DNA of 64,000 bases, taken from the IMG/VR virus record IMGVR_UViG_3300031857_007934, positions 62,001-126,000 of that record. One strand, 5' to 3'. Below, one piece after another: positions 1-64,000 of this stretch; position 1 is the stretch's first letter; every line of letters begins with the position of its first letter. The DNA is from a virus. A program made the translations under genes and the position numbers. Below the pieces are notes generated by a model. It saw nothing but the letters and a program-made list of their open reading frames with translations. It searched no databases and was not told the origin of the DNA.

Positions 1-345
1 CAACTAGATGCTTGGTTTGCTGCTGTTAATCTTAACCCCGATATTGAAATTGACGGATCTCTAGACGACAGAGATGAGGGTCATATAGATCCTATTATAC
101 AACACATGGGAGTTACTGTATGTCATCCCTTTATTCATACAAGAAAAAATTGGATAATAAATCAGTATTTTAAAAATAACATAACAGACTTATTAAACTT
201 GACTAGAAGCTGTGAAGGCGATAAAATAAACTATCCTGAAACTTTTGGTGACTTAGATTATAAAACTTATGTTTCAGGACAGTATGTTCCTGTTTGCGGA
301 AAATGTTTCTGGTGTAAAGAAAGGGAGTGGGCTCTTGGAAAATAA
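1..345 (+). CDS. queC: QueC-like 7-cyano-7-deazaguanine synthase, C-terminal part (5' end outside window)
   Basis: The reading frame is open from base 1, so only the last 114 residues are visible. They end in a T-R-S-C-E ... C-G-K-C-x-x-C-K-E-R arrangement. This matches the four-cysteine zinc site at the C-terminus of QueC/ExsB PP-loop ATPases, which make the nitrile preQ0 from carboxy-deazaguanine. The ATP-binding PP-loop would lie upstream and cannot be checked here. Phages use QueC either for deazaguanine DNA modification or within queuosine salvage pathways; which applies is unknown. The last 11 nt overlap the following radical SAM gene, so the two are translationally coupled. An ATG at 106 is internal to the frame, not a real start. 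Identification rests on the zinc motif and is moderately strong. Confidence 0.65.
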   Translation, partial: QLDAWFAAVNLNPDIEIDGSLDDRDEGHIDPIIQHMGVTVCHPFIHTRKNWIINQYFKNNITDLLNLTRSCEGDKINYPETFGDLDYKTYVSGQYVPVCGKCFWCKEREWALGK

Positions 346-1600
346 ATCATGTACCTTCTGTATGCATCCTTTTACAGGACTTGCTACTAGAGAAGACGGA
401 GCAATAAAAGTCTGTTGTCGTAGTCAACCTATAGGGTGGATTCAAAAAGAAAGTTTAGAAGAAGCGTGGAACAACAGTGAAATGCGCAAAGTTCGCCAAC
501 AGGTTCTAAATAATGAAAGACCAGAAGTATGTAAACCCTGTTTTGATTTAGAAGATCAGGGCGTTGAAAGTTTAAGACAAAGACACATTAATGGAGTTAT
601 TCCAGAAGCTAGAATTAATCTTTATCCTAATGCATTAGAAAATCTGTTAGAAGATTTTTCAATGCCTTTTGAATTTCCTACAATGGAAATTAAATTAAAC
701 AATCTTTGCAATTTAAAATGCCGTATGTGCAATCCTCTAGATAGTACTAGTTGGAAAGATTGGGACCAAGTTACAGAATTTTATAAAAAAGAAAACAATT
801 ATCTTATACCTACTATTGAAAAATTAGTTGATGTACCTGGTCAGTATATAGGACCCTTTGACAATAGCGATAACTGGTGGAATAGTTTTGAAAAGTTATT
901 ACCGTACTTTCGTAGGGTAGAATTTGCTGGCGGCGAACCTCTAATGGATCCTTATCATTATAAAATATTAGATATGCTTGCACCTTATGGTTCTAATATT
1001 GAATTAAAATATGCTACTAATGGTACGACCTTAGGAATTAAGGGAGGAAGAACTATACATGATTATTGGCCGAAGTTTAAATCAATAGCTGTAAATGTAA
1101 GTATTGATGGTATACATGATGTTTATGAATACATAAGAGGTAATGGTAAGTTTTCCGAAATAGAAGAAAATGTTAAAGTGTTTAAGTCATTTCCTAACGT
1201 AAGCCGAGTAGTAGGAGCATTTACTGTACAGGCTAATAACATAATGCAGATAGATAAAGTTATAGACTACTTTATAAATGAAATGGGTATTGTGTTTTAT
1301 TCACATCGTGTAAACTATCCTAGAGCACTATCTGCTCAGACATTGCCAAGTGTATTAAAAGAACAAGTAATAGAAAAGTTAGAAGTTATGAAAACAAAAA
1401 TACTAGACTATCCTTTAGTGCAAAAACATGCTCTTCTTAAAACTGTAACACTACAACAAATACAAGATAATATTAATTTCCTTAAGGCTAACGATTTAAG
1501 TAGATTTTGGCCTGACTGTGTTGAATTTAATCGGCAACTAGATAAAACTAGAAATCAAAACTTTCTTACAACCAACCCAGAGTTTATAAATTATGTATAA
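335..1600 (+). CDS. Radical SAM protein with N-terminal twitch domain (rSAM 1, long type)
   Basis: 421 residues. The start chosen is TTG at 335, with an AAGGGAG ribosome site just upstream. It places the family N-terminal motif (C6-x-x-C9, HPF, then CC at 27-28) at the same distance from the start as in the long paralogues at 13615 and 17087; the ATG at 269 would add 22 residues read from inside queC. A second cysteine pair (CKPC, about residues 70-73) completes an N-terminal twitch/SPASM-like domain that probably holds an auxiliary iron-sulfur cluster. The radical SAM CxxxCxxC motif is C125, C129, C132, followed by GGEP. The C-terminus carries the LDxxRxxxF...P tail shared by the long paralogues. 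This is the layout of N-terminal-twitch radical SAM proteins, whose substrates are unknown. It overlaps the next gene by 8 nt. Confidence 0.85.
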   Translation: MENKSCTFCMHPFTGLATREDGAIKVCCRSQPIGWIQKESLEEAWNNSEMRKVRQQVLNNERPEVCKPCFDLEDQGVESLRQRHINGVIPEARINLYPNALENLLEDFSMPFEFPTMEIKLNNLCNLKCRMCNPLDSTSWKDWDQVTEFYKKENNYLIPTIEKLVDVPGQYIGPFDNSDNWWNSFEKLLPYFRRVEFAGGEPLMDPYHYKILDMLAPYGSNIELKYATNGTTLGIKGGRTIHDYWPKFKSIAVNVSIDGIHDVYEYIRGNGKFSEIEENVKVFKSFPNVSRVVGAFTVQANNIMQIDKVIDYFINEMGIVFYSHRVNYPRALSAQTLPSVLKEQVIEKLEVMKTKILDYPLVQKHALLKTVTLQQIQDNINFLKANDLSRFWPDCVEFNRQLDKTRNQNFLTTNPEFINYV

Positions 1601-2483
1601 GATAACTAGTCGTTGGCCTCATCAAGAGTCTGTAAAGATTGAATGGAATCTTGGTAAACGTTGTAACTTTGATTGCGGATATTGTCCTGCTGAAATTCAT
1701 GACAACATAAGCCCGCACACAGATATAGCTATTTTAAAGAATACTGTAGACAAATTAACGGAAATTAATAAGCCAATTAGAATCAGCTTTACTGGTGGTG
1801 AACCGTGTGTTCATCCGGATATTGAAGAATTGTTAGCGTATGCTAAAGAACATGCTAGTTGGATCAATGTAACTACTAACGCTACTAGAACACCTGAATG
1901 GTACGCTAAACAACCTGTAAGTCATTATGTGTTTAGTTTACACTACGATAATGAACATTGGGAACGGTGTGCTATGACTATACTGTTGTTTTCTCAGTTG
2001 TGTGAAATACCGTTTCAAGTTAATATTATGGCTCATCATCAACACATGGATAGAGTGCGGTATTCAGTTGATCTGTTTACAGGTCACAACATAGGATTTG
2101 TACTAAGAAGAATACGGTGGACCGAAGGTGATCACGATTGGTTCGACGACATGAGATATCAACCTAATGACTTAAAATATCTATTAGAAAACAACGCAAC
2201 AGCAAAAGAAAATTGCATAGTTGACAACAAAGATCTATATCATGCTAATGATATAATAAAACTGCATATGAATAAATTTAAAGATTGGAAATGCAGTGCA
2301 GGTATTGAAAGTCTAATGATTAACTGGGATGGTGAAGTACACCGAGCTACTTGCAGAGTTGGCGGTAGTTTAGGAAATATCTATAAAGGAGATTTTCGTA
2401 TTCCAGCATCAGAAATAATTTGTGATAGAAATTGGTGTACTTGTGCAGCAGACATTCCGCTGACTAAGACTTCCATTTTGTAA
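1593..2483 (+). CDS. Radical SAM protein with C-terminal twitch domain (rSAM 2, short type)
   Basis: 296 residues. The radical SAM cluster ligands are C24, C28 and C31 (CNFDCGYC), followed by FTGGEP. A C-terminal twitch domain starts at WKC (C234) with the pattern E-S-L-x-I-x-W-D-G, a later cysteine and a final C-x-C before the end. It should cleave SAM to a 5'-deoxyadenosyl radical; the substrate is unknown. Its ATG overlaps the stop of the long-type gene upstream by 8 nt (ATGTATAA), so a long and a short enzyme are made as a coupled pair. The stop lies inside the convergent gene on the other strand, giving a 20-nt antisense overlap. It is the best template for comparison with the permuted protein at 16107-17090. 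Confidence 0.88.
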   Translation: MYKITSRWPHQESVKIEWNLGKRCNFDCGYCPAEIHDNISPHTDIAILKNTVDKLTEINKPIRISFTGGEPCVHPDIEELLAYAKEHASWINVTTNATRTPEWYAKQPVSHYVFSLHYDNEHWERCAMTILLFSQLCEIPFQVNIMAHHQHMDRVRYSVDLFTGHNIGFVLRRIRWTEGDHDWFDDMRYQPNDLKYLLENNATAKENCIVDNKDLYHANDIIKLHMNKFKDWKCSAGIESLMINWDGEVHRATCRVGGSLGNIYKGDFRIPASEIICDRNWCTCAADIPLTKTSIL

Positions 2484-3462
2484 TGTGCGTATCTGGTTGG
2501 CAGCTACAATTCATTCTTGGACAAATTAATGTTTTTAAACTTAGCGATTCTTCGCTAAATTTTTCTTCAAAATCTTCTGCAAACATATTTAAATTAGAAT
2601 TAGAAAACACAGGTTCTTGACAACTACCTGTAACTGTACCGTCATAAGTAATAACTAGATTTTCAAGAGCCACATTACAATTCCAACCCTTCCATTGATT
2701 TAATTTATTAACTATGTAATAGTTAGGTAGTGCTAGCTCTACAGAATTATCATCATAAAGCGATACACTTTCGTGTACTCTAAATCTATGTATGTTATTA
2801 ATAATCCAATTAGTATCCGGAACACGTTTAAAAGGTTGTTTAAAATAACTGAGCTGTTCTGCTGTATAGTTTCTTATATCATATCCTGGAGCATCTACAA
2901 CTTCTTTTGCTTGTATAATCCAAGGATGTTTACTGCTTCTCATTTGTTCAATTAATTCAACACATGTATCCCAAGCCGTAGCATCCATAAGCATTAGAGC
3001 ACCTATGTCTGTACCTCTTCCAAAAATATAATCAGCTACTTGAATAAAATTATTAATGTCAACATCTTTGTAATGACAACTTAATACTACTTTATCAACA
3101 TATAAACTATTTTCTTCCCACCATCTAAGAGTTCTACTGCCGTTAGAAGTCAATTGTATTTCAACTGGATGTGTTTCTTTAATGCCTTGACAGAACTCTG
3201 AGAGATGCGGCCATAATGTAGGTTCACCTCCCCCTACTATGTTTATCTTAAACTTTTTCTTGTTATGCAGTTTCATATATGCATCAAACAGTATTCTAAA
3301 ATTCTTTATTACAGTGTTGACATTTTTAGGATAACGATACTTGTTAAGAACACTGCCAGGAAAACAATAGTTACAACTAAAGTTACAAATATCGGTAGGC
3401 CAAAATCTCACATCTAAAAGAGTAGGATCTTGTGTAGTAATAACTCTTGCTAGTTGTTTCAT
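2464..3462 (-). CDS. Radical SAM protein with C-terminal twitch domain (rSAM 3, short type)
   Basis: 332 residues. The [4Fe-4S] site is C26, C30, C33 (CNFSCNYC), with GGGEP as the SAM-binding glycine motif. A C-terminal twitch domain starts near residue 262 (WNC...E-N-L-V-I-x-Y-D-G) and ends with a CPRMNCSC cluster and D-x-x-I-T-K. This is the last gene of the long minus-strand operon. It is coupled to the long-type gene upstream through a 4-nt ATGA overlap, so it repeats the long-then-short pairing seen on the plus strand. Its 3' end overlaps the convergent gene by 20 nt, and no hairpin terminator was recognised at the junction. Substrate unknown. Confidence 0.88.
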   Translation of the reverse strand: MKQLARVITTQDPTLLDVRFWPTDICNFSCNYCFPGSVLNKYRYPKNVNTVIKNFRILFDAYMKLHNKKKFKINIVGGGEPTLWPHLSEFCQGIKETHPVEIQLTSNGSRTLRWWEENSLYVDKVVLSCHYKDVDINNFIQVADYIFGRGTDIGALMLMDATAWDTCVELIEQMRSSKHPWIIQAKEVVDAPGYDIRNYTAEQLSYFKQPFKRVPDTNWIINNIHRFRVHESVSLYDDNSVELALPNYYIVNKLNQWKGWNCNVALENLVITYDGTVTGSCQEPVFSNSNLNMFAEDFEEKFSEESLSLKTLICPRMNCSCQPDTHITKWKS

Positions 3463-4871
3463 ACTAAGTGACTCAATAACGGAAAAATAGTTTTAAAATC
3501 TGTGTTTCTAATAGAATCTAGTTTATGTATGTATTCTTTAAATGCCGGTAGTTCGTGTGTATGATCTTCACCGTCCATAAAATCTAAAACAGCCTGCCAA
3601 CGCTTCCACCCATACGGATTTACATTCCAAAAGTCTGAATCTTGTGTATAGTTTTCTAGAAGCCATAATCTAAAATCTTCAAATATTTTTCTTACTTCTT
3701 GCTTGTCCTCTTTAGGCAAGCATCGTATACTTAAAAAAGTAGGTATATACAATAAGTGCATGTTTACTATTCCGCCGCCGGCTTGTATACCTTCATAAAC
3801 ATTTTCAAAATTTATCTTTTTAAAATTCTGTGTAATTTTCCACTTTGCTAATTCAGGTAGAGTTTTTATGTTTAGGATTTGAATAGCTGTAGCAATACTT
3901 ACTTGTACGTTGCTAGGCGTATTATCAAGAATATGCATATTCTTTTCTAATCTATCCCAATCAGACGGATATCTAATGTAATAGTTTCTGTCAGTAATAT
4001 CATCAATACTCACAGCAAATTTTACTTTCTTAAAATTTTTCCATAACTCTAATGTTTCTTCGTCTAGTAATAATCCGTTAGAATTGTATCTAATTAAAAT
4101 CTTATCAGCATAACCTTGGCGTACAATTTCTTTTAAAAGATTCTTGTGTTCCTTTATCATTAAAGGTTCGCCGCCTGCAAAGTAAACCTGCTTTAGATAG
4201 GGTATTTGTGCATACATCTGTTCCCAAAATACAGGATTTTCATACCAATAATTATTAAAAGATCCCGCGTCCCAACTCATTTGCTTTTTAAGCGAGTCAT
4301 TTTGAAATAAAGGATAAATCTTTTTATGGTCATCTACCCATCTACTACTATCATGAGGACTACACATAACACATTTTAAATTACAAGTGTGTCCTAGTCT
4401 TAAATCAAGATACTGCAAACGTTCTGGTACAATACCATCTTCGTTTGTATTTTCAATTAATTCCTTAAGATCAATACCATCTAGCATCCAAGTGCCTGTT
4501 TCCCAAACACGTTTACTAACTACGCCTTTTTCTTCTTCTCTAAAACACTTAGAACAACTTGATGGTATTTCACCTTTTATCATAGTTGTTCTAACACTTT
4601 TCATATAGTCGTTGTTCCATGCTTGCATAGGAGTTTCACGACCAAAGTTTGCAGGACGACCGTGTTCCATTTTTACCAACCCAACTTCATGATCTTGGCC
4701 GGCGCCGCTGGCGTTAGCTGAACAGCAAAGTCTCATATCTCCATTAGGGCGTGTAGCAAAATGTATCCATGGTAATACGCAAAAGGTTGGTGTACCGGAC
4801 TTTGTTTCAATTTCTTGTTGGTATTTTTCTAACTGCTTGTTACCTGAATTACACCAAAATTTATCAGTCAT
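3459..4871 (-). CDS. Radical SAM protein with N-terminal twitch domain (rSAM 4, long type)
   Basis: 470 residues, the longest radical SAM protein here. A short lead of about 25 residues with one extra cysteine (C7) precedes the N-terminal twitch motif (FCVLPWIH at 30-37, CC at 49-50, then C-S-K-C and E-x-G). The radical SAM ligands are C163, C167 and C170 (CNLKCVMC), followed by FAGGEP. The C-terminus keeps the LDxxRxxxF...P tail. ATGA overlaps join it to the methyltransferase upstream and to the short-type enzyme downstream. Known members of this architecture lack an assigned reaction. The twitch domain probably binds one auxiliary cluster, inferred from the cysteine spacing. Confidence 0.87.
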   Translation of the reverse strand: MTDKFWCNSGNKQLEKYQQEIETKSGTPTFCVLPWIHFATRPNGDMRLCCSANASGAGQDHEVGLVKMEHGRPANFGRETPMQAWNNDYMKSVRTTMIKGEIPSSCSKCFREEEKGVVSKRVWETGTWMLDGIDLKELIENTNEDGIVPERLQYLDLRLGHTCNLKCVMCSPHDSSRWVDDHKKIYPLFQNDSLKKQMSWDAGSFNNYWYENPVFWEQMYAQIPYLKQVYFAGGEPLMIKEHKNLLKEIVRQGYADKILIRYNSNGLLLDEETLELWKNFKKVKFAVSIDDITDRNYYIRYPSDWDRLEKNMHILDNTPSNVQVSIATAIQILNIKTLPELAKWKITQNFKKINFENVYEGIQAGGGIVNMHLLYIPTFLSIRCLPKEDKQEVRKIFEDFRLWLLENYTQDSDFWNVNPYGWKRWQAVLDFMDGEDHTHELPAFKEYIHKLDSIRNTDFKTIFPLLSHLV

Positions 4872-5476
4872 TTCTTTTTTCCTATTAGCATGAATCTTTT
4901 ATACTTTGGTGTTTCAAATTCACCGCTGTACATAACATTTATTTTAGACATATTTTTAAAATCTTCTACATCAATACTACATCTTATATGTTCTTCTAAC
5001 TCAAAGTAATTATTACTTTGTAAAACAATAAGAGTTTGTTCTGGAACATTATTTAACCATTCCTCATATTGCTCCTGTGTTATATGCTCGCAACTAGTAT
5101 TAATAACAATGTCTGGTACTTGTTCATATTGATATGTACACATATCAGCTGTAACTGCTTTAAACCTACCTTCAATTTCTTGACGTTTATTTACTGTTCT
5201 TGCAGTTTCTTCGCAGACTGTATCAATATCAACACTGGTAATATGAGAAATATTCATTATTTTACTATTAAAAAGTAAACTAGCAAGAACTCCATTCCAT
5301 CCGCCATGAATTACAATAGATTTAGGATAAGCATTAACTAATAAATCTAAATTATTAATTAACCATACTTTACTTCGAATTTGACCTTTCCAAAAACTTT
5401 CAAGAGTTCGATACCTATCTTCGCTATTACGTATGGCATCCATCCAAAATAAAACATCTTCAATCTCAACTTTCAT
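4868..5476 (-). CDS. Class I SAM-dependent methyltransferase-like protein
   Basis: 202 residues. A Rossmann-type SAM-binding signature is visible: a hydrophobic strand leading to the glycine-rich H-G-G-W-N-G loop (residues about 54-62), the acidic S-V-D-I-D strand end about 25 residues later, and a P-D-I-V-I-N strand (motif IV) near residue 125. The family is class I methyltransferase; the acceptor is unknown. A glycan, peptide or small-molecule acceptor would fit its place between a glycosyltransferase-like gene and a radical SAM gene. It overlaps both neighbours by 4 nt (ATGA), so it is part of the operon. Confidence 0.65.
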   Translation of the reverse strand: MKVEIEDVLFWMDAIRNSEDRYRTLESFWKGQIRSKVWLINNLDLLVNAYPKSIVIHGGWNGVLASLLFNSKIMNISHITSVDIDTVCEETARTVNKRQEIEGRFKAVTADMCTYQYEQVPDIVINTSCEHITQEQYEEWLNNVPEQTLIVLQSNNYFELEEHIRCSIDVEDFKNMSKINVMYSGEFETPKYKRFMLIGKKK

Positions 5477-6666
5477 TTTGTATTACCTATCGTTTTAAAC
5501 ATATCAATAAAATCTTTAGCTTTGGTATCCCTTGCAGTTTTTATATATAGAGATTTATTAAATTCTAATTTGTCTTTAATAGACTTAAATTTTTCTTGTT
5601 TTTCTTCAGCAGGTAGATTAGCAAATTTTTCTATCTCGTCTAAAACTAAGTTAATTCGTTTAACAGGATCTAATTCACTATCATATGATTCATTAAACAT
5701 TTCAGGAAATGTCTTATATCCTTTAGATCTTAATAAACTTAACATATTTGGTGGTCCTATAAGAATAAACGGATGTAAATTTGCCATAGGTTTATAAATC
5801 TTTTCTGTAATAAATCTATATACTAACCCTGTTTCACTTATTACACTAAAAAAAGTTGAGGAATAATGATTAATTGCATTATTGTAAACTGCGTTTTGAG
5901 AAAAATTGTTATTATCAGTATCAAGAACTAACGATGACCAATTGTTTGCAAATTCTTTTATATAAGAATGACAGCAATTATTTTCTGTTAGTATCTTTAA
6001 ACACTCATCTATTTCATAATGACCTATCGTATGTTTTGATCCAATTAGGCTTACTAGACCGTTATCTAAAATTTGACGATGGTTTAATTCAGCAACTGCA
6101 TATAGCCTATGTGGTCTTATCTTTCCATTATAAAACAAATAATCAAATTTTCTTTTGTGACTAAGGGATCTGTTAAAATAATTAGCGTTTTCATAATAGT
6201 CACCTTTATAAAAATCAAACAATATTGGGATTAAAAAATCTTCAATATTGTGCTCTTTGATATATGTTAAATAATTTTCTACAAATTCGTTATCACCGTA
6301 TGCAAAGAAAATCTTATTTGTTAACAGATTATGTTTTTTAAGATTTTTATAAATGTTTAATAGCCAATTATCAAACGCATGACCTTCTCTTGGGTAATAG
6401 AGTACTAATTTTACATTTTGTCTTAGTAACTCTTTTGTTTCTTCTGGAATTAAAGAGAAAATGTCATAGTCAATATAGACATTCAACAATTCAATAATGT
6501 AAACATTTGTATCTGAGTGATCAACAGGATCACCTAGATGTTTTATAGAAAATTCTATTTTATTAGTGTTTAATTTGTTGACAATAGTTCTAGTAGGGTA
6601 GACAGCATCCGCATAACTACAGTTGCTTTTATGCAAATTATCGTACCATAGAACTATTTTATTCAT
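5473..6666 (-). CDS. Putative glycosyltransferase, GT-B/exostosin-like (paralogue of 12399-13625)
   Basis: 397 residues with no signal peptide. The most telling part is a C-terminal block near residues 275-330: S-E-T-G, then I-T-E-K-I-Y-K-P-M-A-N, a short hydrophobic strand ending in G, and M-L-x-x-L-R-S-K-G-Y-x-T-F. A TEK-x-x-x-P block of this kind is typical of the donor-binding half of exostosin and fucosyltransferase-like GT-B enzymes. The same block, down to F-x-x-x-F-x-E-S-Y-D, recurs in the 408-aa protein at 12399-13625, so the two are paralogues. Donor sugar and acceptor are unknown. It overlaps the dioxygenase gene by 8 nt and the methyltransferase gene by 4 nt. Family placement is by motif only. 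Confidence 0.55.
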   Translation of the reverse strand: MNKIVLWYDNLHKSNCSYADAVYPTRTIVNKLNTNKIEFSIKHLGDPVDHSDTNVYIIELLNVYIDYDIFSLIPEETKELLRQNVKLVLYYPREGHAFDNWLLNIYKNLKKHNLLTNKIFFAYGDNEFVENYLTYIKEHNIEDFLIPILFDFYKGDYYENANYFNRSLSHKRKFDYLFYNGKIRPHRLYAVAELNHRQILDNGLVSLIGSKHTIGHYEIDECLKILTENNCCHSYIKEFANNWSSLVLDTDNNNFSQNAVYNNAINHYSSTFFSVISETGLVYRFITEKIYKPMANLHPFILIGPPNMLSLLRSKGYKTFPEMFNESYDSELDPVKRINLVLDEIEKFANLPAEEKQEKFKSIKDKLEFNKSLYIKTARDTKAKDFIDMFKTIGNTK

Positions 6667-7204
6667 TTAAAAAGCCGGATATCTGTAGAGTATACTTGTT
6701 TTGTAATCCTATGTTTGCGCCAATATGAAGGATAGATTCATCCCATAATAAACCTTGACCAGCTTTCCAGTGTGTATGGTTGGCCCATTCGTTAGAATCC
6801 GAATCTTTACTATATTGAATGATGTGTCCAACTTTCCAGTCCTCTAGATACATGTTAGCTCTGACCTTTTTTCTAGTATCGTTGGGATATCTCTTTTTAA
6901 TTTGAAAGAATGTATCTCTGTGTAGCGGAATTACATTGCCAGGAGGTTGAAGTATTGAACTAACTGTAATAATCTCCATACCAAGTTGACTGCCTAGTCT
7001 GCTAAAGTCTATATCATCAGCCGTCCACCAAAGTTGATGTATTTTAGTATTTTCTAGACAGAAAGTGTTAGGGAATCCTCCAAACTTTTCATGAATGTCT
7101 GTTAGTTCGTATACTTGGTGTTTAACACAGCTACCTTCGTGTTGATTGTAATCAGCATTTAGAAAAATACTAAAATCATAATCTATTGCTACTTCTTTAA
7201 ACAT
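6659..7204 (-). CDS. 2-oxoglutarate/Fe(II) dioxygenase-like (aspartyl/asparaginyl hydroxylase type)
   Basis: 181 residues. The iron-binding facial triad of the double-stranded beta-helix dioxygenases is visible: H95-x-D97 in P-L-H-R-D, and a distal H160 in L-H-I-G-A-N, with a basic residue about ten positions later to hold 2-oxoglutarate. The stretch between them (R-x-N-x-Y-L-E-D-W ... W-x-A-G-Q-G-L-L-W-D) matches the aspartyl/asparaginyl hydroxylase pattern. It should hydroxylate an unactivated carbon; the target is unknown. Its ATG overlaps the preceding radical SAM stop by one base (TAATG). It is the only non-radical C-H oxidising enzyme in the operon. Confidence 0.7.
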   Translation of the reverse strand: MFKEVAIDYDFSIFLNADYNQHEGSCVKHQVYELTDIHEKFGGFPNTFCLENTKIHQLWWTADDIDFSRLGSQLGMEIITVSSILQPPGNVIPLHRDTFFQIKKRYPNDTRKKVRANMYLEDWKVGHIIQYSKDSDSNEWANHTHWKAGQGLLWDESILHIGANIGLQNKYTLQISGFLNE

Positions 7205-8187
7205 TAATTTCTCCTTTTAGGAATTTTGCTGTCTGCGCTACTAACACATGATTCACTAATACATACTGTTGGACTATCAAAAATTGTAAAACCGTTTTCA
7301 AGTGTACCAATTGGAACATCTTTACAACTATAACTTCTTTTTACTTCATTTTCTCTTATTACAATACCTTGGTATCCTGCATTGCAAAGCCAACCTTTAA
7401 ATTTATTAAATCCAAATGCGTTAAACCGTTCAGCTTGATCGATGTAATATTTATTACCCTCATAGTCCTGAAGTTCTACTTGTGAAACCTCTTCACCTAA
7501 CCACTTCTGTGGAAATCCTGTCTGCATCTTATGTATTTGATCTTCAGTATAACCGTTAACTACAAAACTAGCAGTAGGATCACTCTGCGGTTTAAGAGTA
7601 ACATTAATACCTCTTTCTACAAATCGTTCGCACCTAGCATAAAGATCATAAAACTGCGAAGGAACCATAACTTGATTTATGGTTACAAATACTCCGGCAT
7701 TCATTAATTGTAGACACTTATCTCCAAATTCCTGTTCTTGTGCATGTTCAGCATGGAAACTAGCTGTAATACTTTTTCTATGTAATGTACTAGTAGCTTC
7801 TAACCATTTACTCCACCACTTACTACCTGGTGATAAGTTAGTTGTCATGTGTATACTTTGATAGTCAGGTAATGCATCACTTGCATAATGTTCAATAAGG
7901 TCTCCAAACTGTTTATAAGCAGTTGGTTCTCCTCCGCTAAAACTAAAGTGAAAGTTTGTAAATCCGTTATTACGAGCCTGCTCTTTGATACTATCCATTG
8001 TTTTAATATAAGTTTCTAAAGTTTGATGGTCAGGAGTACTGGATCTAGCATAAGGCCAACAATAAGAACAGTTGTAATTACAGAATCTTGCTAGTATCCA
8101 AGACACAGTGAACAGAGGATTCTGTAGCATTGTTTGTTGGCCAAACTGCTTTATGTTTTGCCAGGGTATATTTTGAAAATTATTCAT
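7204..8187 (-). CDS. Radical SAM protein with C-terminal twitch domain (rSAM 5, short type)
   Basis: 327 residues. Cluster ligands are C36, C40 and C43 (CNYNCSYC), followed by F-S-G-G-E-P. A C-terminal twitch domain begins at W-L-C near residue 266 and continues with V-I-R-E-N-E in place of the usual W-D-G turn, then C-K-D-V and a last C-x-x-x-C pair before S-K-I-P-K-R. It overlaps the SPASM-type radical SAM gene upstream by 8 nt and the dioxygenase downstream by 1 nt. Unlike the other short enzymes, its upstream partner is not an N-terminal-twitch protein. Substrate unknown. Confidence 0.85.
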   Translation of the reverse strand: MNNFQNIPWQNIKQFGQQTMLQNPLFTVSWILARFCNYNCSYCWPYARSSTPDHQTLETYIKTMDSIKEQARNNGFTNFHFSFSGGEPTAYKQFGDLIEHYASDALPDYQSIHMTTNLSPGSKWWSKWLEATSTLHRKSITASFHAEHAQEQEFGDKCLQLMNAGVFVTINQVMVPSQFYDLYARCERFVERGINVTLKPQSDPTASFVVNGYTEDQIHKMQTGFPQKWLGEEVSQVELQDYEGNKYYIDQAERFNAFGFNKFKGWLCNAGYQGIVIRENEVKRSYSCKDVPIGTLENGFTIFDSPTVCISESCVSSADSKIPKRRN

Positions 8188-9253
8188 TATTCTTTCTACT
8201 ATTATACAAAGCCTTTGAACAGACCTTTACACAGGTCATACATTTGTTTTCTCCTGTCCAATAATCTGACAGTTTAGACCACAAAACATCCGACGAATTG
8301 TAAAGTACCTTATCTTGACAATTAGGTACTGTTATATCTTTAAGCATGTTCTTTGTATTTTGTACACTTAAATTTCTTAGATAGTGTATTGGCAAAATTT
8401 CTTCTATTGGTTCTTCTAGATAATCACTGCCTATCCAGCAGCAGGGCAGAATGTTTCCGTAAGGATCAACGTATATACCCTGTTCAGATACACAAAGAGG
8501 TGATATTTCAGCAGCACCAATTACTTTATCTCTAAACTGTTGGTCTACTAATTGATCCAAAGCGTTATTAGGATTTCTTTTAAATTCTATTCGCTGTGCT
8601 GGTTTTAAATCATACACATGACGATTGTCTAAATCGTGTACAGGAAAAGAATCCATTTCATAAAATCGTGTTGTACTAACAAAATTTACATTATCAACAC
8701 CTAGATTATTTAAATATTGTTCTAGTTCCTCTACATCGTGCTCGTTGTGTGCAAATACTAGACTGTCAACCCTTGCTCGGCCGCCAGCTTCGATAAATGC
8801 TGTCATGTTTTCTATAACTTTATCAAAATTTGTATTTCTGCGATATAATTCGTGCTTGTCTTTAAATCCGTCTACAGCAAAGACAACTTCTGAGTTAGCA
8901 GAAGATCCTAAAACCTTTGCTAGTTTACTCCACCAATCTGGATTCCTCATTCCTCCGTTTGTATGCAGAGCTAGACGTGTAGTTGGATTACATTCTCGAA
9001 CATATGAATATATTTCTAAACAATCTTTTGCAAAAGCAGGATCACCATAATTCCCACAACTATAAAAGTTTGTTAGCTGAGATAAAAATGCTTTTGGAAA
9101 CCATTCCTTAAACTGTTCAATAGAAATGTCACCGTTTTTTATAAACGGTCTAGTAGGACCCCCGTGAAAATTTCTAGCACACATAGGACATTGTGCTTGG
9201 CACTTGTCTGTTAGTTCTATATGAACCTGGCGTATGTTAGAAATTTTCTGCAC
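8180..9253 (-). CDS. Radical SAM protein with C-terminal SPASM domain (rSAM 6)
   Basis: 357 residues from a GTG start at 9253, chosen because an AGAGGAA ribosome site lies about 8 nt upstream and no ATG precedes the cluster motif. Ligands are C18, C22 and C25 (CQAQCPMC). The glycine motif is G-N-Y-G-D-P instead of GGEP. The C-terminal part has a classic SPASM layout: a cysteine, then D-P-Y-G-N-I-L-P-C-C near residues 265-275, a further cysteine, and a C-M-T-C-x-x-x-C finish near 340. SPASM enzymes bind auxiliary iron-sulfur clusters and often act on peptides or proteins, but they also include carbohydrate- and cofactor-modifying enzymes. It is the only protein of this type in the window and overlaps the glycosyltransferase-like gene upstream by 17 nt. 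Confidence 0.85.
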   Translation of the reverse strand: MQKISNIRQVHIELTDKCQAQCPMCARNFHGGPTRPFIKNGDISIEQFKEWFPKAFLSQLTNFYSCGNYGDPAFAKDCLEIYSYVRECNPTTRLALHTNGGMRNPDWWSKLAKVLGSSANSEVVFAVDGFKDKHELYRRNTNFDKVIENMTAFIEAGGRARVDSLVFAHNEHDVEELEQYLNNLGVDNVNFVSTTRFYEMDSFPVHDLDNRHVYDLKPAQRIEFKRNPNNALDQLVDQQFRDKVIGAAEISPLCVSEQGIYVDPYGNILPCCWIGSDYLEEPIEEILPIHYLRNLSVQNTKNMLKDITVPNCQDKVLYNSSDVLWSKLSDYWTGENKCMTCVKVCSKALYNSRKNNE

Positions 9254-9920
9254 GAAACTGTTCCTCTAGCCAATCAAAGTCGTTTATCTGTTTTAAGACA
9301 TCTGGGATACCCCTATGTAAATTACCAAAATTACTGCCGCTGTAAGCACCCCGAATAGCATATTCTCCAAAAGGTCTGTCCTGTCCAACATTCTGCCAAA
9401 TTTGCAGCCTTTCATTTGTTTCATCCTCGTTTTGTCTGACTATAGTTTTACTTGCTAATTTAGCACATTCTCTGAATGCGCTTTTCCATGTGTTAAATGG
9501 ATCTGTATTGAATGCCGTAATGTTTGAAACTTCAGGCATTGCTCGAAAATATGACGATATACTTGTAGTCATATCTGGTTTAGATATATCCATGTTTTTA
9601 GTCAATCGCTGAGGTAATAGTTTTACACCCCCATAACCATAAACTAAATCGTTTATAGGATTTTTACTGCGCCAAACATGTACTGTTTCTAACTCCCACT
9701 CGGGTACTGTATAATTAAAATCAAAAGTGTCTAAAATTTCTGCGTCGCCGTCAACTACCCAAAACATCTTTGTAAAACACTTTTTAGCCGCAGCAATGTG
9801 TGCTTGATGAATGCCTTTTATACCATGCACTCTTTTAGCTGTAGAAAATCTTGACTTAAGATTTTCCCAATTTTTTTCAGCGTTAGGTTCTTGATAGCTT
9901 ATGAATACAATGTCGTACAT
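9237..9920 (-). CDS. GT-A-fold glycosyltransferase-like protein (paralogue of 22911-23834)
   Basis: 227 residues. It opens with Y-D-I-V-F-I-S-Y-x-E-P-N-A-E-K-N and R-V-H-G-I-K-G, followed near residue 56 by F-W-V-V-D-G-D. The last is a DxD-like metal and nucleotide-sugar site of GT-A glycosyltransferases. The 307-aa protein at 22911-23834 shares all three blocks, so they are paralogues; this copy is about 80 residues shorter at the C-terminus. A later W-K-S-A-F-R-E block matches W-R-A-G-F-R-E in the longer copy. Sugar and acceptor are unknown. It lies between the tandem SGNH hydrolases and the SPASM radical SAM gene. Confidence 0.55.
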   Translation of the reverse strand: MYDIVFISYQEPNAEKNWENLKSRFSTAKRVHGIKGIHQAHIAAAKKCFTKMFWVVDGDAEILDTFDFNYTVPEWELETVHVWRSKNPINDLVYGYGGVKLLPQRLTKNMDISKPDMTTSISSYFRAMPEVSNITAFNTDPFNTWKSAFRECAKLASKTIVRQNEDETNERLQIWQNVGQDRPFGEYAIRGAYSGSNFGNLHRGIPDVLKQINDFDWLEEQFRAENF

Positions 9921-9921
9921 A

Positions 9922-10752
9922 CTAATCTTCTAATCTTAAATTTTCTCGCCAAATTTTAACTAACTCGTAGTCATAAATTTCTTTTGTAGTGTTGTTTATT
10001 TCTAATTTTATATAATTTTTTTTATATTCTTCTTTTATAAAATGCTTGCTTGATTTATTCTTAATACAGTTGTATAACTGTTGAGCAAGTATATTATTAT
10101 TAGTTGTTCCTAAATGAGAATTTCTTACTTCTCCTTTAAAAAAATTTCTAAAAGTGTCGTATTTAAGACCTTCAGCAAATTCGTTAGTTGAAATAGCAAA
10201 TAGATTAGCGTTTATTAATAAAAAATTATCTGTATCGTTAAGAACTTTTCTATTAGGTTTAATAGCAAGTATGTCGTCAAATGCAGTCATAATTACTGCG
10301 GTATTTGGTAGTGTTTTTAGCAATAATGCGGCATGACTCTTTTGTGTTTGAGCTAAATCGTAATTAAAAAATGAAAACAATGTTTTATAAAATAAATTGT
10401 TTTTCTGATAATGATTAACTAAATCTTTCTCGGCGCTATTTACTAGTTCGCCTTGTAAAAACTTTAACCAATGCGCTGCATATTTAGGATTAAGATTTTC
10501 GTGAACTAAAGGAACTCTTGTACTGCTAGTACACACAAAGATGATAACATCGTCTGTTGAATAATTATCAGAATTTAAATATTGATATAGTTTTAAAATA
10601 GAATATTCTATAGAAGTTCCGTTCATTCCGTAGTGGTGAAGTTGCAAATTTAATCGATCTGCTAGTAATTCATACCATACTACAGAATTATAATTTTTTG
10701 TAAGGCGCATTCTATCTGCAAAGCTATCGCCAAAAATTACCAATTTAGACAT
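9922..10752 (-). CDS. SGNH/GDSL hydrolase-like protein (tandem copy B)
   Basis: 276 residues from ATG 10752, chosen over the in-frame ATG at 10794 for three reasons: it gives exactly the length of the tandem paralogue, it starts with the same M-S-K-L-V-I-F-G-D-S-F-A-D, and it overlaps that gene by the usual 8 nt. The G-D-S-F block carries the nucleophilic serine (S10). H-Y-G-M-N-G-T-S matches the oxyanion-hole region, and a C-terminal N-S-H-L should supply the catalytic histidine. SGNH enzymes remove or transfer acyl groups, for example on polysaccharides. No signal peptide is visible, so it probably acts in the cytoplasm on intermediates. Confidence 0.7.
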   Translation of the reverse strand: MSKLVIFGDSFADRMRLTKNYNSVVWYELLADRLNLQLHHYGMNGTSIEYSILKLYQYLNSDNYSTDDVIIFVCTSSTRVPLVHENLNPKYAAHWLKFLQGELVNSAEKDLVNHYQKNNLFYKTLFSFFNYDLAQTQKSHAALLLKTLPNTAVIMTAFDDILAIKPNRKVLNDTDNFLLINANLFAISTNEFAEGLKYDTFRNFFKGEVRNSHLGTTNNNILAQQLYNCIKNKSSKHFIKEEYKKNYIKLEINNTTKEIYDYELVKIWRENLRLED

Positions 10753-11575
10753 TATATTTTTTAACTCCTCTACCCCAAAGTGATAACAATTCATTATTTA
10801 ATATTTCAGTCTGTGTGTAATCAAGCGGAATAAAATGTTTTTTAAAATTGTCTTTATTAAAATAGTTATTACTTTGATGTGTTATACAATTATATAATTG
10901 ATCTGCTAATTCTTGATTATTAGAATTTGATAAATGGCAATGTCTGCATTCTCCTCCAAAAAAATCAGTAAAGTTAACATATGTTGTGCCTGTTGGAGCA
11001 AACTCTGCTTCACTAATTTGAAATAATTTTGCATTTATTAAAATAAAGTTGGTATCATTTTTTAATAAATCTAATCGATCATCTATTAATCCTTCAGTTA
11101 CATCTTCAAATGCTGACAGTATTACAGTTAAATTAGGTAATCCTTTTAATGTCAATGCAATGCCTATTTTTTGTTGCTTTACTTGCTCGTAATTAAAAAA
11201 TTGATGATACATTTTATAAAAATTATGGTTCTGATGAAAGTGTGCCCATGCGTTATCTTTTTTAGACAAATCACCATTTAAATACATTAACCACTTTGAT
11301 GCATAATTAGGAACAATTTTATCGTGTACTAGAGGCAATCTACTTAGAGCAGATGTTACAAAAACTATTATGTCATCTGGATGGTATTGAAGAGAATTAA
11401 GATATTCAAACAACTTAGATACAGAGTAACTAATAGACGTTCCGTTTAATCCGTAACTTACTAAATCTTTGTTCAACTTTTTAGATAAAATTTCAAACCA
11501 TGCTTGTTTATCTTCTGGAATATGTGTTAACACTTTATCAGCAAAACTATCTCCAAAAATTACCAACTTACTCAT
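10745..11575 (-). CDS. SGNH/GDSL hydrolase-like protein (tandem copy A)
   Basis: 276 residues. The start M-S-K-L-V-I-F-G-D-S-F-A-D carries the block I serine (S10). S-Y-G-L-N-G-T-S is the oxyanion block, and C-R-H-C-H-L-S-N near residue 207 holds the likely catalytic histidine. It is clearly a tandem duplicate of the gene directly downstream, with equal length and collinear motifs. It is coupled to the unknown-family gene upstream by an ATGA overlap. The reaction is probably ester hydrolysis or acyl transfer on a carbohydrate or lipid; this is inferred from the family only. Confidence 0.7.
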   Translation of the reverse strand: MSKLVIFGDSFADKVLTHIPEDKQAWFEILSKKLNKDLVSYGLNGTSISYSVSKLFEYLNSLQYHPDDIIVFVTSALSRLPLVHDKIVPNYASKWLMYLNGDLSKKDNAWAHFHQNHNFYKMYHQFFNYEQVKQQKIGIALTLKGLPNLTVILSAFEDVTEGLIDDRLDLLKNDTNFILINAKLFQISEAEFAPTGTTYVNFTDFFGGECRHCHLSNSNNQELADQLYNCITHQSNNYFNKDNFKKHFIPLDYTQTEILNNELLSLWGRGVKKYNV

Positions 11576-12402
11576 ATAACGAACCTTATAGTATCGTACT
11601 GAGGGAAACTTGATAAGTTGTTAAACGATTTTTTAACTATTTGGCCTACTTCCCATTTTCCATACCAAATAGGATTTTCGTAGTCGTAACCTTTTTCAGC
11701 TGCATCATGTTTAATGCACCATTTCTTATATCCTTCATAATCTAAAGGCATGTCATTAAATGGCAAAAAGAATTCACTTAAAATATATCTTTGAGGTTGG
11801 ACCATCTTTCTTTCTAATAATTCGTGCTCATTCATTTGAAATATATGTGCCATGTTTTTGCCTGTTTCTCCATAACCAACATATAGGACATCTTTTCTAT
11901 AACCTGGCACTGCTTCTGATATTATTTCTTTGGTTAACGGAATTCTTACAATGTCTGGCTTTTTATATAGGGCCTGTAACCATTGTCCTCCATATAAGTT
12001 ACCTTCTAATTTATGAATTAATCCGTTTAATTCACAACCTATGTTGATAACTTCGTTGTATGCTTTAATACTAAGTGTAGGATCATTAGAACGTTTGCGT
12101 TCTCCTAAATGTTCAAAGTGTTCGTGTAAATCAAAAAGTTTGTGTAAACTAAACTCTTTTTCTAAATCAACATCTATTTTTCTGTCATAAGAGGTATCAT
12201 TATACTGTTTAACAACTTCTTTCATTCGAAGAAAATCGTTAATAATTTCTATCTTATTTCTGCTAATACTATGATTAGTAGTTGATGATGTTTTGTTAGT
12301 TTTAGAAATAACATCAACAAAGGTTTTTGCTGTTTGGGTTTCAAACACTTTTATTTCAATTACCCCTGTGAGATTATCTTTGTTATAAAATTCCATTTTC
12401 AT
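11572..12402 (-). CDS. Unknown conserved protein, family X copy 1 (distant paralogue of 19349-20209)
   Basis: 276 residues, not recognised. The middle is helical and rich in His and Glu (L-F-D-L-H-E-H-F-E-H; L-N-G-L-I-H-K-L-E near residue 130). Near the C-terminus come a G-E-T-G-K-N-M strand, F-F-L-P-F-N-D-M with W-C-I-K-H-D, and a final G-K-W-E-V-G-Q-I. The 286-aa protein at 19349-20209 has collinear counterparts: N-D-N-I-H-Y-V-E, C-G-K-S-Y-L, W-L-Q-K-Y-N and G-R-M-P-V-G-K-I. I therefore place them in one family. Both sit among radical SAM and glycosyltransferase-like genes with overlapping ends. No catalytic motif is evident. Confidence 0.6.
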   Translation of the reverse strand: MKMEFYNKDNLTGVIEIKVFETQTAKTFVDVISKTNKTSSTTNHSISRNKIEIINDFLRMKEVVKQYNDTSYDRKIDVDLEKEFSLHKLFDLHEHFEHLGERKRSNDPTLSIKAYNEVINIGCELNGLIHKLEGNLYGGQWLQALYKKPDIVRIPLTKEIISEAVPGYRKDVLYVGYGETGKNMAHIFQMNEHELLERKMVQPQRYILSEFFLPFNDMPLDYEGYKKWCIKHDAAEKGYDYENPIWYGKWEVGQIVKKSFNNLSSFPQYDTIRFVI

Positions 12403-13625
12403 TGGAATAGCTTCCTTATTTCTTCTGCGAAATCTCTTGAATAAAAAACATTTTGATTATGAACCAATTTATCAAAACTTTTCTTATAATAATCTTTACG
12501 GCCTTCTTTACCAAGACTTAACCAGATGTCAATATTTTTTTCTATTATCTTCCATCTGTTGTACCAGTGGCTAGTTGTGTCATAACTTTCATCAAATAGA
12601 TCATCAAAAGTTTGAATGCCTTTTGATTTTAGATATTTAAGCATTCCTGGTTGTGAAAGTGTTAAAAATATGCAGCCGCTAGCAATTGGTCTATATGTTT
12701 TTTCTGTAACAAAAAAATGATCATCTTTTTCAAAAGGATATGTTTCTGTTGAAAAATCTAAGTATGAATCACTGTGTAAAGACAAATTTACAAAATCAAA
12801 ATGTTGAAAATTAAAACTGCTAGACGAATTTAAATTTAACCAATCTAAAAATTTAACATCCTGAGTAAAGTTTAAATATTCGCAAGGTATCTCTCCTTGT
12901 TCTCTTTGTATTGAATAATTAACAATGTCTGTTGAGTTCTCGCTGTTATCCGAGTAACCGTGATAGGTAGCTTTTGCACCAACTAGTTTGTTAGCAGTTA
13001 AAAGTGAATAATATGGAATAGCTCTAAATGATCGACTTCTATGATTATAGAACGTAAAGGTATGTACTTCTTCTTTATTCTTATCTAAGACTGTTCTAGG
13101 AAACTGTTGCTGTACCCACCAAAAATAATCAAAAGCTCGATAATTTATAAAATCTTGATCCGCAATCCATTTAGGAGTTCTCAAATTGCCGTGTGCAAAA
13201 CGAATAGGTATATGGGGATAATTTTTATTAAGAAGTTCAAAATATTCAGTAGAAACTTTATCTGGAGCTTCGTGCGGAAACCAAACAAAAAACTCTGTAT
13301 TTGCCTTACCGTTTTTTAGGAAAAAAGAATCTACAAAGTTTAAATCCTTAGGTTCTGCAGATTTAAAAAAATTAAATTCTATTGGAAGATACTGAGTTTC
13401 ATTCCAATTGTAATCTTTAAGATAAGGTATTGCTTGAGAGAAATTTAACGAAAATGGTATTCCTGCATTTTTTAAAAAATTGGGAAGTTCTGCATTATAA
13501 CGTAAAAAGTTATTACCAGATCGTCGTGTTGAATCTAAAAGATACTCATTTCTTAAATCTTTTGAAATCAAATTATTTACAATTTGATTGCTGCTCACAT
13601 AATCATACCAAAGATTAATTGCCAT
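12399..13625 (-). CDS. Putative glycosyltransferase, GT-B/exostosin-like (paralogue of 5473-6666)
   Basis: 408 residues. The C-terminal half has the block F-F-V-T-E-K-T-Y-R-P-I-A-S-G (near residues 303-316), a hydrophobic strand, then M-L-K-Y-L-K-S-K-G-I-x-T-F and F-D-E-S-Y-D. These line up with the 397-aa protein at 5473-6666. A TEK-x-x-x-P-I-A-x-G signature is usual in the donor-site half of exostosin/fucosyltransferase-like enzymes. The N-terminus starts M-A-I-N-L-W-Y-D, echoing K-I-V-L-W-Y-D in the paralogue. It overlaps the radical SAM gene upstream by 11 nt and family X copy 1 downstream by 4 nt. Substrates unknown. Confidence 0.55.
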   Translation of the reverse strand: MAINLWYDYVSSNQIVNNLISKDLRNEYLLDSTRRSGNNFLRYNAELPNFLKNAGIPFSLNFSQAIPYLKDYNWNETQYLPIEFNFFKSAEPKDLNFVDSFFLKNGKANTEFFVWFPHEAPDKVSTEYFELLNKNYPHIPIRFAHGNLRTPKWIADQDFINYRAFDYFWWVQQQFPRTVLDKNKEEVHTFTFYNHRSRSFRAIPYYSLLTANKLVGAKATYHGYSDNSENSTDIVNYSIQREQGEIPCEYLNFTQDVKFLDWLNLNSSSSFNFQHFDFVNLSLHSDSYLDFSTETYPFEKDDHFFVTEKTYRPIASGCIFLTLSQPGMLKYLKSKGIQTFDDLFDESYDTTSHWYNRWKIIEKNIDIWLSLGKEGRKDYYKKSFDKLVHNQNVFYSRDFAEEIRKLFQ

Positions 13626-14829
13626 TGATAAATTCTTTTAGTATATCTTTGTCAATTGATCTAATCTTACAAAGACTATTTACATAGCTTATAGTAGCAT
13701 CTATAGAGCTTTCTGTATTTTCTCCTAAGATCCAATTTAAATTTTCTATAATAGTTTTTGACACAGAGGGATACTTGCTTAGAATATTTTCCCATTTGTT
13801 TTTAATCAATTGTTTTCTGTTATCATCAAGAGTTTGAGGATTAAGGTAAACCGGATTATGTACTCTACCTAAAATTATATTTTCAATGGATAACTTATTC
13901 CATTTCTGTTCATAAACAAAGTCATAGAGTTGATCTAAATAGAATGCACTTACGCCTGTTAGACTACAAAGAATGTAAGATTCAATATTTTTACCGTACT
14001 TTTCATTCTCATTAATAGTATCAATAACTTTTTTCCATTCTGCAGGAAATCTCAAAAAATAATTTACTTCATCAACTCCATCAATGCTGAACATTAATTG
14101 AATTCTTTTAAAATGCTGTAATAACTTAAAGTCGTTGGCTGTTAGATAAGTTCCGTTGGTGTGGAATCTAATTGTAAGATTTTTTGCAAGATCCATATCA
14201 ACTGCTTTTTGAAGCAGTGCTTTAACTTCTTTCAACATGAAAGGTTCGCCACCACCAAAAATAAACTCTCGTATGTTGGGAAGTATTGTATCAATATTAT
14301 CCCAAAAAAGTTTGTTGTTAACCCAATTATAGTCGTTACGATTATAATTTGCCTTATAAGAAATATCATCAGAAACAATCTTAGGAAGATCAATTTGTTT
14401 GAGTTCTAATATATCATCATACCACTTATGACTTTCGTTAGGACGACACATAACACATTTTAGATTACACGTATTACCTAATCGAAGATCAAGAGTAATC
14501 AATTTGGAAATATCTAGTTCACTAGAGACAAAGTGTTCTTTAGTTAATCCGTGTTCTTTTTCAAACACTCTGTTGCTGCTGGTTCTGTGACTGTCAACTC
14601 CGTGCTGTTCTGCATTGTAACAGTCTTGACAATTTCTAACTGTTTCTCCGTTTAACATGCGCTGTCGAACATCTTTTACACTAGGATGATTCCACGCTTG
14701 TTCTAGAGTAATGTCGTGAAGATTTAATCCCTTGTAAGATCTCGCAACACAACAAGGAGTAATATCACCGTTAGTAAAAGTAGCTAGATGCACGAACGGA
14801 TATATGCACCAAGTATCTTTGTTAGACAT
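13615..14829 (-). CDS. Radical SAM protein with N-terminal twitch domain (rSAM 7, long type)
   Basis: 404 residues. The N-terminal twitch motif is W-C8-I-Y-P-F-V-H with CC at 26-27, then C-Q-D-C and E-x-x-G-V-D-S-x-R. Radical SAM ligands are C121, C125 and C128 (CNLKCVMC), and the glycine motif is F-G-G-G-E-P. The C-terminal tail is the most divergent of the long group (L-C-K-I-R-S-I-D). It overlaps another long-type enzyme upstream by 8 nt (ATGTCTAA), so these form a long-long pair. Substrate unknown. Confidence 0.87.
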   Translation of the reverse strand: MSNKDTWCIYPFVHLATFTNGDITPCCVARSYKGLNLHDITLEQAWNHPSVKDVRQRMLNGETVRNCQDCYNAEQHGVDSHRTSSNRVFEKEHGLTKEHFVSSELDISKLITLDLRLGNTCNLKCVMCRPNESHKWYDDILELKQIDLPKIVSDDISYKANYNRNDYNWVNNKLFWDNIDTILPNIREFIFGGGEPFMLKEVKALLQKAVDMDLAKNLTIRFHTNGTYLTANDFKLLQHFKRIQLMFSIDGVDEVNYFLRFPAEWKKVIDTINENEKYGKNIESYILCSLTGVSAFYLDQLYDFVYEQKWNKLSIENIILGRVHNPVYLNPQTLDDNRKQLIKNKWENILSKYPSVSKTIIENLNWILGENTESSIDATISYVNSLCKIRSIDKDILKEFINGN

Positions 14830-16105
14830 TTTCTAATATCTCATAAAGCGAAGGATTTACTAATTGTAAACTCTGACCCCTATTTTTGTCAAGTATATCT
14901 GTAAATGTTTTAAACTGAGTTAACAGCTTTGGATTATAAAGATCTTTTTCACATTTTGATTTGATATTGTTATACCTACCTACAAAGTGAGGATCTTCCA
15001 TTATATACTTGGCTGACTTTACATATTCTTCTAGTTTAGCTAAACATTTCAATTTATACTCAAGTGGCAATATTCCTAGATCACTCATAGCCGGACTGTC
15101 TAAAAGAATTGGTAACAATCTTACTCTGTAGTAGCCATATTCATTATTAATGTCTTCAATATATTTCCAAAAATCAACTGTGTATTCTAAGTTAACACTT
15201 TGGATTACAGGTACTGCAAAAATTTGAACATGCGGAGGTAGGCTAGCTAGTCGTCTAATGTTTTTGTCTATCTGTTTCCAATTAGCCGGATATCTCAAAT
15301 ATTCTTGTATTTCACCGTAGCCTTCAATTGATATACACATTTCTACATTTTTAAATTTAACAATTAACTCGTAAAAATCATCACGTAGATTAGTCATGTT
15401 AGTATTAAACATAATTGTAACTTCTTTAGCTCTGCCAATTTCTACAATCTTTTCCATTATCTTATAATTTTGTTCGATAAGAGTTGGCTCGCCGCCGGTA
15501 ACATATATTTTTCGTATTTTATCAATGTTGTTGTATACGTTGTTGTGAAACTGTTCTGTCTTATACCACTCATTAAGAGTTTCGTACTTCTCTCCGCTGT
15601 CAAAAAAGAATGTAGTGCTAGGATATTTTTCTTTTAGCTCTGTGTATTCCTTGTTAATTTGTGTACTATTTAAAGATCCGCAACTGCGACACTTTAAATT
15701 GCAAAGATTTCCAAATCTAAAGTCATAGTACATAGGAGCATGATTAACATGATAATCGTTCTTTACAGCTTCTTCAATCATGTCTAACAGTTCTGGATAT
15801 TCTCTTAACCACTGCTCTGTCACTCCCTGCCTTTGAGACAGTCCGCCAGTGTCTTCTTCCTTCCAACAATGCACACACTCAGGTATTCTAACGCCCTCTA
15901 ACATGTTTTTTCTATTACGTTTAATTTGATCGCTGTTAAAAATCTTAATAACATCATCTTGGCCAAGGTTATGATTTCTATCAGTTGAACGAATTCTCTT
16001 ATTTGACAAACAACAGATTTTTACATCGCCGCTAGGCTCTGTTGCTAAATGCACCCATGGCATAATGCAAAACGATTTTGAATTCTTTAGATCTTCTTGA
16101 TTCAT
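14822..16105 (-). CDS. Radical SAM protein with N-terminal twitch domain (rSAM 8, long type)
   Basis: 427 residues from ATG 16105. An in-frame GTG at 16117 would add four residues but has no ribosome site, whereas GGGTGA lies about 9 nt before the ATG. The N-terminal twitch motif is F-C13-I-M-P-W-V-H with CC at 31-32, then C-V-H-C-W and E-D-T-G-G-x-S-x-R. Radical SAM ligands are C135, C139 and C142 (CNLKCRSC), followed by V-T-G-G-E-P. The tail L-D-K-N-R-G-Q-S-L ... N-P is the typical long-group ending. One base separates it from the permuted enzyme upstream. Confidence 0.87.
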   Translation of the reverse strand: MNQEDLKNSKSFCIMPWVHLATEPSGDVKICCLSNKRIRSTDRNHNLGQDDVIKIFNSDQIKRNRKNMLEGVRIPECVHCWKEEDTGGLSQRQGVTEQWLREYPELLDMIEEAVKNDYHVNHAPMYYDFRFGNLCNLKCRSCGSLNSTQINKEYTELKEKYPSTTFFFDSGEKYETLNEWYKTEQFHNNVYNNIDKIRKIYVTGGEPTLIEQNYKIMEKIVEIGRAKEVTIMFNTNMTNLRDDFYELIVKFKNVEMCISIEGYGEIQEYLRYPANWKQIDKNIRRLASLPPHVQIFAVPVIQSVNLEYTVDFWKYIEDINNEYGYYRVRLLPILLDSPAMSDLGILPLEYKLKCLAKLEEYVKSAKYIMEDPHFVGRYNNIKSKCEKDLYNPKLLTQFKTFTDILDKNRGQSLQLVNPSLYEILENV

Positions 16106-16106
16106 A

Positions 16107-17090
16107 TTAATATTCACCCAACTTTAATTTGTTAATTATCTGCATGTCCTGTTCAGAATATATCTCATATATACCTGTATTCTTTTTTCTTAAAATATCA
16201 AAATGTACTGTGGCAGTTTCTTTAAACTTCGGTATATCCGATAGTATTGATGCATAGGAATATGTTAACTCAGCTTTACCTGGCATAATCATAAAATTTA
16301 ATCCAAACCAATGAGGTTGTGATGATATAATTGATTCTGTAATGCGACGAAGTTTTTCTGGCTTTAAAAATTCAAAATGCACACTGATATTTATATTAGC
16401 ATATTTTGCTAACTCTGCATAATACTCGCTAGGCGCACTACCGTTAGTTGCTACTGTAATAACGTCGCCCTTGTTACTTAAATTCTTTACTAGTCCTAGA
16501 AATAACGGATTAATTGTAGGTTCTCCGCCAGTAAAACTCCACATTAAAGGTTTGCCTTCTCTAAAACGTTCAGCATACTCAAGTGCCTTAGTAACTGCTG
16601 CTAGTTCTACTAAATCACTATCTAGCTTACTGTGACTGTTATCATCGCAATAAGAACAAGAAAAATTACACTTGCGACCAAAAGCCCACATGATATATTT
16701 TCTATCTCTATCAAACTTACTGGCTCGTGTTACTGCACTAAAATCTGATAAATCTACTGCACCTTCCTTAATCTCGTTAAGTTCGTTTTTAGAACTTTTA
16801 TATTTAGGAAGATATATTTCAACTAAACAAGGACAATAATTATGATAGCAATCTATGTATTCATTTAAAAGTTTAATAGGATGTTCATCTTTGAGAGATC
16901 CAAGATAATAATTTTTTCTTCCTACTTCACATGTAGCAGGCCACACACTACCGTCCCAATCAATAAACAGACCTTCAGAACCTGCACTACATTTCCAGCC
17001 TGAAAATTTGTTTACATCGTTGTGTATTAAATCTTGCGGAGTGTAGTCTGTGTATTCTCCGTCTCTAATTATTCTAACAAATTTATTCAT
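16107..17090 (-). CDS. Circularly permuted radical SAM protein: twitch domain first, radical SAM core second (rSAM 9)
   Basis: 327 residues from ATG 17090, set by the ATGA overlap with the upstream stop; a TTG at 17105 is less likely. Residues 24-88 hold a twitch domain: F-S-G-W-K-C34, E-G-L-F-I-D-W-D-G, C54-E-V-G, C81 and C86-P-C88. In the short-type relatives at 1593-2483, 2464-3462 and 18400-19356 this exact block is at the C-terminus. The radical SAM core follows (C141, C145, C148 in CNFSCSYC; F-T-G-G-E-P near 187). The protein ends right after the segment that in the relatives leads into the twitch domain. The order is therefore rotated, not merely extended. All cluster ligands are kept, so it is probably active. 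Substrate unknown. Confidence 0.88.
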   Translation of the reverse strand: MNKFVRIIRDGEYTDYTPQDLIHNDVNKFSGWKCSAGSEGLFIDWDGSVWPATCEVGRKNYYLGSLKDEHPIKLLNEYIDCYHNYCPCLVEIYLPKYKSSKNELNEIKEGAVDLSDFSAVTRASKFDRDRKYIMWAFGRKCNFSCSYCDDNSHSKLDSDLVELAAVTKALEYAERFREGKPLMWSFTGGEPTINPLFLGLVKNLSNKGDVITVATNGSAPSEYYAELAKYANINISVHFEFLKPEKLRRITESIISSQPHWFGLNFMIMPGKAELTYSYASILSDIPKFKETATVHFDILRKKNTGIYEIYSEQDMQIINKLKLGEY

Positions 17091-18403
17091 AGAAAAGGAA
17101 TCCAATCTGGTGCATAGTCTGCGAGCTGTTGTTTTCTGTAATAGTCATAAATCTTTATGTTAGCTTTAAATCTTTCAAACATTTCAGGATTAGGCGCTGT
17201 TTCTGCTAGCATAAAAGAATTTAATTCAAGTAACCGTTCTGCTAGTCTTACTTTGTTTTCAGTAAAATAACCAGGCAATGATGGCACTAAATTTATTTTA
17301 TTAGCTAACTCCTTGTTAAGCTCAACTGCTCGTTCTTTTACAGCCTGTGGTAACTGCTGAACAGCAAAATGTGTAGGATTTGTTAAGAATGAAAGATTAA
17401 CATGATGTCCAATAAAATCAGTTACCAGCATCGTTAATAAAGGATCTAGATTGAGTACATTCAGTGCTTGTACTGTAATATTAAAATTTAGATAAAATCC
17501 TTTCTTGGTTAAAGATTTTAATTGATAGATATTTCTTTCAATCTTTTCCCATTTGAGCGGATATCTAATATACTCTTGTATAGCTCCATGTCCATCAAGA
17601 CTTACGCAGATTCTAACTTCTTCAATACGCTTTAGAGCAGATATTAATCTATCGCTAAGAATAGATCCGTTAGTATTAATGTATAAAATTACATTAGGGT
17701 TCTTGTTTGCAAGTTCTTCTAAAAGAACTGCTGTTTTTTCTAATAGGAAAGGTTCTCCACCACTGAGTGTAATTAATTTTATATGATGTATGTTTTCAAT
17801 TATTTCATCAAAATGCTTATCTAAGTCCATTACCCTAGTCTGCATTCTATCATCCTGTAGACCAAAAATAATTTTCTCAGGATCTCCCATCATTCTATAT
17901 CCGTGTTCTACTGTGCGAGAATCAAACCCATTAGATTTTAGAGTCTTGTGAATTTCTGTGTTTTCTTTATATACTAAGCTGCTGTCATTAGTATTACACA
18001 TACGGCAAGCACTATTACAGTTGTTCCCAGTTCTTAATTCAATAAACGGTGGAAACGTTTTAATCTTGCCATCATTAGTTTTTGCTTCATCAATAAACTG
18101 TGTAAATTGTTCTTTGTAATTTTCATTATATTCATTACGTAAACTTTTGCCACCACTATCTTCTACATCATAGCAGTCTTTGCATAATGAAAGTTCTTTG
18201 CCTTCAAGCATAAACTTGCGCACAGTCTGCATAAAGTTGTTGTTCCACACTTCGTTGATAGGCTGATTGCCTATAAAAACAGTTTTACCAAAATCATCTA
18301 CAATTGGCTTTTCTGTTATACAGCACATCTTCATAAGACCACTGCTCATATTATGAAGATGTATGAAAGGCATTATGCAGAAACTGTCTCTTTTTTTAGT
18401 CAT
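17087..18403 (-). CDS. Radical SAM protein with N-terminal twitch domain (rSAM 10, long type)
   Basis: 438 residues. The N-terminal twitch motif is F-C9-I-M-P-F-I-H with CC at 27-28, then C-K-D-C and E-D-S-G-G-K-S-x-R. Radical SAM ligands are C129, C133 and C136 (CNSACRMC), followed by L-S-G-G-E-P. The tail is Y-D-Y-Y-R-K-Q-Q-L ... P, a looser form of the long-group ending. It overlaps a normal short-type gene upstream and the permuted one downstream, both by ATGA. Substrate unknown. Confidence 0.87.
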   Translation of the reverse strand: MTKKRDSFCIMPFIHLHNMSSGLMKMCCITEKPIVDDFGKTVFIGNQPINEVWNNNFMQTVRKFMLEGKELSLCKDCYDVEDSGGKSLRNEYNENYKEQFTQFIDEAKTNDGKIKTFPPFIELRTGNNCNSACRMCNTNDSSLVYKENTEIHKTLKSNGFDSRTVEHGYRMMGDPEKIIFGLQDDRMQTRVMDLDKHFDEIIENIHHIKLITLSGGEPFLLEKTAVLLEELANKNPNVILYINTNGSILSDRLISALKRIEEVRICVSLDGHGAIQEYIRYPLKWEKIERNIYQLKSLTKKGFYLNFNITVQALNVLNLDPLLTMLVTDFIGHHVNLSFLTNPTHFAVQQLPQAVKERAVELNKELANKINLVPSLPGYFTENKVRLAERLLELNSFMLAETAPNPEMFERFKANIKIYDYYRKQQLADYAPDWIPFL

Positions 18404-19356
18404 ATTTTTCTCTTTGAGATTTCAATGTCAACTGAACAGGAACAATAATTAGCAGGGCAAATAGTTGGAGTGTCTGTTAGATTATATTCGCCAGTAAAAA
18501 TATTACCTACAACACCTCCTACATGGCAATAAGCATTGTATATATCACCGTTTATTTCAACAATTAGACCTTCCATGCCTAGGTTACATTCATAACCCTT
18601 AAATCTATTAAGATCGTTTGCAATTAAATATTTGTAATCTAACTGTCTTGTTCCTTCAGATGTTTCCATAAATTTTAACCCTCTACCAAACTGTCCTTTA
18701 CATTTTTCTAATTTATGTTTAGCAGGTTGAAACTTTCCCCAGTAATTAGGAGGATTCTTAAGGAATTCTAACTGTTGTTCTGTGTAATCAATTAAACCAT
18801 TAGCACCATTACCAAAATCTTTTTGTATTGGCAAGTAAGTTACAGCAATATTAGGCTTGTCTTTAAAAGATTCACCTAATGAAATAATTTCGCCCCAATG
18901 AGTAGGATTCATCATCAAATCAAGATTTACCCAACTAGTTTGTGTTAAAAAATCTATATTTTCTTTTAGCTTTGTAGGTTTAGTCCAACCAGGATGATAA
19001 CTAAAAACTAAGTGATCAACATAAGGTTCTGCACGTTGCCACCAATCAATGCTCCTACTACCATTTGAGGTCATACATATTTCACAACCATTGTCGCTAA
19101 GATATTTGATCATGTCAATAAACTCAGGATGAAGAGTTGGTTCTCCGCCACTAAATGCAAATATAAATTTCTTGTTTGGTAACTTTTGTCTTAGATTGTT
19201 AAAAAACGTTTCTACATGCTTAAATGAAATATTTTTTGTAGTACCGTTATTTAAATTTGGTGGACAGTAGTCGCAGCGAAAGTTACACAGGTTATGTAAA
19301 CTCCATGTAATAAAAAAAGTTTCATAGTCTTTTTTAAACCAAATCTTTTTAAGCAT
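18400..19356 (-). CDS. Radical SAM protein with C-terminal twitch domain (rSAM 11, short type)
   Basis: 318 residues. Ligands are C24, C28 and C31 (CNFRCDYC), followed by F-S-G-G-E-P. The C-terminal twitch domain runs from Y-E-C near residue 256 (G-M-E-G-L-I-V-E-I-N-G, C-H-V-G-G) to C-P-A-N-Y-C-S-C and I-E-I-S-K. This is the canonical order against which the permuted neighbour two genes downstream is judged. It overlaps family X copy 2 upstream by 8 nt and a long-type enzyme downstream by 4 nt. Substrate unknown. Confidence 0.87.
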   Translation of the reverse strand: MLKKIWFKKDYETFFITWSLHNLCNFRCDYCPPNLNNGTTKNISFKHVETFFNNLRQKLPNKKFIFAFSGGEPTLHPEFIDMIKYLSDNGCEICMTSNGSRSIDWWQRAEPYVDHLVFSYHPGWTKPTKLKENIDFLTQTSWVNLDLMMNPTHWGEIISLGESFKDKPNIAVTYLPIQKDFGNGANGLIDYTEQQLEFLKNPPNYWGKFQPAKHKLEKCKGQFGRGLKFMETSEGTRQLDYKYLIANDLNRFKGYECNLGMEGLIVEINGDIYNAYCHVGGVVGNIFTGEYNLTDTPTICPANYCSCSVDIEISKRKI

Positions 19357-20209
19357 ATTCGATATTCTTTATTTCTATGCTGTCTGTGTCTTTAAGCAGT
19401 TTGTCCTTTATTTTACCTACAGGCATTCTGCCAGATGTTATATTATTAACTGGAAGATTATATTTCTGTAACCAGTTTGTAAACTCAGTATACTGCATAA
19501 GGTCAATAAACGATGGCTTATGAATAAAAAATTCTAAATCAGCGCAATAACTTTCTTCGTTTTTTATATCATAATTTGTTGGTATATCATTGTCCCAAAA
19601 ACAATTTAAATAGCTTTTGCCGCAAATATTTGCGTTTATAAAAACATCATACTGTGTGTCATTAGTTAAAAATTTAAAATAATCTTTTCTAATTTTTTCT
19701 ATTTTTTTGTTTTTAAAATTTAACAATCCATAATTTGATTGATTATTTTTTAAAAATTCTGAGTTAGCATGAAAAATTTTTTCAACATAATGAATGTTGT
19801 CGTTTATTTCATATATTAAATCTCTATGGTTTTTTAAATCTAATCCGTTAAGTTGAATTGACGAACCAAAATTATACTTTGTACCTTGAGAATTTACAAG
19901 AGTTGTAAAAATACGATGTATTTTATTGCACAGTTTTCTTGATATATTTTGTCTTGTTAACACCGGAATGTTGGCAGATACACCTGTTAAAGAGTTAAGT
20001 TTGGCAAAAATTTCATTAAGACGATCTATCGATTTATTAATTTCATTATCGCAATACTCTAATCCTACTAGCGGAGTTATTCTAAATGTTCCAATATTTG
20101 ATTTAGAAGTTTTTTGAAAAACTTCTAACCATTCATCAACAAAATTATTTTTTAATAATTCTATCTGAATATACGAGTCATTAGAAAATTTAATGTAAAT
20201 TTCATTCAT
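19349..20209 (-). CDS. Unknown conserved protein, family X copy 2 (distant paralogue of 11572-12402)
   Basis: 286 residues, not recognised. It is very rich in Asn, Lys and Ile. Helical segments (L-N-E-I-F-A-K-L-N; C-N-K-I-H-R-I-F; H-R-D-L-I-Y-E-I-N-D-N-I-H-Y-V-E) precede a C-terminal part with I-C-G-K-S-Y-L, D-L-E-F-F-I-H-K-P and M-P-V-G-K-I. Similar blocks occur in the same order in the 276-aa protein at 11572-12402. It overlaps radical SAM genes on both sides by 8 nt. No enzyme motif is evident. A substrate-binding or partner role is conceivable but unsupported. Confidence 0.58.
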   Translation of the reverse strand: MNEIYIKFSNDSYIQIELLKNNFVDEWLEVFQKTSKSNIGTFRITPLVGLEYCDNEINKSIDRLNEIFAKLNSLTGVSANIPVLTRQNISRKLCNKIHRIFTTLVNSQGTKYNFGSSIQLNGLDLKNHRDLIYEINDNIHYVEKIFHANSEFLKNNQSNYGLLNFKNKKIEKIRKDYFKFLTNDTQYDVFINANICGKSYLNCFWDNDIPTNYDIKNEESYCADLEFFIHKPSFIDLMQYTEFTNWLQKYNLPVNNITSGRMPVGKIKDKLLKDTDSIEIKNIEYA

Positions 20210-21539
20210 TACACAACTCGTAAAATTCTTTTAGCTCAGGATAAGTCTCTAAGAAATTTGTTCCTCTGCGTTTATCGTGTTCGTCTACAAATATAACAAA
20301 GTCTTTTCTGTACGTAGATAACTGTTCTTCTGTAAAAGTTTTATTTGACATATAACTTTTTAATCGTTGAATCTTGTCAATTGTAAGCTGAGGAAATGAT
20401 TTTTCTATCATGTATTCTTCAGCAGCCTCTAAATATTTTACATACTCATTTGGCAATATCTGTACACACTGATGTGGTGGAAAACGCAAATACGGTGTGT
20501 CAAAGTTTATTCTCTTACCGTAATCTTTATGTAAACTATACATATATTCCATAAAGCCTTTTACATTAGGAACACTGAATACATTAAAGGTGCAAGTAAA
20601 TGAAACTTTGCTGTTGGGGATTTCATCTAAGAAACGTCTTACATTTTTTGTAAACTGTTCAAAATTTAAACCGTAACGTTGATATTCGGCTTGAGCACCA
20701 ACGCTGTCAAGACTTGCAAACATCTTAAATACACCCACACGTTCTACTATCTTTTTACCTGCTGCTATAGCTTGATCAATCAGCTTATCAGGCACACACA
20801 TATTAGAGTTAACTACAACTTCTAGTTTAGGATTAGGATTTTCAGCAATGTAATCCAGCAGAGTAAACGTGTGTTTACTCATAAGAGGCTCACCGCCAGT
20901 GACACGAAGGACATGCATATGAGGGTATGCGTCCGGTAGCCATTCCCAAAATGCGTCAATATAAGGATTGTGTTCTCTATCTAATATAAATGGTAGAGGT
21001 TTACCTGGTTTGATATAGTCATTAAACTCAGTACTTGTTTTATAACCGCCATATTGATTAACTTCTTCAAGCCACTTAGAACTTACTGTAGGATTACAGT
21101 AAGAACATTTAAGATTACAGGTTGTACTAAAGCTCACTTCTACATGGCGCGGGTAGACATCCTCGTCGCCAGTGTATGTTTTAAAAGTGTCTAGGTCATT
21201 TTTAGCATAAGGTTCAGCATTACGAATTATTCTATCACTGATATTACCTAAATCTTCCATACGCCAGCAGTATTCACACTCTTTAGGACGTTCTCCATTG
21301 AGCATAAGTTTACGTTGACTCTTTTTAAAGAGTGTATTATGTATTGCACCTGGATTATTTTTTAATTCTTCTAGGGGAACTTTGTGTGTCCACGGATGGT
21401 AACAACTATGAGTTTCTCCCTGTGCAAGATGCAGGGTAACCATATGCCATTTAGCAGAACAGAAAGTAGACGAAATCTCGTCACTTTTCTTTAGATGTAT
21501 TAAATGGTATTCTGAAAGTTTACTTCGATCTACAGTCAT
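20202..21539 (-). CDS. Radical SAM protein with N-terminal twitch-like domain, SCxHP subgroup (rSAM 12)
   Basis: 445 residues. The N-terminal domain differs from the other long enzymes: C27-S-A-K-W, then T-H-S-C46-Y-H-P replaces the CC pair, followed by K-V-P-L-E-E-L, H-N-T-x-F-K, and G-E-R-P-K-E-C-x-Y-C-W with E-D-L-G. Radical SAM ligands are C141, C145 and C148 (CNLKCSYC), then V-T-G-G-E-P-L. The tail H-D-K-R-R-G-T-N-F ... Y-P-E-L is the long-group ending. It is a tandem paralogue of the gene upstream, with the core cysteines at identical positions, and overlaps it by 20 nt. Substrate unknown. Confidence 0.86.
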   Translation of the reverse strand: MTVDRSKLSEYHLIHLKKSDEISSTFCSAKWHMVTLHLAQGETHSCYHPWTHKVPLEELKNNPGAIHNTLFKKSQRKLMLNGERPKECEYCWRMEDLGNISDRIIRNAEPYAKNDLDTFKTYTGDEDVYPRHVEVSFSTTCNLKCSYCNPTVSSKWLEEVNQYGGYKTSTEFNDYIKPGKPLPFILDREHNPYIDAFWEWLPDAYPHMHVLRVTGGEPLMSKHTFTLLDYIAENPNPKLEVVVNSNMCVPDKLIDQAIAAGKKIVERVGVFKMFASLDSVGAQAEYQRYGLNFEQFTKNVRRFLDEIPNSKVSFTCTFNVFSVPNVKGFMEYMYSLHKDYGKRINFDTPYLRFPPHQCVQILPNEYVKYLEAAEEYMIEKSFPQLTIDKIQRLKSYMSNKTFTEEQLSTYRKDFVIFVDEHDKRRGTNFLETYPELKEFYELCNE

Positions 21540-22914
21540 TATAAAATTCTTCCAACTCAGGAAACACCTCTACAAAATTAAAACCCTTGCGTTGATCATG
21601 CTGGTTAAAGAAATTGTAAAAACGTTCTTTTTCTATAGGATTTAGCTTCTGTCTTGACTCAACAGCATACTTATACATTCTAGCAAACTTTTCAATTTCT
21701 GTATCTTGAAATCCGTGCCAACCTACAATATTTTGATCGTTTGCTTTTAAAAATTCAAGATCAGATTCTATAATCTTTAGCATACTTTCGTCAGCTAGAC
21801 TAACCGTTTGCCAACTAGGATAACGAAGATAACTAATATCAATCCAAATGTTTTTCCATTGAGGGTTTGAATGAGTTTTTCTGTACTCTAATAACCATTC
21901 AAGTAGTTTTCTAAATCTAGGTATACTCAACAGATTATATGTTGCCATAATTACTACTTTTGAACGCCATTTAATCATTGGCATCTCAGTAGTCACACGT
22001 ATTAGATTGTTTATAAATTTGTCGTAATCTAATCCTGGACGTATATATTCAGCTTGGCGTCCTTCACTCTCAACACTGGTGTAGATTTCAAATCTTTTTA
22101 CCTTAGAATTAGTAATAAGATCATTACCTATTTTTATTAATCTATCAATAAAATTATCTTGCACACACAAATTACTATTGATAATTATTTCAATGTTAGG
22201 ATTAGGATTAGCTTGAACATACTCTAGAATTCTCCAAGTATGTTTGCTTAGTAAAGGTTCTCCACCAGTAATTCTAAACACTCTAAGTTTTTGATATAAC
22301 TCAGGCCATATTTCCCAAAATGCGTCAATATAAGGATTGTCTTCCCTTTCAGGTATAGGAGTTAAACCTTTTTGATCTAAATAACTTAAATCAGCATGTT
22401 TAAAATCACCTAGATCATAAGGACCATTTCTTTTAACATCGTCGACCCACTTTGAACTAATCTGCGGACTGCAATACATGCAGCTAAAATTGCAAACATT
22501 TGAAAAACTAACTTCTAGGTATGTAGGAAGAAAATCTTTGCGTAGTGGGTCTTTTAGAATTTCATCTTTGTATTCTGAACTCCAATATTCTCCGCTTTTA
22601 AAATGTCTGTCGCTGAGATAGTCTTTGCCTAAATCTTCTATATTCCAACAGTAGTCGCACTCTTTAGGTCGTTCACCTTTAAGCATTTTTTCTCTCTGCT
22701 CAATTTTAAAACGTGTATTATGTAGTGCGTGGGGACTTTCTAGTAGTTCTTCTAGAGGAATCTTATGGGGGACAGGATGATGACAGCTATGTGTGTGTCC
22801 GTTATGCAAATGCATAGTAACTTGTGTCCATTTAGCAAGACACATAGAACAACTTACTTTATCTAGTTCTTCTCTAATATTTTCTGCATTAATATTGTAA
22901 TAGCTTTTGCTCAT
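21520..22914 (-). CDS. Radical SAM protein with N-terminal twitch-like domain, SCxHP subgroup (rSAM 13)
   Basis: 464 residues. N-terminal cysteines are C22 and C25 (C-S-M-C-L-A-K-W), then T-H-S-C-H-H-P, K-I-P-L-E-E-L, H-N-T-R-F-K and G-E-R-P-K-E-C-D-Y-C-W. Radical SAM ligands are C141, C145 and C148 (CNFSCMYC), then I-T-G-G-E-P-L-L-S-K-H-T-W. The ending is H-D-Q-R-K-G-F-N-F ... F-P-E-L-E-E-F. It forms a tandem pair with the downstream gene and is joined by ATGA to the GT-A-like gene upstream. Substrate unknown. Confidence 0.86.
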   Translation of the reverse strand: MSKSYYNINAENIREELDKVSCSMCLAKWTQVTMHLHNGHTHSCHHPVPHKIPLEELLESPHALHNTRFKIEQREKMLKGERPKECDYCWNIEDLGKDYLSDRHFKSGEYWSSEYKDEILKDPLRKDFLPTYLEVSFSNVCNFSCMYCSPQISSKWVDDVKRNGPYDLGDFKHADLSYLDQKGLTPIPEREDNPYIDAFWEIWPELYQKLRVFRITGGEPLLSKHTWRILEYVQANPNPNIEIIINSNLCVQDNFIDRLIKIGNDLITNSKVKRFEIYTSVESEGRQAEYIRPGLDYDKFINNLIRVTTEMPMIKWRSKVVIMATYNLLSIPRFRKLLEWLLEYRKTHSNPQWKNIWIDISYLRYPSWQTVSLADESMLKIIESDLEFLKANDQNIVGWHGFQDTEIEKFARMYKYAVESRQKLNPIEKERFYNFFNQHDQRKGFNFVEVFPELEEFYNDCRSK

Positions 22915-23834
22915 AGGCGCTCAATAAACCTTTGGTGATCAGTTCTAGCAGGATGCTCGTAAACTGTTTTAAAAAATTTACTTTGATCCGATGTTAGTAC
23001 TTCACCTATAGGAATGCTTAGTTTTTCACTAAGTTCTTGTCCAAGAAGTGTAGTTCTAGAATCAATTTCAGAATCTTGCATTGCTTCAAATTCTCTAGCC
23101 CAAAGATCATTAAGGTATTCAAAATCACGAACGTTTACATAGTCCCATTCAGTAAGCATAGTTTTATAAAGACCCTCCCTAGCCCCTAATATTGCCCATT
23201 TACCATTTTCAATATCAGTTCCGACCATTGTCCAAATATAAAGCCAATGCAAACAACGCCAATGATTTTTTAGAAAGTCTTCCTTTGAAGGTTTTACTCC
23301 TCTATCAAGAGCTAGTTTAACTCCTTCTCTAAAACCTGCTCTCCAAGCCTGTGCAGGTGTAGCATTGTTGTATACATCTGAATAACAACTGTTCATTTGA
23401 ATATACTGCACATCCCAGCAAAAGTCAACCTGTGCGTGTTTGTTTGTTGGATCCGCTGCTTCGTGTGTTTTCATATTGAGGACAAAGTCTTTAGGCCAAC
23501 ATTTTAATCCACCGTTACCATACATTAACCCGTTGATAGCATTGCGGCCGCTCCAACTGATTACACAATTTGTAAGATCTGTGTGTTCAACAAAATCAAT
23601 TTCTTGATTTAAAAATTCTTCTCTAACAACATTGTCACCGTCAACTGTGATGAACCTATCAGTTTCGCTTAGACGAGCACAGGCTTTGTGTGCTGCATCG
23701 GATCCTTTAACACCGTGAACACGTTTTGCCCACGGTATCTTTTTACACAAATCTGCATAATTTTTTTCAGCATTTGGTTCATCATAGGATAGGTATATGA
23801 TGTCATAATCAACAACTTTAATTTTTTGGCTCAT
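22911..23834 (-). CDS. GT-A-fold glycosyltransferase-like protein (paralogue of 9237-9920)
   Basis: 307 residues. Y-D-I-I-Y-L-S-Y-D-E-P-N-A-E-K-N-Y near the start, R-V-H-G-V-K-G, and F-I-T-V-D-G-D near residue 65 point to a GT-A sugar-nucleotide-binding core with a DxD-like motif. N-G-L-M-Y-G-N-G-G-L-K and W-R-A-G-F-R-E-G also occur in weaker form in the 227-aa paralogue. An extra C-terminal region of about 80 residues is present only here. It is coupled by ATGA overlaps on both sides. Sugar and acceptor are unknown. Confidence 0.58.
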   Translation of the reverse strand: MSQKIKVVDYDIIYLSYDEPNAEKNYADLCKKIPWAKRVHGVKGSDAAHKACARLSETDRFITVDGDNVVREEFLNQEIDFVEHTDLTNCVISWSGRNAINGLMYGNGGLKCWPKDFVLNMKTHEAADPTNKHAQVDFCWDVQYIQMNSCYSDVYNNATPAQAWRAGFREGVKLALDRGVKPSKEDFLKNHWRCLHWLYIWTMVGTDIENGKWAILGAREGLYKTMLTEWDYVNVRDFEYLNDLWAREFEAMQDSEIDSRTTLLGQELSEKLSIPIGEVLTSDQSKFFKTVYEHPARTDHQRFIERL

Positions 23835-25216
23835 TCTAGTACCTCATGAGAGTAGGTATCAAAAAACTTAGAAGTGTATACACTTACATCTTCTCTAGTT
23901 CGTTCCCAATCATTTTGATAGGGATAAATTTGTGAAACATCGTTTAGCAGTTTGCTTAAAGAAAATTCCATTGTTCTATAAAGTATATTAGGATCGTACT
24001 TAGATGTAACACTGAAATACAATGTGTCTTGTCCTACATAACTAATTTTTTGAAGACTTCTTTTGGTCTTCTTACCTAGGTAAATTTCCCAGCAACCTAA
24101 TAAATTATTTTGAACAACATTTACATCAATATCTCGTACTTCTAATCTAGTAGCTAGGTACAAATTTTTGCCAATTAATACCTTTGCGCCATCTTCAATA
24201 GTGCTATTATCAAGCAACTCAATAGTATCTTTTATTTTTTCATTGTCTGCTAGAAGTTTATTATGCTTTTCAGTAAAGGAAAATTTTGTAAGAGTTTTTA
24301 ATTCTTCGTCATATAACAGTCCTTGATATTTTGAAGTATAAAAAACAATTGACTTTTCTTGCATCTTTGCGTTTAGCTTTTCATCTAAGCAAAGATACAG
24401 CCTGTTATTATCTAAAATTTTATCTCCTGGGGAAAGCACAGAAACAAATGTTAAAGATTTGTTAATATCTCCATACAGCAAAACATTGCTTAGAACAAGT
24501 TCTGCATTTTCTAAATTAAAAGAAGTATCAGCTGATTGATGTTCTCTAATTCTATAAACATTGTTGTAAATCCAAACATGCTGCCCTGGTAAATGTTCTA
24601 GGTCTCTATACCATACATCTACGTGTACACCTTCAAAAATAGATTTAAACATGACTTTGTATTCAACAAAATGATTAATGCTTTTTATATTAGATACAAC
24701 TACATCAGTTACAAATACGTCTGCCTTTGATTCGTCAAACTCTTCTAATTCGATATCTTCTAACAGTTTGTAAACAGTATTCTTATACCAAACTAGCATA
24801 CCTTTTGTAAATCTAGTTCCGCTAATCCACATAAAAACTTCAACACCGTCGTAGATGCCGTTAAAAATTAAAGAACTTCTGTCGCCTGCTTCATCTGAAA
24901 CTGTTCTTACTACAGGCAAGCGATGCATGCTAGTATCTATTTTAGAATTGTTATCTTCGTATGTCTTCTCTTTTAGAGCTAACTGTTTTAAAGCTACATC
25001 GTACTCTACAATAAAATCATCAGGACTCTTAGTACCATTTATAATATCAGTTACAGTGCTGTGATGAACTTCTAGTATTGATAACAAATCGTCTTTGACA
25101 TATTTGTTACCTATTTTTTCTATTTTTCCGTTTGTAGGATCATAATAGACAAAAGAATTGGCTACAACATCTACTTCAATGTTTAGTGTTTTTAAAAAAT
25201 CGGCAAAATTAGACAT
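23831..25216 (-). CDS. Unknown protein with repeated G-x-x-V-x-x-x-N-x-x-Y units
   Basis: 461 residues from ATG 25216; a TTG at 25240 would add eight residues and is less likely. I do not recognise the family. Two clear repeats share G-V-x-V-x-x-W, G-x-x-V-W-x-x-N-x-V-Y and a following E (about residues 126-165 and 198-235). Weaker units occur at L-S-P-G-D-K-I-L-D-N-N-R-L-Y-L and I-E-D-G-A-K-V-L-I-G-K-N-L-Y-L. Units of this shape resemble small SH3-like or carbohydrate-binding modules, and similar ones occur in the giant tail protein. It might be a structural or binding component rather than an enzyme. It overlaps its neighbours by 4 and 8 nt. Confidence 0.5.
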   Translation of the reverse strand: MSNFADFLKTLNIEVDVVANSFVYYDPTNGKIEKIGNKYVKDDLLSILEVHHSTVTDIINGTKSPDDFIVEYDVALKQLALKEKTYEDNNSKIDTSMHRLPVVRTVSDEAGDRSSLIFNGIYDGVEVFMWISGTRFTKGMLVWYKNTVYKLLEDIELEEFDESKADVFVTDVVVSNIKSINHFVEYKVMFKSIFEGVHVDVWYRDLEHLPGQHVWIYNNVYRIREHQSADTSFNLENAELVLSNVLLYGDINKSLTFVSVLSPGDKILDNNRLYLCLDEKLNAKMQEKSIVFYTSKYQGLLYDEELKTLTKFSFTEKHNKLLADNEKIKDTIELLDNSTIEDGAKVLIGKNLYLATRLEVRDIDVNVVQNNLLGCWEIYLGKKTKRSLQKISYVGQDTLYFSVTSKYDPNILYRTMEFSLSKLLNDVSQIYPYQNDWERTREDVSVYTSKFFDTYSHEVLE

Positions 25217-26054
25217 GTAGGTAATTCCTATAGCGTTCAATTAATTCAGGTGTTACAAAATCTTTTTCTGTATAATGTAAGATACCTAACTGAGAAAAAT
25301 TTCCTATTTTAATTTCACAATTTCTATTAATGTAAACTCCAACACAGTTTTGCCATTTTTCATTAGGTCTAATCCAATTCTGTATATGAGGTTTCATATG
25401 AGTAAAAGTAGGAAATTCTGCATAATTGTTTGTAATTTCAGAGTCACAATCAAGAATTTTAGCTACGATTGCTGCACTAACATCCACACTGCATCTACCA
25501 GGATAATTTTCTTTAGCATACAATCCGTAGAACAATTCCCAGTTCTGCATAACAAGTTCAAGCCAAGTATAAAACTCTAGTGCTAGTTTACTCTTTTCGA
25601 AATAATGAAGTCCGCTATATAGATTAGGAAGATTGTTAGATGTAAAAGTTTTTCTATAAAAGTCGTTAGTAACTTCTTCGCCCCTATAAGTAAAAACTTT
25701 AGTTGTAAAATATAATTTGTAATTTTCTAAAAACTTCCACCAACTTGATATATCCTGTAGGATCAGCATATCAGTATCCAATACCATTGTTTGATCATAA
25801 GGTGTTGCGTGATATAGCTTCCATCTATTTTCAATCTTCCATTCTGTTGCGTCTGCATCATCTTCAAACGGTATAGGAATAATCTTATCAAACAGTTTTA
25901 CATATTCTGTAGGAACTTCATCATTAGTAACTACACTTATAAGTGTGCTAGGGTTTGTAACTTTAAGGCTCATAGCTAAAAGTGCAGCCTGTTCAACATA
26001 ATTTGCTACTGTAGAATTTTGAGCTAATACTAAGATGCCTCTACTCTTATCCAT
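25209..26054 (-). CDS. GT8-like glycosyltransferase (paralogue of 26047-26904)
   Basis: 281 residues from ATG 26054, chosen because AGGAG lies about 8 nt upstream and the start then matches the tandem paralogue (M-D-K-S-R-G-I-L-V versus M-N-N-S-R-G-V-V-L). The DxD motif M-V-L-D-T-D-M-L lies near residue 90. An S-G-L-H-Y-F block near 150 is typical of GT8 enzymes that take UDP-sugars. The final part contains G-I-L-H-Y-T-E-K. It overlaps the upstream copy by 8 nt and the repeat protein downstream by 8 nt. Donor and acceptor are unknown. Confidence 0.6.
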   Translation of the reverse strand: MDKSRGILVLAQNSTVANYVEQAALLAMSLKVTNPSTLISVVTNDEVPTEYVKLFDKIIPIPFEDDADATEWKIENRWKLYHATPYDQTMVLDTDMLILQDISSWWKFLENYKLYFTTKVFTYRGEEVTNDFYRKTFTSNNLPNLYSGLHYFEKSKLALEFYTWLELVMQNWELFYGLYAKENYPGRCSVDVSAAIVAKILDCDSEITNNYAEFPTFTHMKPHIQNWIRPNEKWQNCVGVYINRNCEIKIGNFSQLGILHYTEKDFVTPELIERYRNYLHV

Positions 26055-26904
26055 TAGACATCTCCTCATCAATTACTCGTTCCAAACTAAACTTATTCAT
26101 AACGTGAATATTTTGTTTTTCAGTTCTTATTAGTGTATATTCGCCTAAATGATCTTTCTTTTCTACTAAAAATAACATACTGTCTTCATCGAGACTCTGT
26201 AGAATATCTCTATCAATAGTATAGTAATGTTTTCCCGGCAAAGGTGCTACAAAAGACCCTTTAGAAAATCCATTCATAATATGAACAGCTATGCTAAACG
26301 CAAAATCATTTCTAAACAATCCTGAATCTATTTGATAGACACGTCTATAGTGATTCCATTCTTTTTTAATATGGCGTATAAGATCAAAAAAGACTTCATT
26401 CTCATCTGTTTTTCTGAAGAACACAACTGTAGCCCAATAAAAATCTATAGTAAAGTCACTAATGTGTTTGAATTCATCTTGATTTCTAAAATGAGCTAGG
26501 TCGTATGAATCTTTAAACAGCATTAAATCATTGTTTGACTCAAAACATTTTAATAGTAGATCATTGCATATGATATAATCAGTATCCATTAAGATTGTTT
26601 CATCGTAAGGTGACCAATTGTAGACACCGTCTCGCATGTCATTTTTAAATGGAGCAGTTTTGTGAAACAATGAACCGTCAAAATAAGCTCTATTATTTTT
26701 AGTTTCAGAATATTCAACTGTAATAATTTTATCAAAAATATTTGTATCAAATGCTTTTTCTAAATAATCAGCACTATCTGTTATTACAGTTGTTGGTAAA
26801 TTTAGATATTTCTTAATTCTCTTTGCTAGAAATACAGCCTGTTTAACATAATCAAGTTTGCCATTGTTTCTAGCAAATAAAACAACGCCTCTTGAATTAT
26901 TCAT
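26047..26904 (-). CDS. GT8-like glycosyltransferase (paralogue of 25209-26054)
   Basis: 285 residues. The start S-R-G-V-V-L-F-A-R-N and Y-V-K-Q-A-V-F-L-A match the tandem copy downstream. The metal-binding DxD motif is I-L-M-D-T-D-Y-I near residue 108, and F-Y-W-A-T-V-V-F-F near 150 is a GT8-like acceptor-side strand. It is the second gene of the operon and overlaps the 117-aa leading gene by 8 nt. The two copies have diverged well beyond a recent duplication. Donor and acceptor are unknown. Confidence 0.58.
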   Translation of the reverse strand: MNNSRGVVLFARNNGKLDYVKQAVFLAKRIKKYLNLPTTVITDSADYLEKAFDTNIFDKIITVEYSETKNNRAYFDGSLFHKTAPFKNDMRDGVYNWSPYDETILMDTDYIICNDLLLKCFESNNDLMLFKDSYDLAHFRNQDEFKHISDFTIDFYWATVVFFRKTDENEVFFDLIRHIKKEWNHYRRVYQIDSGLFRNDFAFSIAVHIMNGFSKGSFVAPLPGKHYYTIDRDILQSLDEDSMLFLVEKKDHLGEYTLIRTEKQNIHVMNKFSLERVIDEEMSNG

Positions 26905-27250
26905 GGTTTACTAGAGTTTCTATTTTTCTGTTTTTCTTAAGTTCTTCGTATTTTGTGTAATACGTATTTGATGCTGTAAAGTAAATATTAAGGATGTCAT
27001 CATAAAAAGAACCTAGATCTGATATCTTAGCAGGTATGTCGTTATCGTCAGTTAGTACAACATCAGAGTCATTACCTCGTTCTATTAACAGACCAACAAA
27101 CGTAATTAATTCTTTTGTAACAGTAAATTGGCAACCACTGTTAAAGTACATGAGGTCTTCAAAATACTTTTCTTTAATGACTCGTTTTTGATTGTTTAGC
27201 GTAACCATGTAATTGCTAAACTTAAGAGCTTTTTCTAATCTTTCGTCCAT
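26897..27250 (-). CDS. Unknown 117-aa protein, first gene of the radical SAM operon
   Basis: 117 residues from ATG 27250, with TGGAG 7 nt upstream; a TTG at 27262 lies before the ribosome site and is rejected. The product is acidic, mostly helical in appearance, and has a single cysteine (N-S-G-C-Q-F-T-V). I do not recognise it. It is the first gene behind the sigma70-like promoter at 27326-27353 and its end overlaps the GT8-like gene. It could be a tail-associated leftover of the structural module or a small partner of the operon enzymes; the sequence does not decide. Confidence 0.55.
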   Translation of the reverse strand: MDERLEKALKFSNYMVTLNNQKRVIKEKYFEDLMYFNSGCQFTVTKELITFVGLLIERGNDSDVVLTDDNDIPAKISDLGSFYDDILNIYFTASNTYYTKYEELKKNRKIETLVNHE

Positions 27251-27325
27251 AAGAGTCTCCAAGGGTTTTAATTATATAGTCAGTTTATGGATTGAAGTCG
27301 TAAGAAACTGAATATGTTATCTAAT

Positions 27326-27353
27326 AGTATAACACATTTTTTTAAAAATGCAA
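27326..27353 (-). promoter_or_regulatory. Sigma70-like promoter for the radical SAM operon
   Basis: On the minus strand TTGCAT (27353-27348) and TATACT (27331-27326) are separated by 16 nt. This is a good host-type promoter about 75 nt before the ATG at 27250. It sits in the 105-nt gap after the last tail gene and nearly touches that gene's stop codon. No late-type TATAAATA octamer was seen in this gap. Confidence 0.6.
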
Positions 27354-27355
27354 TA

Positions 27356-28348
27356 TTAGATTGCTGTTAGATTGGTAATGATAGCACCTACAGGTGCTGT
27401 GGTTATCTGCACAGTAGGATAAACAGTTCCGTTTATACTAACTGTTCCTTCCGGACGTAGGATAGTTGGGCTAACAAAGAAATCGCCAAACACCTGTTCG
27501 TCAATATTTTCGCTACGTTGATCTGCTAGATAGACTCTAAACTGTATTTGTGAAGAATTAAGTTGTAAAGCATACACTTCTACAGCATTTGAAAAATATG
27601 CACTAGAATAACCCCTATATATTAACTGATAAGAGCTAGTTAATCCGTAATTTCCAATTGCAGAGCCTGTTCCAAAGCTAGCACTATTAGTAGTACTGTT
27701 GTGATTAAAAATAATCTGTCCTAAACCAGATAATAAGGTTCTCCAGCTAGCTGTTTTTGGATTAACATCTGCGCCAGTTTTACTTGCAGTAATTCTAATC
27801 TTGCCGCCTGCATTGAAAAAATGTCGACGTTCTTCTGCTGACGTAAAACTAACTGTAAAAATAAACGATAGAGTAGAGTTCCAAGTTCCGCTTATAGATT
27901 CAAACCTAGAACCTTGTATAGTTGTACCAAGAGAATTTCTTAAATTTTCTAATGTTGCCTGAGTTGATTCAAATATAGATAATTTATCAGTCTCTATTGA
28001 AGTCATAAGACTTTCTAAGCCGGCAATATAAGCTTCTGCTACCTTGTCAGTGGCTGCTCCATTAGCAGAAAAGTTACCTAGGGGAGTAGGCTGCTGTGTA
28101 AAAGCTGCTGATCCTATTTGATGTACTCGAGCTCTAACTAGATCAATATAAATTTCTCTATAATCCTGATCATCTATTAGATCTGTAGCTGTAGTGTTTG
28201 TATTATAGTTTCCGGTAACACCGCTACTGTATGTACTCTGTCCGTATCCAGATGTTGGCGTAGATACTAGTGAAGTTCCAAGAATAGTGTGAATCCTATT
28301 CTTGAGCAGATTATATCTCGTAGCTGTTACTAACGTTGTCGTTGGCAT
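27356..28348 (-). CDS. Virion structural protein (paralogue of 28400-29341)
   Basis: 330 residues. It shares with the 313-aa protein upstream the blocks R-x-N-x-L-x-x-R, S-G-Y-G-Q, Y-x-D-x-V-(R/K)-A-R-V-H-Q-(I/V)-G, M-T-S-I-E-T-D-K, R-R-H-F-F-N-x-G-G-x-I-R and S-A-I-G-N-Y-x-L-T-S-S-Y-Q. Proteins with this pattern are found next to tail-fibre genes in marine T4-like phages; the exact role (fibre or baseplate decoration) is unknown. It is the last gene of the tail module. A late-type promoter octamer lies 22 nt before its ATG, and AGGGG serves as ribosome site. Confidence 0.6.
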   Translation of the reverse strand: MPTTTLVTATRYNLLKNRIHTILGTSLVSTPTSGYGQSTYSSGVTGNYNTNTTATDLIDDQDYREIYIDLVRARVHQIGSAAFTQQPTPLGNFSANGAATDKVAEAYIAGLESLMTSIETDKLSIFESTQATLENLRNSLGTTIQGSRFESISGTWNSTLSFIFTVSFTSAEERRHFFNAGGKIRITASKTGADVNPKTASWRTLLSGLGQIIFNHNSTTNSASFGTGSAIGNYGLTSSYQLIYRGYSSAYFSNAVEVYALQLNSSQIQFRVYLADQRSENIDEQVFGDFFVSPTILRPEGTVSINGTVYPTVQITTAPVGAIITNLTAI

Positions 28349-28364
28349 ATTATAAAACCCCTAG

Positions 28365-28384
28365 TAGAGTATTTATATACTCTA
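28365..28384 (-). promoter_or_regulatory. Late-type promoter octamer inside a perfect 8-bp inverted repeat
   Basis: The minus strand reads TATAAATA at 28377-28370, the consensus late promoter octamer of T4-like phages, 22 nt before the ATG at 28348. It is embedded in TAGAGTAT-(4 nt)-ATACTCTA, a perfect inverted repeat that could also form a hairpin in read-through RNA. Confidence 0.6.
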
Positions 28385-28399
28385 AAGAATGAGGATTTA

Positions 28400-29341
28400 T
28401 TATAGAGTAGTATCGATCGTGTAAGTAGGTGCTACTACCGAAACTGCTGAAGAATTTGCTCTTACGTGCTGTACTGTGCTAATCAAACGACCATCAACAT
28501 TATTGTCTATAATAGGATCAGTAACAACATCGTTAAATTCAATTCTAAATTGTATGCTGCTGGAAGACAGTGATCTTGCTTTTATGGTGTAAAGATTGCC
28601 AGCATAGACGCCGCTATAAATTCCAGTGTAGGTTCCGCCACCAATTTTAGAGAACACAGTTTGATATGATGATGTTAATTGATAGTTACCAATTGCCGAA
28701 CCGCTTCCAGCACCGGTTGATGAAGTTGTTGCGTAGGTAAAGTTAACTGATCCTACTTCAGTTAACAATAAATTCCAATCTAACCCTTTAGGTAGAGTAG
28801 CGCCGCTGTTATTTCCAGTAAATCTAATGTTGCCGCCTGTATTAAAAAAGTGTCTACGATGATCGGCATTGTTGAAATTTACAGTAATTTCTTGATAGAT
28901 TAAACCATTCCAGTCAGCAGTTCGCTGACCGGTTATACCAGGTTCTAAAGTTACTTGTGATGTATGCGCAGAAAATTTGTCTGTTTCTATAGTAGACATT
29001 AAGGTTTCATAATCAATAATACCCTTTTTAGATCCATCAGGATCTACTACTGTAATACCGTCATCACCTATGAAAAAACTAGTATCTTCTGCAATTATAT
29101 TAAGATTAGATATTAATTCTGCTATTTCTGTTGGTTCAACACCTACTTGATGCACTCGTGCTTTAACCATATCAGCATAGATTGCATTGATATCGGCAGC
29201 AGAGATAAGACTTCCGTCTATATTAGATACTTGACTACTTATTAAAGGTTGACCGTAACCGCTTGGTCCAGAACCGTTGCCGAGTATCAGCTCCAGTCTA
29301 GACTGTAAGTTATTAAGCCTTGCTGCACTTATGTCTGCCAT
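28400..29341 (-). CDS. Virion structural protein (paralogue of 27356-28348)
   Basis: 313 residues, starting M-A-D-I-S-A-A-R-L-N-N-L-Q-S-R. It shares all major blocks with the downstream paralogue, including A-R-V-H-Q-V-G, M-S-T-I-E-T-D-K, R-R-H-F-F-N-T-G-G-N-I-R and S-A-I-G-N-Y-Q-L-T-S-S-Y-Q. AAGGAA lies 7 nt before the ATG, and only 9 nt separate it from the fibre gene upstream. It is most likely a tail-tip or fibre component. No enzymatic motif is visible. Confidence 0.6.
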   Translation of the reverse strand: MADISAARLNNLQSRLELILGNGSGPSGYGQPLISSQVSNIDGSLISAADINAIYADMVKARVHQVGVEPTEIAELISNLNIIAEDTSFFIGDDGITVVDPDGSKKGIIDYETLMSTIETDKFSAHTSQVTLEPGITGQRTADWNGLIYQEITVNFNNADHRRHFFNTGGNIRFTGNNSGATLPKGLDWNLLLTEVGSVNFTYATTSSTGAGSGSAIGNYQLTSSYQTVFSKIGGGTYTGIYSGVYAGNLYTIKARSLSSSSIQFRIEFNDVVTDPIIDNNVDGRLISTVQHVRANSSAVSVVAPTYTIDTTL

Positions 29342-29350
29342 GCTGATTCC

Positions 29351-30844
29351 TTAAACTTTTAGTACGCATTCTACTAATTTTTCGCCTTCAGCATTGTTTG
29401 TCTCAAGAGCTACTCCAACTAAACTACTTGAACCAATAGTTGATGCTGTACCATCTTTATAAACGTAAACAAGCATTCCTTTTGAAACTGGTCCAACTAT
29501 TCTTACTGGTACTCGTCCTTTAAGTGCAATAGCTTGCCCTTCGGCGTCTGAGTTCATAAGCAGTGCAGGCTTTTCTGATATAACTCCAATAGCCATATCG
29601 CCTAATCTAGTTGCCTTTGTCTCGGCGTCTCCCCCTACGCACATCACAGTACCTACTGGATATTCTTGGTCAGTTGTGTATTTTTCTGCTAAGTCAGCAT
29701 AACGTGCTTGTGTAGCAGTTCCTTGGAATAGGTTAGCTGCAATATTTCCGTCACTTGTTCTAGCTGCAATAGTATTAGGTGTAGCACTTATGTTAGCTGA
29801 GAACCAATTGTTGGTTCCTACTCTTAATGTTGCTGCTTTAGTTGCTTCTCCATTAAACACAGAAGCATGAATTGTATTAAACCTAGCACCTGATGTACCT
29901 ACGTCAAAAACATTATCAACAGCAGGAACAAGGCCAACATTGTTTATTGATAAAGAGTGTACAGTTGTGCCAACAGGATTAGTAGTTCTGAATCTAATTT
30001 CGCTGCTTAAACCTTCAGCATTTTCTATAACAGCCTTTGCTCCTTCATCAACAAACAGTTTGAAATCCGAATCGTTACCAACTTGAATACCATCATCAGG
30101 AAACTTAACAATACTTGTAAACTCTGTTATTTGCCCAGGTGCTGATCTTACATACTCGCTTGCTGCAAATCCGCCAAGTCTATCAGCATCTGATGCGGTG
30201 CCCCAAAAATTAAAATCTTTTCCTGCTGCGGCTGCACTATTTGTTTTGCCGTTGTCAGCTAATTTTGTCCAGGTTAGTGTAATACCCTTCTTAATTCTAT
30301 CAAAGCCCACTATAGGGTTAGCAGCATTTAGGGTAAATTCACTAGAACTCATAATCGCAACAATTTCGTCTTGTATTGTTGCAGCAATTACACTCTTTGT
30401 AGAGTTTGTTGTGTCAAGTAGTTCTAAACTGACCATCTGTGTAACGCCTTCGCCAGCGTTTTGTGGTCCAATTAATACATAGTCAGTTCCGTTATAAACA
30501 TATAACTGGTCGTTAGCACTGTCCCACCAAAAATCACCGTCTGTAAGTCCTGTAGGTTCTGTAGGGGAAACTGCTGAGCCACCTGTAGCTCTCCATTGGC
30601 CGCCATCATAAAACTTTAGCTTTCCGCCGCCTGTTGAATCAAACCATAACTGTCCGCTAATAGCCCTCGGTGGAGCATTAGCGCCAGCGAAGTTTTCAAG
30701 CAAAAACAGGAAGTTTTCGTTTTGAATTTCACCGTATCCAGCATAGTTTTTACCGATGAACTTAAGATCAGTGGTCTGATCTACGGTTCCGTCCTCTACA
30801 ACTGTAAGTGTTGTATTATTATATCTATCAATTTGATAAGCCAT
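29351..30844 (-). CDS. Tail-fibre-like structural protein 1 (497 aa)
   Basis: 497 residues. The N-terminal module (about residues 1-130) has G-K-N-Y-A-G-Y-G-E-I, E-N-F-L-F-L-L-E-N-F-A, G-Q-L-W-F-D and L-x-F-Y-D-G, shared with the two upstream paralogues. A second W-W-D...Y-V-Y-N-G-T-D unit follows. The C-terminal domain runs from A-D-L-A-E-K-Y-T-T-D to the end and includes Y-P-V-G-T-V-M-C-V-G-G and A-L-K-G-R-V-P-V-R-I. That ending is widespread in fibre proteins of marine T4-like phages. It probably forms part of a trimeric fibre. A late-type octamer precedes the gene. Confidence 0.7.
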   Translation of the reverse strand: MAYQIDRYNNTTLTVVEDGTVDQTTDLKFIGKNYAGYGEIQNENFLFLLENFAGANAPPRAISGQLWFDSTGGGKLKFYDGGQWRATGGSAVSPTEPTGLTDGDFWWDSANDQLYVYNGTDYVLIGPQNAGEGVTQMVSLELLDTTNSTKSVIAATIQDEIVAIMSSSEFTLNAANPIVGFDRIKKGITLTWTKLADNGKTNSAAAAGKDFNFWGTASDADRLGGFAASEYVRSAPGQITEFTSIVKFPDDGIQVGNDSDFKLFVDEGAKAVIENAEGLSSEIRFRTTNPVGTTVHSLSINNVGLVPAVDNVFDVGTSGARFNTIHASVFNGEATKAATLRVGTNNWFSANISATPNTIAARTSDGNIAANLFQGTATQARYADLAEKYTTDQEYPVGTVMCVGGDAETKATRLGDMAIGVISEKPALLMNSDAEGQAIALKGRVPVRIVGPVSKGMLVYVYKDGTASTIGSSSLVGVALETNNAEGEKLVECVLKV

Positions 30845-30873
30845 CTGTAATAACCCCTAATAGTGCTTTATAT

Positions 30874-30881
30874 TATTTATC
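30874..30881 (-). promoter_or_regulatory. Late-type promoter octamer (GATAAATA)
   Basis: The minus strand reads GATAAATA, one base from the T4-like late consensus, in the 42-nt gap 30 nt before the ATG at 30844. An AGGGG ribosome site follows in the leader. Confidence 0.5.
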
Positions 30882-30886
30882 GTAAA

Positions 30887-32779
30887 TTACGGATAAGCAG
30901 TCGTTGACACATGACTCCATCCTGAACCTGTGCTTTGGAAAACCATTAAACTTCTAACTGGTGTTAAAACTGCTATGCCTGACGCTGTATTTGAGGACAC
31001 TATATCCTGTATAACTGACTCATTTTGTGTTCCATTTGAATCTACAGCTACTCTAGACAGTGATAATACTCCTGATGTATCAGGAGTCTCTGTAATACTA
31101 ACAACAATACCGCTTACAGTAGACCCAGTATAAGAAGTTGTATGTATTCTAGCAATCTTTCCGTTGTTATCTACTGTGGAAGGAAACAAATCATTTAAGT
31201 AAGCTGCAACGTTAGTTTGTAATGTAAGTCCAGATCCTAAACCAGTAATATCTAAGCTAAAAACAACAGGTGCTGTTACTGTAGCAAGATCAACATATGC
31301 TTTAGTTGCAGCATCTTGTGCCGATGTAGGGTCTGCTAACCCGGTAATTTTTTGACTATCCTGTACTGCAATGTCACCACCGGCTGTAATATTAATTCCT
31401 GAAGCAGCAGTAATTACTAGGTCTAAACTACTAGTTATAGTATTACTATTAATGTTTATGTTATCAACATCTAAAAACTGTAGTGTACCAATTCTTACAA
31501 GATCATCAGCATATAAAATATTTGATAAGCTGTTTGTAGTCAATTTAGTACTGCCGCCAATACTTAAACTTAACGTATTATCTGAAAGATCAATATTTTT
31601 ATTAAATGTCCAAGAATCTGTTAATAGTTCCCAAGTAATAGTTTTATTGCCGTCCGAGGATCTAACAATAATTCCTGCGCCATCAATAACAGTATCATCA
31701 CCTAGGCTGCTGTCATTAAGTGCAGCTAGTTCAATGTTCTTATCTTCAACTTTTAGCGTAGATACTTCAACTGTTGTTGTATCACCTTGAACTATTAGAT
31801 TCCCTGTTACTCTTAAATCACCCTCAACATCTAGTGTATACTCAGGCAATCTGTTAGTAGTAAAGATACCTACTTTTGCAGTTGATGCATCAACATAAAT
31901 TGCATCAACAATAATAGATTCAAATGCAGTACTTCTGACACGCAGACTTATATCATGATCTCTCAACTGATTTTCAATATAAAATCTAGGACCAACAACT
32001 TTTTGTACGTTATTTTGTGAAAGTCCAATAGTTAAACCACCAGAGTTTTGTATAGTTAATGTACCTACAGTAATTCCGTCACTGTCTGATGGTAAAAATT
32101 GATCAGCAGTTCTAATTGCTCCTGAAGCTGTTACAAGAGCATTAGAACTTTGAGCAGTACCATAAAACTTAAATGTGCTAGAATTTATGATGTTAAATCC
32201 TTCGTATATTATACCACTAGGATTGTCTTCAGTTACAAGGCTAGTAATCCTTTGAGAATACGTTGGCGTAAATTCTATGTTACTAAAAATTCCTACTAAC
32301 GTACCGCCAATAAAAAACTTTGCTACTGTTCTTGATCTGCTCTGAGTATCAAGTATGTTTGCAATTTGAAATCCGCTTATACCTTGTGACTGTGTATACA
32401 GTGGCCCAATAAGGATAGTATCTGTACCATCATAGGCATATACTTGATTGTTTAAATTATCAATCCACAGATCGCCTGCAACCATCTGAGGTCTTGTTTC
32501 TTGTACGTAAGGGCCACCTGATGCTTTCCATACTGTACCATCATAAACTTTTAAACGTTGCTCACTGCTGTTCCACCATAACTGTCCTTCTAACGGATTA
32601 CTAGGAGCAGCGGTGTTAGCAAAATTTTCTAGAAGTTTAATGAAGTTTTCATTAAACGCTTCGCCATAACCGGTGTAGTTTTTACCTACCAGAGTAAGAT
32701 TAGTACTTTCGGTATCAATTTGACCGTCAATTAAATCAGTTAAAATCGTTCCGTCTGTTTTGTTTAATTGATAACTCAT
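30887..32779 (-). CDS. Tail-fibre-like structural protein 2 (630 aa)
   Basis: 630 residues. The common N-terminal module is present (G-K-N-Y-T-G-Y-G-E, E-N-F-I-K-L-L-E-N-F-A-N, G-Q-L-W-W-N-S, L-K-V-Y-D-G), followed by a second W-I-D...Y-A-Y-D-G-T-D unit. Near residues 315-350 a beta-rich segment (D-L-R-V-T-G-N-L-I-V-Q-G, then K-V-E-D-K-N-I-E-L-A) matches the fibre-shaft segment common in cyanophage fibres. A-A-T-K-A-Y-V-D near 505 is another typical fibre motif. The C-terminal domain is unlike the other two paralogues and may be the receptor-facing part. It is spaced 1 nt from the gene upstream. Confidence 0.68.
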   Translation of the reverse strand: MSYQLNKTDGTILTDLIDGQIDTESTNLTLVGKNYTGYGEAFNENFIKLLENFANTAAPSNPLEGQLWWNSSEQRLKVYDGTVWKASGGPYVQETRPQMVAGDLWIDNLNNQVYAYDGTDTILIGPLYTQSQGISGFQIANILDTQSRSRTVAKFFIGGTLVGIFSNIEFTPTYSQRITSLVTEDNPSGIIYEGFNIINSSTFKFYGTAQSSNALVTASGAIRTADQFLPSDSDGITVGTLTIQNSGGLTIGLSQNNVQKVVGPRFYIENQLRDHDISLRVRSTAFESIIVDAIYVDASTAKVGIFTTNRLPEYTLDVEGDLRVTGNLIVQGDTTTVEVSTLKVEDKNIELAALNDSSLGDDTVIDGAGIIVRSSDGNKTITWELLTDSWTFNKNIDLSDNTLSLSIGGSTKLTTNSLSNILYADDLVRIGTLQFLDVDNININSNTITSSLDLVITAASGINITAGGDIAVQDSQKITGLADPTSAQDAATKAYVDLATVTAPVVFSLDITGLGSGLTLQTNVAAYLNDLFPSTVDNNGKIARIHTTSYTGSTVSGIVVSITETPDTSGVLSLSRVAVDSNGTQNESVIQDIVSSNTASGIAVLTPVRSLMVFQSTGSGWSHVSTTAYP

Positions 32780-32780
32780 C

Positions 32781-34835
32781 TTATTGTCCAGTATATATTA
32801 TATAGTTTACAACTAGATATGGGTTCATTACATCTAGTGGAGTTCCTAATGTTGAGGCTGTAAGTACGCCGCCGCTTGATGCAAATCCTTGGGTACCGCC
32901 TGCGCCGGGCTCTATTGGCAGTGTTATAGCTGCATCGTCTAACGGAGCGCCTGCTCCCACTCGTATGCCATAATACTGTGTACCACTTGGACCTTCTAAG
33001 TCATGCTCGTGTTCTGGTAAATTTTCTATTCCAATAGTTTTACTTTCTTCTCCTGAACTATTACCTATTGCATCAGCAGCTGAGCTAGTAACTCTATTAG
33101 CACTAGGACCGCCCATATTGTCAGCACCTAGTGGGAATCTTCCTCTTAGATCTGGCAGGGCAAAATAATTAACACCGCCGTCACTGATTAAAGAAGCATC
33201 TCTAAAGTTAAATCCAATGGCTTCCCATAGAATAGTAAAATCAGACTTACGGACTTCTGAACCGTCACATAGTAGCCACCCCGCCGGTGGGGTGATTCCC
33301 CCGTAAGGCATAAAAACACCAGGAGGAATTAGTGGTATACTTTTTAAAAAGTTACGTTTAGTAACTCTGTAAAGTCCAGATTCACCAATTACTTTGTTTA
33401 CTAATATTTCATCAGCATTATCTACATCGTAAATAACATCTTTATTACTTACAAAACTGTTGCGAACTCTAATATCAAAAGTTTTTGTTGATCCACCTGT
33501 TTGTCCATCAAAAGCAAAACTGTTAGGTTCAACATCACCATCAACTGCAAACGTAGTAGCTGAAGCTAACTTGTCTGCTGAGCCTGCTCTACCTGTTACT
33601 GTACCGCTTACATTACCCTGTACATTACCAAAAAACGTAGTTGCATAAACTTGATCGTATTTGTTAATTGGGCTACCAATGTTTCTAGCACTATTTGAGT
33701 CTGGTGTAATATTAGCTGTAACTAATACTCCGTCAATATCAACATTTCCGCCCACATTAAGATTCAATGCAATACCTGCACCACCTTTAACAATTAAAGA
33801 ACCTTCGTTGATATCATCTGAGTTTATAGTGCTTTCTATCTTTAGTACACCGGTAGTTGCATCTGTTGGCTTCGAACTAATTTGTACGTTACCAACTACG
33901 TCTAAGTCTTCGTCAGGAGCTGTATTATTAATACCAACTTTTTGTGTACTATCAATACGCATAACAGTATTGTTAGTATTACCTTCTCTTAATATAAAAT
34001 CAATGTTAGCACCAGGAGTATTGTGTTGTATAACACCAGCTTCGCCTGCTACTTTAATGTTTATTTGTCCGCCTGAACCAATCTGTATACCGTCATTAGT
34101 CTTAACCTTTAATTGAAAATTTGTAGTGGAGGCTGCATCAACTCTTAAAAAGTTACTAGCTGGTATTGATTCGCCTGCAACTATTAAATTTTCTGCCTTC
34201 TCTGAAATTCCAAAATATTTTAAGACCTGTAATCCTACAATAGGTGTTGATGCTATATTAAAACCAGGCTGAATACCTGCTCTAAAACCAGGTATTGCAC
34301 TCTTAGGTGTAAATGCTTGGCTGCTTATAATTGCAGCAGGCTTATCTTCAATTTTAATTGTTAAAACATTGTAACTAATATCGTCAATGCCTACAATTAC
34401 TTCAGCTTTAGCGCCTGTTAATAAGCCGTCACTAAAATCAGGACCTACTAAGATCCATTGACTACCAGTAAACAAATATAGCTGCTGTGCATCAGTATTA
34501 ACCCATAAGTCACCAGCTAAAGAGTTTGCTACGGCAGGTTGTGATAGAGCTTTCTTTAGGCCGCCTGCTGCGGCCCAAGTAGTACCATCATAAACCTTTA
34601 ACTGGTCTACACCGTCTGTATTATCGTACCATAGCTGACCTTCAACTGGTCTTGTTGGAGGGTTAGTATTTGCAAAATTTTCAAGTAAGTGTAGAAAATT
34701 TTCAGCTACTGCCTGTCCATATCCTGTATTACTTCTACCAGGCAGCGCCAATGAGGTTTCAGTATTAAGTGTGCCGTCTTCAACGACAATAATACCCTTG
34801 TTTACACTGTCTGTATAACGTACTTCGTATGCCAT
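32781..34835 (-). CDS. Tail-fibre-like structural protein 3 with tail collar domain (684 aa)
   Basis: 684 residues. It has the shared N-terminal module (G-R-S-N-T-G-Y-G-Q, E-N-F-L-H-L-L-E-N-F-A-N, G-Q-L-W-Y-D, L-K-V-Y-D-G). The shaft contains V-G-I-N-N-T-A-P-D-E-D-L-D-V and V-K-G-G-A-G-I-A. The last about 180 residues are a phage tail collar domain as in T4 gp12: P-P-G-V-F-M-P-Y-G-G, P-A-G-W-L-L-C-D-G-S, L-P-D-L-R-G-R-F-P-L-G, H-x-H, and N-P-Y-L-V-V-N-Y-I-I. This points to a short-tail-fibre-like receptor-binding function. AAGGAG precedes the ATG. Confidence 0.78.
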   Translation of the reverse strand: MAYEVRYTDSVNKGIIVVEDGTLNTETSLALPGRSNTGYGQAVAENFLHLLENFANTNPPTRPVEGQLWYDNTDGVDQLKVYDGTTWAAAGGLKKALSQPAVANSLAGDLWVNTDAQQLYLFTGSQWILVGPDFSDGLLTGAKAEVIVGIDDISYNVLTIKIEDKPAAIISSQAFTPKSAIPGFRAGIQPGFNIASTPIVGLQVLKYFGISEKAENLIVAGESIPASNFLRVDAASTTNFQLKVKTNDGIQIGSGGQINIKVAGEAGVIQHNTPGANIDFILREGNTNNTVMRIDSTQKVGINNTAPDEDLDVVGNVQISSKPTDATTGVLKIESTINSDDINEGSLIVKGGAGIALNLNVGGNVDIDGVLVTANITPDSNSARNIGSPINKYDQVYATTFFGNVQGNVSGTVTGRAGSADKLASATTFAVDGDVEPNSFAFDGQTGGSTKTFDIRVRNSFVSNKDVIYDVDNADEILVNKVIGESGLYRVTKRNFLKSIPLIPPGVFMPYGGITPPAGWLLCDGSEVRKSDFTILWEAIGFNFRDASLISDGGVNYFALPDLRGRFPLGADNMGGPSANRVTSSAADAIGNSSGEESKTIGIENLPEHEHDLEGPSGTQYYGIRVGAGAPLDDAAITLPIEPGAGGTQGFASSGGVLTASTLGTPLDVMNPYLVVNYIIYTGQ

Positions 34836-34845
34836 TCTCTACTCC

Positions 34846-35448
34846 TTAGCCCGATAGACTCTGTACTCGTACAGTATAGTCAATTTGAATTAATCTATTC
34901 AAAGATTTTTGTACGGGGTGGAAAATAACGTGAGTAATAAGTCTACCTGTGCCCGAAGGAGAATAACTTCTTAATCCTAATTCGTCAAATACAAAACTTC
35001 CGTTAGTGTCTGCTGCTGTGTCAAATGCATCTTGACCTTCTGGTTCACCGTAATCTAACAAACAACTTACAATAACATCTGTATAATTTGTACCGCTCAA
35101 ATGCCTTGTTTCAATAAAATTTCTTGCCGGATCGGTGTTGTTCACTGATCTGTCATCAACTACTTTTGAATATGTTTGATTATATAAGCTGGCATTTGTG
35201 CCAGCCGAGTTAGGAGTTAAATAGGTGATAATACCGGTAGGATCTATAGATGTACCACCATTTCCAAAGCTCATTTCGTAAATAAACCCTTGCCCTGCAT
35301 TACTTAAACTTTCAGCTAGTGCTATACTCATATTTTCGTAATGGATGGCATTGCGCTTATTAACGTAGATTTCTTTAGAAAGAGGATCATATATTTTTAT
35401 GTGTCCCTGTACTAAAATTCCGCTGTTATCTTGCATAATTTCGCTCAT
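34846..35448 (-). CDS. Conserved tail/baseplate-associated protein, unknown function (200 aa)
   Basis: 200 residues from ATG 35448. A GTG at 35460 would fall at or before the transcription start expected from the late-type octamer at 35465-35472, so ATG is preferred; GGA lies 7 nt upstream of it. The protein is beta-rich, with H-I-K-I-Y-D-P near the start, E-M-S-F-G-N-G-G-T, and a C-terminal F-D-E-L-G-L-R-S-Y ... H-V-I-F-H-P-V. It has no catalytic motif. Its place between the giant protein and the fibres suggests a baseplate or fibre-attachment role. Confidence 0.55.
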   Translation of the reverse strand: MSEIMQDNSGILVQGHIKIYDPLSKEIYVNKRNAIHYENMSIALAESLSNAGQGFIYEMSFGNGGTSIDPTGIITYLTPNSAGTNASLYNQTYSKVVDDRSVNNTDPARNFIETRHLSGTNYTDVIVSCLLDYGEPEGQDAFDTAADTNGSFVFDELGLRSYSPSGTGRLITHVIFHPVQKSLNRLIQIDYTVRVQSLSG

Positions 35449-35464
35449 TTCCTTTTCCACATTG

Positions 35465-35472
35465 TATTTATT
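35465..35472 (-). promoter_or_regulatory. Late-type promoter octamer (AATAAATA)
   Basis: The minus strand reads AATAAATA, one base from the T4-like late consensus, overlapping the last codons of the giant gene. With the usual octamer-to-start distance, transcription would begin near 35459, giving a leader of about ten bases before the ATG at 35448. Short motif in an AT-rich genome, so moderate confidence. Confidence 0.4.
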
Positions 35473-38400
35473 CGGGCAGCTTGGTTGTTCCTGCTCTCAA
35501 GAAAATTCCAATATCAGCCTGACTGGTTGATAGTGTTTCACCGGGTGCTGCCCAGGTTTTTCCTATTTTCCTAATAAAGTTTACTGTTTGCTTATTGCCA
35601 GGTACAACAGCAAGTTGTACTTGACTACTAATAATTTCTCCCGTTTCTTCATTTACAGTGTTATTTAATGTAAATTCAGCAGGTGATACAGTATCTCCAT
35701 CGGTGCTGTCTAGTGCTTGTATAGGATTAAACACAGCTATTGCTGTTTTTCTTAATCTTCTACCTGCAACAAACACATCAAACTCGTTAACTGTTTGAGC
35801 TTTAAAGTTTAATGTCCATGTACTAGTAACTCCGTTACCCTCTTCTTTTTGTATTTGTGTAACATCTTTGTATGGAACTGTTTTTAGCATACTCTGATCG
35901 TATACGTCTGAACCAGCATCGTGTGTATCTTTTACACCTGTTCCTAGAGTACCTCTACGAAGTTGTCTTAGTGTATTTCCTTCTTTTACAAGATACTCAA
36001 TACGTTCACCGTTTACAAATATAATACCCGGTAAATTACCACCCTTGTTTGGCAACGGTAAACTAGTTCCGTCTTCAACTTCAATTCTTAAATCATAAGA
36101 GTTTAATGGCTGTGCTAGAACTGTAGTAGGTGCGTCTAAACGCTTGTAGTGTGTTCTATTCAGCATGTCTTTAAACTGTCTAAACGCAAACTTAGGCTGA
36201 GACACCGGCGGCGTAAAGTGAATGATATCAATTGCATCATTTTGAGCAGGTCTTCTAACTAATCTAACTTTCTTTTTGTTATCAACAAGATAGTAATCAA
36301 CACTAGGTGTTAATAATTCTCCATTTACGCTTACCCAAACATATTGTACATCCGCAGCAGGCTTTCTTAACTTAATTTCACCTACTGTTAATCGATTGTA
36401 TGTTACATAATCAATATCTTCTGCTATCAATGTATCTCTAGCAACAACATCATAGTTTATGCGCTCTATGCCAACAAGGTCATGATTGCTAAATTTGAAT
36501 ACTTCTACAGTATCACCATCGTCTGGCGTTTGACCTATTGTTAAGTTAGTGCCGTTTAATTGGTATTCCCCGTCAGATATTACATATATTTCTAATGTAT
36601 CACCTACATCACCAACTGCATCCGAAAGTATTACGCTACTATTAAAGATGTCAAATCTCCATTGTGTTGGGGCAAATACTTGTGAACCATTAACATAGAC
36701 ATTAATATTTTCAGTAAGTAATGCATTCCCAGGTTGTTGGAAAGATTCTAAAGGATATTCTCTCTGTCTATTAGCGGGAATCTCGTACTGGATATTATAG
36801 CCGGGATTAAGTATTCTATTTTCAACTTTTACCATTATATTATAAGTTGTAGGTATTGAATAGAACGGTGCTGAAGCTAATACAAACAAATTGTTAACTC
36901 CGTCTGCTACAAAAGTTTCCTTTGATACAACGCTATAATTTACAACCGTATCTGTTGAAAACAGCGTCCAGTGTATAACTGCACCTGCATCTTGCACTTC
37001 TTCAAATCTAATTACTGCATTTTCGTTTAATTCAGAAGCATACAGAATTACATGAATTTGAATTCCGTCAACTGTAACAAATGCTGTCATTCCTTCTACA
37101 TATTTTCTAGAAATTTCATAGTCAGTAGTTGAAGCATCTGCTATAATTCTACCATAGTCAACTATGTCCTGTCCGCCTCTTTCAACAGTTAAAATATTAA
37201 GTTCTACACCGTCTATAGGTGTAAGAATTGTTATTGAATTATTTTCCCAATCAATAGTATACTCTTCATTGGCTAATAATCTGTTATCCATTTTAACAAA
37301 TATAGAAGGTCGAGTGCCAGGAACAACTCCTAACGAGTATGTAGTTACAGTTGCATCCATTATGTAACTTTGACTATAAATCATTCCCTGACCTACACTA
37401 TCTTTAGTATAAACTTTGATATCAACTGTGTCTAATACTTGTCCTGGTACTAATTCTTCAGGACCCTTACTTGTAGTAGGTGTTACAAATCCGTCGCCGT
37501 CAACTACAATTTCTTCAGCCCTAACTCCCTTAGCTGTAGTATAAGGTAAATCTCCACCAGACAATGCAGTATCATAACTTTCAGGATCTGGAATAAAGCT
37601 ACCATCACTAGTGTACTTTCTAACAATCAAAACGTCATTGTCGTTAGCAAAGAATCCGTATTCTCCTAGATCAATAATCTTAGTTTCACCGTCGCCTATA
37701 ATACTTGGCATTCGGGCATTAGGATTATACTGCTGAGGTGTTCCAAAATTAGGATCATCTATTCTGTCACCGTTAAGGTATATGTTATAGATCACACCGT
37801 TTTCGAGAACAGTTGATAATTCTATTACTGAAGTTGAACCGTCAAATGTAAACACATCATCTTCAAATGTATTGTCAAACGTGTCCCAAGTATCAGTATA
37901 CCATCCTTTTACGTCCCAGCCACCAGGACCACCAAAGTCAAAACTTGTTACTTCAACGCCGCCGTAGTCAACACCATCCATTAGCTGTGCTAAGTCTTTG
38001 CCTAGCATTCCTGCTAGAGGGTTATAAGCAAAATTGATTCTATCAGATGCATTTAACATAGACAGGGGACGCTTATATTCTATTCGTATAGCTGCATCAA
38101 GTACAGGCGGCTTAACAAATTTTAATCTACCCTGTTGTCTAGTATAACCAATGTCTTTGTTTGTTGCGTTAGAACAAGTATATGTACTTCTAAGTTGTTC
38201 TTCGTTATCGATATAAACCTTAATATTTTTTGGTTGCAAATCGATAGGCCATTCTAGGTCGTAGGTAGTTCTTATGCTTTCACCAATAAAATTTTCAGTC
38301 TGATCTAATGTGCTAATAAAGTAGTTTTTAGAAGTTCTGTCAAACTTAATTTTTACTGTTGGAGTTCTAACTACACCGCTGCCAAGAATAGCAGAAGCAG

Positions 38401-41400
38401 TTGCTGGAGTTCCGGTGTCTAGTTGAGATCCTTCAATAATAACCTGAGGTGCAGTAATGTAATTTTTGCCAGGATTTATTACTTTAATAGACGTAACTTT
38501 TCCATAACCTAAATATGCTTCAGCTGTAGCACCTGTTCCTCCTCCTCCAACTAAGCGAACAACAGGCTTGTATAAGAATCCGCTGCCGCCATTTTTGACC
38601 TGTATCTCTTTAACAATATAACCAACATTATCTAACCAATTTTTTCTTGGATATTCTGTTAAATTTTCGTCGTCACTGATTATTCTACTTGATACTACAA
38701 TAGCATCAGTAGTAATATTCTTTCTATCTAGTTTACTATAGAATGGAGGTAAGTCAAAATCAGATACTGAACTATTCGTATTTTCAGTAGTTTCATAAGC
38801 ACTTACAAATTCTCTAATAACAGTCTTGTAAGGTTTAACTTCTTCAACATATTTTCTATAACTTGGTAAAGTATCTGTGTTAAAAGTTAGGTCTTGTTCT
38901 AGCTTACCAACATTGTGTTTAATCTTAATAAAGCTAGTCTTAAAGAACCAATCAACATAATTCTGTTCAGTAAGAATATATCGTAAAGATGCAAAGAATA
39001 ATTTGTTATATTCAACTTTTAAATTACCTACAAAAATATCGTTCTTTATTGCATTTAAAATGATTCGCAATTCCCTTGCTGAAAGATTGTCGTATGCAAC
39101 ACTGTCATAGTTTCTATTATCAAATCCTATAGTATTTTTTTGGAAATTATACAGAGTGTCTTTAAATTGTATAGTTCCGTTCTGTCTACCAATAGTTTTG
39201 TAATTAACAGTGTAATCTTCAGAGTCAACTGCTGCTATTTTTTCTAGAAGTAACCAACCACCTGATCCTACATTAGCTATTCTTACAGTACTACCTAAAT
39301 TTACATTTAGTTTAAAAATGTCATCAGTTACATCAATCTCATGATCTATTTTAGTAAAGGTGTTATAGCCATTAGCATACCAGTCAGCATAAGACCAATA
39401 AGCTGTTACATCATACCCTTGTATAGTAGATCTAAACCATGAACTTGTTTCATTATTCCAAGAATAAATTGCCCATTTACCGTGTATTGATGCATCATTT
39501 TTTACCAATACACTATGTTTTCTAACAAGGATTCTAGTGTTATCATCATAACCTCTTCCTGAATTAAGAATAGTTACATCTGTAATTTGTCCTAGGTTAT
39601 TAATAGTAAGCTCAAATTCAGCATCAGTTCCTGGTCCTACCAGTGTATATGTAGGTACAATTTTATATCCTCGACCTGGATCATCTATATCAACACGAAC
39701 AATGCGTCCATTTTGAATTATAGGTGTAAGAACAGCTTGAGAAATCTTGTTTGTACTAACAAATCTTAATTCTTCAAGTGTATCAATTGTGCTGTCAAAA
39801 GTTCTATCTATTTCAGTTGGTTCGTTATCCTTTAACATCAGCGACGATGTGTTATAACTATCTAAAATAGACTCAGTAACTAGTACAGAATTTATTCTTT
39901 CAATAACCTGCTTTAGAGCTTCTTCTCTGTTTACAAACATACTCTGTCGAGGTCTGTTTTGAACTCCGTATTTTTGTTTTACAGTTAGTTTTGTGTCAGG
40001 AATTGTTCTATTCTGTTCATCAAATCCTATCAAACTATCAAACCATTTTCGTTCAATGTCGGGATGAATAGAACTTGATTCTAATCCTTCTGACATAATA
40101 TAGTATGCACTGTGAAGCTGTTGTTCTGTGTTTTTACCAGTTGCATATTTAATATTCAATACTATATCATCGTTATAGATTAAAGAATCACAATTATTCA
40201 ACAGGAATCTATCTGAACCTAAGAAGTTAACAAATCTGTAGCCTTGCTCTCGTGGCGTTGCTATTAGTCTAGCTATATCAAATACACTTAGAGATCTGTT
40301 TTCAACTTTGGGTACTGTTAATTTTCTACCTACCCAAAAATAAAATCTATTACTAAATGTTTTAGAAACAGGATCATATACAAACTTTTGAGTGTAGAGA
40401 TTATCACCGTAAATTGAAACTCCGCTTATGCCTTCGTTTAGTGCAGACTCACTATCAGCTAGTGTGTCCCACTGACTAGGAAGGAATCGACTTTCAACCC
40501 ATTCATAAACATCGATAGACGATCCAGGCTGTAGCTCATTCCAATTGGCCTTTTGATACTGTATATCTCCTTGATATGGGTATGTAAATCTTGCTGTTTT
40601 TAGATTCCACCATACTTCGCCCACATGTTCTTCGGCCCAGAAAGTATCTTTGTCAACGCCTGTAAATACACCAACGTTGTATGTAGCAGGGTCATAAGGA
40701 ACTCTATGAGTAATTTCTTGTTCTGCAGGTCCTGCTATCTTACCCTGTATAGGATCTATGTAATCTAAATAAGTTACAATTTGATTAGTTCTTTTATTAT
40801 ATAAGAACGCTCCTCGAATCTTTGAAACATCTACAGGAGGGACTAGTTCTCTTGTTCTGTTCCATGCAACAGCATTCTTTGTTTTACGATAGTTAAGAAT
40901 TGTTCCTTTATAGTTGTCGTTGCCAACACTCTGCATACCAACGTAGATATGATTACCATTAGATAACAAGTTTTCACCAAACTGTATTGTAGCATTATCA
41001 TATCTGAACGATTCAGAATATACTAAACTATCTTCAATATCTTCAAATATATAAACAACACCCGTATCTTTAATAACATTTTTAAATGTTGTGTAGTCTC
41101 TATCAAACGTTGTTTCGTTATTATTATCCACATCAAATGTAGTTGGTATCTTCATGTCACCGTTAAGGCTTGACACAACAAAATTATCATCGCTAAAAGC
41201 TATGCTTGAACCAAACTTTTCAGATTCCTCATTTTGCGGAGGAAGCAGAGTTTGTGCATAAGCAAATGCTCCATTAACTTGTCTGTAAACAACCACCTTA
41301 CCTTGATCAGTTTTTCTTTCATCATTTTCAGGTTCAGATACAGCAATAATATTTCCTTGAGGACTTATTGACACTCTAGTTGTATTTTTACCTAACTCAA

Positions 41401-44400
41401 TAGTTTGATCTAGAAGATATTGCTCATCTATTAATCTATAAATTACTAGATTGACTCTAGAAGTACTATCTGAATCAACTTCTTTTGTGAGTACTGCTAT
41501 AACTGATCCGCTATCGCTAACGTCATAATCTATAGCAAACTGTTCTATATAAGTGCTTGACGGTGAATAAATTTCTTCACCATAAAACGCATTGCTTGTT
41601 CTGTTAGGCAAATATCCCAAATAATCAATATTGTTTGATACTAATTCCCACTCATTAAAGTTTAAACTAGATCCTGCAGCAATATTAGTTTTTGCTCTAT
41701 ATAATGAGCCGTCATAACTTACTATAGATCCTATTGAATAAGGATACGCAGTATTAAGGGCTCCTTGATAATTTTCATCCTTAGCTTGTCTCCAGCTAAT
41801 TTTATTCCAGTAGATAGAATTATTAATATTAATACTATCATCAGGAGAAATATTTTTTATTGCCTTGTAATAATTGTCTCTGTTACGTACAATATCATTT
41901 TTTAGGTAACTAGATGATACTTTCCAATTGCCTTTAAAATATTCGCCAGGTTCGTACCCGTGTTTGAAGATTTCAATTGATCCGTAATCGTCCGAAGTGT
42001 CACCAACGCTAGAAGCAAATAATGTGTACAGACCTTTGTTCTGTATTATCTTAACTTTTTGTCCAAATTTTCTATTAGTCGTTGCATATTCGCTACTTAA
42101 CAGAACTAGAAGCTTATAAGAACCGTTTGCAGTTTTGTTATAAATTGCAACTGCGCCTGCACTATTAGGACCTACTGCACCAAACTCATCGCCCGGAATA
42201 TTATAAACCTGCGTATAGTCCTTGTTTAAACTGTTTGGTGGATTTTCGTCTCTAGCAGCACCGTTATCAATTACTTCATTGAAGAAATAATATTCTTCGT
42301 CTGTTATATAAGGATTTGAAACTAGAGGAAAATTACTAGTATGTTGGAAAACAACTAGCTTACCAATAAGATCATTTCCTAGCACAACATCATTGTTAAA
42401 ATCGTTTATTGTAGCGATGGTTCTCGAAACATCACTTGATCCACGTGCAGTAACATTAGCAAGTCTACGTACTTCAACTCTTCCAATGTTGTTTAGTCTT
42501 GCCCAGTTACCTGTTTTATTCTTTACAAACACACGCACAAAGTTAAATTTTCGTTGATAAAATACAACTTCAGCAGTGCTAGTTGAATAGCTAGTAAGTG
42601 CTAATCCTCCAAATTCATCAAACGGTGTTTGTATATCTTGTAAGATATCGCCTATTACAGGCTCGTAAGGATCACCATCTGCGTTGAAGCGAGTGTATTC
42701 AAAATCAATGTATCCGTCCCAAAGATCGTAAACAGTTTGTTCTTTATTTAAAATGTCGTAGCTAAGTCCAGCTGATGCTAGATCGATAGTTCTGTTGTCT
42801 AGATCATAAAGACGAAATTCAATGTGGTCACCTGTTTCAATAGTGTCAGTATAAACCTTTGATCCACGGACTACCCATAGATTAGATGGATATTCATCTT
42901 CTGTATCTACAAGATAGGTTCTACCAGGATCACCAAAATAAGTTAGCTGTCCAATAAAACTAGCTTGATTATTATTACTGATGTAAACACCTATTTCACT
43001 GATAGTCTTTTGTATATTATAATAGTTAAATGGTCTGCCAGGATTACCTATGTGTTCTTCAGTAACAACGTCTACATAAACTAGTCCTCTACCAATGTCA
43101 TACCAGCGGCTATTATTATTGTAAGTAAAACCGTCTACATTTGACAGCTCACTAGTATAACCTGATTCGGGTGGTTCTCCAACTCTATAGGTTTTAAATA
43201 ACCAGAAACCTCCTAGATTGCTTGCAACATTATAAGTTTCTTCTTCAGAATAAAAACCAATAAAGTCTGCGTCATCAATAAACAATTCACCAGTTAAATC
43301 AAAAGTACCGTTAGTTTCCTTAACGTAAATAACTGCACTATCACCCTTGATATCTACATAATGAACTATGCCTGACCCGGTATTTGTTGTTACTCGCTCT
43401 CCTACCTCAGGTAGACCAACAAATGTTTCAACAAATAATATGTGATCAATCTTAGCCTGTATCTCATGTGTATTTTCAATATAAGAAGACAGTTCAGGTA
43501 TCTCATTGTCAAACGGGGTATAAGGATCAAGTGTTGGATAAGCAAAACTTACTGGGTTCCATCCTAGTTTTACTAGGTCTCCAGATTTTGTACCAAGGTA
43601 CATATCTAACGGAGCACGTACTAAGAAATGATCTGATATACTATTATCTAGACCAGGATTACCCGATATTAAAAGTTTAATAGCTGTAGAATCACTGTCA
43701 GCTTCGTTCACCAATTGTACATAGGTATCAAATGTTGAGAATGGCTGATTTGTTGTTGTTGGCAGAATAACTCTATTGGCTTTCCACAAACTTTCTCTGT
43801 ATTTTACTATTTCATTTTTATTATAAGTCTGTGTGGGATCAAAATTACCTCTAAATCTTGTTTTTATTTGGCTAGCATCTGGTATACCAACTGCTAAGAA
43901 CTCTCCGTCAGGACTTACAGAAATACTTTCGCCAAAGTTACTATTAGTAGTATTAAAGAGATCTCTATCAGGATTAATTGCTGGTTCCTGTATTAGATTA
44001 TTTGTATCCCTAGTTCTTCTATAATGATATACGACGCCGTCGCCGTCGCCAGGTGCAGAAACAAACAGATTATAATTATTATCTGTTGCTGTCATCGAAG
44101 TGCTGTATCTATGATCTGTACTGTCAAACAGTGCAGGATTAGTTAGTGCTTGTTGTACTGCACCGTATACTGGAGAATTCTGATACACACCCCAATTATT
44201 ATCTTTGTAATTATCAACCCAAACTTTTTGCTTGTCGTAGATCTGTTCTTGTATTAGATTATTCAATGCAGCTAGATTAGAAACACGTACTTGTCTTAAC
44301 TTTACAAGTACAAACTTCTGATTATCAAAAGGCTCTATTTCATTTTCAACTGGTGCAACTATGTTTACTGTTGCAGCATCTAGAAAATCTACTTCATGAA

Positions 44401-47400
44401 TACCTGTAAGATTAAATTCGGTCGCTCCTTTGACAGCAATTAATTCACCTACATTTAATATAGGAGCAGCCCATTTATCAAGAGTTAATTTGATTATAGG
44501 TTTGTTGTTTTCTGTAAACGTACCTAGTGCTTCTAAGGCAGTAACATTTGCAATAGCATCAGAAATTTGATAAACGGTCCACCCATCACTGTTAGTTCTA
44601 GTTAACCAAATATACTGTCCTAGCTGTAGCTGATTAATATCTGTTATTTCTAAATCATCAATAGAGCCGGCCTTGTACTCAACATCTTCTTCGTGTACAT
44701 AACCACTGCTTAATAGATAGTCGGGATCTATTGTAGTAGTTGGAAACGGCTTATGATTGTATCCTTCAGGTTTGTCGTAAACTTCAAATGGTCTTATTCT
44801 ATAGATATTATCAAACGATTCAACTGGTAACTGATCAACTAACTGTACTGGCTGCGGCGCTTCTTGGAATTTCTTTTCTTCAAGAGTGTATTCAACCTGT
44901 TGAACATTGTCAACAGCACCGTAACGACCTACTTGTATAGCCCATTCTTCGTAGAAATCAAAACTATCTCTATCAGAACCACTTAAAGGATCAAACAATT
45001 TTGTTATTGCATTTTTTGTTCCTTTGTCTTGTATGAATCCTTGATAGAACTTATACTGGCTGATGTCATCGTTAATGATATTAGCAAGATATTCTCTCTT
45101 CTGATAACCTATTAGATGTTGAGCTAATCTTTGCTGTTCAGCATCAAAGTTATCAGAATCTAAATCATAAAAATCAGAAAATTGATTTATCTTATAATCA
45201 AAGTTTGTATATAATTTTGGTACAGGTTTTTCATTGAGTCTATACCAAAAATTACTATTAAACTCTTCTGATCCAGTAATTTGATATATTGCAACATAAT
45301 AAAATTGCTTAAACTTTACAAGAGATCCTACGCTATAATCTTGCCAAGGTTCCCAGTCTGTTATTGTTGCATCGTCAAATATAAATCCAGGAATATCTAG
45401 GCCGCCAGTCCAGTTATCTGATCGATAACCTGTAACTTTTAATCTTTCCTGTCTATAACCAGTAGATGGTTGATAGATTATATCATTGAACACTGTGGTA
45501 TTATCTATTAATAGTACATGTTCCTTCTGAACTACAGGAATAGAAACACCGTATATGCCATCATTAGTGTTTTTAGGTCTTACTTCAAACACATTTTTAT
45601 TTCTATATATAGAAATAAACTTTCTATCTAAAGCATCGCCATCCTGCTTTACTACACCGTAGCTGTAGAATACATCAAGAATATCATCAGCAACAGAGTA
45701 AGCTGTTGATAAATTTAGAGATGTTGCACCCGGACTTAACGATATAGTTGTTCCTGACGCCCATCCTTGTGTAGTCCAGAATAAAAATTCTCTAGCTGCA
45801 TTGTCCCAATTTTCAACAAAGTTTGTTTCGCGATTAAAATAATCAAATGTAAAACCTTGATATTTTAAATATGCATCATAACCTAATATAAAATCTACAA
45901 CATCTTGCGACGTTGACAACTTAGTACCGTAGGTTAGAATTTTGTTACTTGATTTTAAGAAATTTTTCTTAAATTGTGCTCTTTTACCACCTACTATAGG
46001 AATGTCAGATAACAGAGCAAGATTATTTGTTGTAAAACTTGGTCCTGAAGTAAAATTATCTGTTACTCTATAGTATTTGAAAGAATTGATTAACAGCTGA
46101 CCTTTAACATAACGTCTATTAGCTGCCCATTCGCTTGCACTTTCAGTTATACCGCCAACTACTACAGTAACATCATTCTGTGTTGACTGAGTTTGAAAAT
46201 ATTTAAAATAAGGAATTTCGTTATTGTAGCCGCGAATAATAAATCCGTCAGGTGCTTTTTCAACAATTACACCACTGTATACAATCGTTTCAACAGGTGA
46301 ACTTGTGTTTAAAAATACTTGGTAGTTCTCTTCAGGAACAAATACACCTTCTGATTCACTAGCTTTAGGACTTCTACTATCTAGTACAATTTTTAACTTT
46401 TGCTTATCTGTAAAACCGCCTAGTTTTAATCCTAATTGATTTCTAATAGATACTAGGTCTGTTTTATAGTCATTATAAACTGTTAAGATATTACTTGCTA
46501 CAAGATTATAAATGAAATTTATTAATCCCGATGTTTGAATTCTTGAAGCGTCTTCATAAGTATTTGGTAACTGAAGATCTGCTAATGTTAAATGCTTTTT
46601 AGTATCTTTATAAACATACTGTCCTACTAAGTTCTTATCAAGTCTAGAGGTATCAAATCCTACGCCCATAGCTTTTGATGGCTGATTTAAAACCCATGCT
46701 CTAAGAATAGCAAACGGATACTCTGAACTTCTTCTCCAAGCGGTTTCAACAGGAGCTTCATCACCAAATTCAAAACTCTGTGTAGTATTTCTGTATACGA
46801 AATTTTTTGCAATATTAGCAGCAATAGGAGATAGCAATCTACCTTTGCTGTCAACTGGTATGAATGAAGTGAGTCCCGGTCTAGCAAACTTTTCTAAAAC
46901 CCTAACCTGTTTTCCAGGCTCTCTTATAATGCCTTTCTCAATATCACCCCACATAACACCGTTGTTACCAGTATAAGGAGCAGGTCCATAAACTTCGTTC
47001 CACCACTTTGGTTTAATAGTAAATCCTAAAATTTCCCATGGGTGACTGTGAGGACGATCAGTATCAAATTGTTCTTTGTAAACGCCTCTCCAAAATCCAG
47101 GTAGACTAGTTCCATCAACTACGTTAGTCATGGTACTGTAGTTAAATGTAAATTGATTTTCTCTTTCGTAAAAATAATTACTAGTGTAATCAGTCTCAAC
47201 TAGGCTTAGCCACTCTACGAAAGATCCTCGTAAAGATTCGTTTATTTCGTTTCTAGTAAATTCAGTTTTTCTAAATTTGCCGGGTACAAAATCAAACAGA
47301 CTTAGCGTTCCTTCACCGTAAAGAAGCTCAGTTTCTAGTGGATTATAAAAAACTTTAATATTATTGAATATTCGTTTTTCAAGATCTATTATAAGGGTAT

Positions 47401-50400
47401 CTCTATAATCCTTAAATGCCTTAACAAAACTACCGTCGTGTCCTCGTATTACAGCAGTTCCTACAGGATACTCATCAAGTTCAACATTATCAGTTCCGGC
47501 TTCAATACCTGTATTAGTAGGAATATACAGTACTCTGTTATAACCTGCTAGAACTAGTTGTTTTGCTGCATTATTTGAGTCTGCGTTTTGAGCAGCTCGA
47601 CGACTTGTGTATACAGGATAAAACCAACCTATTTTTGAAGTAGTCTCATCTTCACCATAAATTTTAAATGGTCCGTTAATAACAGGTTCTTCTGATAGAT
47701 AGGTATCATCTATAATAAGTTGTGGTACATAAGAAGGATATAAACCTAATTTAGTAGGTGTTGGCGGAATAAATGATCCGTCAGTAGACGAAGTTTCGTA
47801 TATTCTAAGAATGTCACCTTCTTGTTGATAACTATCAAGTACTAAGAACCCTTCATTGTTAAATGTATAGTCTTTATTGTGTACTAACTGATATCCGTTT
47901 AGGTATACATTAACTGCTCGCTGGCTTGGTACTGTTATATCAAATACTTCTGATAGTGGGTAAAACGGATTGCGAGGATCAAGGACTTCGTACTCTATAA
48001 CCTTGTTATCGTTCCCCCAATTTATCATATCTGAAAAATAGAACGGTTGTGACTTAACCTTATCTCGGTTAATTTCTTTAAGAATTAAATCAACGTGTTG
48101 TTTTATTTCACCGTCATATCCTAAAGTAGAAGCAGTTTCAATAAAGATTCTTTTAAATCTTGCATACTCTTTTCTGCTGTAGTCCATAGCTTTAACTATG
48201 TTGTACTTCTTGTTAGTAATATGATATAAAGCAAGATTTAACGGACTACTGTGTTTTACAAACCGTTTACCGTAAACATCTAGTTCTCCAAGATCTCTTA
48301 AGTTACTAGGTCCAGGATAAGTGCCAGTAAACTCGTAAATATCTTCAATCATGCTATCAACATGATCAATAACTTCACCTAACGTAAATGTCGATATATC
48401 TTCGTTAAGCGGATTTCTTTCTAGATTGATAGGAAAATCATACCAACCATTATCGTTCTTAGGTGTAGTAGAATCAGTCTTTAAAATAACATTAGAATTT
48501 TCTTCTAAATCATTAAAAAATCTAACAAATACTTTTTCATTTATTCTATCAAGTGTATAATCTAGTTCTTGTTTCTTTAACTTATTATTAACAAAAACGT
48601 TTACTCGAAGATCTGTAATAAAAGCAGCCTTGTTATAAACATCAATTTGAAAATTATTATTTTCTGCTTGGGTAGAAACGTATTGTCTAATTACCTTTTG
48701 CTTTGAAACAGTTGGTGTCTTTGACCAACCGTTAACATAATCAAAATTTGTTCTATCAGTAAACTTTTTTAAACAGCTAGTTGACGTTGATACTGAAATA
48801 ATATCTGTTTCGGTTTGATAGGTAAACGTATCTGTAAGAAGATTAAATTCAAATTCAATATCACCGCTGTTTTCAATATTTTTATAGCTTAAAGGAAATC
48901 CTAATTCTATATCATTGGCTCCATTGCCAATCTTATAACTAAAGATCTTACTACCTTTAAATGTAGTAGCATTAAAAATATTTGAATTACTTTGATTATT
49001 TCCTTCTGCATCAACTAATTCAAATAACGGCGGTTGATTTCTCTTTGTTTTTTCTTGCGCTAACATCCATCTATCGCCGTGATAATGAAATGTTTTGCCG
49101 CCATAATTATTACCGTTGATAACAAACACAGTTTCTAAATCAAGAGGTTCAGAGTCAGAAACTTCAATAAGGCTTATTTGTCTGTTATTACCTATAGTTA
49201 CAAATTTTACTTGATAAATTTTTCCGTTTACTAACTTGTCTCGATCTGCTGTGAATAAAATTCTCATTCCGTCAGCTACATCAATACCGTCAATGTTATA
49301 TCCTAGACTACCTTCAATTGTTGAAAAAACATCAAGCGTGAAAGCATCTACTAAATCAACGTCTAGTTTTGCAAATGATCCGTAATTATAGAGTTTTAAG
49401 CCTGCTTCAAATTCAATAATAGGACGTTTAGCTCTTAGATTTTCATCTATATCAAATGGTATCTTGTTGTATTCTGCAGTTTTAATTAATACGTCCTTGT
49501 GTATCCATTTATTATATCTGCTCCAAGGATTTCTATCTCTACTAGATCTGTTAATTACAATATAATCTTTTTCTTTTGCATAAGAAGATGAATCACTAAA
49601 GGGAAGAGTATCAAACCCCTCACTGTCAAAAGGAACATTTATATTAGCAGTATATGAAGCTGGAATAATTAAATCTTTTTCTTCAATTAATCTAATTTTA
49701 TCTCCTACTCCTTCAACATACCAATTACCTTCGCTGTATATTTTAGGCACTACTGTACCTAAAAATTCAACTTTAAGACCGTTAGTAAATTCAATACCGT
49801 TAGCACTCTTGTAGGTTTTCTTGCCTAATATTTCTGTTTCAACATCTAAGAAAGTATTTTCTTCAATGTCATAAATTTTTATTAAACCACTAACATCAAC
49901 ATCATTCTTAGATATGTAATATAATTTGTCAGGAGCATTAATGGGAATAGTAAATTCAATAATTCCCTTTTCTATATACACGTTTGCAATTTCTTCTCCA
50001 GCTTCTCCTAACTTACGAATACCATCTGGATAAAGTGTAGAAACATTTTCATCGGCGTCAAAGGTTACTGAACCGCTGTCTGGTAGAATGATATAATCGC
50101 CAAGATCGTAATCATTGCCGTATAATTTTGCGTCAAAGAGACCTTCGCCTCTAACACCTTCTCGACCTGCAACAACTACAGCGTTACCAGGAGTAAATGT
50201 TCTACTGATTGCTATAGCCATAGGATGACCAACACAATCTATGTCAAATCTATAAGTCTGTCCTCTGTATAGCTTAAGGCTTGGGTTTGACGTAAAACCG
50301 TCAGGAGAAAATAGATAAGAAACATTATCACCATTATCAGTAAGACGTACTGTATAGGTACTGATTACTTCTTTGGCCTGACCTGTAACTCTTACTGTTT

Positions 50401-50863
50401 TAGGTCCAGTTGGTATCCAATAATATTCTCTAAAATTAACAAACTTATCCCAATCTATATTCGGGTTCCAGGCATAAGTTTCCTGACTATTAAGTCTACT
50501 GTGATTAGTTGTGTTAGCACCAAAAATCTTCAACTGATTTACGTAGTCGTTATAATCTTTGTAGAAAGTTACATTGTCTAGATTATCTTTTATAACCAGT
50601 GCAGGTTCTAACTGGTAATTTTCTCTTGCTTTAGAAACATCACCAATGTAATTGTCTCCAGCAGCATATGCTTTAGAATTTTTTCTTCCAAAAAATCCAC
50701 TAATTTTTTCTGCTACACCAGGTTGTACTAGTTGGTCTAATGTTGATTGTAAAAACTTTTTATTTGCTTCAGTTCTAAAATATCTAGGTAGCAGATCCGA
50801 AACAGCTCTACTGTTGTTGCCTGGTACAGGCAAAGCATTTTCATTTTGAGTATGATTAGACAT
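35468..50863 (-). CDS. Giant baseplate/tail structural protein (5131 aa)
   Basis: A single uninterrupted frame of 5131 residues, nearly a quarter of the window. The N-terminus (L-P-R-Y-F-R-T-E, L-V-Q-P-G, Y-Q-L-E-P-A, Y-A-W-N-P-N-I-D-W-D-K-F) is a pattern I associate with very large structural proteins of marine T4-like phages. The position directly after gp6 is that of the wedge protein gp7 in T4 (about 1000 aa), but homology to gp7 is not visible to me. At least five W/Y-x-x-G-x-x-V-x-x-x-x-x-x-Y units resembling carbohydrate-binding modules lie near residues 1588, 1848, 2351, 2988 and 3048. FG-GAP-like blades (S-V-S-P-D-G-E-F-L-A-V-G) occur near 2320, 3169 and 3224. G-x-G-Y...P...G-A repeats occur near 3730, 4094 and 4131. 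The last about 200 residues include F-V-N-G-E-R-I-E-Y. It probably spans or decorates the baseplate. Confidence 0.75.
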   Translation of the reverse strand: MSNHTQNENALPVPGNNSRAVSDLLPRYFRTEANKKFLQSTLDQLVQPGVAEKISGFFGRKNSKAYAAGDNYIGDVSKARENYQLEPALVIKDNLDNVTFYKDYNDYVNQLKIFGANTTNHSRLNSQETYAWNPNIDWDKFVNFREYYWIPTGPKTVRVTGQAKEVISTYTVRLTDNGDNVSYLFSPDGFTSNPSLKLYRGQTYRFDIDCVGHPMAIAISRTFTPGNAVVVAGREGVRGEGLFDAKLYGNDYDLGDYIILPDSGSVTFDADENVSTLYPDGIRKLGEAGEEIANVYIEKGIIEFTIPINAPDKLYYISKNDVDVSGLIKIYDIEENTFLDVETEILGKKTYKSANGIEFTNGLKVEFLGTVVPKIYSEGNWYVEGVGDKIRLIEEKDLIIPASYTANINVPFDSEGFDTLPFSDSSSYAKEKDYIVINRSSRDRNPWSRYNKWIHKDVLIKTAEYNKIPFDIDENLRAKRPIIEFEAGLKLYNYGSFAKLDVDLVDAFTLDVFSTIEGSLGYNIDGIDVADGMRILFTADRDKLVNGKIYQVKFVTIGNNRQISLIEVSDSEPLDLETVFVINGNNYGGKTFHYHGDRWMLAQEKTKRNQPPLFELVDAEGNNQSNSNIFNATTFKGSKIFSYKIGNGANDIELGFPLSYKNIENSGDIEFEFNLLTDTFTYQTETDIISVSTSTSCLKKFTDRTNFDYVNGWSKTPTVSKQKVIRQYVSTQAENNNFQIDVYNKAAFITDLRVNVFVNNKLKKQELDYTLDRINEKVFVRFFNDLEENSNVILKTDSTTPKNDNGWYDFPINLERNPLNEDISTFTLGEVIDHVDSMIEDIYEFTGTYPGPSNLRDLGELDVYGKRFVKHSSPLNLALYHITNKKYNIVKAMDYSRKEYARFKRIFIETASTLGYDGEIKQHVDLILKEINRDKVKSQPFYFSDMINWGNDNKVIEYEVLDPRNPFYPLSEVFDITVPSQRAVNVYLNGYQLVHNKDYTFNNEGFLVLDSYQQEGDILRIYETSSTDGSFIPPTPTKLGLYPSYVPQLIIDDTYLSEEPVINGPFKIYGEDETTSKIGWFYPVYTSRRAAQNADSNNAAKQLVLAGYNRVLYIPTNTGIEAGTDNVELDEYPVGTAVIRGHDGSFVKAFKDYRDTLIIDLEKRIFNNIKVFYNPLETELLYGEGTLSLFDFVPGKFRKTEFTRNEINESLRGSFVEWLSLVETDYTSNYFYERENQFTFNYSTMTNVVDGTSLPGFWRGVYKEQFDTDRPHSHPWEILGFTIKPKWWNEVYGPAPYTGNNGVMWGDIEKGIIREPGKQVRVLEKFARPGLTSFIPVDSKGRLLSPIAANIAKNFVYRNTTQSFEFGDEAPVETAWRRSSEYPFAILRAWVLNQPSKAMGVGFDTSRLDKNLVGQYVYKDTKKHLTLADLQLPNTYEDASRIQTSGLINFIYNLVASNILTVYNDYKTDLVSIRNQLGLKLGGFTDKQKLKIVLDSRSPKASESEGVFVPEENYQVFLNTSSPVETIVYSGVIVEKAPDGFIIRGYNNEIPYFKYFQTQSTQNDVTVVVGGITESASEWAANRRYVKGQLLINSFKYYRVTDNFTSGPSFTTNNLALLSDIPIVGGKRAQFKKNFLKSSNKILTYGTKLSTSQDVVDFILGYDAYLKYQGFTFDYFNRETNFVENWDNAAREFLFWTTQGWASGTTISLSPGATSLNLSTAYSVADDILDVFYSYGVVKQDGDALDRKFISIYRNKNVFEVRPKNTNDGIYGVSIPVVQKEHVLLIDNTTVFNDIIYQPSTGYRQERLKVTGYRSDNWTGGLDIPGFIFDDATITDWEPWQDYSVGSLVKFKQFYYVAIYQITGSEEFNSNFWYRLNEKPVPKLYTNFDYKINQFSDFYDLDSDNFDAEQQRLAQHLIGYQKREYLANIINDDISQYKFYQGFIQDKGTKNAITKLFDPLSGSDRDSFDFYEEWAIQVGRYGAVDNVQQVEYTLEEKKFQEAPQPVQLVDQLPVESFDNIYRIRPFEVYDKPEGYNHKPFPTTTIDPDYLLSSGYVHEEDVEYKAGSIDDLEITDINQLQLGQYIWLTRTNSDGWTVYQISDAIANVTALEALGTFTENNKPIIKLTLDKWAAPILNVGELIAVKGATEFNLTGIHEVDFLDAATVNIVAPVENEIEPFDNQKFVLVKLRQVRVSNLAALNNLIQEQIYDKQKVWVDNYKDNNWGVYQNSPVYGAVQQALTNPALFDSTDHRYSTSMTATDNNYNLFVSAPGDGDGVVYHYRRTRDTNNLIQEPAINPDRDLFNTTNSNFGESISVSPDGEFLAVGIPDASQIKTRFRGNFDPTQTYNKNEIVKYRESLWKANRVILPTTTNQPFSTFDTYVQLVNEADSDSTAIKLLISGNPGLDNSISDHFLVRAPLDMYLGTKSGDLVKLGWNPVSFAYPTLDPYTPFDNEIPELSSYIENTHEIQAKIDHILFVETFVGLPEVGERVTTNTGSGIVHYVDIKGDSAVIYVKETNGTFDLTGELFIDDADFIGFYSEEETYNVASNLGGFWLFKTYRVGEPPESGYTSELSNVDGFTYNNNSRWYDIGRGLVYVDVVTEEHIGNPGRPFNYYNIQKTISEIGVYISNNNQASFIGQLTYFGDPGRTYLVDTEDEYPSNLWVVRGSKVYTDTIETGDHIEFRLYDLDNRTIDLASAGLSYDILNKEQTVYDLWDGYIDFEYTRFNADGDPYEPVIGDILQDIQTPFDEFGGLALTSYSTSTAEVVFYQRKFNFVRVFVKNKTGNWARLNNIGRVEVRRLANVTARGSSDVSRTIATINDFNNDVVLGNDLIGKLVVFQHTSNFPLVSNPYITDEEYYFFNEVIDNGAARDENPPNSLNKDYTQVYNIPGDEFGAVGPNSAGAVAIYNKTANGSYKLLVLLSSEYATTNRKFGQKVKIIQNKGLYTLFASSVGDTSDDYGSIEIFKHGYEPGEYFKGNWKVSSSYLKNDIVRNRDNYYKAIKNISPDDSININNSIYWNKISWRQAKDENYQGALNTAYPYSIGSIVSYDGSLYRAKTNIAAGSSLNFNEWELVSNNIDYLGYLPNRTSNAFYGEEIYSPSSTYIEQFAIDYDVSDSGSVIAVLTKEVDSDSTSRVNLVIYRLIDEQYLLDQTIELGKNTTRVSISPQGNIIAVSEPENDERKTDQGKVVVYRQVNGAFAYAQTLLPPQNEESEKFGSSIAFSDDNFVVSSLNGDMKIPTTFDVDNNNETTFDRDYTTFKNVIKDTGVVYIFEDIEDSLVYSESFRYDNATIQFGENLLSNGNHIYVGMQSVGNDNYKGTILNYRKTKNAVAWNRTRELVPPVDVSKIRGAFLYNKRTNQIVTYLDYIDPIQGKIAGPAEQEITHRVPYDPATYNVGVFTGVDKDTFWAEEHVGEVWWNLKTARFTYPYQGDIQYQKANWNELQPGSSIDVYEWVESRFLPSQWDTLADSESALNEGISGVSIYGDNLYTQKFVYDPVSKTFSNRFYFWVGRKLTVPKVENRSLSVFDIARLIATPREQGYRFVNFLGSDRFLLNNCDSLIYNDDIVLNIKYATGKNTEQQLHSAYYIMSEGLESSSIHPDIERKWFDSLIGFDEQNRTIPDTKLTVKQKYGVQNRPRQSMFVNREEALKQVIERINSVLVTESILDSYNTSSLMLKDNEPTEIDRTFDSTIDTLEELRFVSTNKISQAVLTPIIQNGRIVRVDIDDPGRGYKIVPTYTLVGPGTDAEFELTINNLGQITDVTILNSGRGYDDNTRILVRKHSVLVKNDASIHGKWAIYSWNNETSSWFRSTIQGYDVTAYWSYADWYANGYNTFTKIDHEIDVTDDIFKLNVNLGSTVRIANVGSGGWLLLEKIAAVDSEDYTVNYKTIGRQNGTIQFKDTLYNFQKNTIGFDNRNYDSVAYDNLSARELRIILNAIKNDIFVGNLKVEYNKLFFASLRYILTEQNYVDWFFKTSFIKIKHNVGKLEQDLTFNTDTLPSYRKYVEEVKPYKTVIREFVSAYETTENTNSSVSDFDLPPFYSKLDRKNITTDAIVVSSRIISDDENLTEYPRKNWLDNVGYIVKEIQVKNGGSGFLYKPVVRLVGGGGTGATAEAYLGYGKVTSIKVINPGKNYITAPQVIIEGSQLDTGTPATASAILGSGVVRTPTVKIKFDRTSKNYFISTLDQTENFIGESIRTTYDLEWPIDLQPKNIKVYIDNEEQLRSTYTCSNATNKDIGYTRQQGRLKFVKPPVLDAAIRIEYKRPLSMLNASDRINFAYNPLAGMLGKDLAQLMDGVDYGGVEVTSFDFGGPGGWDVKGWYTDTWDTFDNTFEDDVFTFDGSTSVIELSTVLENGVIYNIYLNGDRIDDPNFGTPQQYNPNARMPSIIGDGETKIIDLGEYGFFANDNDVLIVRKYTSDGSFIPDPESYDTALSGGDLPYTTAKGVRAEEIVVDGDGFVTPTTSKGPEELVPGQVLDTVDIKVYTKDSVGQGMIYSQSYIMDATVTTYSLGVVPGTRPSIFVKMDNRLLANEEYTIDWENNSITILTPIDGVELNILTVERGGQDIVDYGRIIADASTTDYEISRKYVEGMTAFVTVDGIQIHVILYASELNENAVIRFEEVQDAGAVIHWTLFSTDTVVNYSVVSKETFVADGVNNLFVLASAPFYSIPTTYNIMVKVENRILNPGYNIQYEIPANRQREYPLESFQQPGNALLTENINVYVNGSQVFAPTQWRFDIFNSSVILSDAVGDVGDTLEIYVISDGEYQLNGTNLTIGQTPDDGDTVEVFKFSNHDLVGIERINYDVVARDTLIAEDIDYVTYNRLTVGEIKLRKPAADVQYVWVSVNGELLTPSVDYYLVDNKKKVRLVRRPAQNDAIDIIHFTPPVSQPKFAFRQFKDMLNRTHYKRLDAPTTVLAQPLNSYDLRIEVEDGTSLPLPNKGGNLPGIIFVNGERIEYLVKEGNTLRQLRRGTLGTGVKDTHDAGSDVYDQSMLKTVPYKDVTQIQKEEGNGVTSTWTLNFKAQTVNEFDVFVAGRRLRKTAIAVFNPIQALDSTDGDTVSPAEFTLNNTVNEETGEIISSQVQLAVVPGNKQTVNFIRKIGKTWAAPGETLSTSQADIGIFLRAGTTKLPE

Positions 50864-50865
50864 TA

Positions 50866-53800
50866 TTAATATGAACCTCTACTTGACGAACTTTGTATTC
50901 CGCTCTTGCTTGATGATACACTTGTAACTACATTGCCTAGAGCTTTAAGATTTGTTGCTGTTATTTCGTCGATAATTTCTATATCGGAAACTGTTGCTGC
51001 CGAGATAAAAATTTCATCGCTTTCTGATTTAACTTCAAAAAGGCTTCCAAAGCCTTGATCTGACTGCTTTGGTACCATTAAGAATGATACTAGTTCTGGT
51101 GATAAGCCATTCATTACATAAGCACTTAGCTCTGAGAAATAGAAAGTATCACCAAAATTCCAGTATTCTATACTAAAGAATCGATTAATTGAATCAATTA
51201 CCTTAGCTTTTATTTCATTGTTGTTTACTGTTAGAGCAGGATTTTTTACTATCTTAAATGTAACCTGTAGATCTGATCTTGCTTTGCTACCAAAGAGAGA
51301 CTTATATTTTACAGGATGGTAAACAACTTCATCACTTATAGACTTAATTTTATTAATTTCAGCACCGTAACTTCTAAATAACTCGTCGCTGCTTGGAGGC
51401 AGCGGTTGTACAGCAGTGTCGCTGCTCAAATACTTTCTATATTCAGTATCATAACCTTTAGTTAACAAATAGGTATCAATGATGTTTGTAGAACTAGGGT
51501 CAATTCTGTAGTTTGAATCTGCAACGTGTACATAGTGGAATTTAAGATCATTTCTACCAACAAATGCTTTATAATCAACTGTAACAGTTGTATTGTTATT
51601 GGTAATATTTAATACTTTGAACAGGCCTTCTTCAATTAAATAGAACACTTGTCCGTCATTGTAACTGCTGGGAGATCCAATTGCAGCTTCATTATTCTTA
51701 ACCATAATTGTGCCACTGGAATTATTAAAGTATTTGAAATCTTCAACTCCGTCAGTGGTCATATATTTCTTTTGGAATACAAATTTAGAAGAAGGATTTA
51801 TTGCTTCGGCTACAATTTGTTCAAATAAATCAGGATCGTCTACTACGCCGTCGTCATCGTTGTCAAAAAATTCAACTTGAATTTTTCTTGAATCAACATA
51901 TCCTTCTGTATCTCTAAATGCATCACTAATTGTCCAAATATAGTCTTTTGTAAACGGTACTAAACTGTCAGGCTTTCTGTTAATGTTTAAAACAGAAATC
52001 TTATCTTTAACTAATTGGCCTGTTTTAGGATCATAAATTTTATCTGCACTATCAAAGAAGAATCGTATTTCTCCTGCACTTTCAAATACGTAACGTAGAT
52101 TTCTGTAAGTTACAGTATATGATTGACCATTTGTTTTAAAATTTAATATCCAACTTGAGTCTAGATTTTGTCCGCTAGAGTCGCCTGCCTTGCCAGTACT
52201 CCATGGATTTACTGTGTTGATGTTTTCAGCTGTAATAATTTTCCACTGTCTAGCTTCTTGATCATAACGAAGTGCAAAATCTCTATAAGCAAAAACTCTA
52301 TCAATTATTTGAGATTTAATATCATCAATTAAAACTCTTGATAGCTTTGGAATAATTTGATTCAGAACAGCGCCTTCAGGTATAATATCGTTTAATACAA
52401 TAGATCCCGATCCACTAGAATCAATTTGAGTACCGTTACCATAAACACTTATTACTTTAGCCCATTTATAAGAAGTAGAGCCTAGATGATCTGCATCACC
52501 TTGCATTAAGGTGCCGTCTGGCATAAAATGATATCCATCTGGTGCTGTAAATTTAAGCATTGATCCTGTTTCAACCAATCGAAGGCTGTTGGCGGTAAAT
52601 GTTCCAACTTTTTGTCTTGCTAGGTCAGCGTCAACAAACACACCTGTACATCTATTAGTAGATTTAGTAATCTGTGACCAATCTACACCAAGATCAGAAA
52701 CAATTATCTTTCCGTATTTGGCAAGATAAAAATTATTAGTATTAGCACTTGCTAGTATTGGTTCTATAAGATTATAAATTACTCCCTCAATATCTGACTG
52801 GGTAGCAAAAGTAAATGCTGTTTTTCTTAAAAATTCTTCTTTATATAAAATACCGTCGTCGGCGAAAAGACTAGTATTTGAATATTTCCCGCTAGCATCT
52901 TTTAAATCGTAGTATCTACTAATACCACTAGCTATTCTGTTAACAGATTTTGTTTTGATAATATCTTGGCTGATACCTAAAGGTCCAACATTATAATCTT
53001 CAGCAGTAATTAATCGATTCTGTGTATAGTAAGTAGCAGGAGCATTTGACTTTATTTCTTCGTTGCTTTCTGAAGCAGCACCGTTAGATATAGAATACTT
53101 TAGATTTAAACTTACTGTGAGTGTTTCCTGGGTATTATTTTTACTAATATATGGTATATCAATAGAAACATTAGTTAAGGCGCCTGGATTTATAATAGAA
53201 TTCCTGTTCTCACTAGTTCTATAATAAATTTTAAAATTGCCTGAAGGTAAATTTCCAAATACACCGTCACTAAAAATTAGATTAATTCTATCTTCAATTC
53301 TAGTTTGTACAGCATATGCATTTCTTATTCCTCGAAACAAGCTGTTGTATATAATGTTATTTCCTTCAATAGCTTCGAGTTTTGTCCACAATTCAGTTTC
53401 AATACCGTTAGAGTCTGTACTATAAAGCCAAACATCAGTGTTATTAATGTTTACAGAATCTATAGCAACTATTTGATTAGGTGTAGGATTGTTTATTGTA
53501 AATGGTCCGCTGTCTAAACGACCTTGACGGAAATGCATAAAGAAACCAGTGTTAGAGCTACTAGCTCCTTGACCGTCATCTCTATATAGGAAAGCAGGAT
53601 TATTAGCCGGTAGAGGAGGTTCTTCTACTATAGAGCCATTTAAAATATCAGAACTTACAATTTCAAATCTAGTCGATGTTCCTTCGATGTTTCGTGTAAA
53701 AGGATATACCGGAATATCAATATTTGCAGCATTAAATCTATACTGCTGTGTCAGCACTCCTGCAATATTATCACTCTTAATAGGACGACCATAAGTTCCG

Positions 53801-54300
53801 TTCACAGGCAGTGCTGCGTTTAAGATCTTAATAAACTGTTCAAAATAATTAGAATTACCTCTATCATTCCAACGTACAACTATACCAGCTAGATTTAATC
53901 CAGTGCTGTCAAATACAGATTCTGTAGTCTTTACAGTTTCAAATTTTAATAACCCGTTAGCTGCTTGATTTCGTGTAGCATTATAGGAAATAAGTCTAGC
54001 TAATCTAAGAACGCTTTCTCTGCGTTCTGCTGTTTCTAAGAAATTTTCTCTTGCATTAAGATCGATACGGAAACTAAGATTTTGACCTAAAAATGCAATT
54101 AAATCTATAAGAGCCAAATATTCACTAGACTCAATATAATCGTTAAAATCTTCTGGATAGTTTTGACGCAGATAGTTAATCATCGTACGACGAAGGTTGT
54201 CAAAGTCGTAGCTCTGGAAGTCTGCGTTACGGAAAGATTGGTAAATTGTTTTCCAATCTTCTGTCGCTAATAATCTTGATTGTCTGTCAGTTGAAGACAT
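50866..54300 (-). CDS. 6: Baseplate wedge protein gp6-like
   Basis: 1144 residues, longer than T4 gp6 (660). The N-terminus is diagnostic: L-R-R-T-M-I-N-Y-L-R-Q-N-Y-P-E-D-F-N-D-Y, S-S-E-Y-L-A-L-I-D-L-I-A-F-L-G-Q-N-L, R-I-D-L-N-A-R-E-N-F-L and A-R-L-I-S-Y-N-A. This matches the gp6/J-type baseplate wedge family that forms the inner iris ring. The extra length lies in the middle and C-terminal part. The final residues are Ser-rich. A GATAAATA octamer lies 24 nt before the ATG, with GGGGAAAC as ribosome site. It sits between gp25 and the giant protein, in the T4 order of wedge genes. Confidence 0.85.
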   Translation of the reverse strand: MSSTDRQSRLLATEDWKTIYQSFRNADFQSYDFDNLRRTMINYLRQNYPEDFNDYIESSEYLALIDLIAFLGQNLSFRIDLNARENFLETAERRESVLRLARLISYNATRNQAANGLLKFETVKTTESVFDSTGLNLAGIVVRWNDRGNSNYFEQFIKILNAALPVNGTYGRPIKSDNIAGVLTQQYRFNAANIDIPVYPFTRNIEGTSTRFEIVSSDILNGSIVEEPPLPANNPAFLYRDDGQGASSSNTGFFMHFRQGRLDSGPFTINNPTPNQIVAIDSVNINNTDVWLYSTDSNGIETELWTKLEAIEGNNIIYNSLFRGIRNAYAVQTRIEDRINLIFSDGVFGNLPSGNFKIYYRTSENRNSIINPGALTNVSIDIPYISKNNTQETLTVSLNLKYSISNGAASESNEEIKSNAPATYYTQNRLITAEDYNVGPLGISQDIIKTKSVNRIASGISRYYDLKDASGKYSNTSLFADDGILYKEEFLRKTAFTFATQSDIEGVIYNLIEPILASANTNNFYLAKYGKIIVSDLGVDWSQITKSTNRCTGVFVDADLARQKVGTFTANSLRLVETGSMLKFTAPDGYHFMPDGTLMQGDADHLGSTSYKWAKVISVYGNGTQIDSSGSGSIVLNDIIPEGAVLNQIIPKLSRVLIDDIKSQIIDRVFAYRDFALRYDQEARQWKIITAENINTVNPWSTGKAGDSSGQNLDSSWILNFKTNGQSYTVTYRNLRYVFESAGEIRFFFDSADKIYDPKTGQLVKDKISVLNINRKPDSLVPFTKDYIWTISDAFRDTEGYVDSRKIQVEFFDNDDDGVVDDPDLFEQIVAEAINPSSKFVFQKKYMTTDGVEDFKYFNNSSGTIMVKNNEAAIGSPSSYNDGQVFYLIEEGLFKVLNITNNNTTVTVDYKAFVGRNDLKFHYVHVADSNYRIDPSSTNIIDTYLLTKGYDTEYRKYLSSDTAVQPLPPSSDELFRSYGAEINKIKSISDEVVYHPVKYKSLFGSKARSDLQVTFKIVKNPALTVNNNEIKAKVIDSINRFFSIEYWNFGDTFYFSELSAYVMNGLSPELVSFLMVPKQSDQGFGSLFEVKSESDEIFISAATVSDIEIIDEITATNLKALGNVVTSVSSSKSGIQSSSSRGSY

Positions 54301-54323
54301 ACTGTTTCCCCATCTATATTAGA

Positions 54324-54331
54324 TATTTATC
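54324..54331 (-). promoter_or_regulatory. Late-type promoter octamer (GATAAATA)
   Basis: The minus strand reads GATAAATA within the 55-nt gap, 24 nt before the gp6 ATG at 54300. The spacing to the start codon is similar to that at 28370. Confidence 0.5.
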
Positions 54332-54355
54332 TGTAGCAATTATATGCTAACTTAA

Positions 54356-54793
54356 TTATCCAATACTAGCAGCTTGGTCAAACTTAAATCTTAACTGTTC
54401 TGATATATTATAGGGTAGATATGATAGAGTGCAGTCAATAGAAATGCCAGACTCATAAGTATCAACTATAACTTCTTCTACTTGAACACGCGGATCATAA
54501 TTAACTATTTCTGTAACATTTTGAATAATAGCTTCTTTAACCTGTGCCGTAAATGGTTCGTACAGCATGTCCCATATAATTGTTCCGAAACTAGGGTCAG
54601 ATAATTTTTCACCCTGTCTTATATGGAAATGATTAATTATGTCCTGTTTAATGAGTTCAAAGTCATAGAGAGCAAAACCGTCAGTAGCTTCATTAACTGT
54701 AGAAAATCCTCTATAGGCTCTACCAACTTGTCCTCGTTGCGGTCCTGAAGTTACAGTAACTCTTTTGTAAAGATTTTTTTCTAATGTGCTCAT
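54356..54793 (-). CDS. 25: Baseplate wedge protein gp25-like
   Basis: 145 residues. Matches the gp25/GpW lysozyme-like wedge family: Y-D-F-E-L-I-K-Q-D-I-I-N-H-F, R-Q-G-E-K-L-x-x-P-S-F-G-T, I-W-D-M-L-Y-E-P-F, then N-Y-D-P-R-V and a C-terminal beta pair. The Y-E-P-F segment corresponds to the E-P-R core-bundle segment of contractile injection systems. The family is structural, not enzymatic. The length equals the family norm. It lies directly upstream of gp6, as expected for the wedge core. Confidence 0.88.
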   Translation of the reverse strand: MSTLEKNLYKRVTVTSGPQRGQVGRAYRGFSTVNEATDGFALYDFELIKQDIINHFHIRQGEKLSDPSFGTIIWDMLYEPFTAQVKEAIIQNVTEIVNYDPRVQVEEVIVDTYESGISIDCTLSYLPYNISEQLRFKFDQAASIG

Positions 54794-54805
54794 ACAGTAT
54801 TTACC

Positions 54806-57433
54806 TTACTCTGTTTTACCTTGAGTGCTTTGACGCGGTGGCTGTGGAGAGTCAGCATTAGTAGGTCTGCCGGTTGTAGGATTATTACCAGGTAGTGCTG
54901 ATGTTGACGGAATTCTACCATCATTTCTTACAGGCCATCTTCCACCTTCATGTTTTGCTGCGCTAAAGTGCATAGCATCGTCTATTGATCTCCAATCTCC
55001 TCCCCAACCTAGGCCCCATTTACGACACAACTCTCTGACTTTCTGCACTGGCATGTCTGTTAAAGGTGCGTTTGGTGGTCTTGGGGTGTACATTCCATTA
55101 GGTGCTTGGTTCCTTACGTTTGGCGGCCAGTTAATATCAATAGCTGCGCCGCTGGCATGAATACTCCATTTGTTAGGATTACCGTTAATTTGACGCTTGC
55201 TGTAGCCGCCTAATAGCTTAATTTGATATCCTGTTGCTTCGAGATCGTCAATAAATCCTTGGAAATATTCTTTAAAGCATTCCGCAACCTGTGCAGTTTT
55301 TCCACTCTTTGATCTAACAGCAACTAGTTTACCCTGACCGTCATACCCAACTGTACCGCTGGCTTCGCCGCTGCCAGCTTGTCCATATCCTCCGCCAGAG
55401 CCGCCACCCCTTGCTCCACCAGGTGCTCCAGAAGTGTTGCTGTTTTCGCCATGGAATACGCTATCTCCGCTGTTACTGAATTCATCTTTATTAGCAGGTC
55501 CAATTGCTTGAACAAACGTACTAGTTGCTGCTCCGTCTTTATTCTTACGGAATGTGTCAACTGTAAGAACACGATCAGATAAAGGTAATTCACCAGGAGC
55601 TTCTCTATCTGTTTGATCAGGAACAAAACCTTTTGGATTATAATTTTCATGATGTACCCAAGGCTCATGCTGTGGTGCTCTACAAAGAATACTTTCATAA
55701 GACACTGCCTGTTGCGCACCTGGCGGTATATATGGTAATATAACTTGTGTTAATTTTATAACATTTTCTGCTATTTCAGGTTCTGTAGGCGGTGTTGCGG
55801 GTGTGGCAGCAGTATTAACACCCGACGCTGCTTGTCCACTGTTCCAATGTATAACCCCTGCATCACCTGCTACTATAGATCCACCTAGTAGATTTATTCC
55901 TGATGCTGCTACATGATGTATGCTAGCGCCAGCATTATTAGAGATTGATGCTCCTGCGTTTTCTACAATAGTTGAACCTGCAGAGGAATGAATATGTCCT
56001 GCAGATAAAAAGTCCATTGTTGCTGCTTTGTTAAGGTATTGTGCTCCAGCAGTATCGTTAATGTTTGAGCCGGCTTCTCTATACCAACTGTGACCAGCTT
56101 TTTCATGAAAGTTTTGCGAAGTATTCAAATACACATTGGTTTCGCTTTTTAGATTAAAGTCAGACTTTGTTAAAATCTTCATAGAGTTATCAACTACAAT
56201 ATGATGATTCTGATGTACAGTGGTTTTTAAATCTTTACCCACTTCAAAATTCATATTATACTTAGATTCAATTTGAACTCTACCGCTTTCGATGCCGTTG
56301 TCTGATTCTTTACCATCTGAGAATCTAGCTTGTGCTCTTATGTTAACGTTTCTACCTGCATCAATATTAAAATCTCTTTCAGCAGTAAAGTTTATGTCAT
56401 TGTTAGACATAACACTAATACTATCATAAGCATAGATATCTATCTTACCGTCTGAAGTTAATTCTATCCAAGCCGTTCCTCTACTGTTAGCTATATAGAT
56501 TAAATCTTCAGAATTGTGTAAAAGGATTTGATGTCCGGTTCTAGTTCTAAATCTTAATAACTCGTTTTGAGGAATAGTTTCGTCGCCGCCCTGTTCGCCA
56601 CCTTCTTTATTAATGTATATAGGAGGGCCATCAGCAGCATGTGTAGCTCGAACAAACTTATCATCACCGTCATCCATTACAAACGACGACCCGCCTAGTC
56701 TATTAAAGGGATAATCTGCTGCTTCTGTTGCCGAGCCGTATTTTGCTGTAGGATGTTGATTTCTTTTATCTAAAGGTCCAGGTGTGCTAATACCAAACAC
56801 CATTGAAGGTGCTTCTCGCCTTGCACTAGAAGTTGTTGTGCCCCTAGCTTCATCAACTAGCAACCCTTGAACTTCTAATATTTCAGTAAAATCTTTATTG
56901 TAAGGTTTTTCAAATAGAGTTGGATCTACTTTAGATCCTTGTTCAATTAGTTTATTATATTCGCCAACGGGTAGCTTTTGACCTTTTAAGTTTTGAGGTG
57001 TTCCAGCTGTTGTAAGAGTAGTTGATGCTTGTCCTGCGCCTGGCATCATGTAATTCATACCCTGATCTTGTATGCAGCCAATCCAATACCCGTAGGCTGT
57101 ATTTCCTTCAGCAAATATTACAAGTACTCTAGTTCCCACATCCGGTGGGACCATCCACATTCCATAACTTTTTTGTGTGTGCTGAAATCCGTCGTTAGGT
57201 GTTAAACCATTAGAAGGGGTTACTCCGTAAAAAGGACTAAGGTATCTAACTGTTACTAATTGTCCGCTACGTTGGGGTGTTCCACCCGCTTCAGTATTTT
57301 TGATCAGTTCAACTTCAAGTGTCCCCATATACATCGGGTCAAGATGGCTTACTATTACTGCCTCGTAAGGACCTGCGTCTCTTAACGGTGTAACAGCGTC
57401 ACTGGTTCTTGAATATGAGTTTGTTGCTGTCAT
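54806..57433 (-). CDS. gp5-like baseplate hub/needle protein with C-terminal M15 (VanY-type) peptidase
   Basis: 875 residues. The N-terminal part is an OB-fold hub domain as in gp5/VgrG: Y-E-A-V-I-V-S-H-L-D-P-x-Y-M-G-T-L-E-V, P-P-D-V-G-T-R-V-L-V-I-F, Y-G-Y-W-I-G. A repetitive middle (D-F-N-I-D-A-G-R-N-V-N-I-R, then similar units to about residue 530) should form the triple-stranded beta-helix needle. A Gly-rich linker near 680-695 leads to a peptidase M15 domain. Its zinc motifs are S-I-H-A-S-G-A-A-I-D (about 757-768) and D-A-M-H-F (about 820-825). In T4 gp5 a lysozyme domain lies between the OB-fold and the needle; here the cell-wall enzyme is of a different type and sits after the needle. 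It probably cuts peptidoglycan peptides during injection. Confidence 0.82.
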   Translation of the reverse strand: MTATNSYSRTSDAVTPLRDAGPYEAVIVSHLDPMYMGTLEVELIKNTEAGGTPQRSGQLVTVRYLSPFYGVTPSNGLTPNDGFQHTQKSYGMWMVPPDVGTRVLVIFAEGNTAYGYWIGCIQDQGMNYMMPGAGQASTTLTTAGTPQNLKGQKLPVGEYNKLIEQGSKVDPTLFEKPYNKDFTEILEVQGLLVDEARGTTTSSARREAPSMVFGISTPGPLDKRNQHPTAKYGSATEAADYPFNRLGGSSFVMDDGDDKFVRATHAADGPPIYINKEGGEQGGDETIPQNELLRFRTRTGHQILLHNSEDLIYIANSRGTAWIELTSDGKIDIYAYDSISVMSNNDINFTAERDFNIDAGRNVNIRAQARFSDGKESDNGIESGRVQIESKYNMNFEVGKDLKTTVHQNHHIVVDNSMKILTKSDFNLKSETNVYLNTSQNFHEKAGHSWYREAGSNINDTAGAQYLNKAATMDFLSAGHIHSSAGSTIVENAGASISNNAGASIHHVAASGINLLGGSIVAGDAGVIHWNSGQAASGVNTAATPATPPTEPEIAENVIKLTQVILPYIPPGAQQAVSYESILCRAPQHEPWVHHENYNPKGFVPDQTDREAPGELPLSDRVLTVDTFRKNKDGAATSTFVQAIGPANKDEFSNSGDSVFHGENSNTSGAPGGARGGGSGGGYGQAGSGEASGTVGYDGQGKLVAVRSKSGKTAQVAECFKEYFQGFIDDLEATGYQIKLLGGYSKRQINGNPNKWSIHASGAAIDINWPPNVRNQAPNGMYTPRPPNAPLTDMPVQKVRELCRKWGLGWGGDWRSIDDAMHFSAAKHEGGRWPVRNDGRIPSTSALPGNNPTTGRPTNADSPQPPRQSTQGKTE

Positions 57434-57441
57434 TGTAATCC

Positions 57442-59184
57442 TTAACTAAATGTTACCACTGGTGGAACTGCTGATATTTGTGCGCTCATATTTGGTTGAA
57501 TTAAATCTATTCCAAAACTTCTAGCTTGGGAAACTATTCTAGGAACTGTTACATTTACTAGGGTAGTTAAATCAGCTAACGAATTATTATAAGTAGGATC
57601 TTCTCTTGTTCTACGCTGACGTTCGGCTGTAGTTAGTCCGTATGGAGATCCTAGATTGATTTTATTTTGCAGTCCTGTTACTCTAGTTTGTGCAGTAAAA
57701 ACTGCTGCTTCGGCGGCGGCGATCTCTGTAGGATTTCCGCCTGCTTGAGCTGTTATTAAATTTGCTCTAGCAGTATTAAGCGTTGTTTGTGCTACAATCA
57801 ATTCGCTCTGTAAAAATGTACCATAAGACTCGCTCTGATTGTTGTAAATTTGTGTCATTGTAGAAATCAAACTAGCAATGTCTCGTTTTGCTTTATCAAG
57901 AGACTGTTGTAATCTAACAGAGTTATCTCTCTTATTTGTTTGTTCTTGTTTTGGTTTAGTCAACAGCAAGCCGCCGGCTAATATTGCGCCCGTCAGCAAT
58001 GTTGGTATATTGCTTGCCTGTTTTTCCGGAGGCTTTGGTAATCCTCTTGGGGCTGGGCCAAACAGTCCTGACCTTGGTTCTGCTCTTGGTGGAGTAGATC
58101 CCGGAATTGGTGTTGGTGGAAGTCTTCCTGGCACTGTTAGTAGTTGGCTAGGATCATAAGGATCTGTAAACAGATCAGAGTATCTTCCAGGCTGTGTTGC
58201 TACACGATCTCTACCTTCCATTAGATTTCTAAGTTCTTCTTCTGTAAAATTTTCAGGATCTTTGACACCATCTGCAGATGCTACACCTGCTTGAGAAGCA
58301 GGTGTGTTTGCTGCTGTCGCACTGTTGGCTTGGTTATATGCTGCAACAGACGATGTTCCATACAACGTTATATCAGTTACTTTTTTACCCGTTCTAAAAT
58401 CATATCTATCGTCAAGAGGATCTATTACTTCATAAACGTATACATTTTCTGCAGGCGGCAAGCCCTGTCGCTGTGCTGTTGTATTATTTCCTGTAACACG
58501 TCTGCCATCATGTGTACCACCGCCGGTAGCAAAATTATTCATTCTTGCTCTATTAGATTCACCTTGTGGTGAATGAGCATTGCTTCCTGTTACAGATCCG
58601 TTACTAGTTTCTACATCTTTAACTGTAGCGCCAGTGCCTCCAGCTCTTATATCTATTAACGCAGCTACAAACGTGTCAGGGTTATGATGTGCTTTATTTG
58701 TGCCGTCTCCTGCATAAAATGATTGGCCTTTTTGAACCTGTCGATGCGCACCTCTCATATCATAAGGCACAGGAATACTAGCAAATTCTTTTGCTAGTTC
58801 AACACAAAATTTCTGTGCGTTTTCTAATTCTGAACCGCCAAGACTCTTTGACTTAAATTGATTATATTTACGAAAACGTGATAAACGCTTTATCATCATA
58901 GCGTCTTGTACATCAGCGGTGTATCTAGTTTGTGTTGGATCAAGAGTAAAGGCTTTAGATTCTTCTTCAACAATTGCCTTAAGCATTTGATACTTGCCTA
59001 CAGCACTAGACCAATTTCTGCGAGTTCTTACAATTTCAGATTGCCAGAGAATAACTTCTGCGACAGTTTTTTCAACAAGATTTACTTCGTCGCCACCGTA
59101 GACAGTATTATAACTCTTAGCTTCTTTTTTAGAACATAAGTTTAATACTGCTTTATCTTGTTGTGTGATTGATTGTGTTGCCAT
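57442..59184 (-). CDS. Baseplate-associated lysozyme-like (lytic transglycosylase-type) protein
   Basis: 580 residues. The first about 190 residues resemble lambda-R-type and related muramidases: E21 in K-K-E-A-K-S-Y-N-T-V-Y-G-G (candidate catalytic acid), S-S-A-V-G-K-Y-Q-M-L, Q-D-A-M-M, F-A-S-I-P, and G-Q-S-F-Y-A-G-D-G-T-N-K-A. A Pro/Gly-rich region follows. A hydrophobic stretch near residues 391-407 (I-P-T-L-L-T-G-A-I-L-A-G-G-L-L-L-T) could enter a membrane. A likely coiled coil comes next (about 415-520). It lies between the hub-type genes, so it is probably a virion enzyme and not an endolysin. Confidence 0.6.
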   Translation of the reverse strand: MATQSITQQDKAVLNLCSKKEAKSYNTVYGGDEVNLVEKTVAEVILWQSEIVRTRRNWSSAVGKYQMLKAIVEEESKAFTLDPTQTRYTADVQDAMMIKRLSRFRKYNQFKSKSLGGSELENAQKFCVELAKEFASIPVPYDMRGAHRQVQKGQSFYAGDGTNKAHHNPDTFVAALIDIRAGGTGATVKDVETSNGSVTGSNAHSPQGESNRARMNNFATGGGTHDGRRVTGNNTTAQRQGLPPAENVYVYEVIDPLDDRYDFRTGKKVTDITLYGTSSVAAYNQANSATAANTPASQAGVASADGVKDPENFTEEELRNLMEGRDRVATQPGRYSDLFTDPYDPSQLLTVPGRLPPTPIPGSTPPRAEPRSGLFGPAPRGLPKPPEKQASNIPTLLTGAILAGGLLLTKPKQEQTNKRDNSVRLQQSLDKAKRDIASLISTMTQIYNNQSESYGTFLQSELIVAQTTLNTARANLITAQAGGNPTEIAAAEAAVFTAQTRVTGLQNKINLGSPYGLTTAERQRRTREDPTYNNSLADLTTLVNVTVPRIVSQARSFGIDLIQPNMSAQISAVPPVVTFS

Positions 59185-59195
59185 TTAATATTCCA

Positions 59196-62100
59196 TTAAC
59201 CAGTAGGTGGACGCAAACCTACAGCCCTAGCTTGAGTACTTAATCCTGACGCTAAAGAATTTACTGAAGATTGGATACGTCCTATAGTTTCGTTACTAGT
59301 TAGTGCTCCTGCTGCTGTTGTTAAACTGCCGCCTATTCCAGGTAACGGTGGCAGATTAGGTGCTGAAGGAAGATTAAATGGTAATGACCCGTTAGCAGGA
59401 ACATTTAATCCGCTACGTTGTAGTGTACTAGATAAATTTGAAGCATTAACTGCTGCCAAAGACGGCAAACCACTAGAAAAATTATTTGGTAATTTTAAAG
59501 GAAATATCGTAGAAGTTAGATTAGCCGTAATGCCTAATCTTGACGCCGAATCTATTGGAAGGTTTGCTAATTCTTCTGCAGGTATAACACTAGCAATGCT
59601 GGATAGAGGATTAGTTACCACTTGTGAAGGCGAGGCTGGAGTTTCACCTGTCATTAATCTAGCTTGAGAAAACGATGCTGCTGATCCTTCATCTATATTA
59701 AGATTTTGTATACCAGTAAGAGTACGATCTACATCTGCAGAAGTAGGTGCTGCAAGTGGTGCTTGTTCTGGATTAGGATTAATATTTTGAGCAACATCGG
59801 GTACTGTTACATTTTCTCTAGCCCCTGTCTGCAATACACCAGAATTATTAACTGTTCCTGGTTCGCCATTTTGTCCGGGAACTCTTATTACTTTTAAAAG
59901 CTGTTTAAATGTTCCTGCAGAAAAAGTACTAGTTGCAGTCACTACTTGATAAAGTCCGCTGAAAGGTCTAACATAGGTTGGAAAATCCATTGTAGATCCG
60001 TTCATAAAATAATCTAACGGAGTTAAAAAGTTTATAACCACAAAAACTTCATCACGCATGTATGACATAGTGCCATCAGCAGTAACCGTTGGTTCGCCGG
60101 GCGCAGGATTATAATTTCCTACACTAGAGGGAATGTAATAAGGATCTCCCCAAATTGTCATTTCTGCTGTAACCATGTCTGCAGGACTGTTAATAAGCCT
60201 ATTGTGAAATTCTTCTGCAATAGCCCGTTTAACACTTTGATCAACAGTTCCTATTCTAGTGCCGCCGCTGGATACAGATCGATTAGATGCAGTATATTCT
60301 ACACCCGGAACTGCTTCACCATTGTTACTAGCAGGTGTTGGAGTGTCACCACTAGAAGCAACAACTGTACCAGGTCTTGGTCCTGTAGAAGTGTTTTCTT
60401 GACCTATTGTAGTAGCTGAATTCTGTCCTATATCAGATCTAATATTTTGGAAAAATGCTAGATTAAAATTTATATCAAAATCTAACACATCTTCATTTTG
60501 ACCAGTATAGTAATAGTTGTACTCTTTTTTTGCTTGGTCTTTTACCTGAGTTACATTAGCAGGAGTTTGACCCGGGGCTAACTGCCTAGCTTCATATGTC
60601 CAATAAGGATGTACAGCATACACATATGTTTTTCTAGGTCTACCAATCTGCGCCTGTATACCCCCTTCGTCGGGCTCTACAAATACCATAGTTTCAATTC
60701 TAAAATGTTTTTTAAACCCGTTTTGTGAAGGTGCTGCTGCTTGTTCCTGAACATAAGAACTGCTCATCAAAACTTCTGTTATGATATCTGTCATTTTAGC
60801 GCCTTCAGTAAAATTAAATTTTCTAGATTTTTCCGAAGGTGCATTTGACGGACTGTCTCTTTGTATAGTCGAAGTTTCTTGATTAATTACAGCGCCAGCA
60901 CGACCATGTGACTGATCGCCACCAGCTCTAGTATCTACTACTACAGGGCTTAGGCCAAAATCATTCATATTAGCTGTATTTTCAGCCCAGGCCTTTAAGA
61001 ACAAATAAGTGTTTGGTGCTGTACTGATTACAGGCACCGAGGCTGCGGCAGCATTAGGATTAGGATTGCGCACAGGTTCTCCAATGCCCCTACGACGTCT
61101 TTCTTGATCGTCGGCATCTTGTGTTGCTTTTAGTGCGCTTGTATCAACACTTTTACTTTCTATTGCCTTTATTAGATCCTGTTGTGTTTTTGGAAAACAG
61201 ATTAGATATCGATCATATCCTTTTATAACTTTCTTATCTTCAAGTGTTTCTATTTGACCATTGACCGTATAAGTAACAGATTCTTTACTAGTTTCTAAAA
61301 TAGCATGTACAGTATCACCGTATGCGCTAGTAGCTACTTTTGTTTTATTTGCAACGTCACTTAGAGCAGATTCATTAAACGGAACAGCAGTACATTGATA
61401 GGTGCTACCTTGCTGTCCTATGTTAAGATCCATCTTATTAATTCTTATTGGAATATATGCCGGAGGAGTTATATATGCATCTTTTTCTCCATTCTCATCC
61501 CAACCTAAAAATTCTATTTTAATACAAAACGGTGCTTCTAAGTAGCTAGAAAACCCGCATTCTTGAGAGCCTATCATCATGGCCTCAATAATTTTTCCCA
61601 TACTGTATGGTTCTATAATTTTAAAAGTAACGTTAGTTCCTAAAGCTGTACTGGTGTTAGGATTTGGACATATAACTGCACTGACTTCAAGATCTTCAAT
61701 AAAATATTCTGCGTCTTCTTCGCCCTCAGCAAAAGTTCTAATCCTTTTAGCATAACCAGAACTTCTTAGGCCGCCGCCAGACTTTAGTAATACTTTTTTA
61801 AATCCGTCAGCATTACGATAGCTTGACGGGTTGTTTACTTGGTCGGCATCTAAAATGCCCAGTGTTATGATATAATTGTTAGAATTAGAATCTCTTAAAG
61901 GATTTAAAATTCTGCCTTCAGGAGTTTTTACATAGTTAGTTATACCGTCATTTTTAGCTGACCCTTGACCTACTTCTGGTTTGTAAGATTCCATAAAAGT
62001 TCTAGCACGTTGTATCAGTGCTACACCAGAAAGGTCAGCAGAACTCCTATTAACCACTGTTACTGAATTAAACGGGCCAATATTGCTTTTTGCAACAGTT

Positions 62101-62534
62101 GATCCTATAGAACCTAAACTTTCAATCGTAGCTGCAAAAGATCCTAAATTTGAAGATTTTAATTTGCCTGCTATAAGACTTTGTACAGACGGAGGTTTAG
62201 ATTGGCCTCCTAGCAGTCCTCCTAGACTGGTTGTAGATCCTAAACTACTCAGCTTGTTTATTGCACCAAGTGCTGCGCCGCCTTGATTTAATAACTTTGA
62301 AACAGGATTAAAATCACCTAATAATTGATTTGACAATCCACCAATAGCAGACAGTGGATTAGCATTAGGATTGGCAGAACCGTTTTGAGAAAGATTTCTA
62401 GAAACAGCATTTACACCGTTAGGAAAATTAGAACTATTTGAAAACGTATTTGTCGTGAGAGTATTAAAAGAAGATGTTATTCCATTAATAGCACTAGTCA
62501 CACCGCTTGATATAGATCCTAATGATATGGCCAT
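59196..62534 (-). CDS. Large baseplate hub-type structural protein (1112 aa)
   Basis: 1112 residues. The first about 150 residues are low-complexity Ser/Asn/Gly. A globular part follows with F-K-I-I-E-P-Y-S-M-G, Y-L-E-A-P-F-C-I-K-I-E-F-L-G-W-D-E-N-G, and I-P-I-R-I-N-K-M-D-L-N-I. This pattern is familiar from large baseplate proteins of marine T4-like phages. Another folded region near 600-690 has H-F-R-I-E-T-M-V-F-V and Y-V-Y-A-V-H-P-Y-W. The C-terminal about 200 residues are again Ser/Asn/Pro-rich. It sits between gp53 and the lysozyme-like protein, so a hub role (the place of gp27) is plausible but not shown by sequence. Confidence 0.55.
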   Translation of the reverse strand: MAISLGSISSGVTSAINGITSSFNTLTTNTFSNSSNFPNGVNAVSRNLSQNGSANPNANPLSAIGGLSNQLLGDFNPVSKLLNQGGAALGAINKLSSLGSTTSLGGLLGGQSKPPSVQSLIAGKLKSSNLGSFAATIESLGSIGSTVAKSNIGPFNSVTVVNRSSADLSGVALIQRARTFMESYKPEVGQGSAKNDGITNYVKTPEGRILNPLRDSNSNNYIITLGILDADQVNNPSSYRNADGFKKVLLKSGGGLRSSGYAKRIRTFAEGEEDAEYFIEDLEVSAVICPNPNTSTALGTNVTFKIIEPYSMGKIIEAMMIGSQECGFSSYLEAPFCIKIEFLGWDENGEKDAYITPPAYIPIRINKMDLNIGQQGSTYQCTAVPFNESALSDVANKTKVATSAYGDTVHAILETSKESVTYTVNGQIETLEDKKVIKGYDRYLICFPKTQQDLIKAIESKSVDTSALKATQDADDQERRRRGIGEPVRNPNPNAAAASVPVISTAPNTYLFLKAWAENTANMNDFGLSPVVVDTRAGGDQSHGRAGAVINQETSTIQRDSPSNAPSEKSRKFNFTEGAKMTDIITEVLMSSSYVQEQAAAPSQNGFKKHFRIETMVFVEPDEGGIQAQIGRPRKTYVYAVHPYWTYEARQLAPGQTPANVTQVKDQAKKEYNYYYTGQNEDVLDFDINFNLAFFQNIRSDIGQNSATTIGQENTSTGPRPGTVVASSGDTPTPASNNGEAVPGVEYTASNRSVSSGGTRIGTVDQSVKRAIAEEFHNRLINSPADMVTAEMTIWGDPYYIPSSVGNYNPAPGEPTVTADGTMSYMRDEVFVVINFLTPLDYFMNGSTMDFPTYVRPFSGLYQVVTATSTFSAGTFKQLLKVIRVPGQNGEPGTVNNSGVLQTGARENVTVPDVAQNINPNPEQAPLAAPTSADVDRTLTGIQNLNIDEGSAASFSQARLMTGETPASPSQVVTNPLSSIASVIPAEELANLPIDSASRLGITANLTSTIFPLKLPNNFSSGLPSLAAVNASNLSSTLQRSGLNVPANGSLPFNLPSAPNLPPLPGIGGSLTTAAGALTSNETIGRIQSSVNSLASGLSTQARAVGLRPPTG

Positions 62535-62535
62535 C

Positions 62536-62841
62536 TTACTTTCCTAAAAGCTGTCTCAATTTTTGTCCCTGTGGAAGATATATTTTTGTACCTGCAACAA
62601 AGTCATAGATAGGATCTTTAATAACGTCTAAGTTTCTTTGCGCAAAAATCCACCATAGATTTTTTTCTCCGTAGAGATCGTAAGCTAATAAATCAGGTCT
62701 ATGTGTATAAGACGAAGTTATTTCATAAAGAATATCATCAGAGGCTGCAGGTACAGCACGTATTTTCATAATATCAAGATACCCAGAACTTGTAATATTA
62801 GTTGTGCCGTAAGGACCTAGTGTCTTACTATTAGTTGCCAT
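62536..62841 (-). CDS. 53: Baseplate wedge protein gp53-like
   Basis: 101 residues. The core H-R-P-D-L-L-A-Y-D-L-Y-G, N-L-W-W-I-F-A-Q-R-N and D-P-I-Y-D-F-V-A-G-T-K-I-Y-L-P is the gp53 / LysM-like wedge signature seen across T4-like marine phages. It is shorter than T4 gp53 (about 196 aa), consistent with a reduced version. Its ATG overlaps the preceding stop by one base (TAATG), so it is coupled to the gp48/54-like gene. It is spaced 1 nt from the 1112-aa gene. Confidence 0.68.
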   Translation of the reverse strand: MATNSKTLGPYGTTNITSSGYLDIMKIRAVPAASDDILYEITSSYTHRPDLLAYDLYGEKNLWWIFAQRNLDVIKDPIYDFVAGTKIYLPQGQKLRQLLGK

Positions 62842-63818
62842 TATACAAAACCTTCCTTACCGTTAATAAATCCACCTTCAGCAAACTTCTTAAGATCAAA
62901 TCTTGACACAGCACGTCTTGCATAATTTGGCTGGCAAGTAACAGTAACCGTTGATTTAGTTGGTACATAGTTTGGGGACGAATCTCCTGGTACAACCACA
63001 GGAATGTAATCAACATCCTGAGGCAGATCTACTGTAAAGTTTGTTATAACTACAGGAATATCATTAAGAACATATTTCCCATAACCGTTTAGTCTTGATA
63101 CTAAAGGAGGATTACCAGTTTTATCACCACTGCCATAAAACATTTTGGTCATAGTTCTTAAGAAATGTAAGCAAGCTACCCAATATAGTGCATCAGCTTC
63201 GTTCTCGTTGTAAAAATCACCTGTAATAGTTATATTATCAATACTGCTGTTCTGATATGCGTTGAAGGGGTAATTAGTATGTGTAGGCGAAATTTTTGCA
63301 TATGAAGCAGTATGCCCTAACAATATTGTTGGATTAAAAGGAAACACCATTCTGCCTCCAGTTCTACCTGTACCAGAAAAAGAAGCAAAAACAGGACTAG
63401 TTGCTATGTCAGCAGGAATACTTAAACTAACACGCCAGTCACCAGCTGTTGATGTATCTGTTCTGTTTGAAACAGCGTCTTCTCTAGCTATGGCAACTTG
63501 TACAGATCTATCACGTGGGTTAGCTCCAACAAACACTCCCTGTGCTGCATTGCCTACACCGCGGAAGGCGCCACCTATATTTTTGAGTCTAGAGCCATTG
63601 CCTAATAAGTTATCAACTATACCAGCTACTCTAGCTGCTTTATTAATAGTACTGCCAATGTTAGTGCCTGCAAGTATGCCGCCAAATTGGCTGTTAAATT
63701 TACCCAGTGTTGAGTTAAGGCCGCCAGTAATGCTGCCTATAACACCCGAGACACTAGAAAAGTTAGATGTTGCACTGTTAATTGCACCGCCTATATTAAA
63801 ACCACCAAATAATGACAT
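62841..63818 (-). CDS. Baseplate / tail-tube cap protein, gp48/gp54-like
   Basis: 325 residues. The N-terminus is Gly/Ser/Asn-rich and helical with repeated small residues. The C-terminal domain has F-P-F-N-P-T-I-L-L-G-H-T-A-S-Y, T-H-T-N-Y-P-F, I-T-G-D-F, F-L-R-T-M-T-K-M-F-Y-G, L-N-G-Y-G-K-Y and D-V-D-Y-I-P-V. I associate this pattern with the tube-cap/tube-initiator proteins of marine T4-like phages; I cannot separate gp48 from gp54. It is the first gene of the minus-strand tail block, with AGGAG 8 nt before the ATG. Confidence 0.6.
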   Translation of the reverse strand: MSLFGGFNIGGAINSATSNFSSVSGVIGSITGGLNSTLGKFNSQFGGILAGTNIGSTINKAARVAGIVDNLLGNGSRLKNIGGAFRGVGNAAQGVFVGANPRDRSVQVAIAREDAVSNRTDTSTAGDWRVSLSIPADIATSPVFASFSGTGRTGGRMVFPFNPTILLGHTASYAKISPTHTNYPFNAYQNSSIDNITITGDFYNENEADALYWVACLHFLRTMTKMFYGSGDKTGNPPLVSRLNGYGKYVLNDIPVVITNFTVDLPQDVDYIPVVVPGDSSPNYVPTKSTVTVTCQPNYARRAVSRFDLKKFAEGGFINGKEGFV

Positions 63819-63835
63819 AGATACTCTCCTGTAAG

Positions 63836-63843
63836 TATTTAGT
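63836..63843 (-). promoter_or_regulatory. Late-type promoter candidate (ACTAAATA) for the tail block
   Basis: The minus strand reads ACTAAATA 18 nt before the ATG at 63818, two bases from the T4-like late consensus. Its position matches the other octamers in the tail module. It abuts the -35 box of the divergent promoter on the other strand, sharing base 63843. Confidence 0.35.
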
Positions 63844-63871
63844 TGACAAAATTATCTATGTATATTATAAT
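63843..63871 (+). promoter_or_regulatory. Perfect-consensus sigma70 promoter
   Basis: TTGACA (63843-63848) and TATAAT (63866-63871) are separated by exactly 17 nt. Transcription would start near 63878 and read the plus-strand gene whose ATG is at 63895. Confidence 0.85.
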
Positions 63872-63894
63872 AGTTAGTGATCCGGAGAATCAGA

Positions 63895-64000
63895 ATGAAA
63901 ACAAAAAATTATTTAAACAATAAAGACATACTAGCAGAGATTCATAAATCAAAAAATACGTATTGTAGCTATGTATCACCAGAATACGGCGACTATGACA
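63895..64000 (+). CDS. Start of a plus-strand gene; N-terminus resembles late sigma factor gp55 (3' end outside window)
   Basis: ATG at 63895 with GGAG about 8 nt upstream and a perfect sigma70 promoter behind it. Only 35 residues are visible (M-K-T-K-N-Y-L-N-N-K-D-I-L-A-E-I-H-K-S-K ...). The N-Y-x-N-N-K-(D/E)-x-L motif occurs at the N-terminus of T4-like gp55, the sigma factor for late transcription, but it also starts other small phage proteins. The downstream continuation would decide. Orientation is opposite to the tail genes. Confidence 0.45.
   Translation, partial: MKTKNYLNNKDILAEIHKSKNTYCSYVSPEYGDYD

Follow-up and report, generated by a model that had tools for sequence, protein, structure and literature searches.

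A conserved radical SAM gene cassette in uncultured phages and Bdellovibrionota points to an undescribed pathway, probably for an unusual surface sugar or a modified fibre protein

Many uncultured phages, and the chromosomes of bacteria related to the predator Bdellovibrio, share a core of radical SAM (rSAM) genes and their partners whose order is almost unchanged. The conserved cassette points to an undescribed pathway, which probably builds an unusual surface sugar or a modified fibre protein; no description of the cassette was found in the literature. The copy analyzed here belongs to a large phage and lies in a 64,000-nt stretch (the window) of IMG/VR record IMGVR_UViG_3300031857_007934, and the Gp23 capsid protein of that record (PF07068, E = 2.1e-83) is that of a T4-like phage. 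The same capsid family was found in 4 of 20 records, this one included.

Results

Radical SAM genes and operon layout

All 13 proteins to which the earlier note had given a CxxxCxxC motif also exceeded the gathering score of PF04055 in a Pfam scan (window positions 269-22914; Table 1), the weakest being g22 (30.4 bits, gathering score 29.5). As members of the superfamily, they are predicted to bind SAM and a [4Fe-4S] cluster and to form the 5′-deoxyadenosyl radical. Seven of the 13 exceeded the curated cut-off of NF033640 (N_Twi_rSAM, 170 bits), matching the seven N-terminal twitch enzymes proposed earlier, and the remaining six scored below it. The permuted twitch enzyme of the earlier note was recovered as g17, residues 21-101 of which align with residues 216-292 of g02 (42% identity). 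Its single SPASM enzyme, g09, retained the cysteine pattern, which is the sole basis of that assignment, but found no match to PF13186 at E 0.01.

Eleven of the 13 rSAM genes lie inside a minus-strand run of 25 genes (g03-g27) with almost no intergenic DNA, as described earlier; each of its 24 gaps measures -50 to +1 nt. Seven are contained in a 12-gene insert that lies between g23 and g10. Paralogous pairs were frequent (g10/g23, g11/g12, g21/g22, g25/g26 and g28/g29), and g06 and g14 were paralogous across 90 residues. The system reaches beyond the left edge of the window, where atpP, u62 and other genes belong to it.

Table 1 Features of the locus in window coordinates
Feature	Position	Strand	Basis or remark
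atpP, 3′ part; PP-loop ATPase, QueC-like CxxCxxC tail	1..345	+	full gene at record 61602-62345
g01, rSAM, N-twitch, core	269..1600	+	start probably near 335; CxxxCxxC, PF04055, NF033640
g02, rSAM, C-terminal twitch-like, core	1593..2483	+	CxxxCxxC, PF04055
g03, rSAM, C-terminal twitch-like, semi-core (best hit 26/37)	2464..3462	-	CxxxCxxC, PF04055
g04, rSAM, N-twitch, core	3459..4871	-	NF033640
g05, class I methyltransferase-like, core (32/37)	4868..5476	-	match below cut-off
g06, glycosyltransferase-like	5473..6666	-	without library support
g07, 2OG-Fe(II) oxygenase-like	6659..7204	-	HxD...H
g08, rSAM, C-terminal 4-Cys twitch-like domain, core	7204..8187	-	mostly single copy in Bdellovibrionota
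g09, rSAM, SPASM-like Cys pattern, core	8180..9253	-	Cys pattern
g10, glycosyltransferase-like, GT-A-like fold	9237..9920	-	predicted structure; also present in bacteria
g11, SGNH-like, insert	9922..10794	-	motif only
g12, SGNH-like, g11 paralogue, insert	10745..11575	-	motif only
g13, no assigned role, insert	11572..12402	-	
g14, g06-like, insert	12399..13625	-	similarity to g06
g15, rSAM, N-twitch, insert	13615..14829	-	PF04055, NF033640
g16, rSAM, N-twitch, insert	14822..16117	-	PF04055, NF033640
g17, rSAM, permuted (N-terminal) twitch-like domain, insert	16107..17105	-	PF04055, alignment to g02
g18, rSAM, N-twitch, insert	17087..18403	-	PF04055, NF033640
g19, rSAM, C-terminal twitch-like, insert	18400..19356	-	PF04055
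g20, no assigned role, insert	19349..20209	-	
g21, rSAM, N-twitch, insert	20202..21539	-	PF04055, NF033640
g22, rSAM, N-twitch, insert	21520..22914	-	PF04055, NF033640
g23, g10 paralogue	22911..23834	-	fused with g10 in some phages and one bacterium
g24, no assigned role	23831..25240	-	
g25, GT8 (glycogenin)-like	25209..26072	-	profile match
g26, g25 paralogue	26047..26904	-	similarity to g25
g27, small protein, first gene of the enzyme operon	26897..27262	-	start at 27250
TATAAT ahead of g27	27271..27276	-	relatives alone have a good -35
g28, fibre-like protein, candidate acceptor	27356..28348	-	
Late-promoter-like TATAAATA ahead of g28	28370..28377	-	
g29, g28 paralogue	28400..29341	-	similarity to g28

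Conservation among viral relatives

In the 37 viral loci found through g04 that span 20 kb or more (near-duplicates such as L042/L043 included), g04, g02, g01 and u62 were present in every locus, followed by g09 (36), g08 (35), atpP (33) and g05 (32), and one strand pattern was common to 22 of the 37. A second sample, anchored on g08 and made up of 17 stretches of 18 kb or longer, matched this result less completely (g05, 17; g09, 16; g04, 15; g10, 14; g02, 12; g01, 11; atpP, 9; u62, 6), and g04 lay within 4.5 kb downstream of g08 in only 23 of the 34 g08 stretches with room for it. The unit that travels among phages comprises the rSAM genes g08, g09, g04, g02 and g01 with g05, atpP and the oxygenase-like u62 and u57. 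A subset of phages also carries g27-g26-g25-g24-g23, together with g10, as another fixed block, which brings GT8-like and GT-A-like proteins. The ends of the locus were fixed and its middle was variable across viral relatives, the g23-g10 insert bringing extra rSAM and transferase-like genes. At the insert site, fusions of g23 with g10 occurred; long open frames had also hinted at fusions of core rSAM genes, which did not appear as ORFs, and the g23-g10 fusion is the only one claimed.

Core genes are under purifying selection. Median dN/dS was 0.066 for g04 (86 pairs), 0.082 for g01 (54 pairs), 0.133 for atpP (46 pairs), 0.143 for g02 (80 pairs) and 0.155 for g08 (117 pairs); the values for g09 and u57 (about 0.55) were set aside because paralogues were mixed. 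This selection, together with a gene order kept in many other contigs and the recovery of 21 kb around g04 in another IMG/VR contig (357 kb; protein identity 98-100%), makes an assembly artefact or a chance gathering of unrelated phage genes extremely improbable, even though the material is entirely metagenomic. The earlier note had named isolated homologues lacking a shared neighbourhood as the finding that would count against it; we observed tens of syntenic viral loci and, as described below, clustering in bacteria.

The viral collection contained at least 595 stretches with a g04 relative and at least 589 with a g08 relative (loose counts, paralogues included). Among 50,697 deposited phage records, g04 had three weak tblastn matches, and g08, g10, g23 and g28 had none at E 1e-5. 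Because relatives are many in the viral collection and few or absent among deposited phages for the five genes searched, the deposited phages seem to lack a trait that is common in viruses.

Bdellovibrionota counterpart

Genomes of Bdellovibrionota contain clusters of relatives of g04, g08, g09, g05, g10 and g23, the subset differing from genome to genome. g08 was present in 14 of 20 loci (L048-L067) and in 17 of 290 Bdellovibrionota genomes, 11 of which overlap the loci found earlier. In the g08 tree, bacterial relatives were separated from all but one of the 54 viral rows. This split was read from the drawn branches, since viral rows bore no group label and the printed counts therefore set bacteria against the outgroup alone. 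The bacterial core lay on large contigs with housekeeping-type neighbours, as judged by eye, and several contigs had ordinary genes around the core, with no recognisable polysaccharide cluster, a setting that counts against a glycan pathway.

Enzymes other than radical SAM proteins

Six glycosyltransferase-like proteins had been proposed, and their support was uneven. The g25 profile matched glycogenin, a solved GT8 member (E = 1.1e-5, profile positions 2-104 of 279), with no Pfam match for g25; g26 is considered GT8-like because it is a g25 paralogue. The predicted model of g10 (pLDDT 91) has a GT-A-like fold, which agrees weakly with the proposal and is extended to g23 because the two are paralogues. 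Its top Foldseek matches were glycosyltransferases (TM 0.41), and structure comparison with B4GALNT1 gave Z 11.6 (rmsd 2.7, 135 aligned). The IspD/MobA nucleotidyltransferases resembled g10 at a similar Z (10-11), and g10 therefore need not be a glycosyltransferase. Library searches gave g06/g14 no match beyond motifs, leaving this third pair without support.

Other labels of the earlier note were likewise upheld in part. The two SGNH hydrolases (g11/g12) have the GDS motif and no library match of note; the 2OG-Fe(II) dioxygenase (g07) has HxD...H invariant across six rows and no library match; and the methyltransferase (g05) has a match below the cut-off. The labels of g06/g14, g11/g12 and g05 are weak. 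PDB profile searches with g10, atpP, g05, g04, g06/g14 and g07 gave no match, and Rfam gave nothing above the gathering score in window positions 1-30000. Close relatives of these enzymes have not been characterised, so no reaction is shown.

The oxygenase-like u62, with no Pfam match as a single protein, aligned with an Asp/Asn beta-hydroxylase profile (7v4f, E = 7.6e-15) and has invariant H96, D98 and H140 (HxD...H), and u59 was above the Asp_Arg_Hydrox cut-off. These matches, and the fact that twitch and SPASM rSAM enzymes are frequently peptide maturases, would suit a pathway in which rSAM and 2OG enzymes epimerise, crosslink or hydroxylate a ribosomal, RiPP-like product, the sugar enzymes being secondary. 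We consider such protein or peptide maturation improbable: g02, g03, g08, g09 and g17 fell far below every cut-off of the NCBIfam RiPP maturase models (best 25 matches for each), and no precursor was evident by eye among ORF families (ORFs of at least 50 aa) present in at least five loci, which include six short families (medians 60-107 aa). A viperin-like antiviral role was rejected, since matches were confined to the rSAM core and far under the NCBIfam cut-off; in the scan of the same five proteins, the best score against NF038283 (cut-off 180 bits) was 47.2 bits (g02), and PADLOC pVip gave at most 53.5 bits.

The record also carries genes for nucleotide sugars (cytidylyltransferase, UDP-Glc/GDP-Man dehydrogenase and epimerase) and for Fe-S supply (IscU and dicluster ferredoxin); of 20 records, 6 had IscU, and a single phage accounts for two of these 6. 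Further genes of the record recall 7-deazaguanine synthesis: GTP cyclohydrolase I and, by eye, QueE-like, QueD-like and 519-aa DpdA/TGT-like genes, the last in 8 of 20 records (two from the same phage; the records are fragments and absence is uninformative). The cysteine tail of atpP is QueC-like and atpP matched PADLOC QueC at E = 0.002, but PF06508 was without a match at E 1 in the record, and atpP was rejected as a simple QueC. A pathway for DNA or RNA base hypermodification tied to 7-deazaguanine is accordingly very improbable, as Pfam gave no match for the 519-aa gene and nothing among the core's neighbours in bacterial chromosomes, inspected by eye, suggests DNA modification.

Fibre-like proteins and promoters

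g28 and g29 lie ahead of the g27-g23 string in phages, in one phage-like MAG contig and in a Bdellovibrionales chromosome (L067), where a g28 homologue heads the string. Beyond the present record, 14 core-bearing genomes were searched and only 2 had a g28 relative, one of the two being phage-like; the g27-g23 block and g28 were not seen in many core loci. The g28 fold had no match in the PDB at E ≤ 0.001; seven viral models matched at that level, three of them at 2e-18 or better, without known function.

Upstream of g27, relatives have a promoter of the TTGACA-17-TATAAT type, with at least 10 of 12 positions in 6 of 9 distinct phage-type upstreams. The window retains TATAAT alone and scores no better than shuffles, so the earlier suggestion that the product is made early draws on the relatives and not on the window itself. 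Ahead of g28 stands TATAAATA, which we take to be the T4 late promoter word. The whole record holds four exact copies, two of which precede a gene start, and the word is missing before several virion genes. Because an early-type promoter is set against a late element, the g27 operon and g28 need not act together.

These observations bear on a different target, the host envelope: early enzymes would remodel a surface glycan, leading to a superinfection block or a receptor change, and the variable insert would follow host or competitor diversity. The sigma70-type promoter of the relatives and the many core loci with no g28 block nearby are consistent with this, and such a role has been proposed for the glycosyltransferases of pelagimyophages (PMC7029224). 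The explanation is nevertheless rather unlikely, given that the operon comes after the fibre-like g28/g29 in the subset with g27-g23, that a g28 homologue is kept beside the operon in a bacterial chromosome, and that the window genes having a Pfam match included no recognisable membrane transferase or flippase.

Discussion

A multi-step modification pathway is well supported, and this part of the earlier reading, which gave the acceptor as a glycan, glycoconjugate or protein, is borne out by synteny. Tentatively, and at somewhat less than an even chance, we read the locus as a modular biosynthetic pathway for a glycan, or a glycosylated protein, of unusual chemistry, which it would both make and tailor. 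Acting on sugars or side chains, the rSAM enzymes would remove hydrogen from unactivated C-H bonds, and these substrates would thereby be epimerised, deoxygenated, oxidised or linked. The glycosyltransferase-like proteins would transfer the tailored product, and the insert may diversify it in the fashion of serotype loci. With less confidence, the g28/g29 fibre-like proteins adjoining the operon are suggested as the acceptor. The enzymes may be expressed from the early-type promoter and g28 from the late one; we propose that the product would therefore be ready when the fibre appears. A fibre or virion protein is a doubtful but plausible acceptor, an acceptor of some other kind is to be regarded in the same way, and the host envelope is an unlikely one.

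A more specific proposal, itself rather doubtful, is that jumbo T4-like phages and Bdellovibrionota share the pathway by descent, and that it decorates fibre or adhesin proteins with radical-tailored glycans of a new class, diversified like a serotype locus as rSAM and transferase-like genes are exchanged at a site flanked by two fixed glycosyltransferase-like genes. If the pathway proves to be what it resembles, it would offer new enzyme chemistry, mark how phage and host surfaces evolve and allow the function of N-twitch rSAM enzymes to be tested directly; the bacterial counterpart offers a cell-borne system for testing the pathway.

O-antigen and serotype polysaccharide loci have fixed flanks, a variable middle, transferases and tailoring enzymes. 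The cassette resembles them in its flanks and middle and in its putative transferases and tailoring enzymes, whereas rSAM enzymes predominate in it and no polymerase or flippase was recognised. The name of the NF033640 family, to which more than half of the rSAM proteins belong by score, gives no function, and the cassette pairs this family with other rSAM classes and with glycosyltransferase-like and oxygenase-like proteins.

T4-like phages rich in rSAM genes have already been published. TARA_ERS488813_N000010 has 12 rSAM genes and Fe-S support genes, and viral Fe-S assembly was suggested to serve viral Fe-S proteins (PMC5332604). Likened by description, it resembles the present phage in being T4-like, with many rSAM genes and Fe-S support; the available text of that account is without an operon, a core, a bacterial rSAM counterpart or a pathway. 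In pelagimyophages, a hypervariable host-recognition cluster that adjoins the tail fibres contains both glycosyltransferases and cassettes of radical SAM genes (PMC7029224); again by description, the fibre-side setting is shared, but no core is defined in the available text. Marine viral contigs from the Tasman Sea show an enrichment of genes for radical SAM proteins, methyltransferases and glycosyltransferases (PMC7150976). These are the same broad classes as in the cassette, but the available text gives class enrichment without a gene cluster. Bdellovibrionota have chromosomal rSAM islands that also resemble the cassette. Unlike the phage cassette, these had no virion genes seen around them and no labelled atpP relative, and u62 had only a 25% match, in L063; they share with it homologues of the six genes named above and, as in the phage, many rSAM genes of the N-twitch type.

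Radical SAM genes of the record

The record is 156,456 bases long and encodes a T4-type Gp23, and a 357,559-base contig carries the same 21 kb around the radical SAM (rSAM) gene g04, with proteins 98–100% identical; thus, the record probably represents part of a jumbo T4-like phage. All 13 rSAM ORFs of the window reached the Pfam cut-off (PF04055), and 7 of them reached that of the N-twitch profile (NF033640). When the whole record was searched with the N-twitch profile, 13 places matched at E 0.001 or better, every one inside the window. The record also encodes IscU, a dicluster ferredoxin, a cytidylyltransferase, a UDP-Glc/GDP-Man dehydrogenase, and an epimerase. IscU was present in 6 of 20 records; the three largest records are among these, and two of those three come from one phage.

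Features and their coordinates
Feature	Sequence	Position	Strand
Window	record	62001-126000	
13 rSAM ORFs	window	269-22914	
ORF of 5131 aa, amid virion genes	window	35468-50863	-
Second TATAAATA, within g17	window	16388-16395	-
QueE-like gene, motif CxxxCxxF, without third Cys	L003	6165-7037 (record 46165-47037)	
DpdA/TGT-like gene, 519 aa (by eye)	L002	17586-19142 (record 37586-39145)	
Bdellovibrionota chromosomal island rich in N-twitch-type rSAMs, also with Asp/Asn-hydroxylase-like genes	L204-L206	G023:C1:736000-788000	

The QueE-like gene matched PF04055 at E 0.0033, under the cut-off. The DpdA/TGT-like gene, without Pfam match, was present in 8 of 20 records; its presence alongside FolE and QueD-like genes suggests that the DNA is modified with 7-deazaguanine. 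A short ORF (family C11, approximately 72 aa), by eye like translation initiation factor IF-1, occurred in 14 viral loci (e.g., L012).

A conserved core in viral loci

Scanning viral sequences with g04 gave 40 loci, one of which belongs to the same phage as the record. Labelled loci showed the order g08-g05-g09-g04-(g03) head-on to g02-g01-atpP, with u62 further out. Of the 112 viral loci, 37 spanned at least 20 kb. Among these 37, which were picked via g04 and include near-duplicates, g04, g02, g01, and u62 were each present in 37, g09 in 36, g08 in 35, atpP in 33, g05 in 32, and g10 in 16 (identity thresholds); by best hit, u57 was present in 32 and g03 in 26. The strand pattern was identical in 22 of the 37, and the median number of rSAM-motif ORFs per stretch was 7 (range, 5 to 10).

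The g08 scan yielded 80 loci, 76 with new identifiers, several being contigs sampled before (e.g., L231, L243, L251, and L289). The 17 g08-anchored stretches of at least 18 kb contained g05 (17), g09 (16), g04 (15), g10 (14), g02 (12), g01 (11), atpP (9), and u62 (6); a single rSAM segment was seen in one. Across all 76 loci, many of them short, the counts were 72 for g05, 62 for g09, 61 for g10, 38 for g04, 21 for g02, 18 for g01, 14 for atpP, and 10 for u62, and 23 of the 34 loci with room had g04 downstream of g08 at a distance of no more than 4.5 kb. All 21 parent records searched (one the same phage) had an N-twitch rSAM above the cut-off; at E 0.001, the number of matches per record ranged from 5 to 13. 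Median NG86 dN/dS (pairs with dS 0.1–1.2, not independent) was 0.066 for g04, 0.082 for g01, 0.133 for atpP, 0.143 for g02, 0.155 for g08, 0.23 for g03, 0.279 for g10, and 0.324 for g05.

In all 11 rows, the PP-loop ATPase atpP kept its SGGADS loop and TRSCEG...CxxCFWC tail unchanged at the listed columns; its matches to QueC and TilS were weak. Four invariant cysteines of g08 outside the rSAM triad (C268, C288, C309, and C314) would fit one auxiliary cluster. By their matches, u62 looks like a beta-hydroxylase and u59 like Asp_Arg_Hydrox. In the block g27-g23, the GT8-like protein g25 matched the glycogenin profile. The confident predicted model of g10, a g23 paralogue, has a GT-A-like or nucleotidyltransferase-like fold.

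Fixed ends and a variable insert

Relatives with the end carrying the fibre-like gene g28 had virion genes, g30, g29, g28, g27, g26, g25, g24, and g23, then variable genes, followed, where the stretch was long enough (L163, L193, L146, and L162), by g10 and the core. L216 was 70–88% identical to the window as far as g23, apart from g28 (60%) and g24 (53%), and divergent after it. Both g23 and g10 were present in 24 of 112 viral loci: adjacent in 15, fused in 4 (L008, L009, L045, and L126, the first two resembling each other), and separated by 1 to 5 genes in 5. The window has 12 genes between them, 7 being rSAMs. Many other core loci lacked the g27-g23 block within the visible stretch. In L217 and L218, the g28 relative lies within 1682-aa ORFs, so the g28 family has long fibre-like members.

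Bacterial counterparts

In bacteria, a single scan, with g04 as query, gave 128 relatives, from which 79 loci were kept. Full-length relatives (42–50%) were mostly in Bdellovibrionota MAGs, on contigs of up to 937 kb. Some bacterial loci may be mis-binned phage: L047 (3.5 kb), L059 (5.8 kb), and L064 (Rickettsiales MAG), the last looking phage-like because its contig carries g30, g29, and g27-g23. The contig L209-L210 (G035:C6) of a Rickettsiales MAG (MED657), which combines g30, g29, and g27-g23 with an extended array of rSAMs, is probably a phage contig. L067 has neighbors of ordinary chromosomal type by eye, including pheS/pheT-like genes, and ORFs like g28, g27, g26, g25, and g23 arranged as in phages.

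Relatives of g08 were near g04 in 14 of the 20 loci L048–L067; those of g09, g05, g10, and g23 were also near it, in varying subsets. Among 290 Bdellovibrionota genomes, 17 had g08 (E 1e-40; 11 already sampled); 16 of these had a single copy, and the other had it in two pieces. The g08 tree placed 53 of 54 viral rows in one branch (92/100) without bacterial rows, the remaining row, L044, being unresolved among 13 bacterial rows; the g04 tree grouped 43 of 44 viral rows (96/75), with one L044 row among 19 genome-contig rows. Outgroup branches were very long in both trees. The 14 core-bearing genomes had 10 to 42 N-twitch places each (E 0.001, not all above the cut-off); 14 named control genomes also had matches at E 0.001, none above the cut-off. 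Only 2 of the 14 core-bearing genomes had a g28 relative: G022 (L067) and the phage-like G035.

Promoter-like signals

The late-promoter-like word TATAAATA was strongly depleted, with 2 copies observed versus 13.07 expected in the window and 61 versus 283 in the 112 viral loci. It was the rarest of 56 letter orders and, with ATAAATAT, the most start-linked: 27 of its 61 copies, and 61 of 107 for ATAAATAT, lay 8–90 nt upstream of an ORF start, versus 7.1% for all orders but TATAAATA pooled (including ATAAATAT). One window copy directly precedes g28; at that place, the four distinct g28 upstreams had ATAAATA in all four and exact TATAAATA in two. The copy inside g17 is a possible internal late start, or chance.

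A sigma70-type promoter preceded g27 in 6 of 9 phage-type upstreams, scoring 12/12 in L163 (=L161) and L221 (=L222), 11/12 in L176, L165, and L209, and 10/12 in L193, a score equalled by 5% of mononucleotide shuffles. It was not found before g27 in the window, L216, L218, or bacterial L067. Because g27 has a sigma70-type promoter whereas g28 has a TATAAATA-type element, expression appears to be early for the enzyme block and late for g28, which speaks against inferring from simple co-transcription that g28 is the acceptor. The strongest single point in favor of g28 in this role is that a g28 relative is kept with g27-g23 in one chromosome (one genome).

Proposed pathway and published systems

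Gene content, order, conservation, the insert site, and the promoter-like signals are direct observations. In the pathway that we infer, the GT-like proteins would build a glycan, which rSAM and oxygenase-like proteins would tailor, with IscU and ferredoxin serving the rSAMs; the receiver may be g28/g29 or the host envelope.

A search of the open-access literature, mostly at listing level, found no description of this cassette, and the conserved core, bacterial counterpart, and insert site were not found in the print so covered. The papers covered also included PMC7029224, PMC7150976, and PMC12619734; the last concerns a different jumbo lineage and showed 0 occurrences of "radical SAM". T4-like phages rich in rSAM genes, together with the Fe-S link, are already described in PMC5332604.
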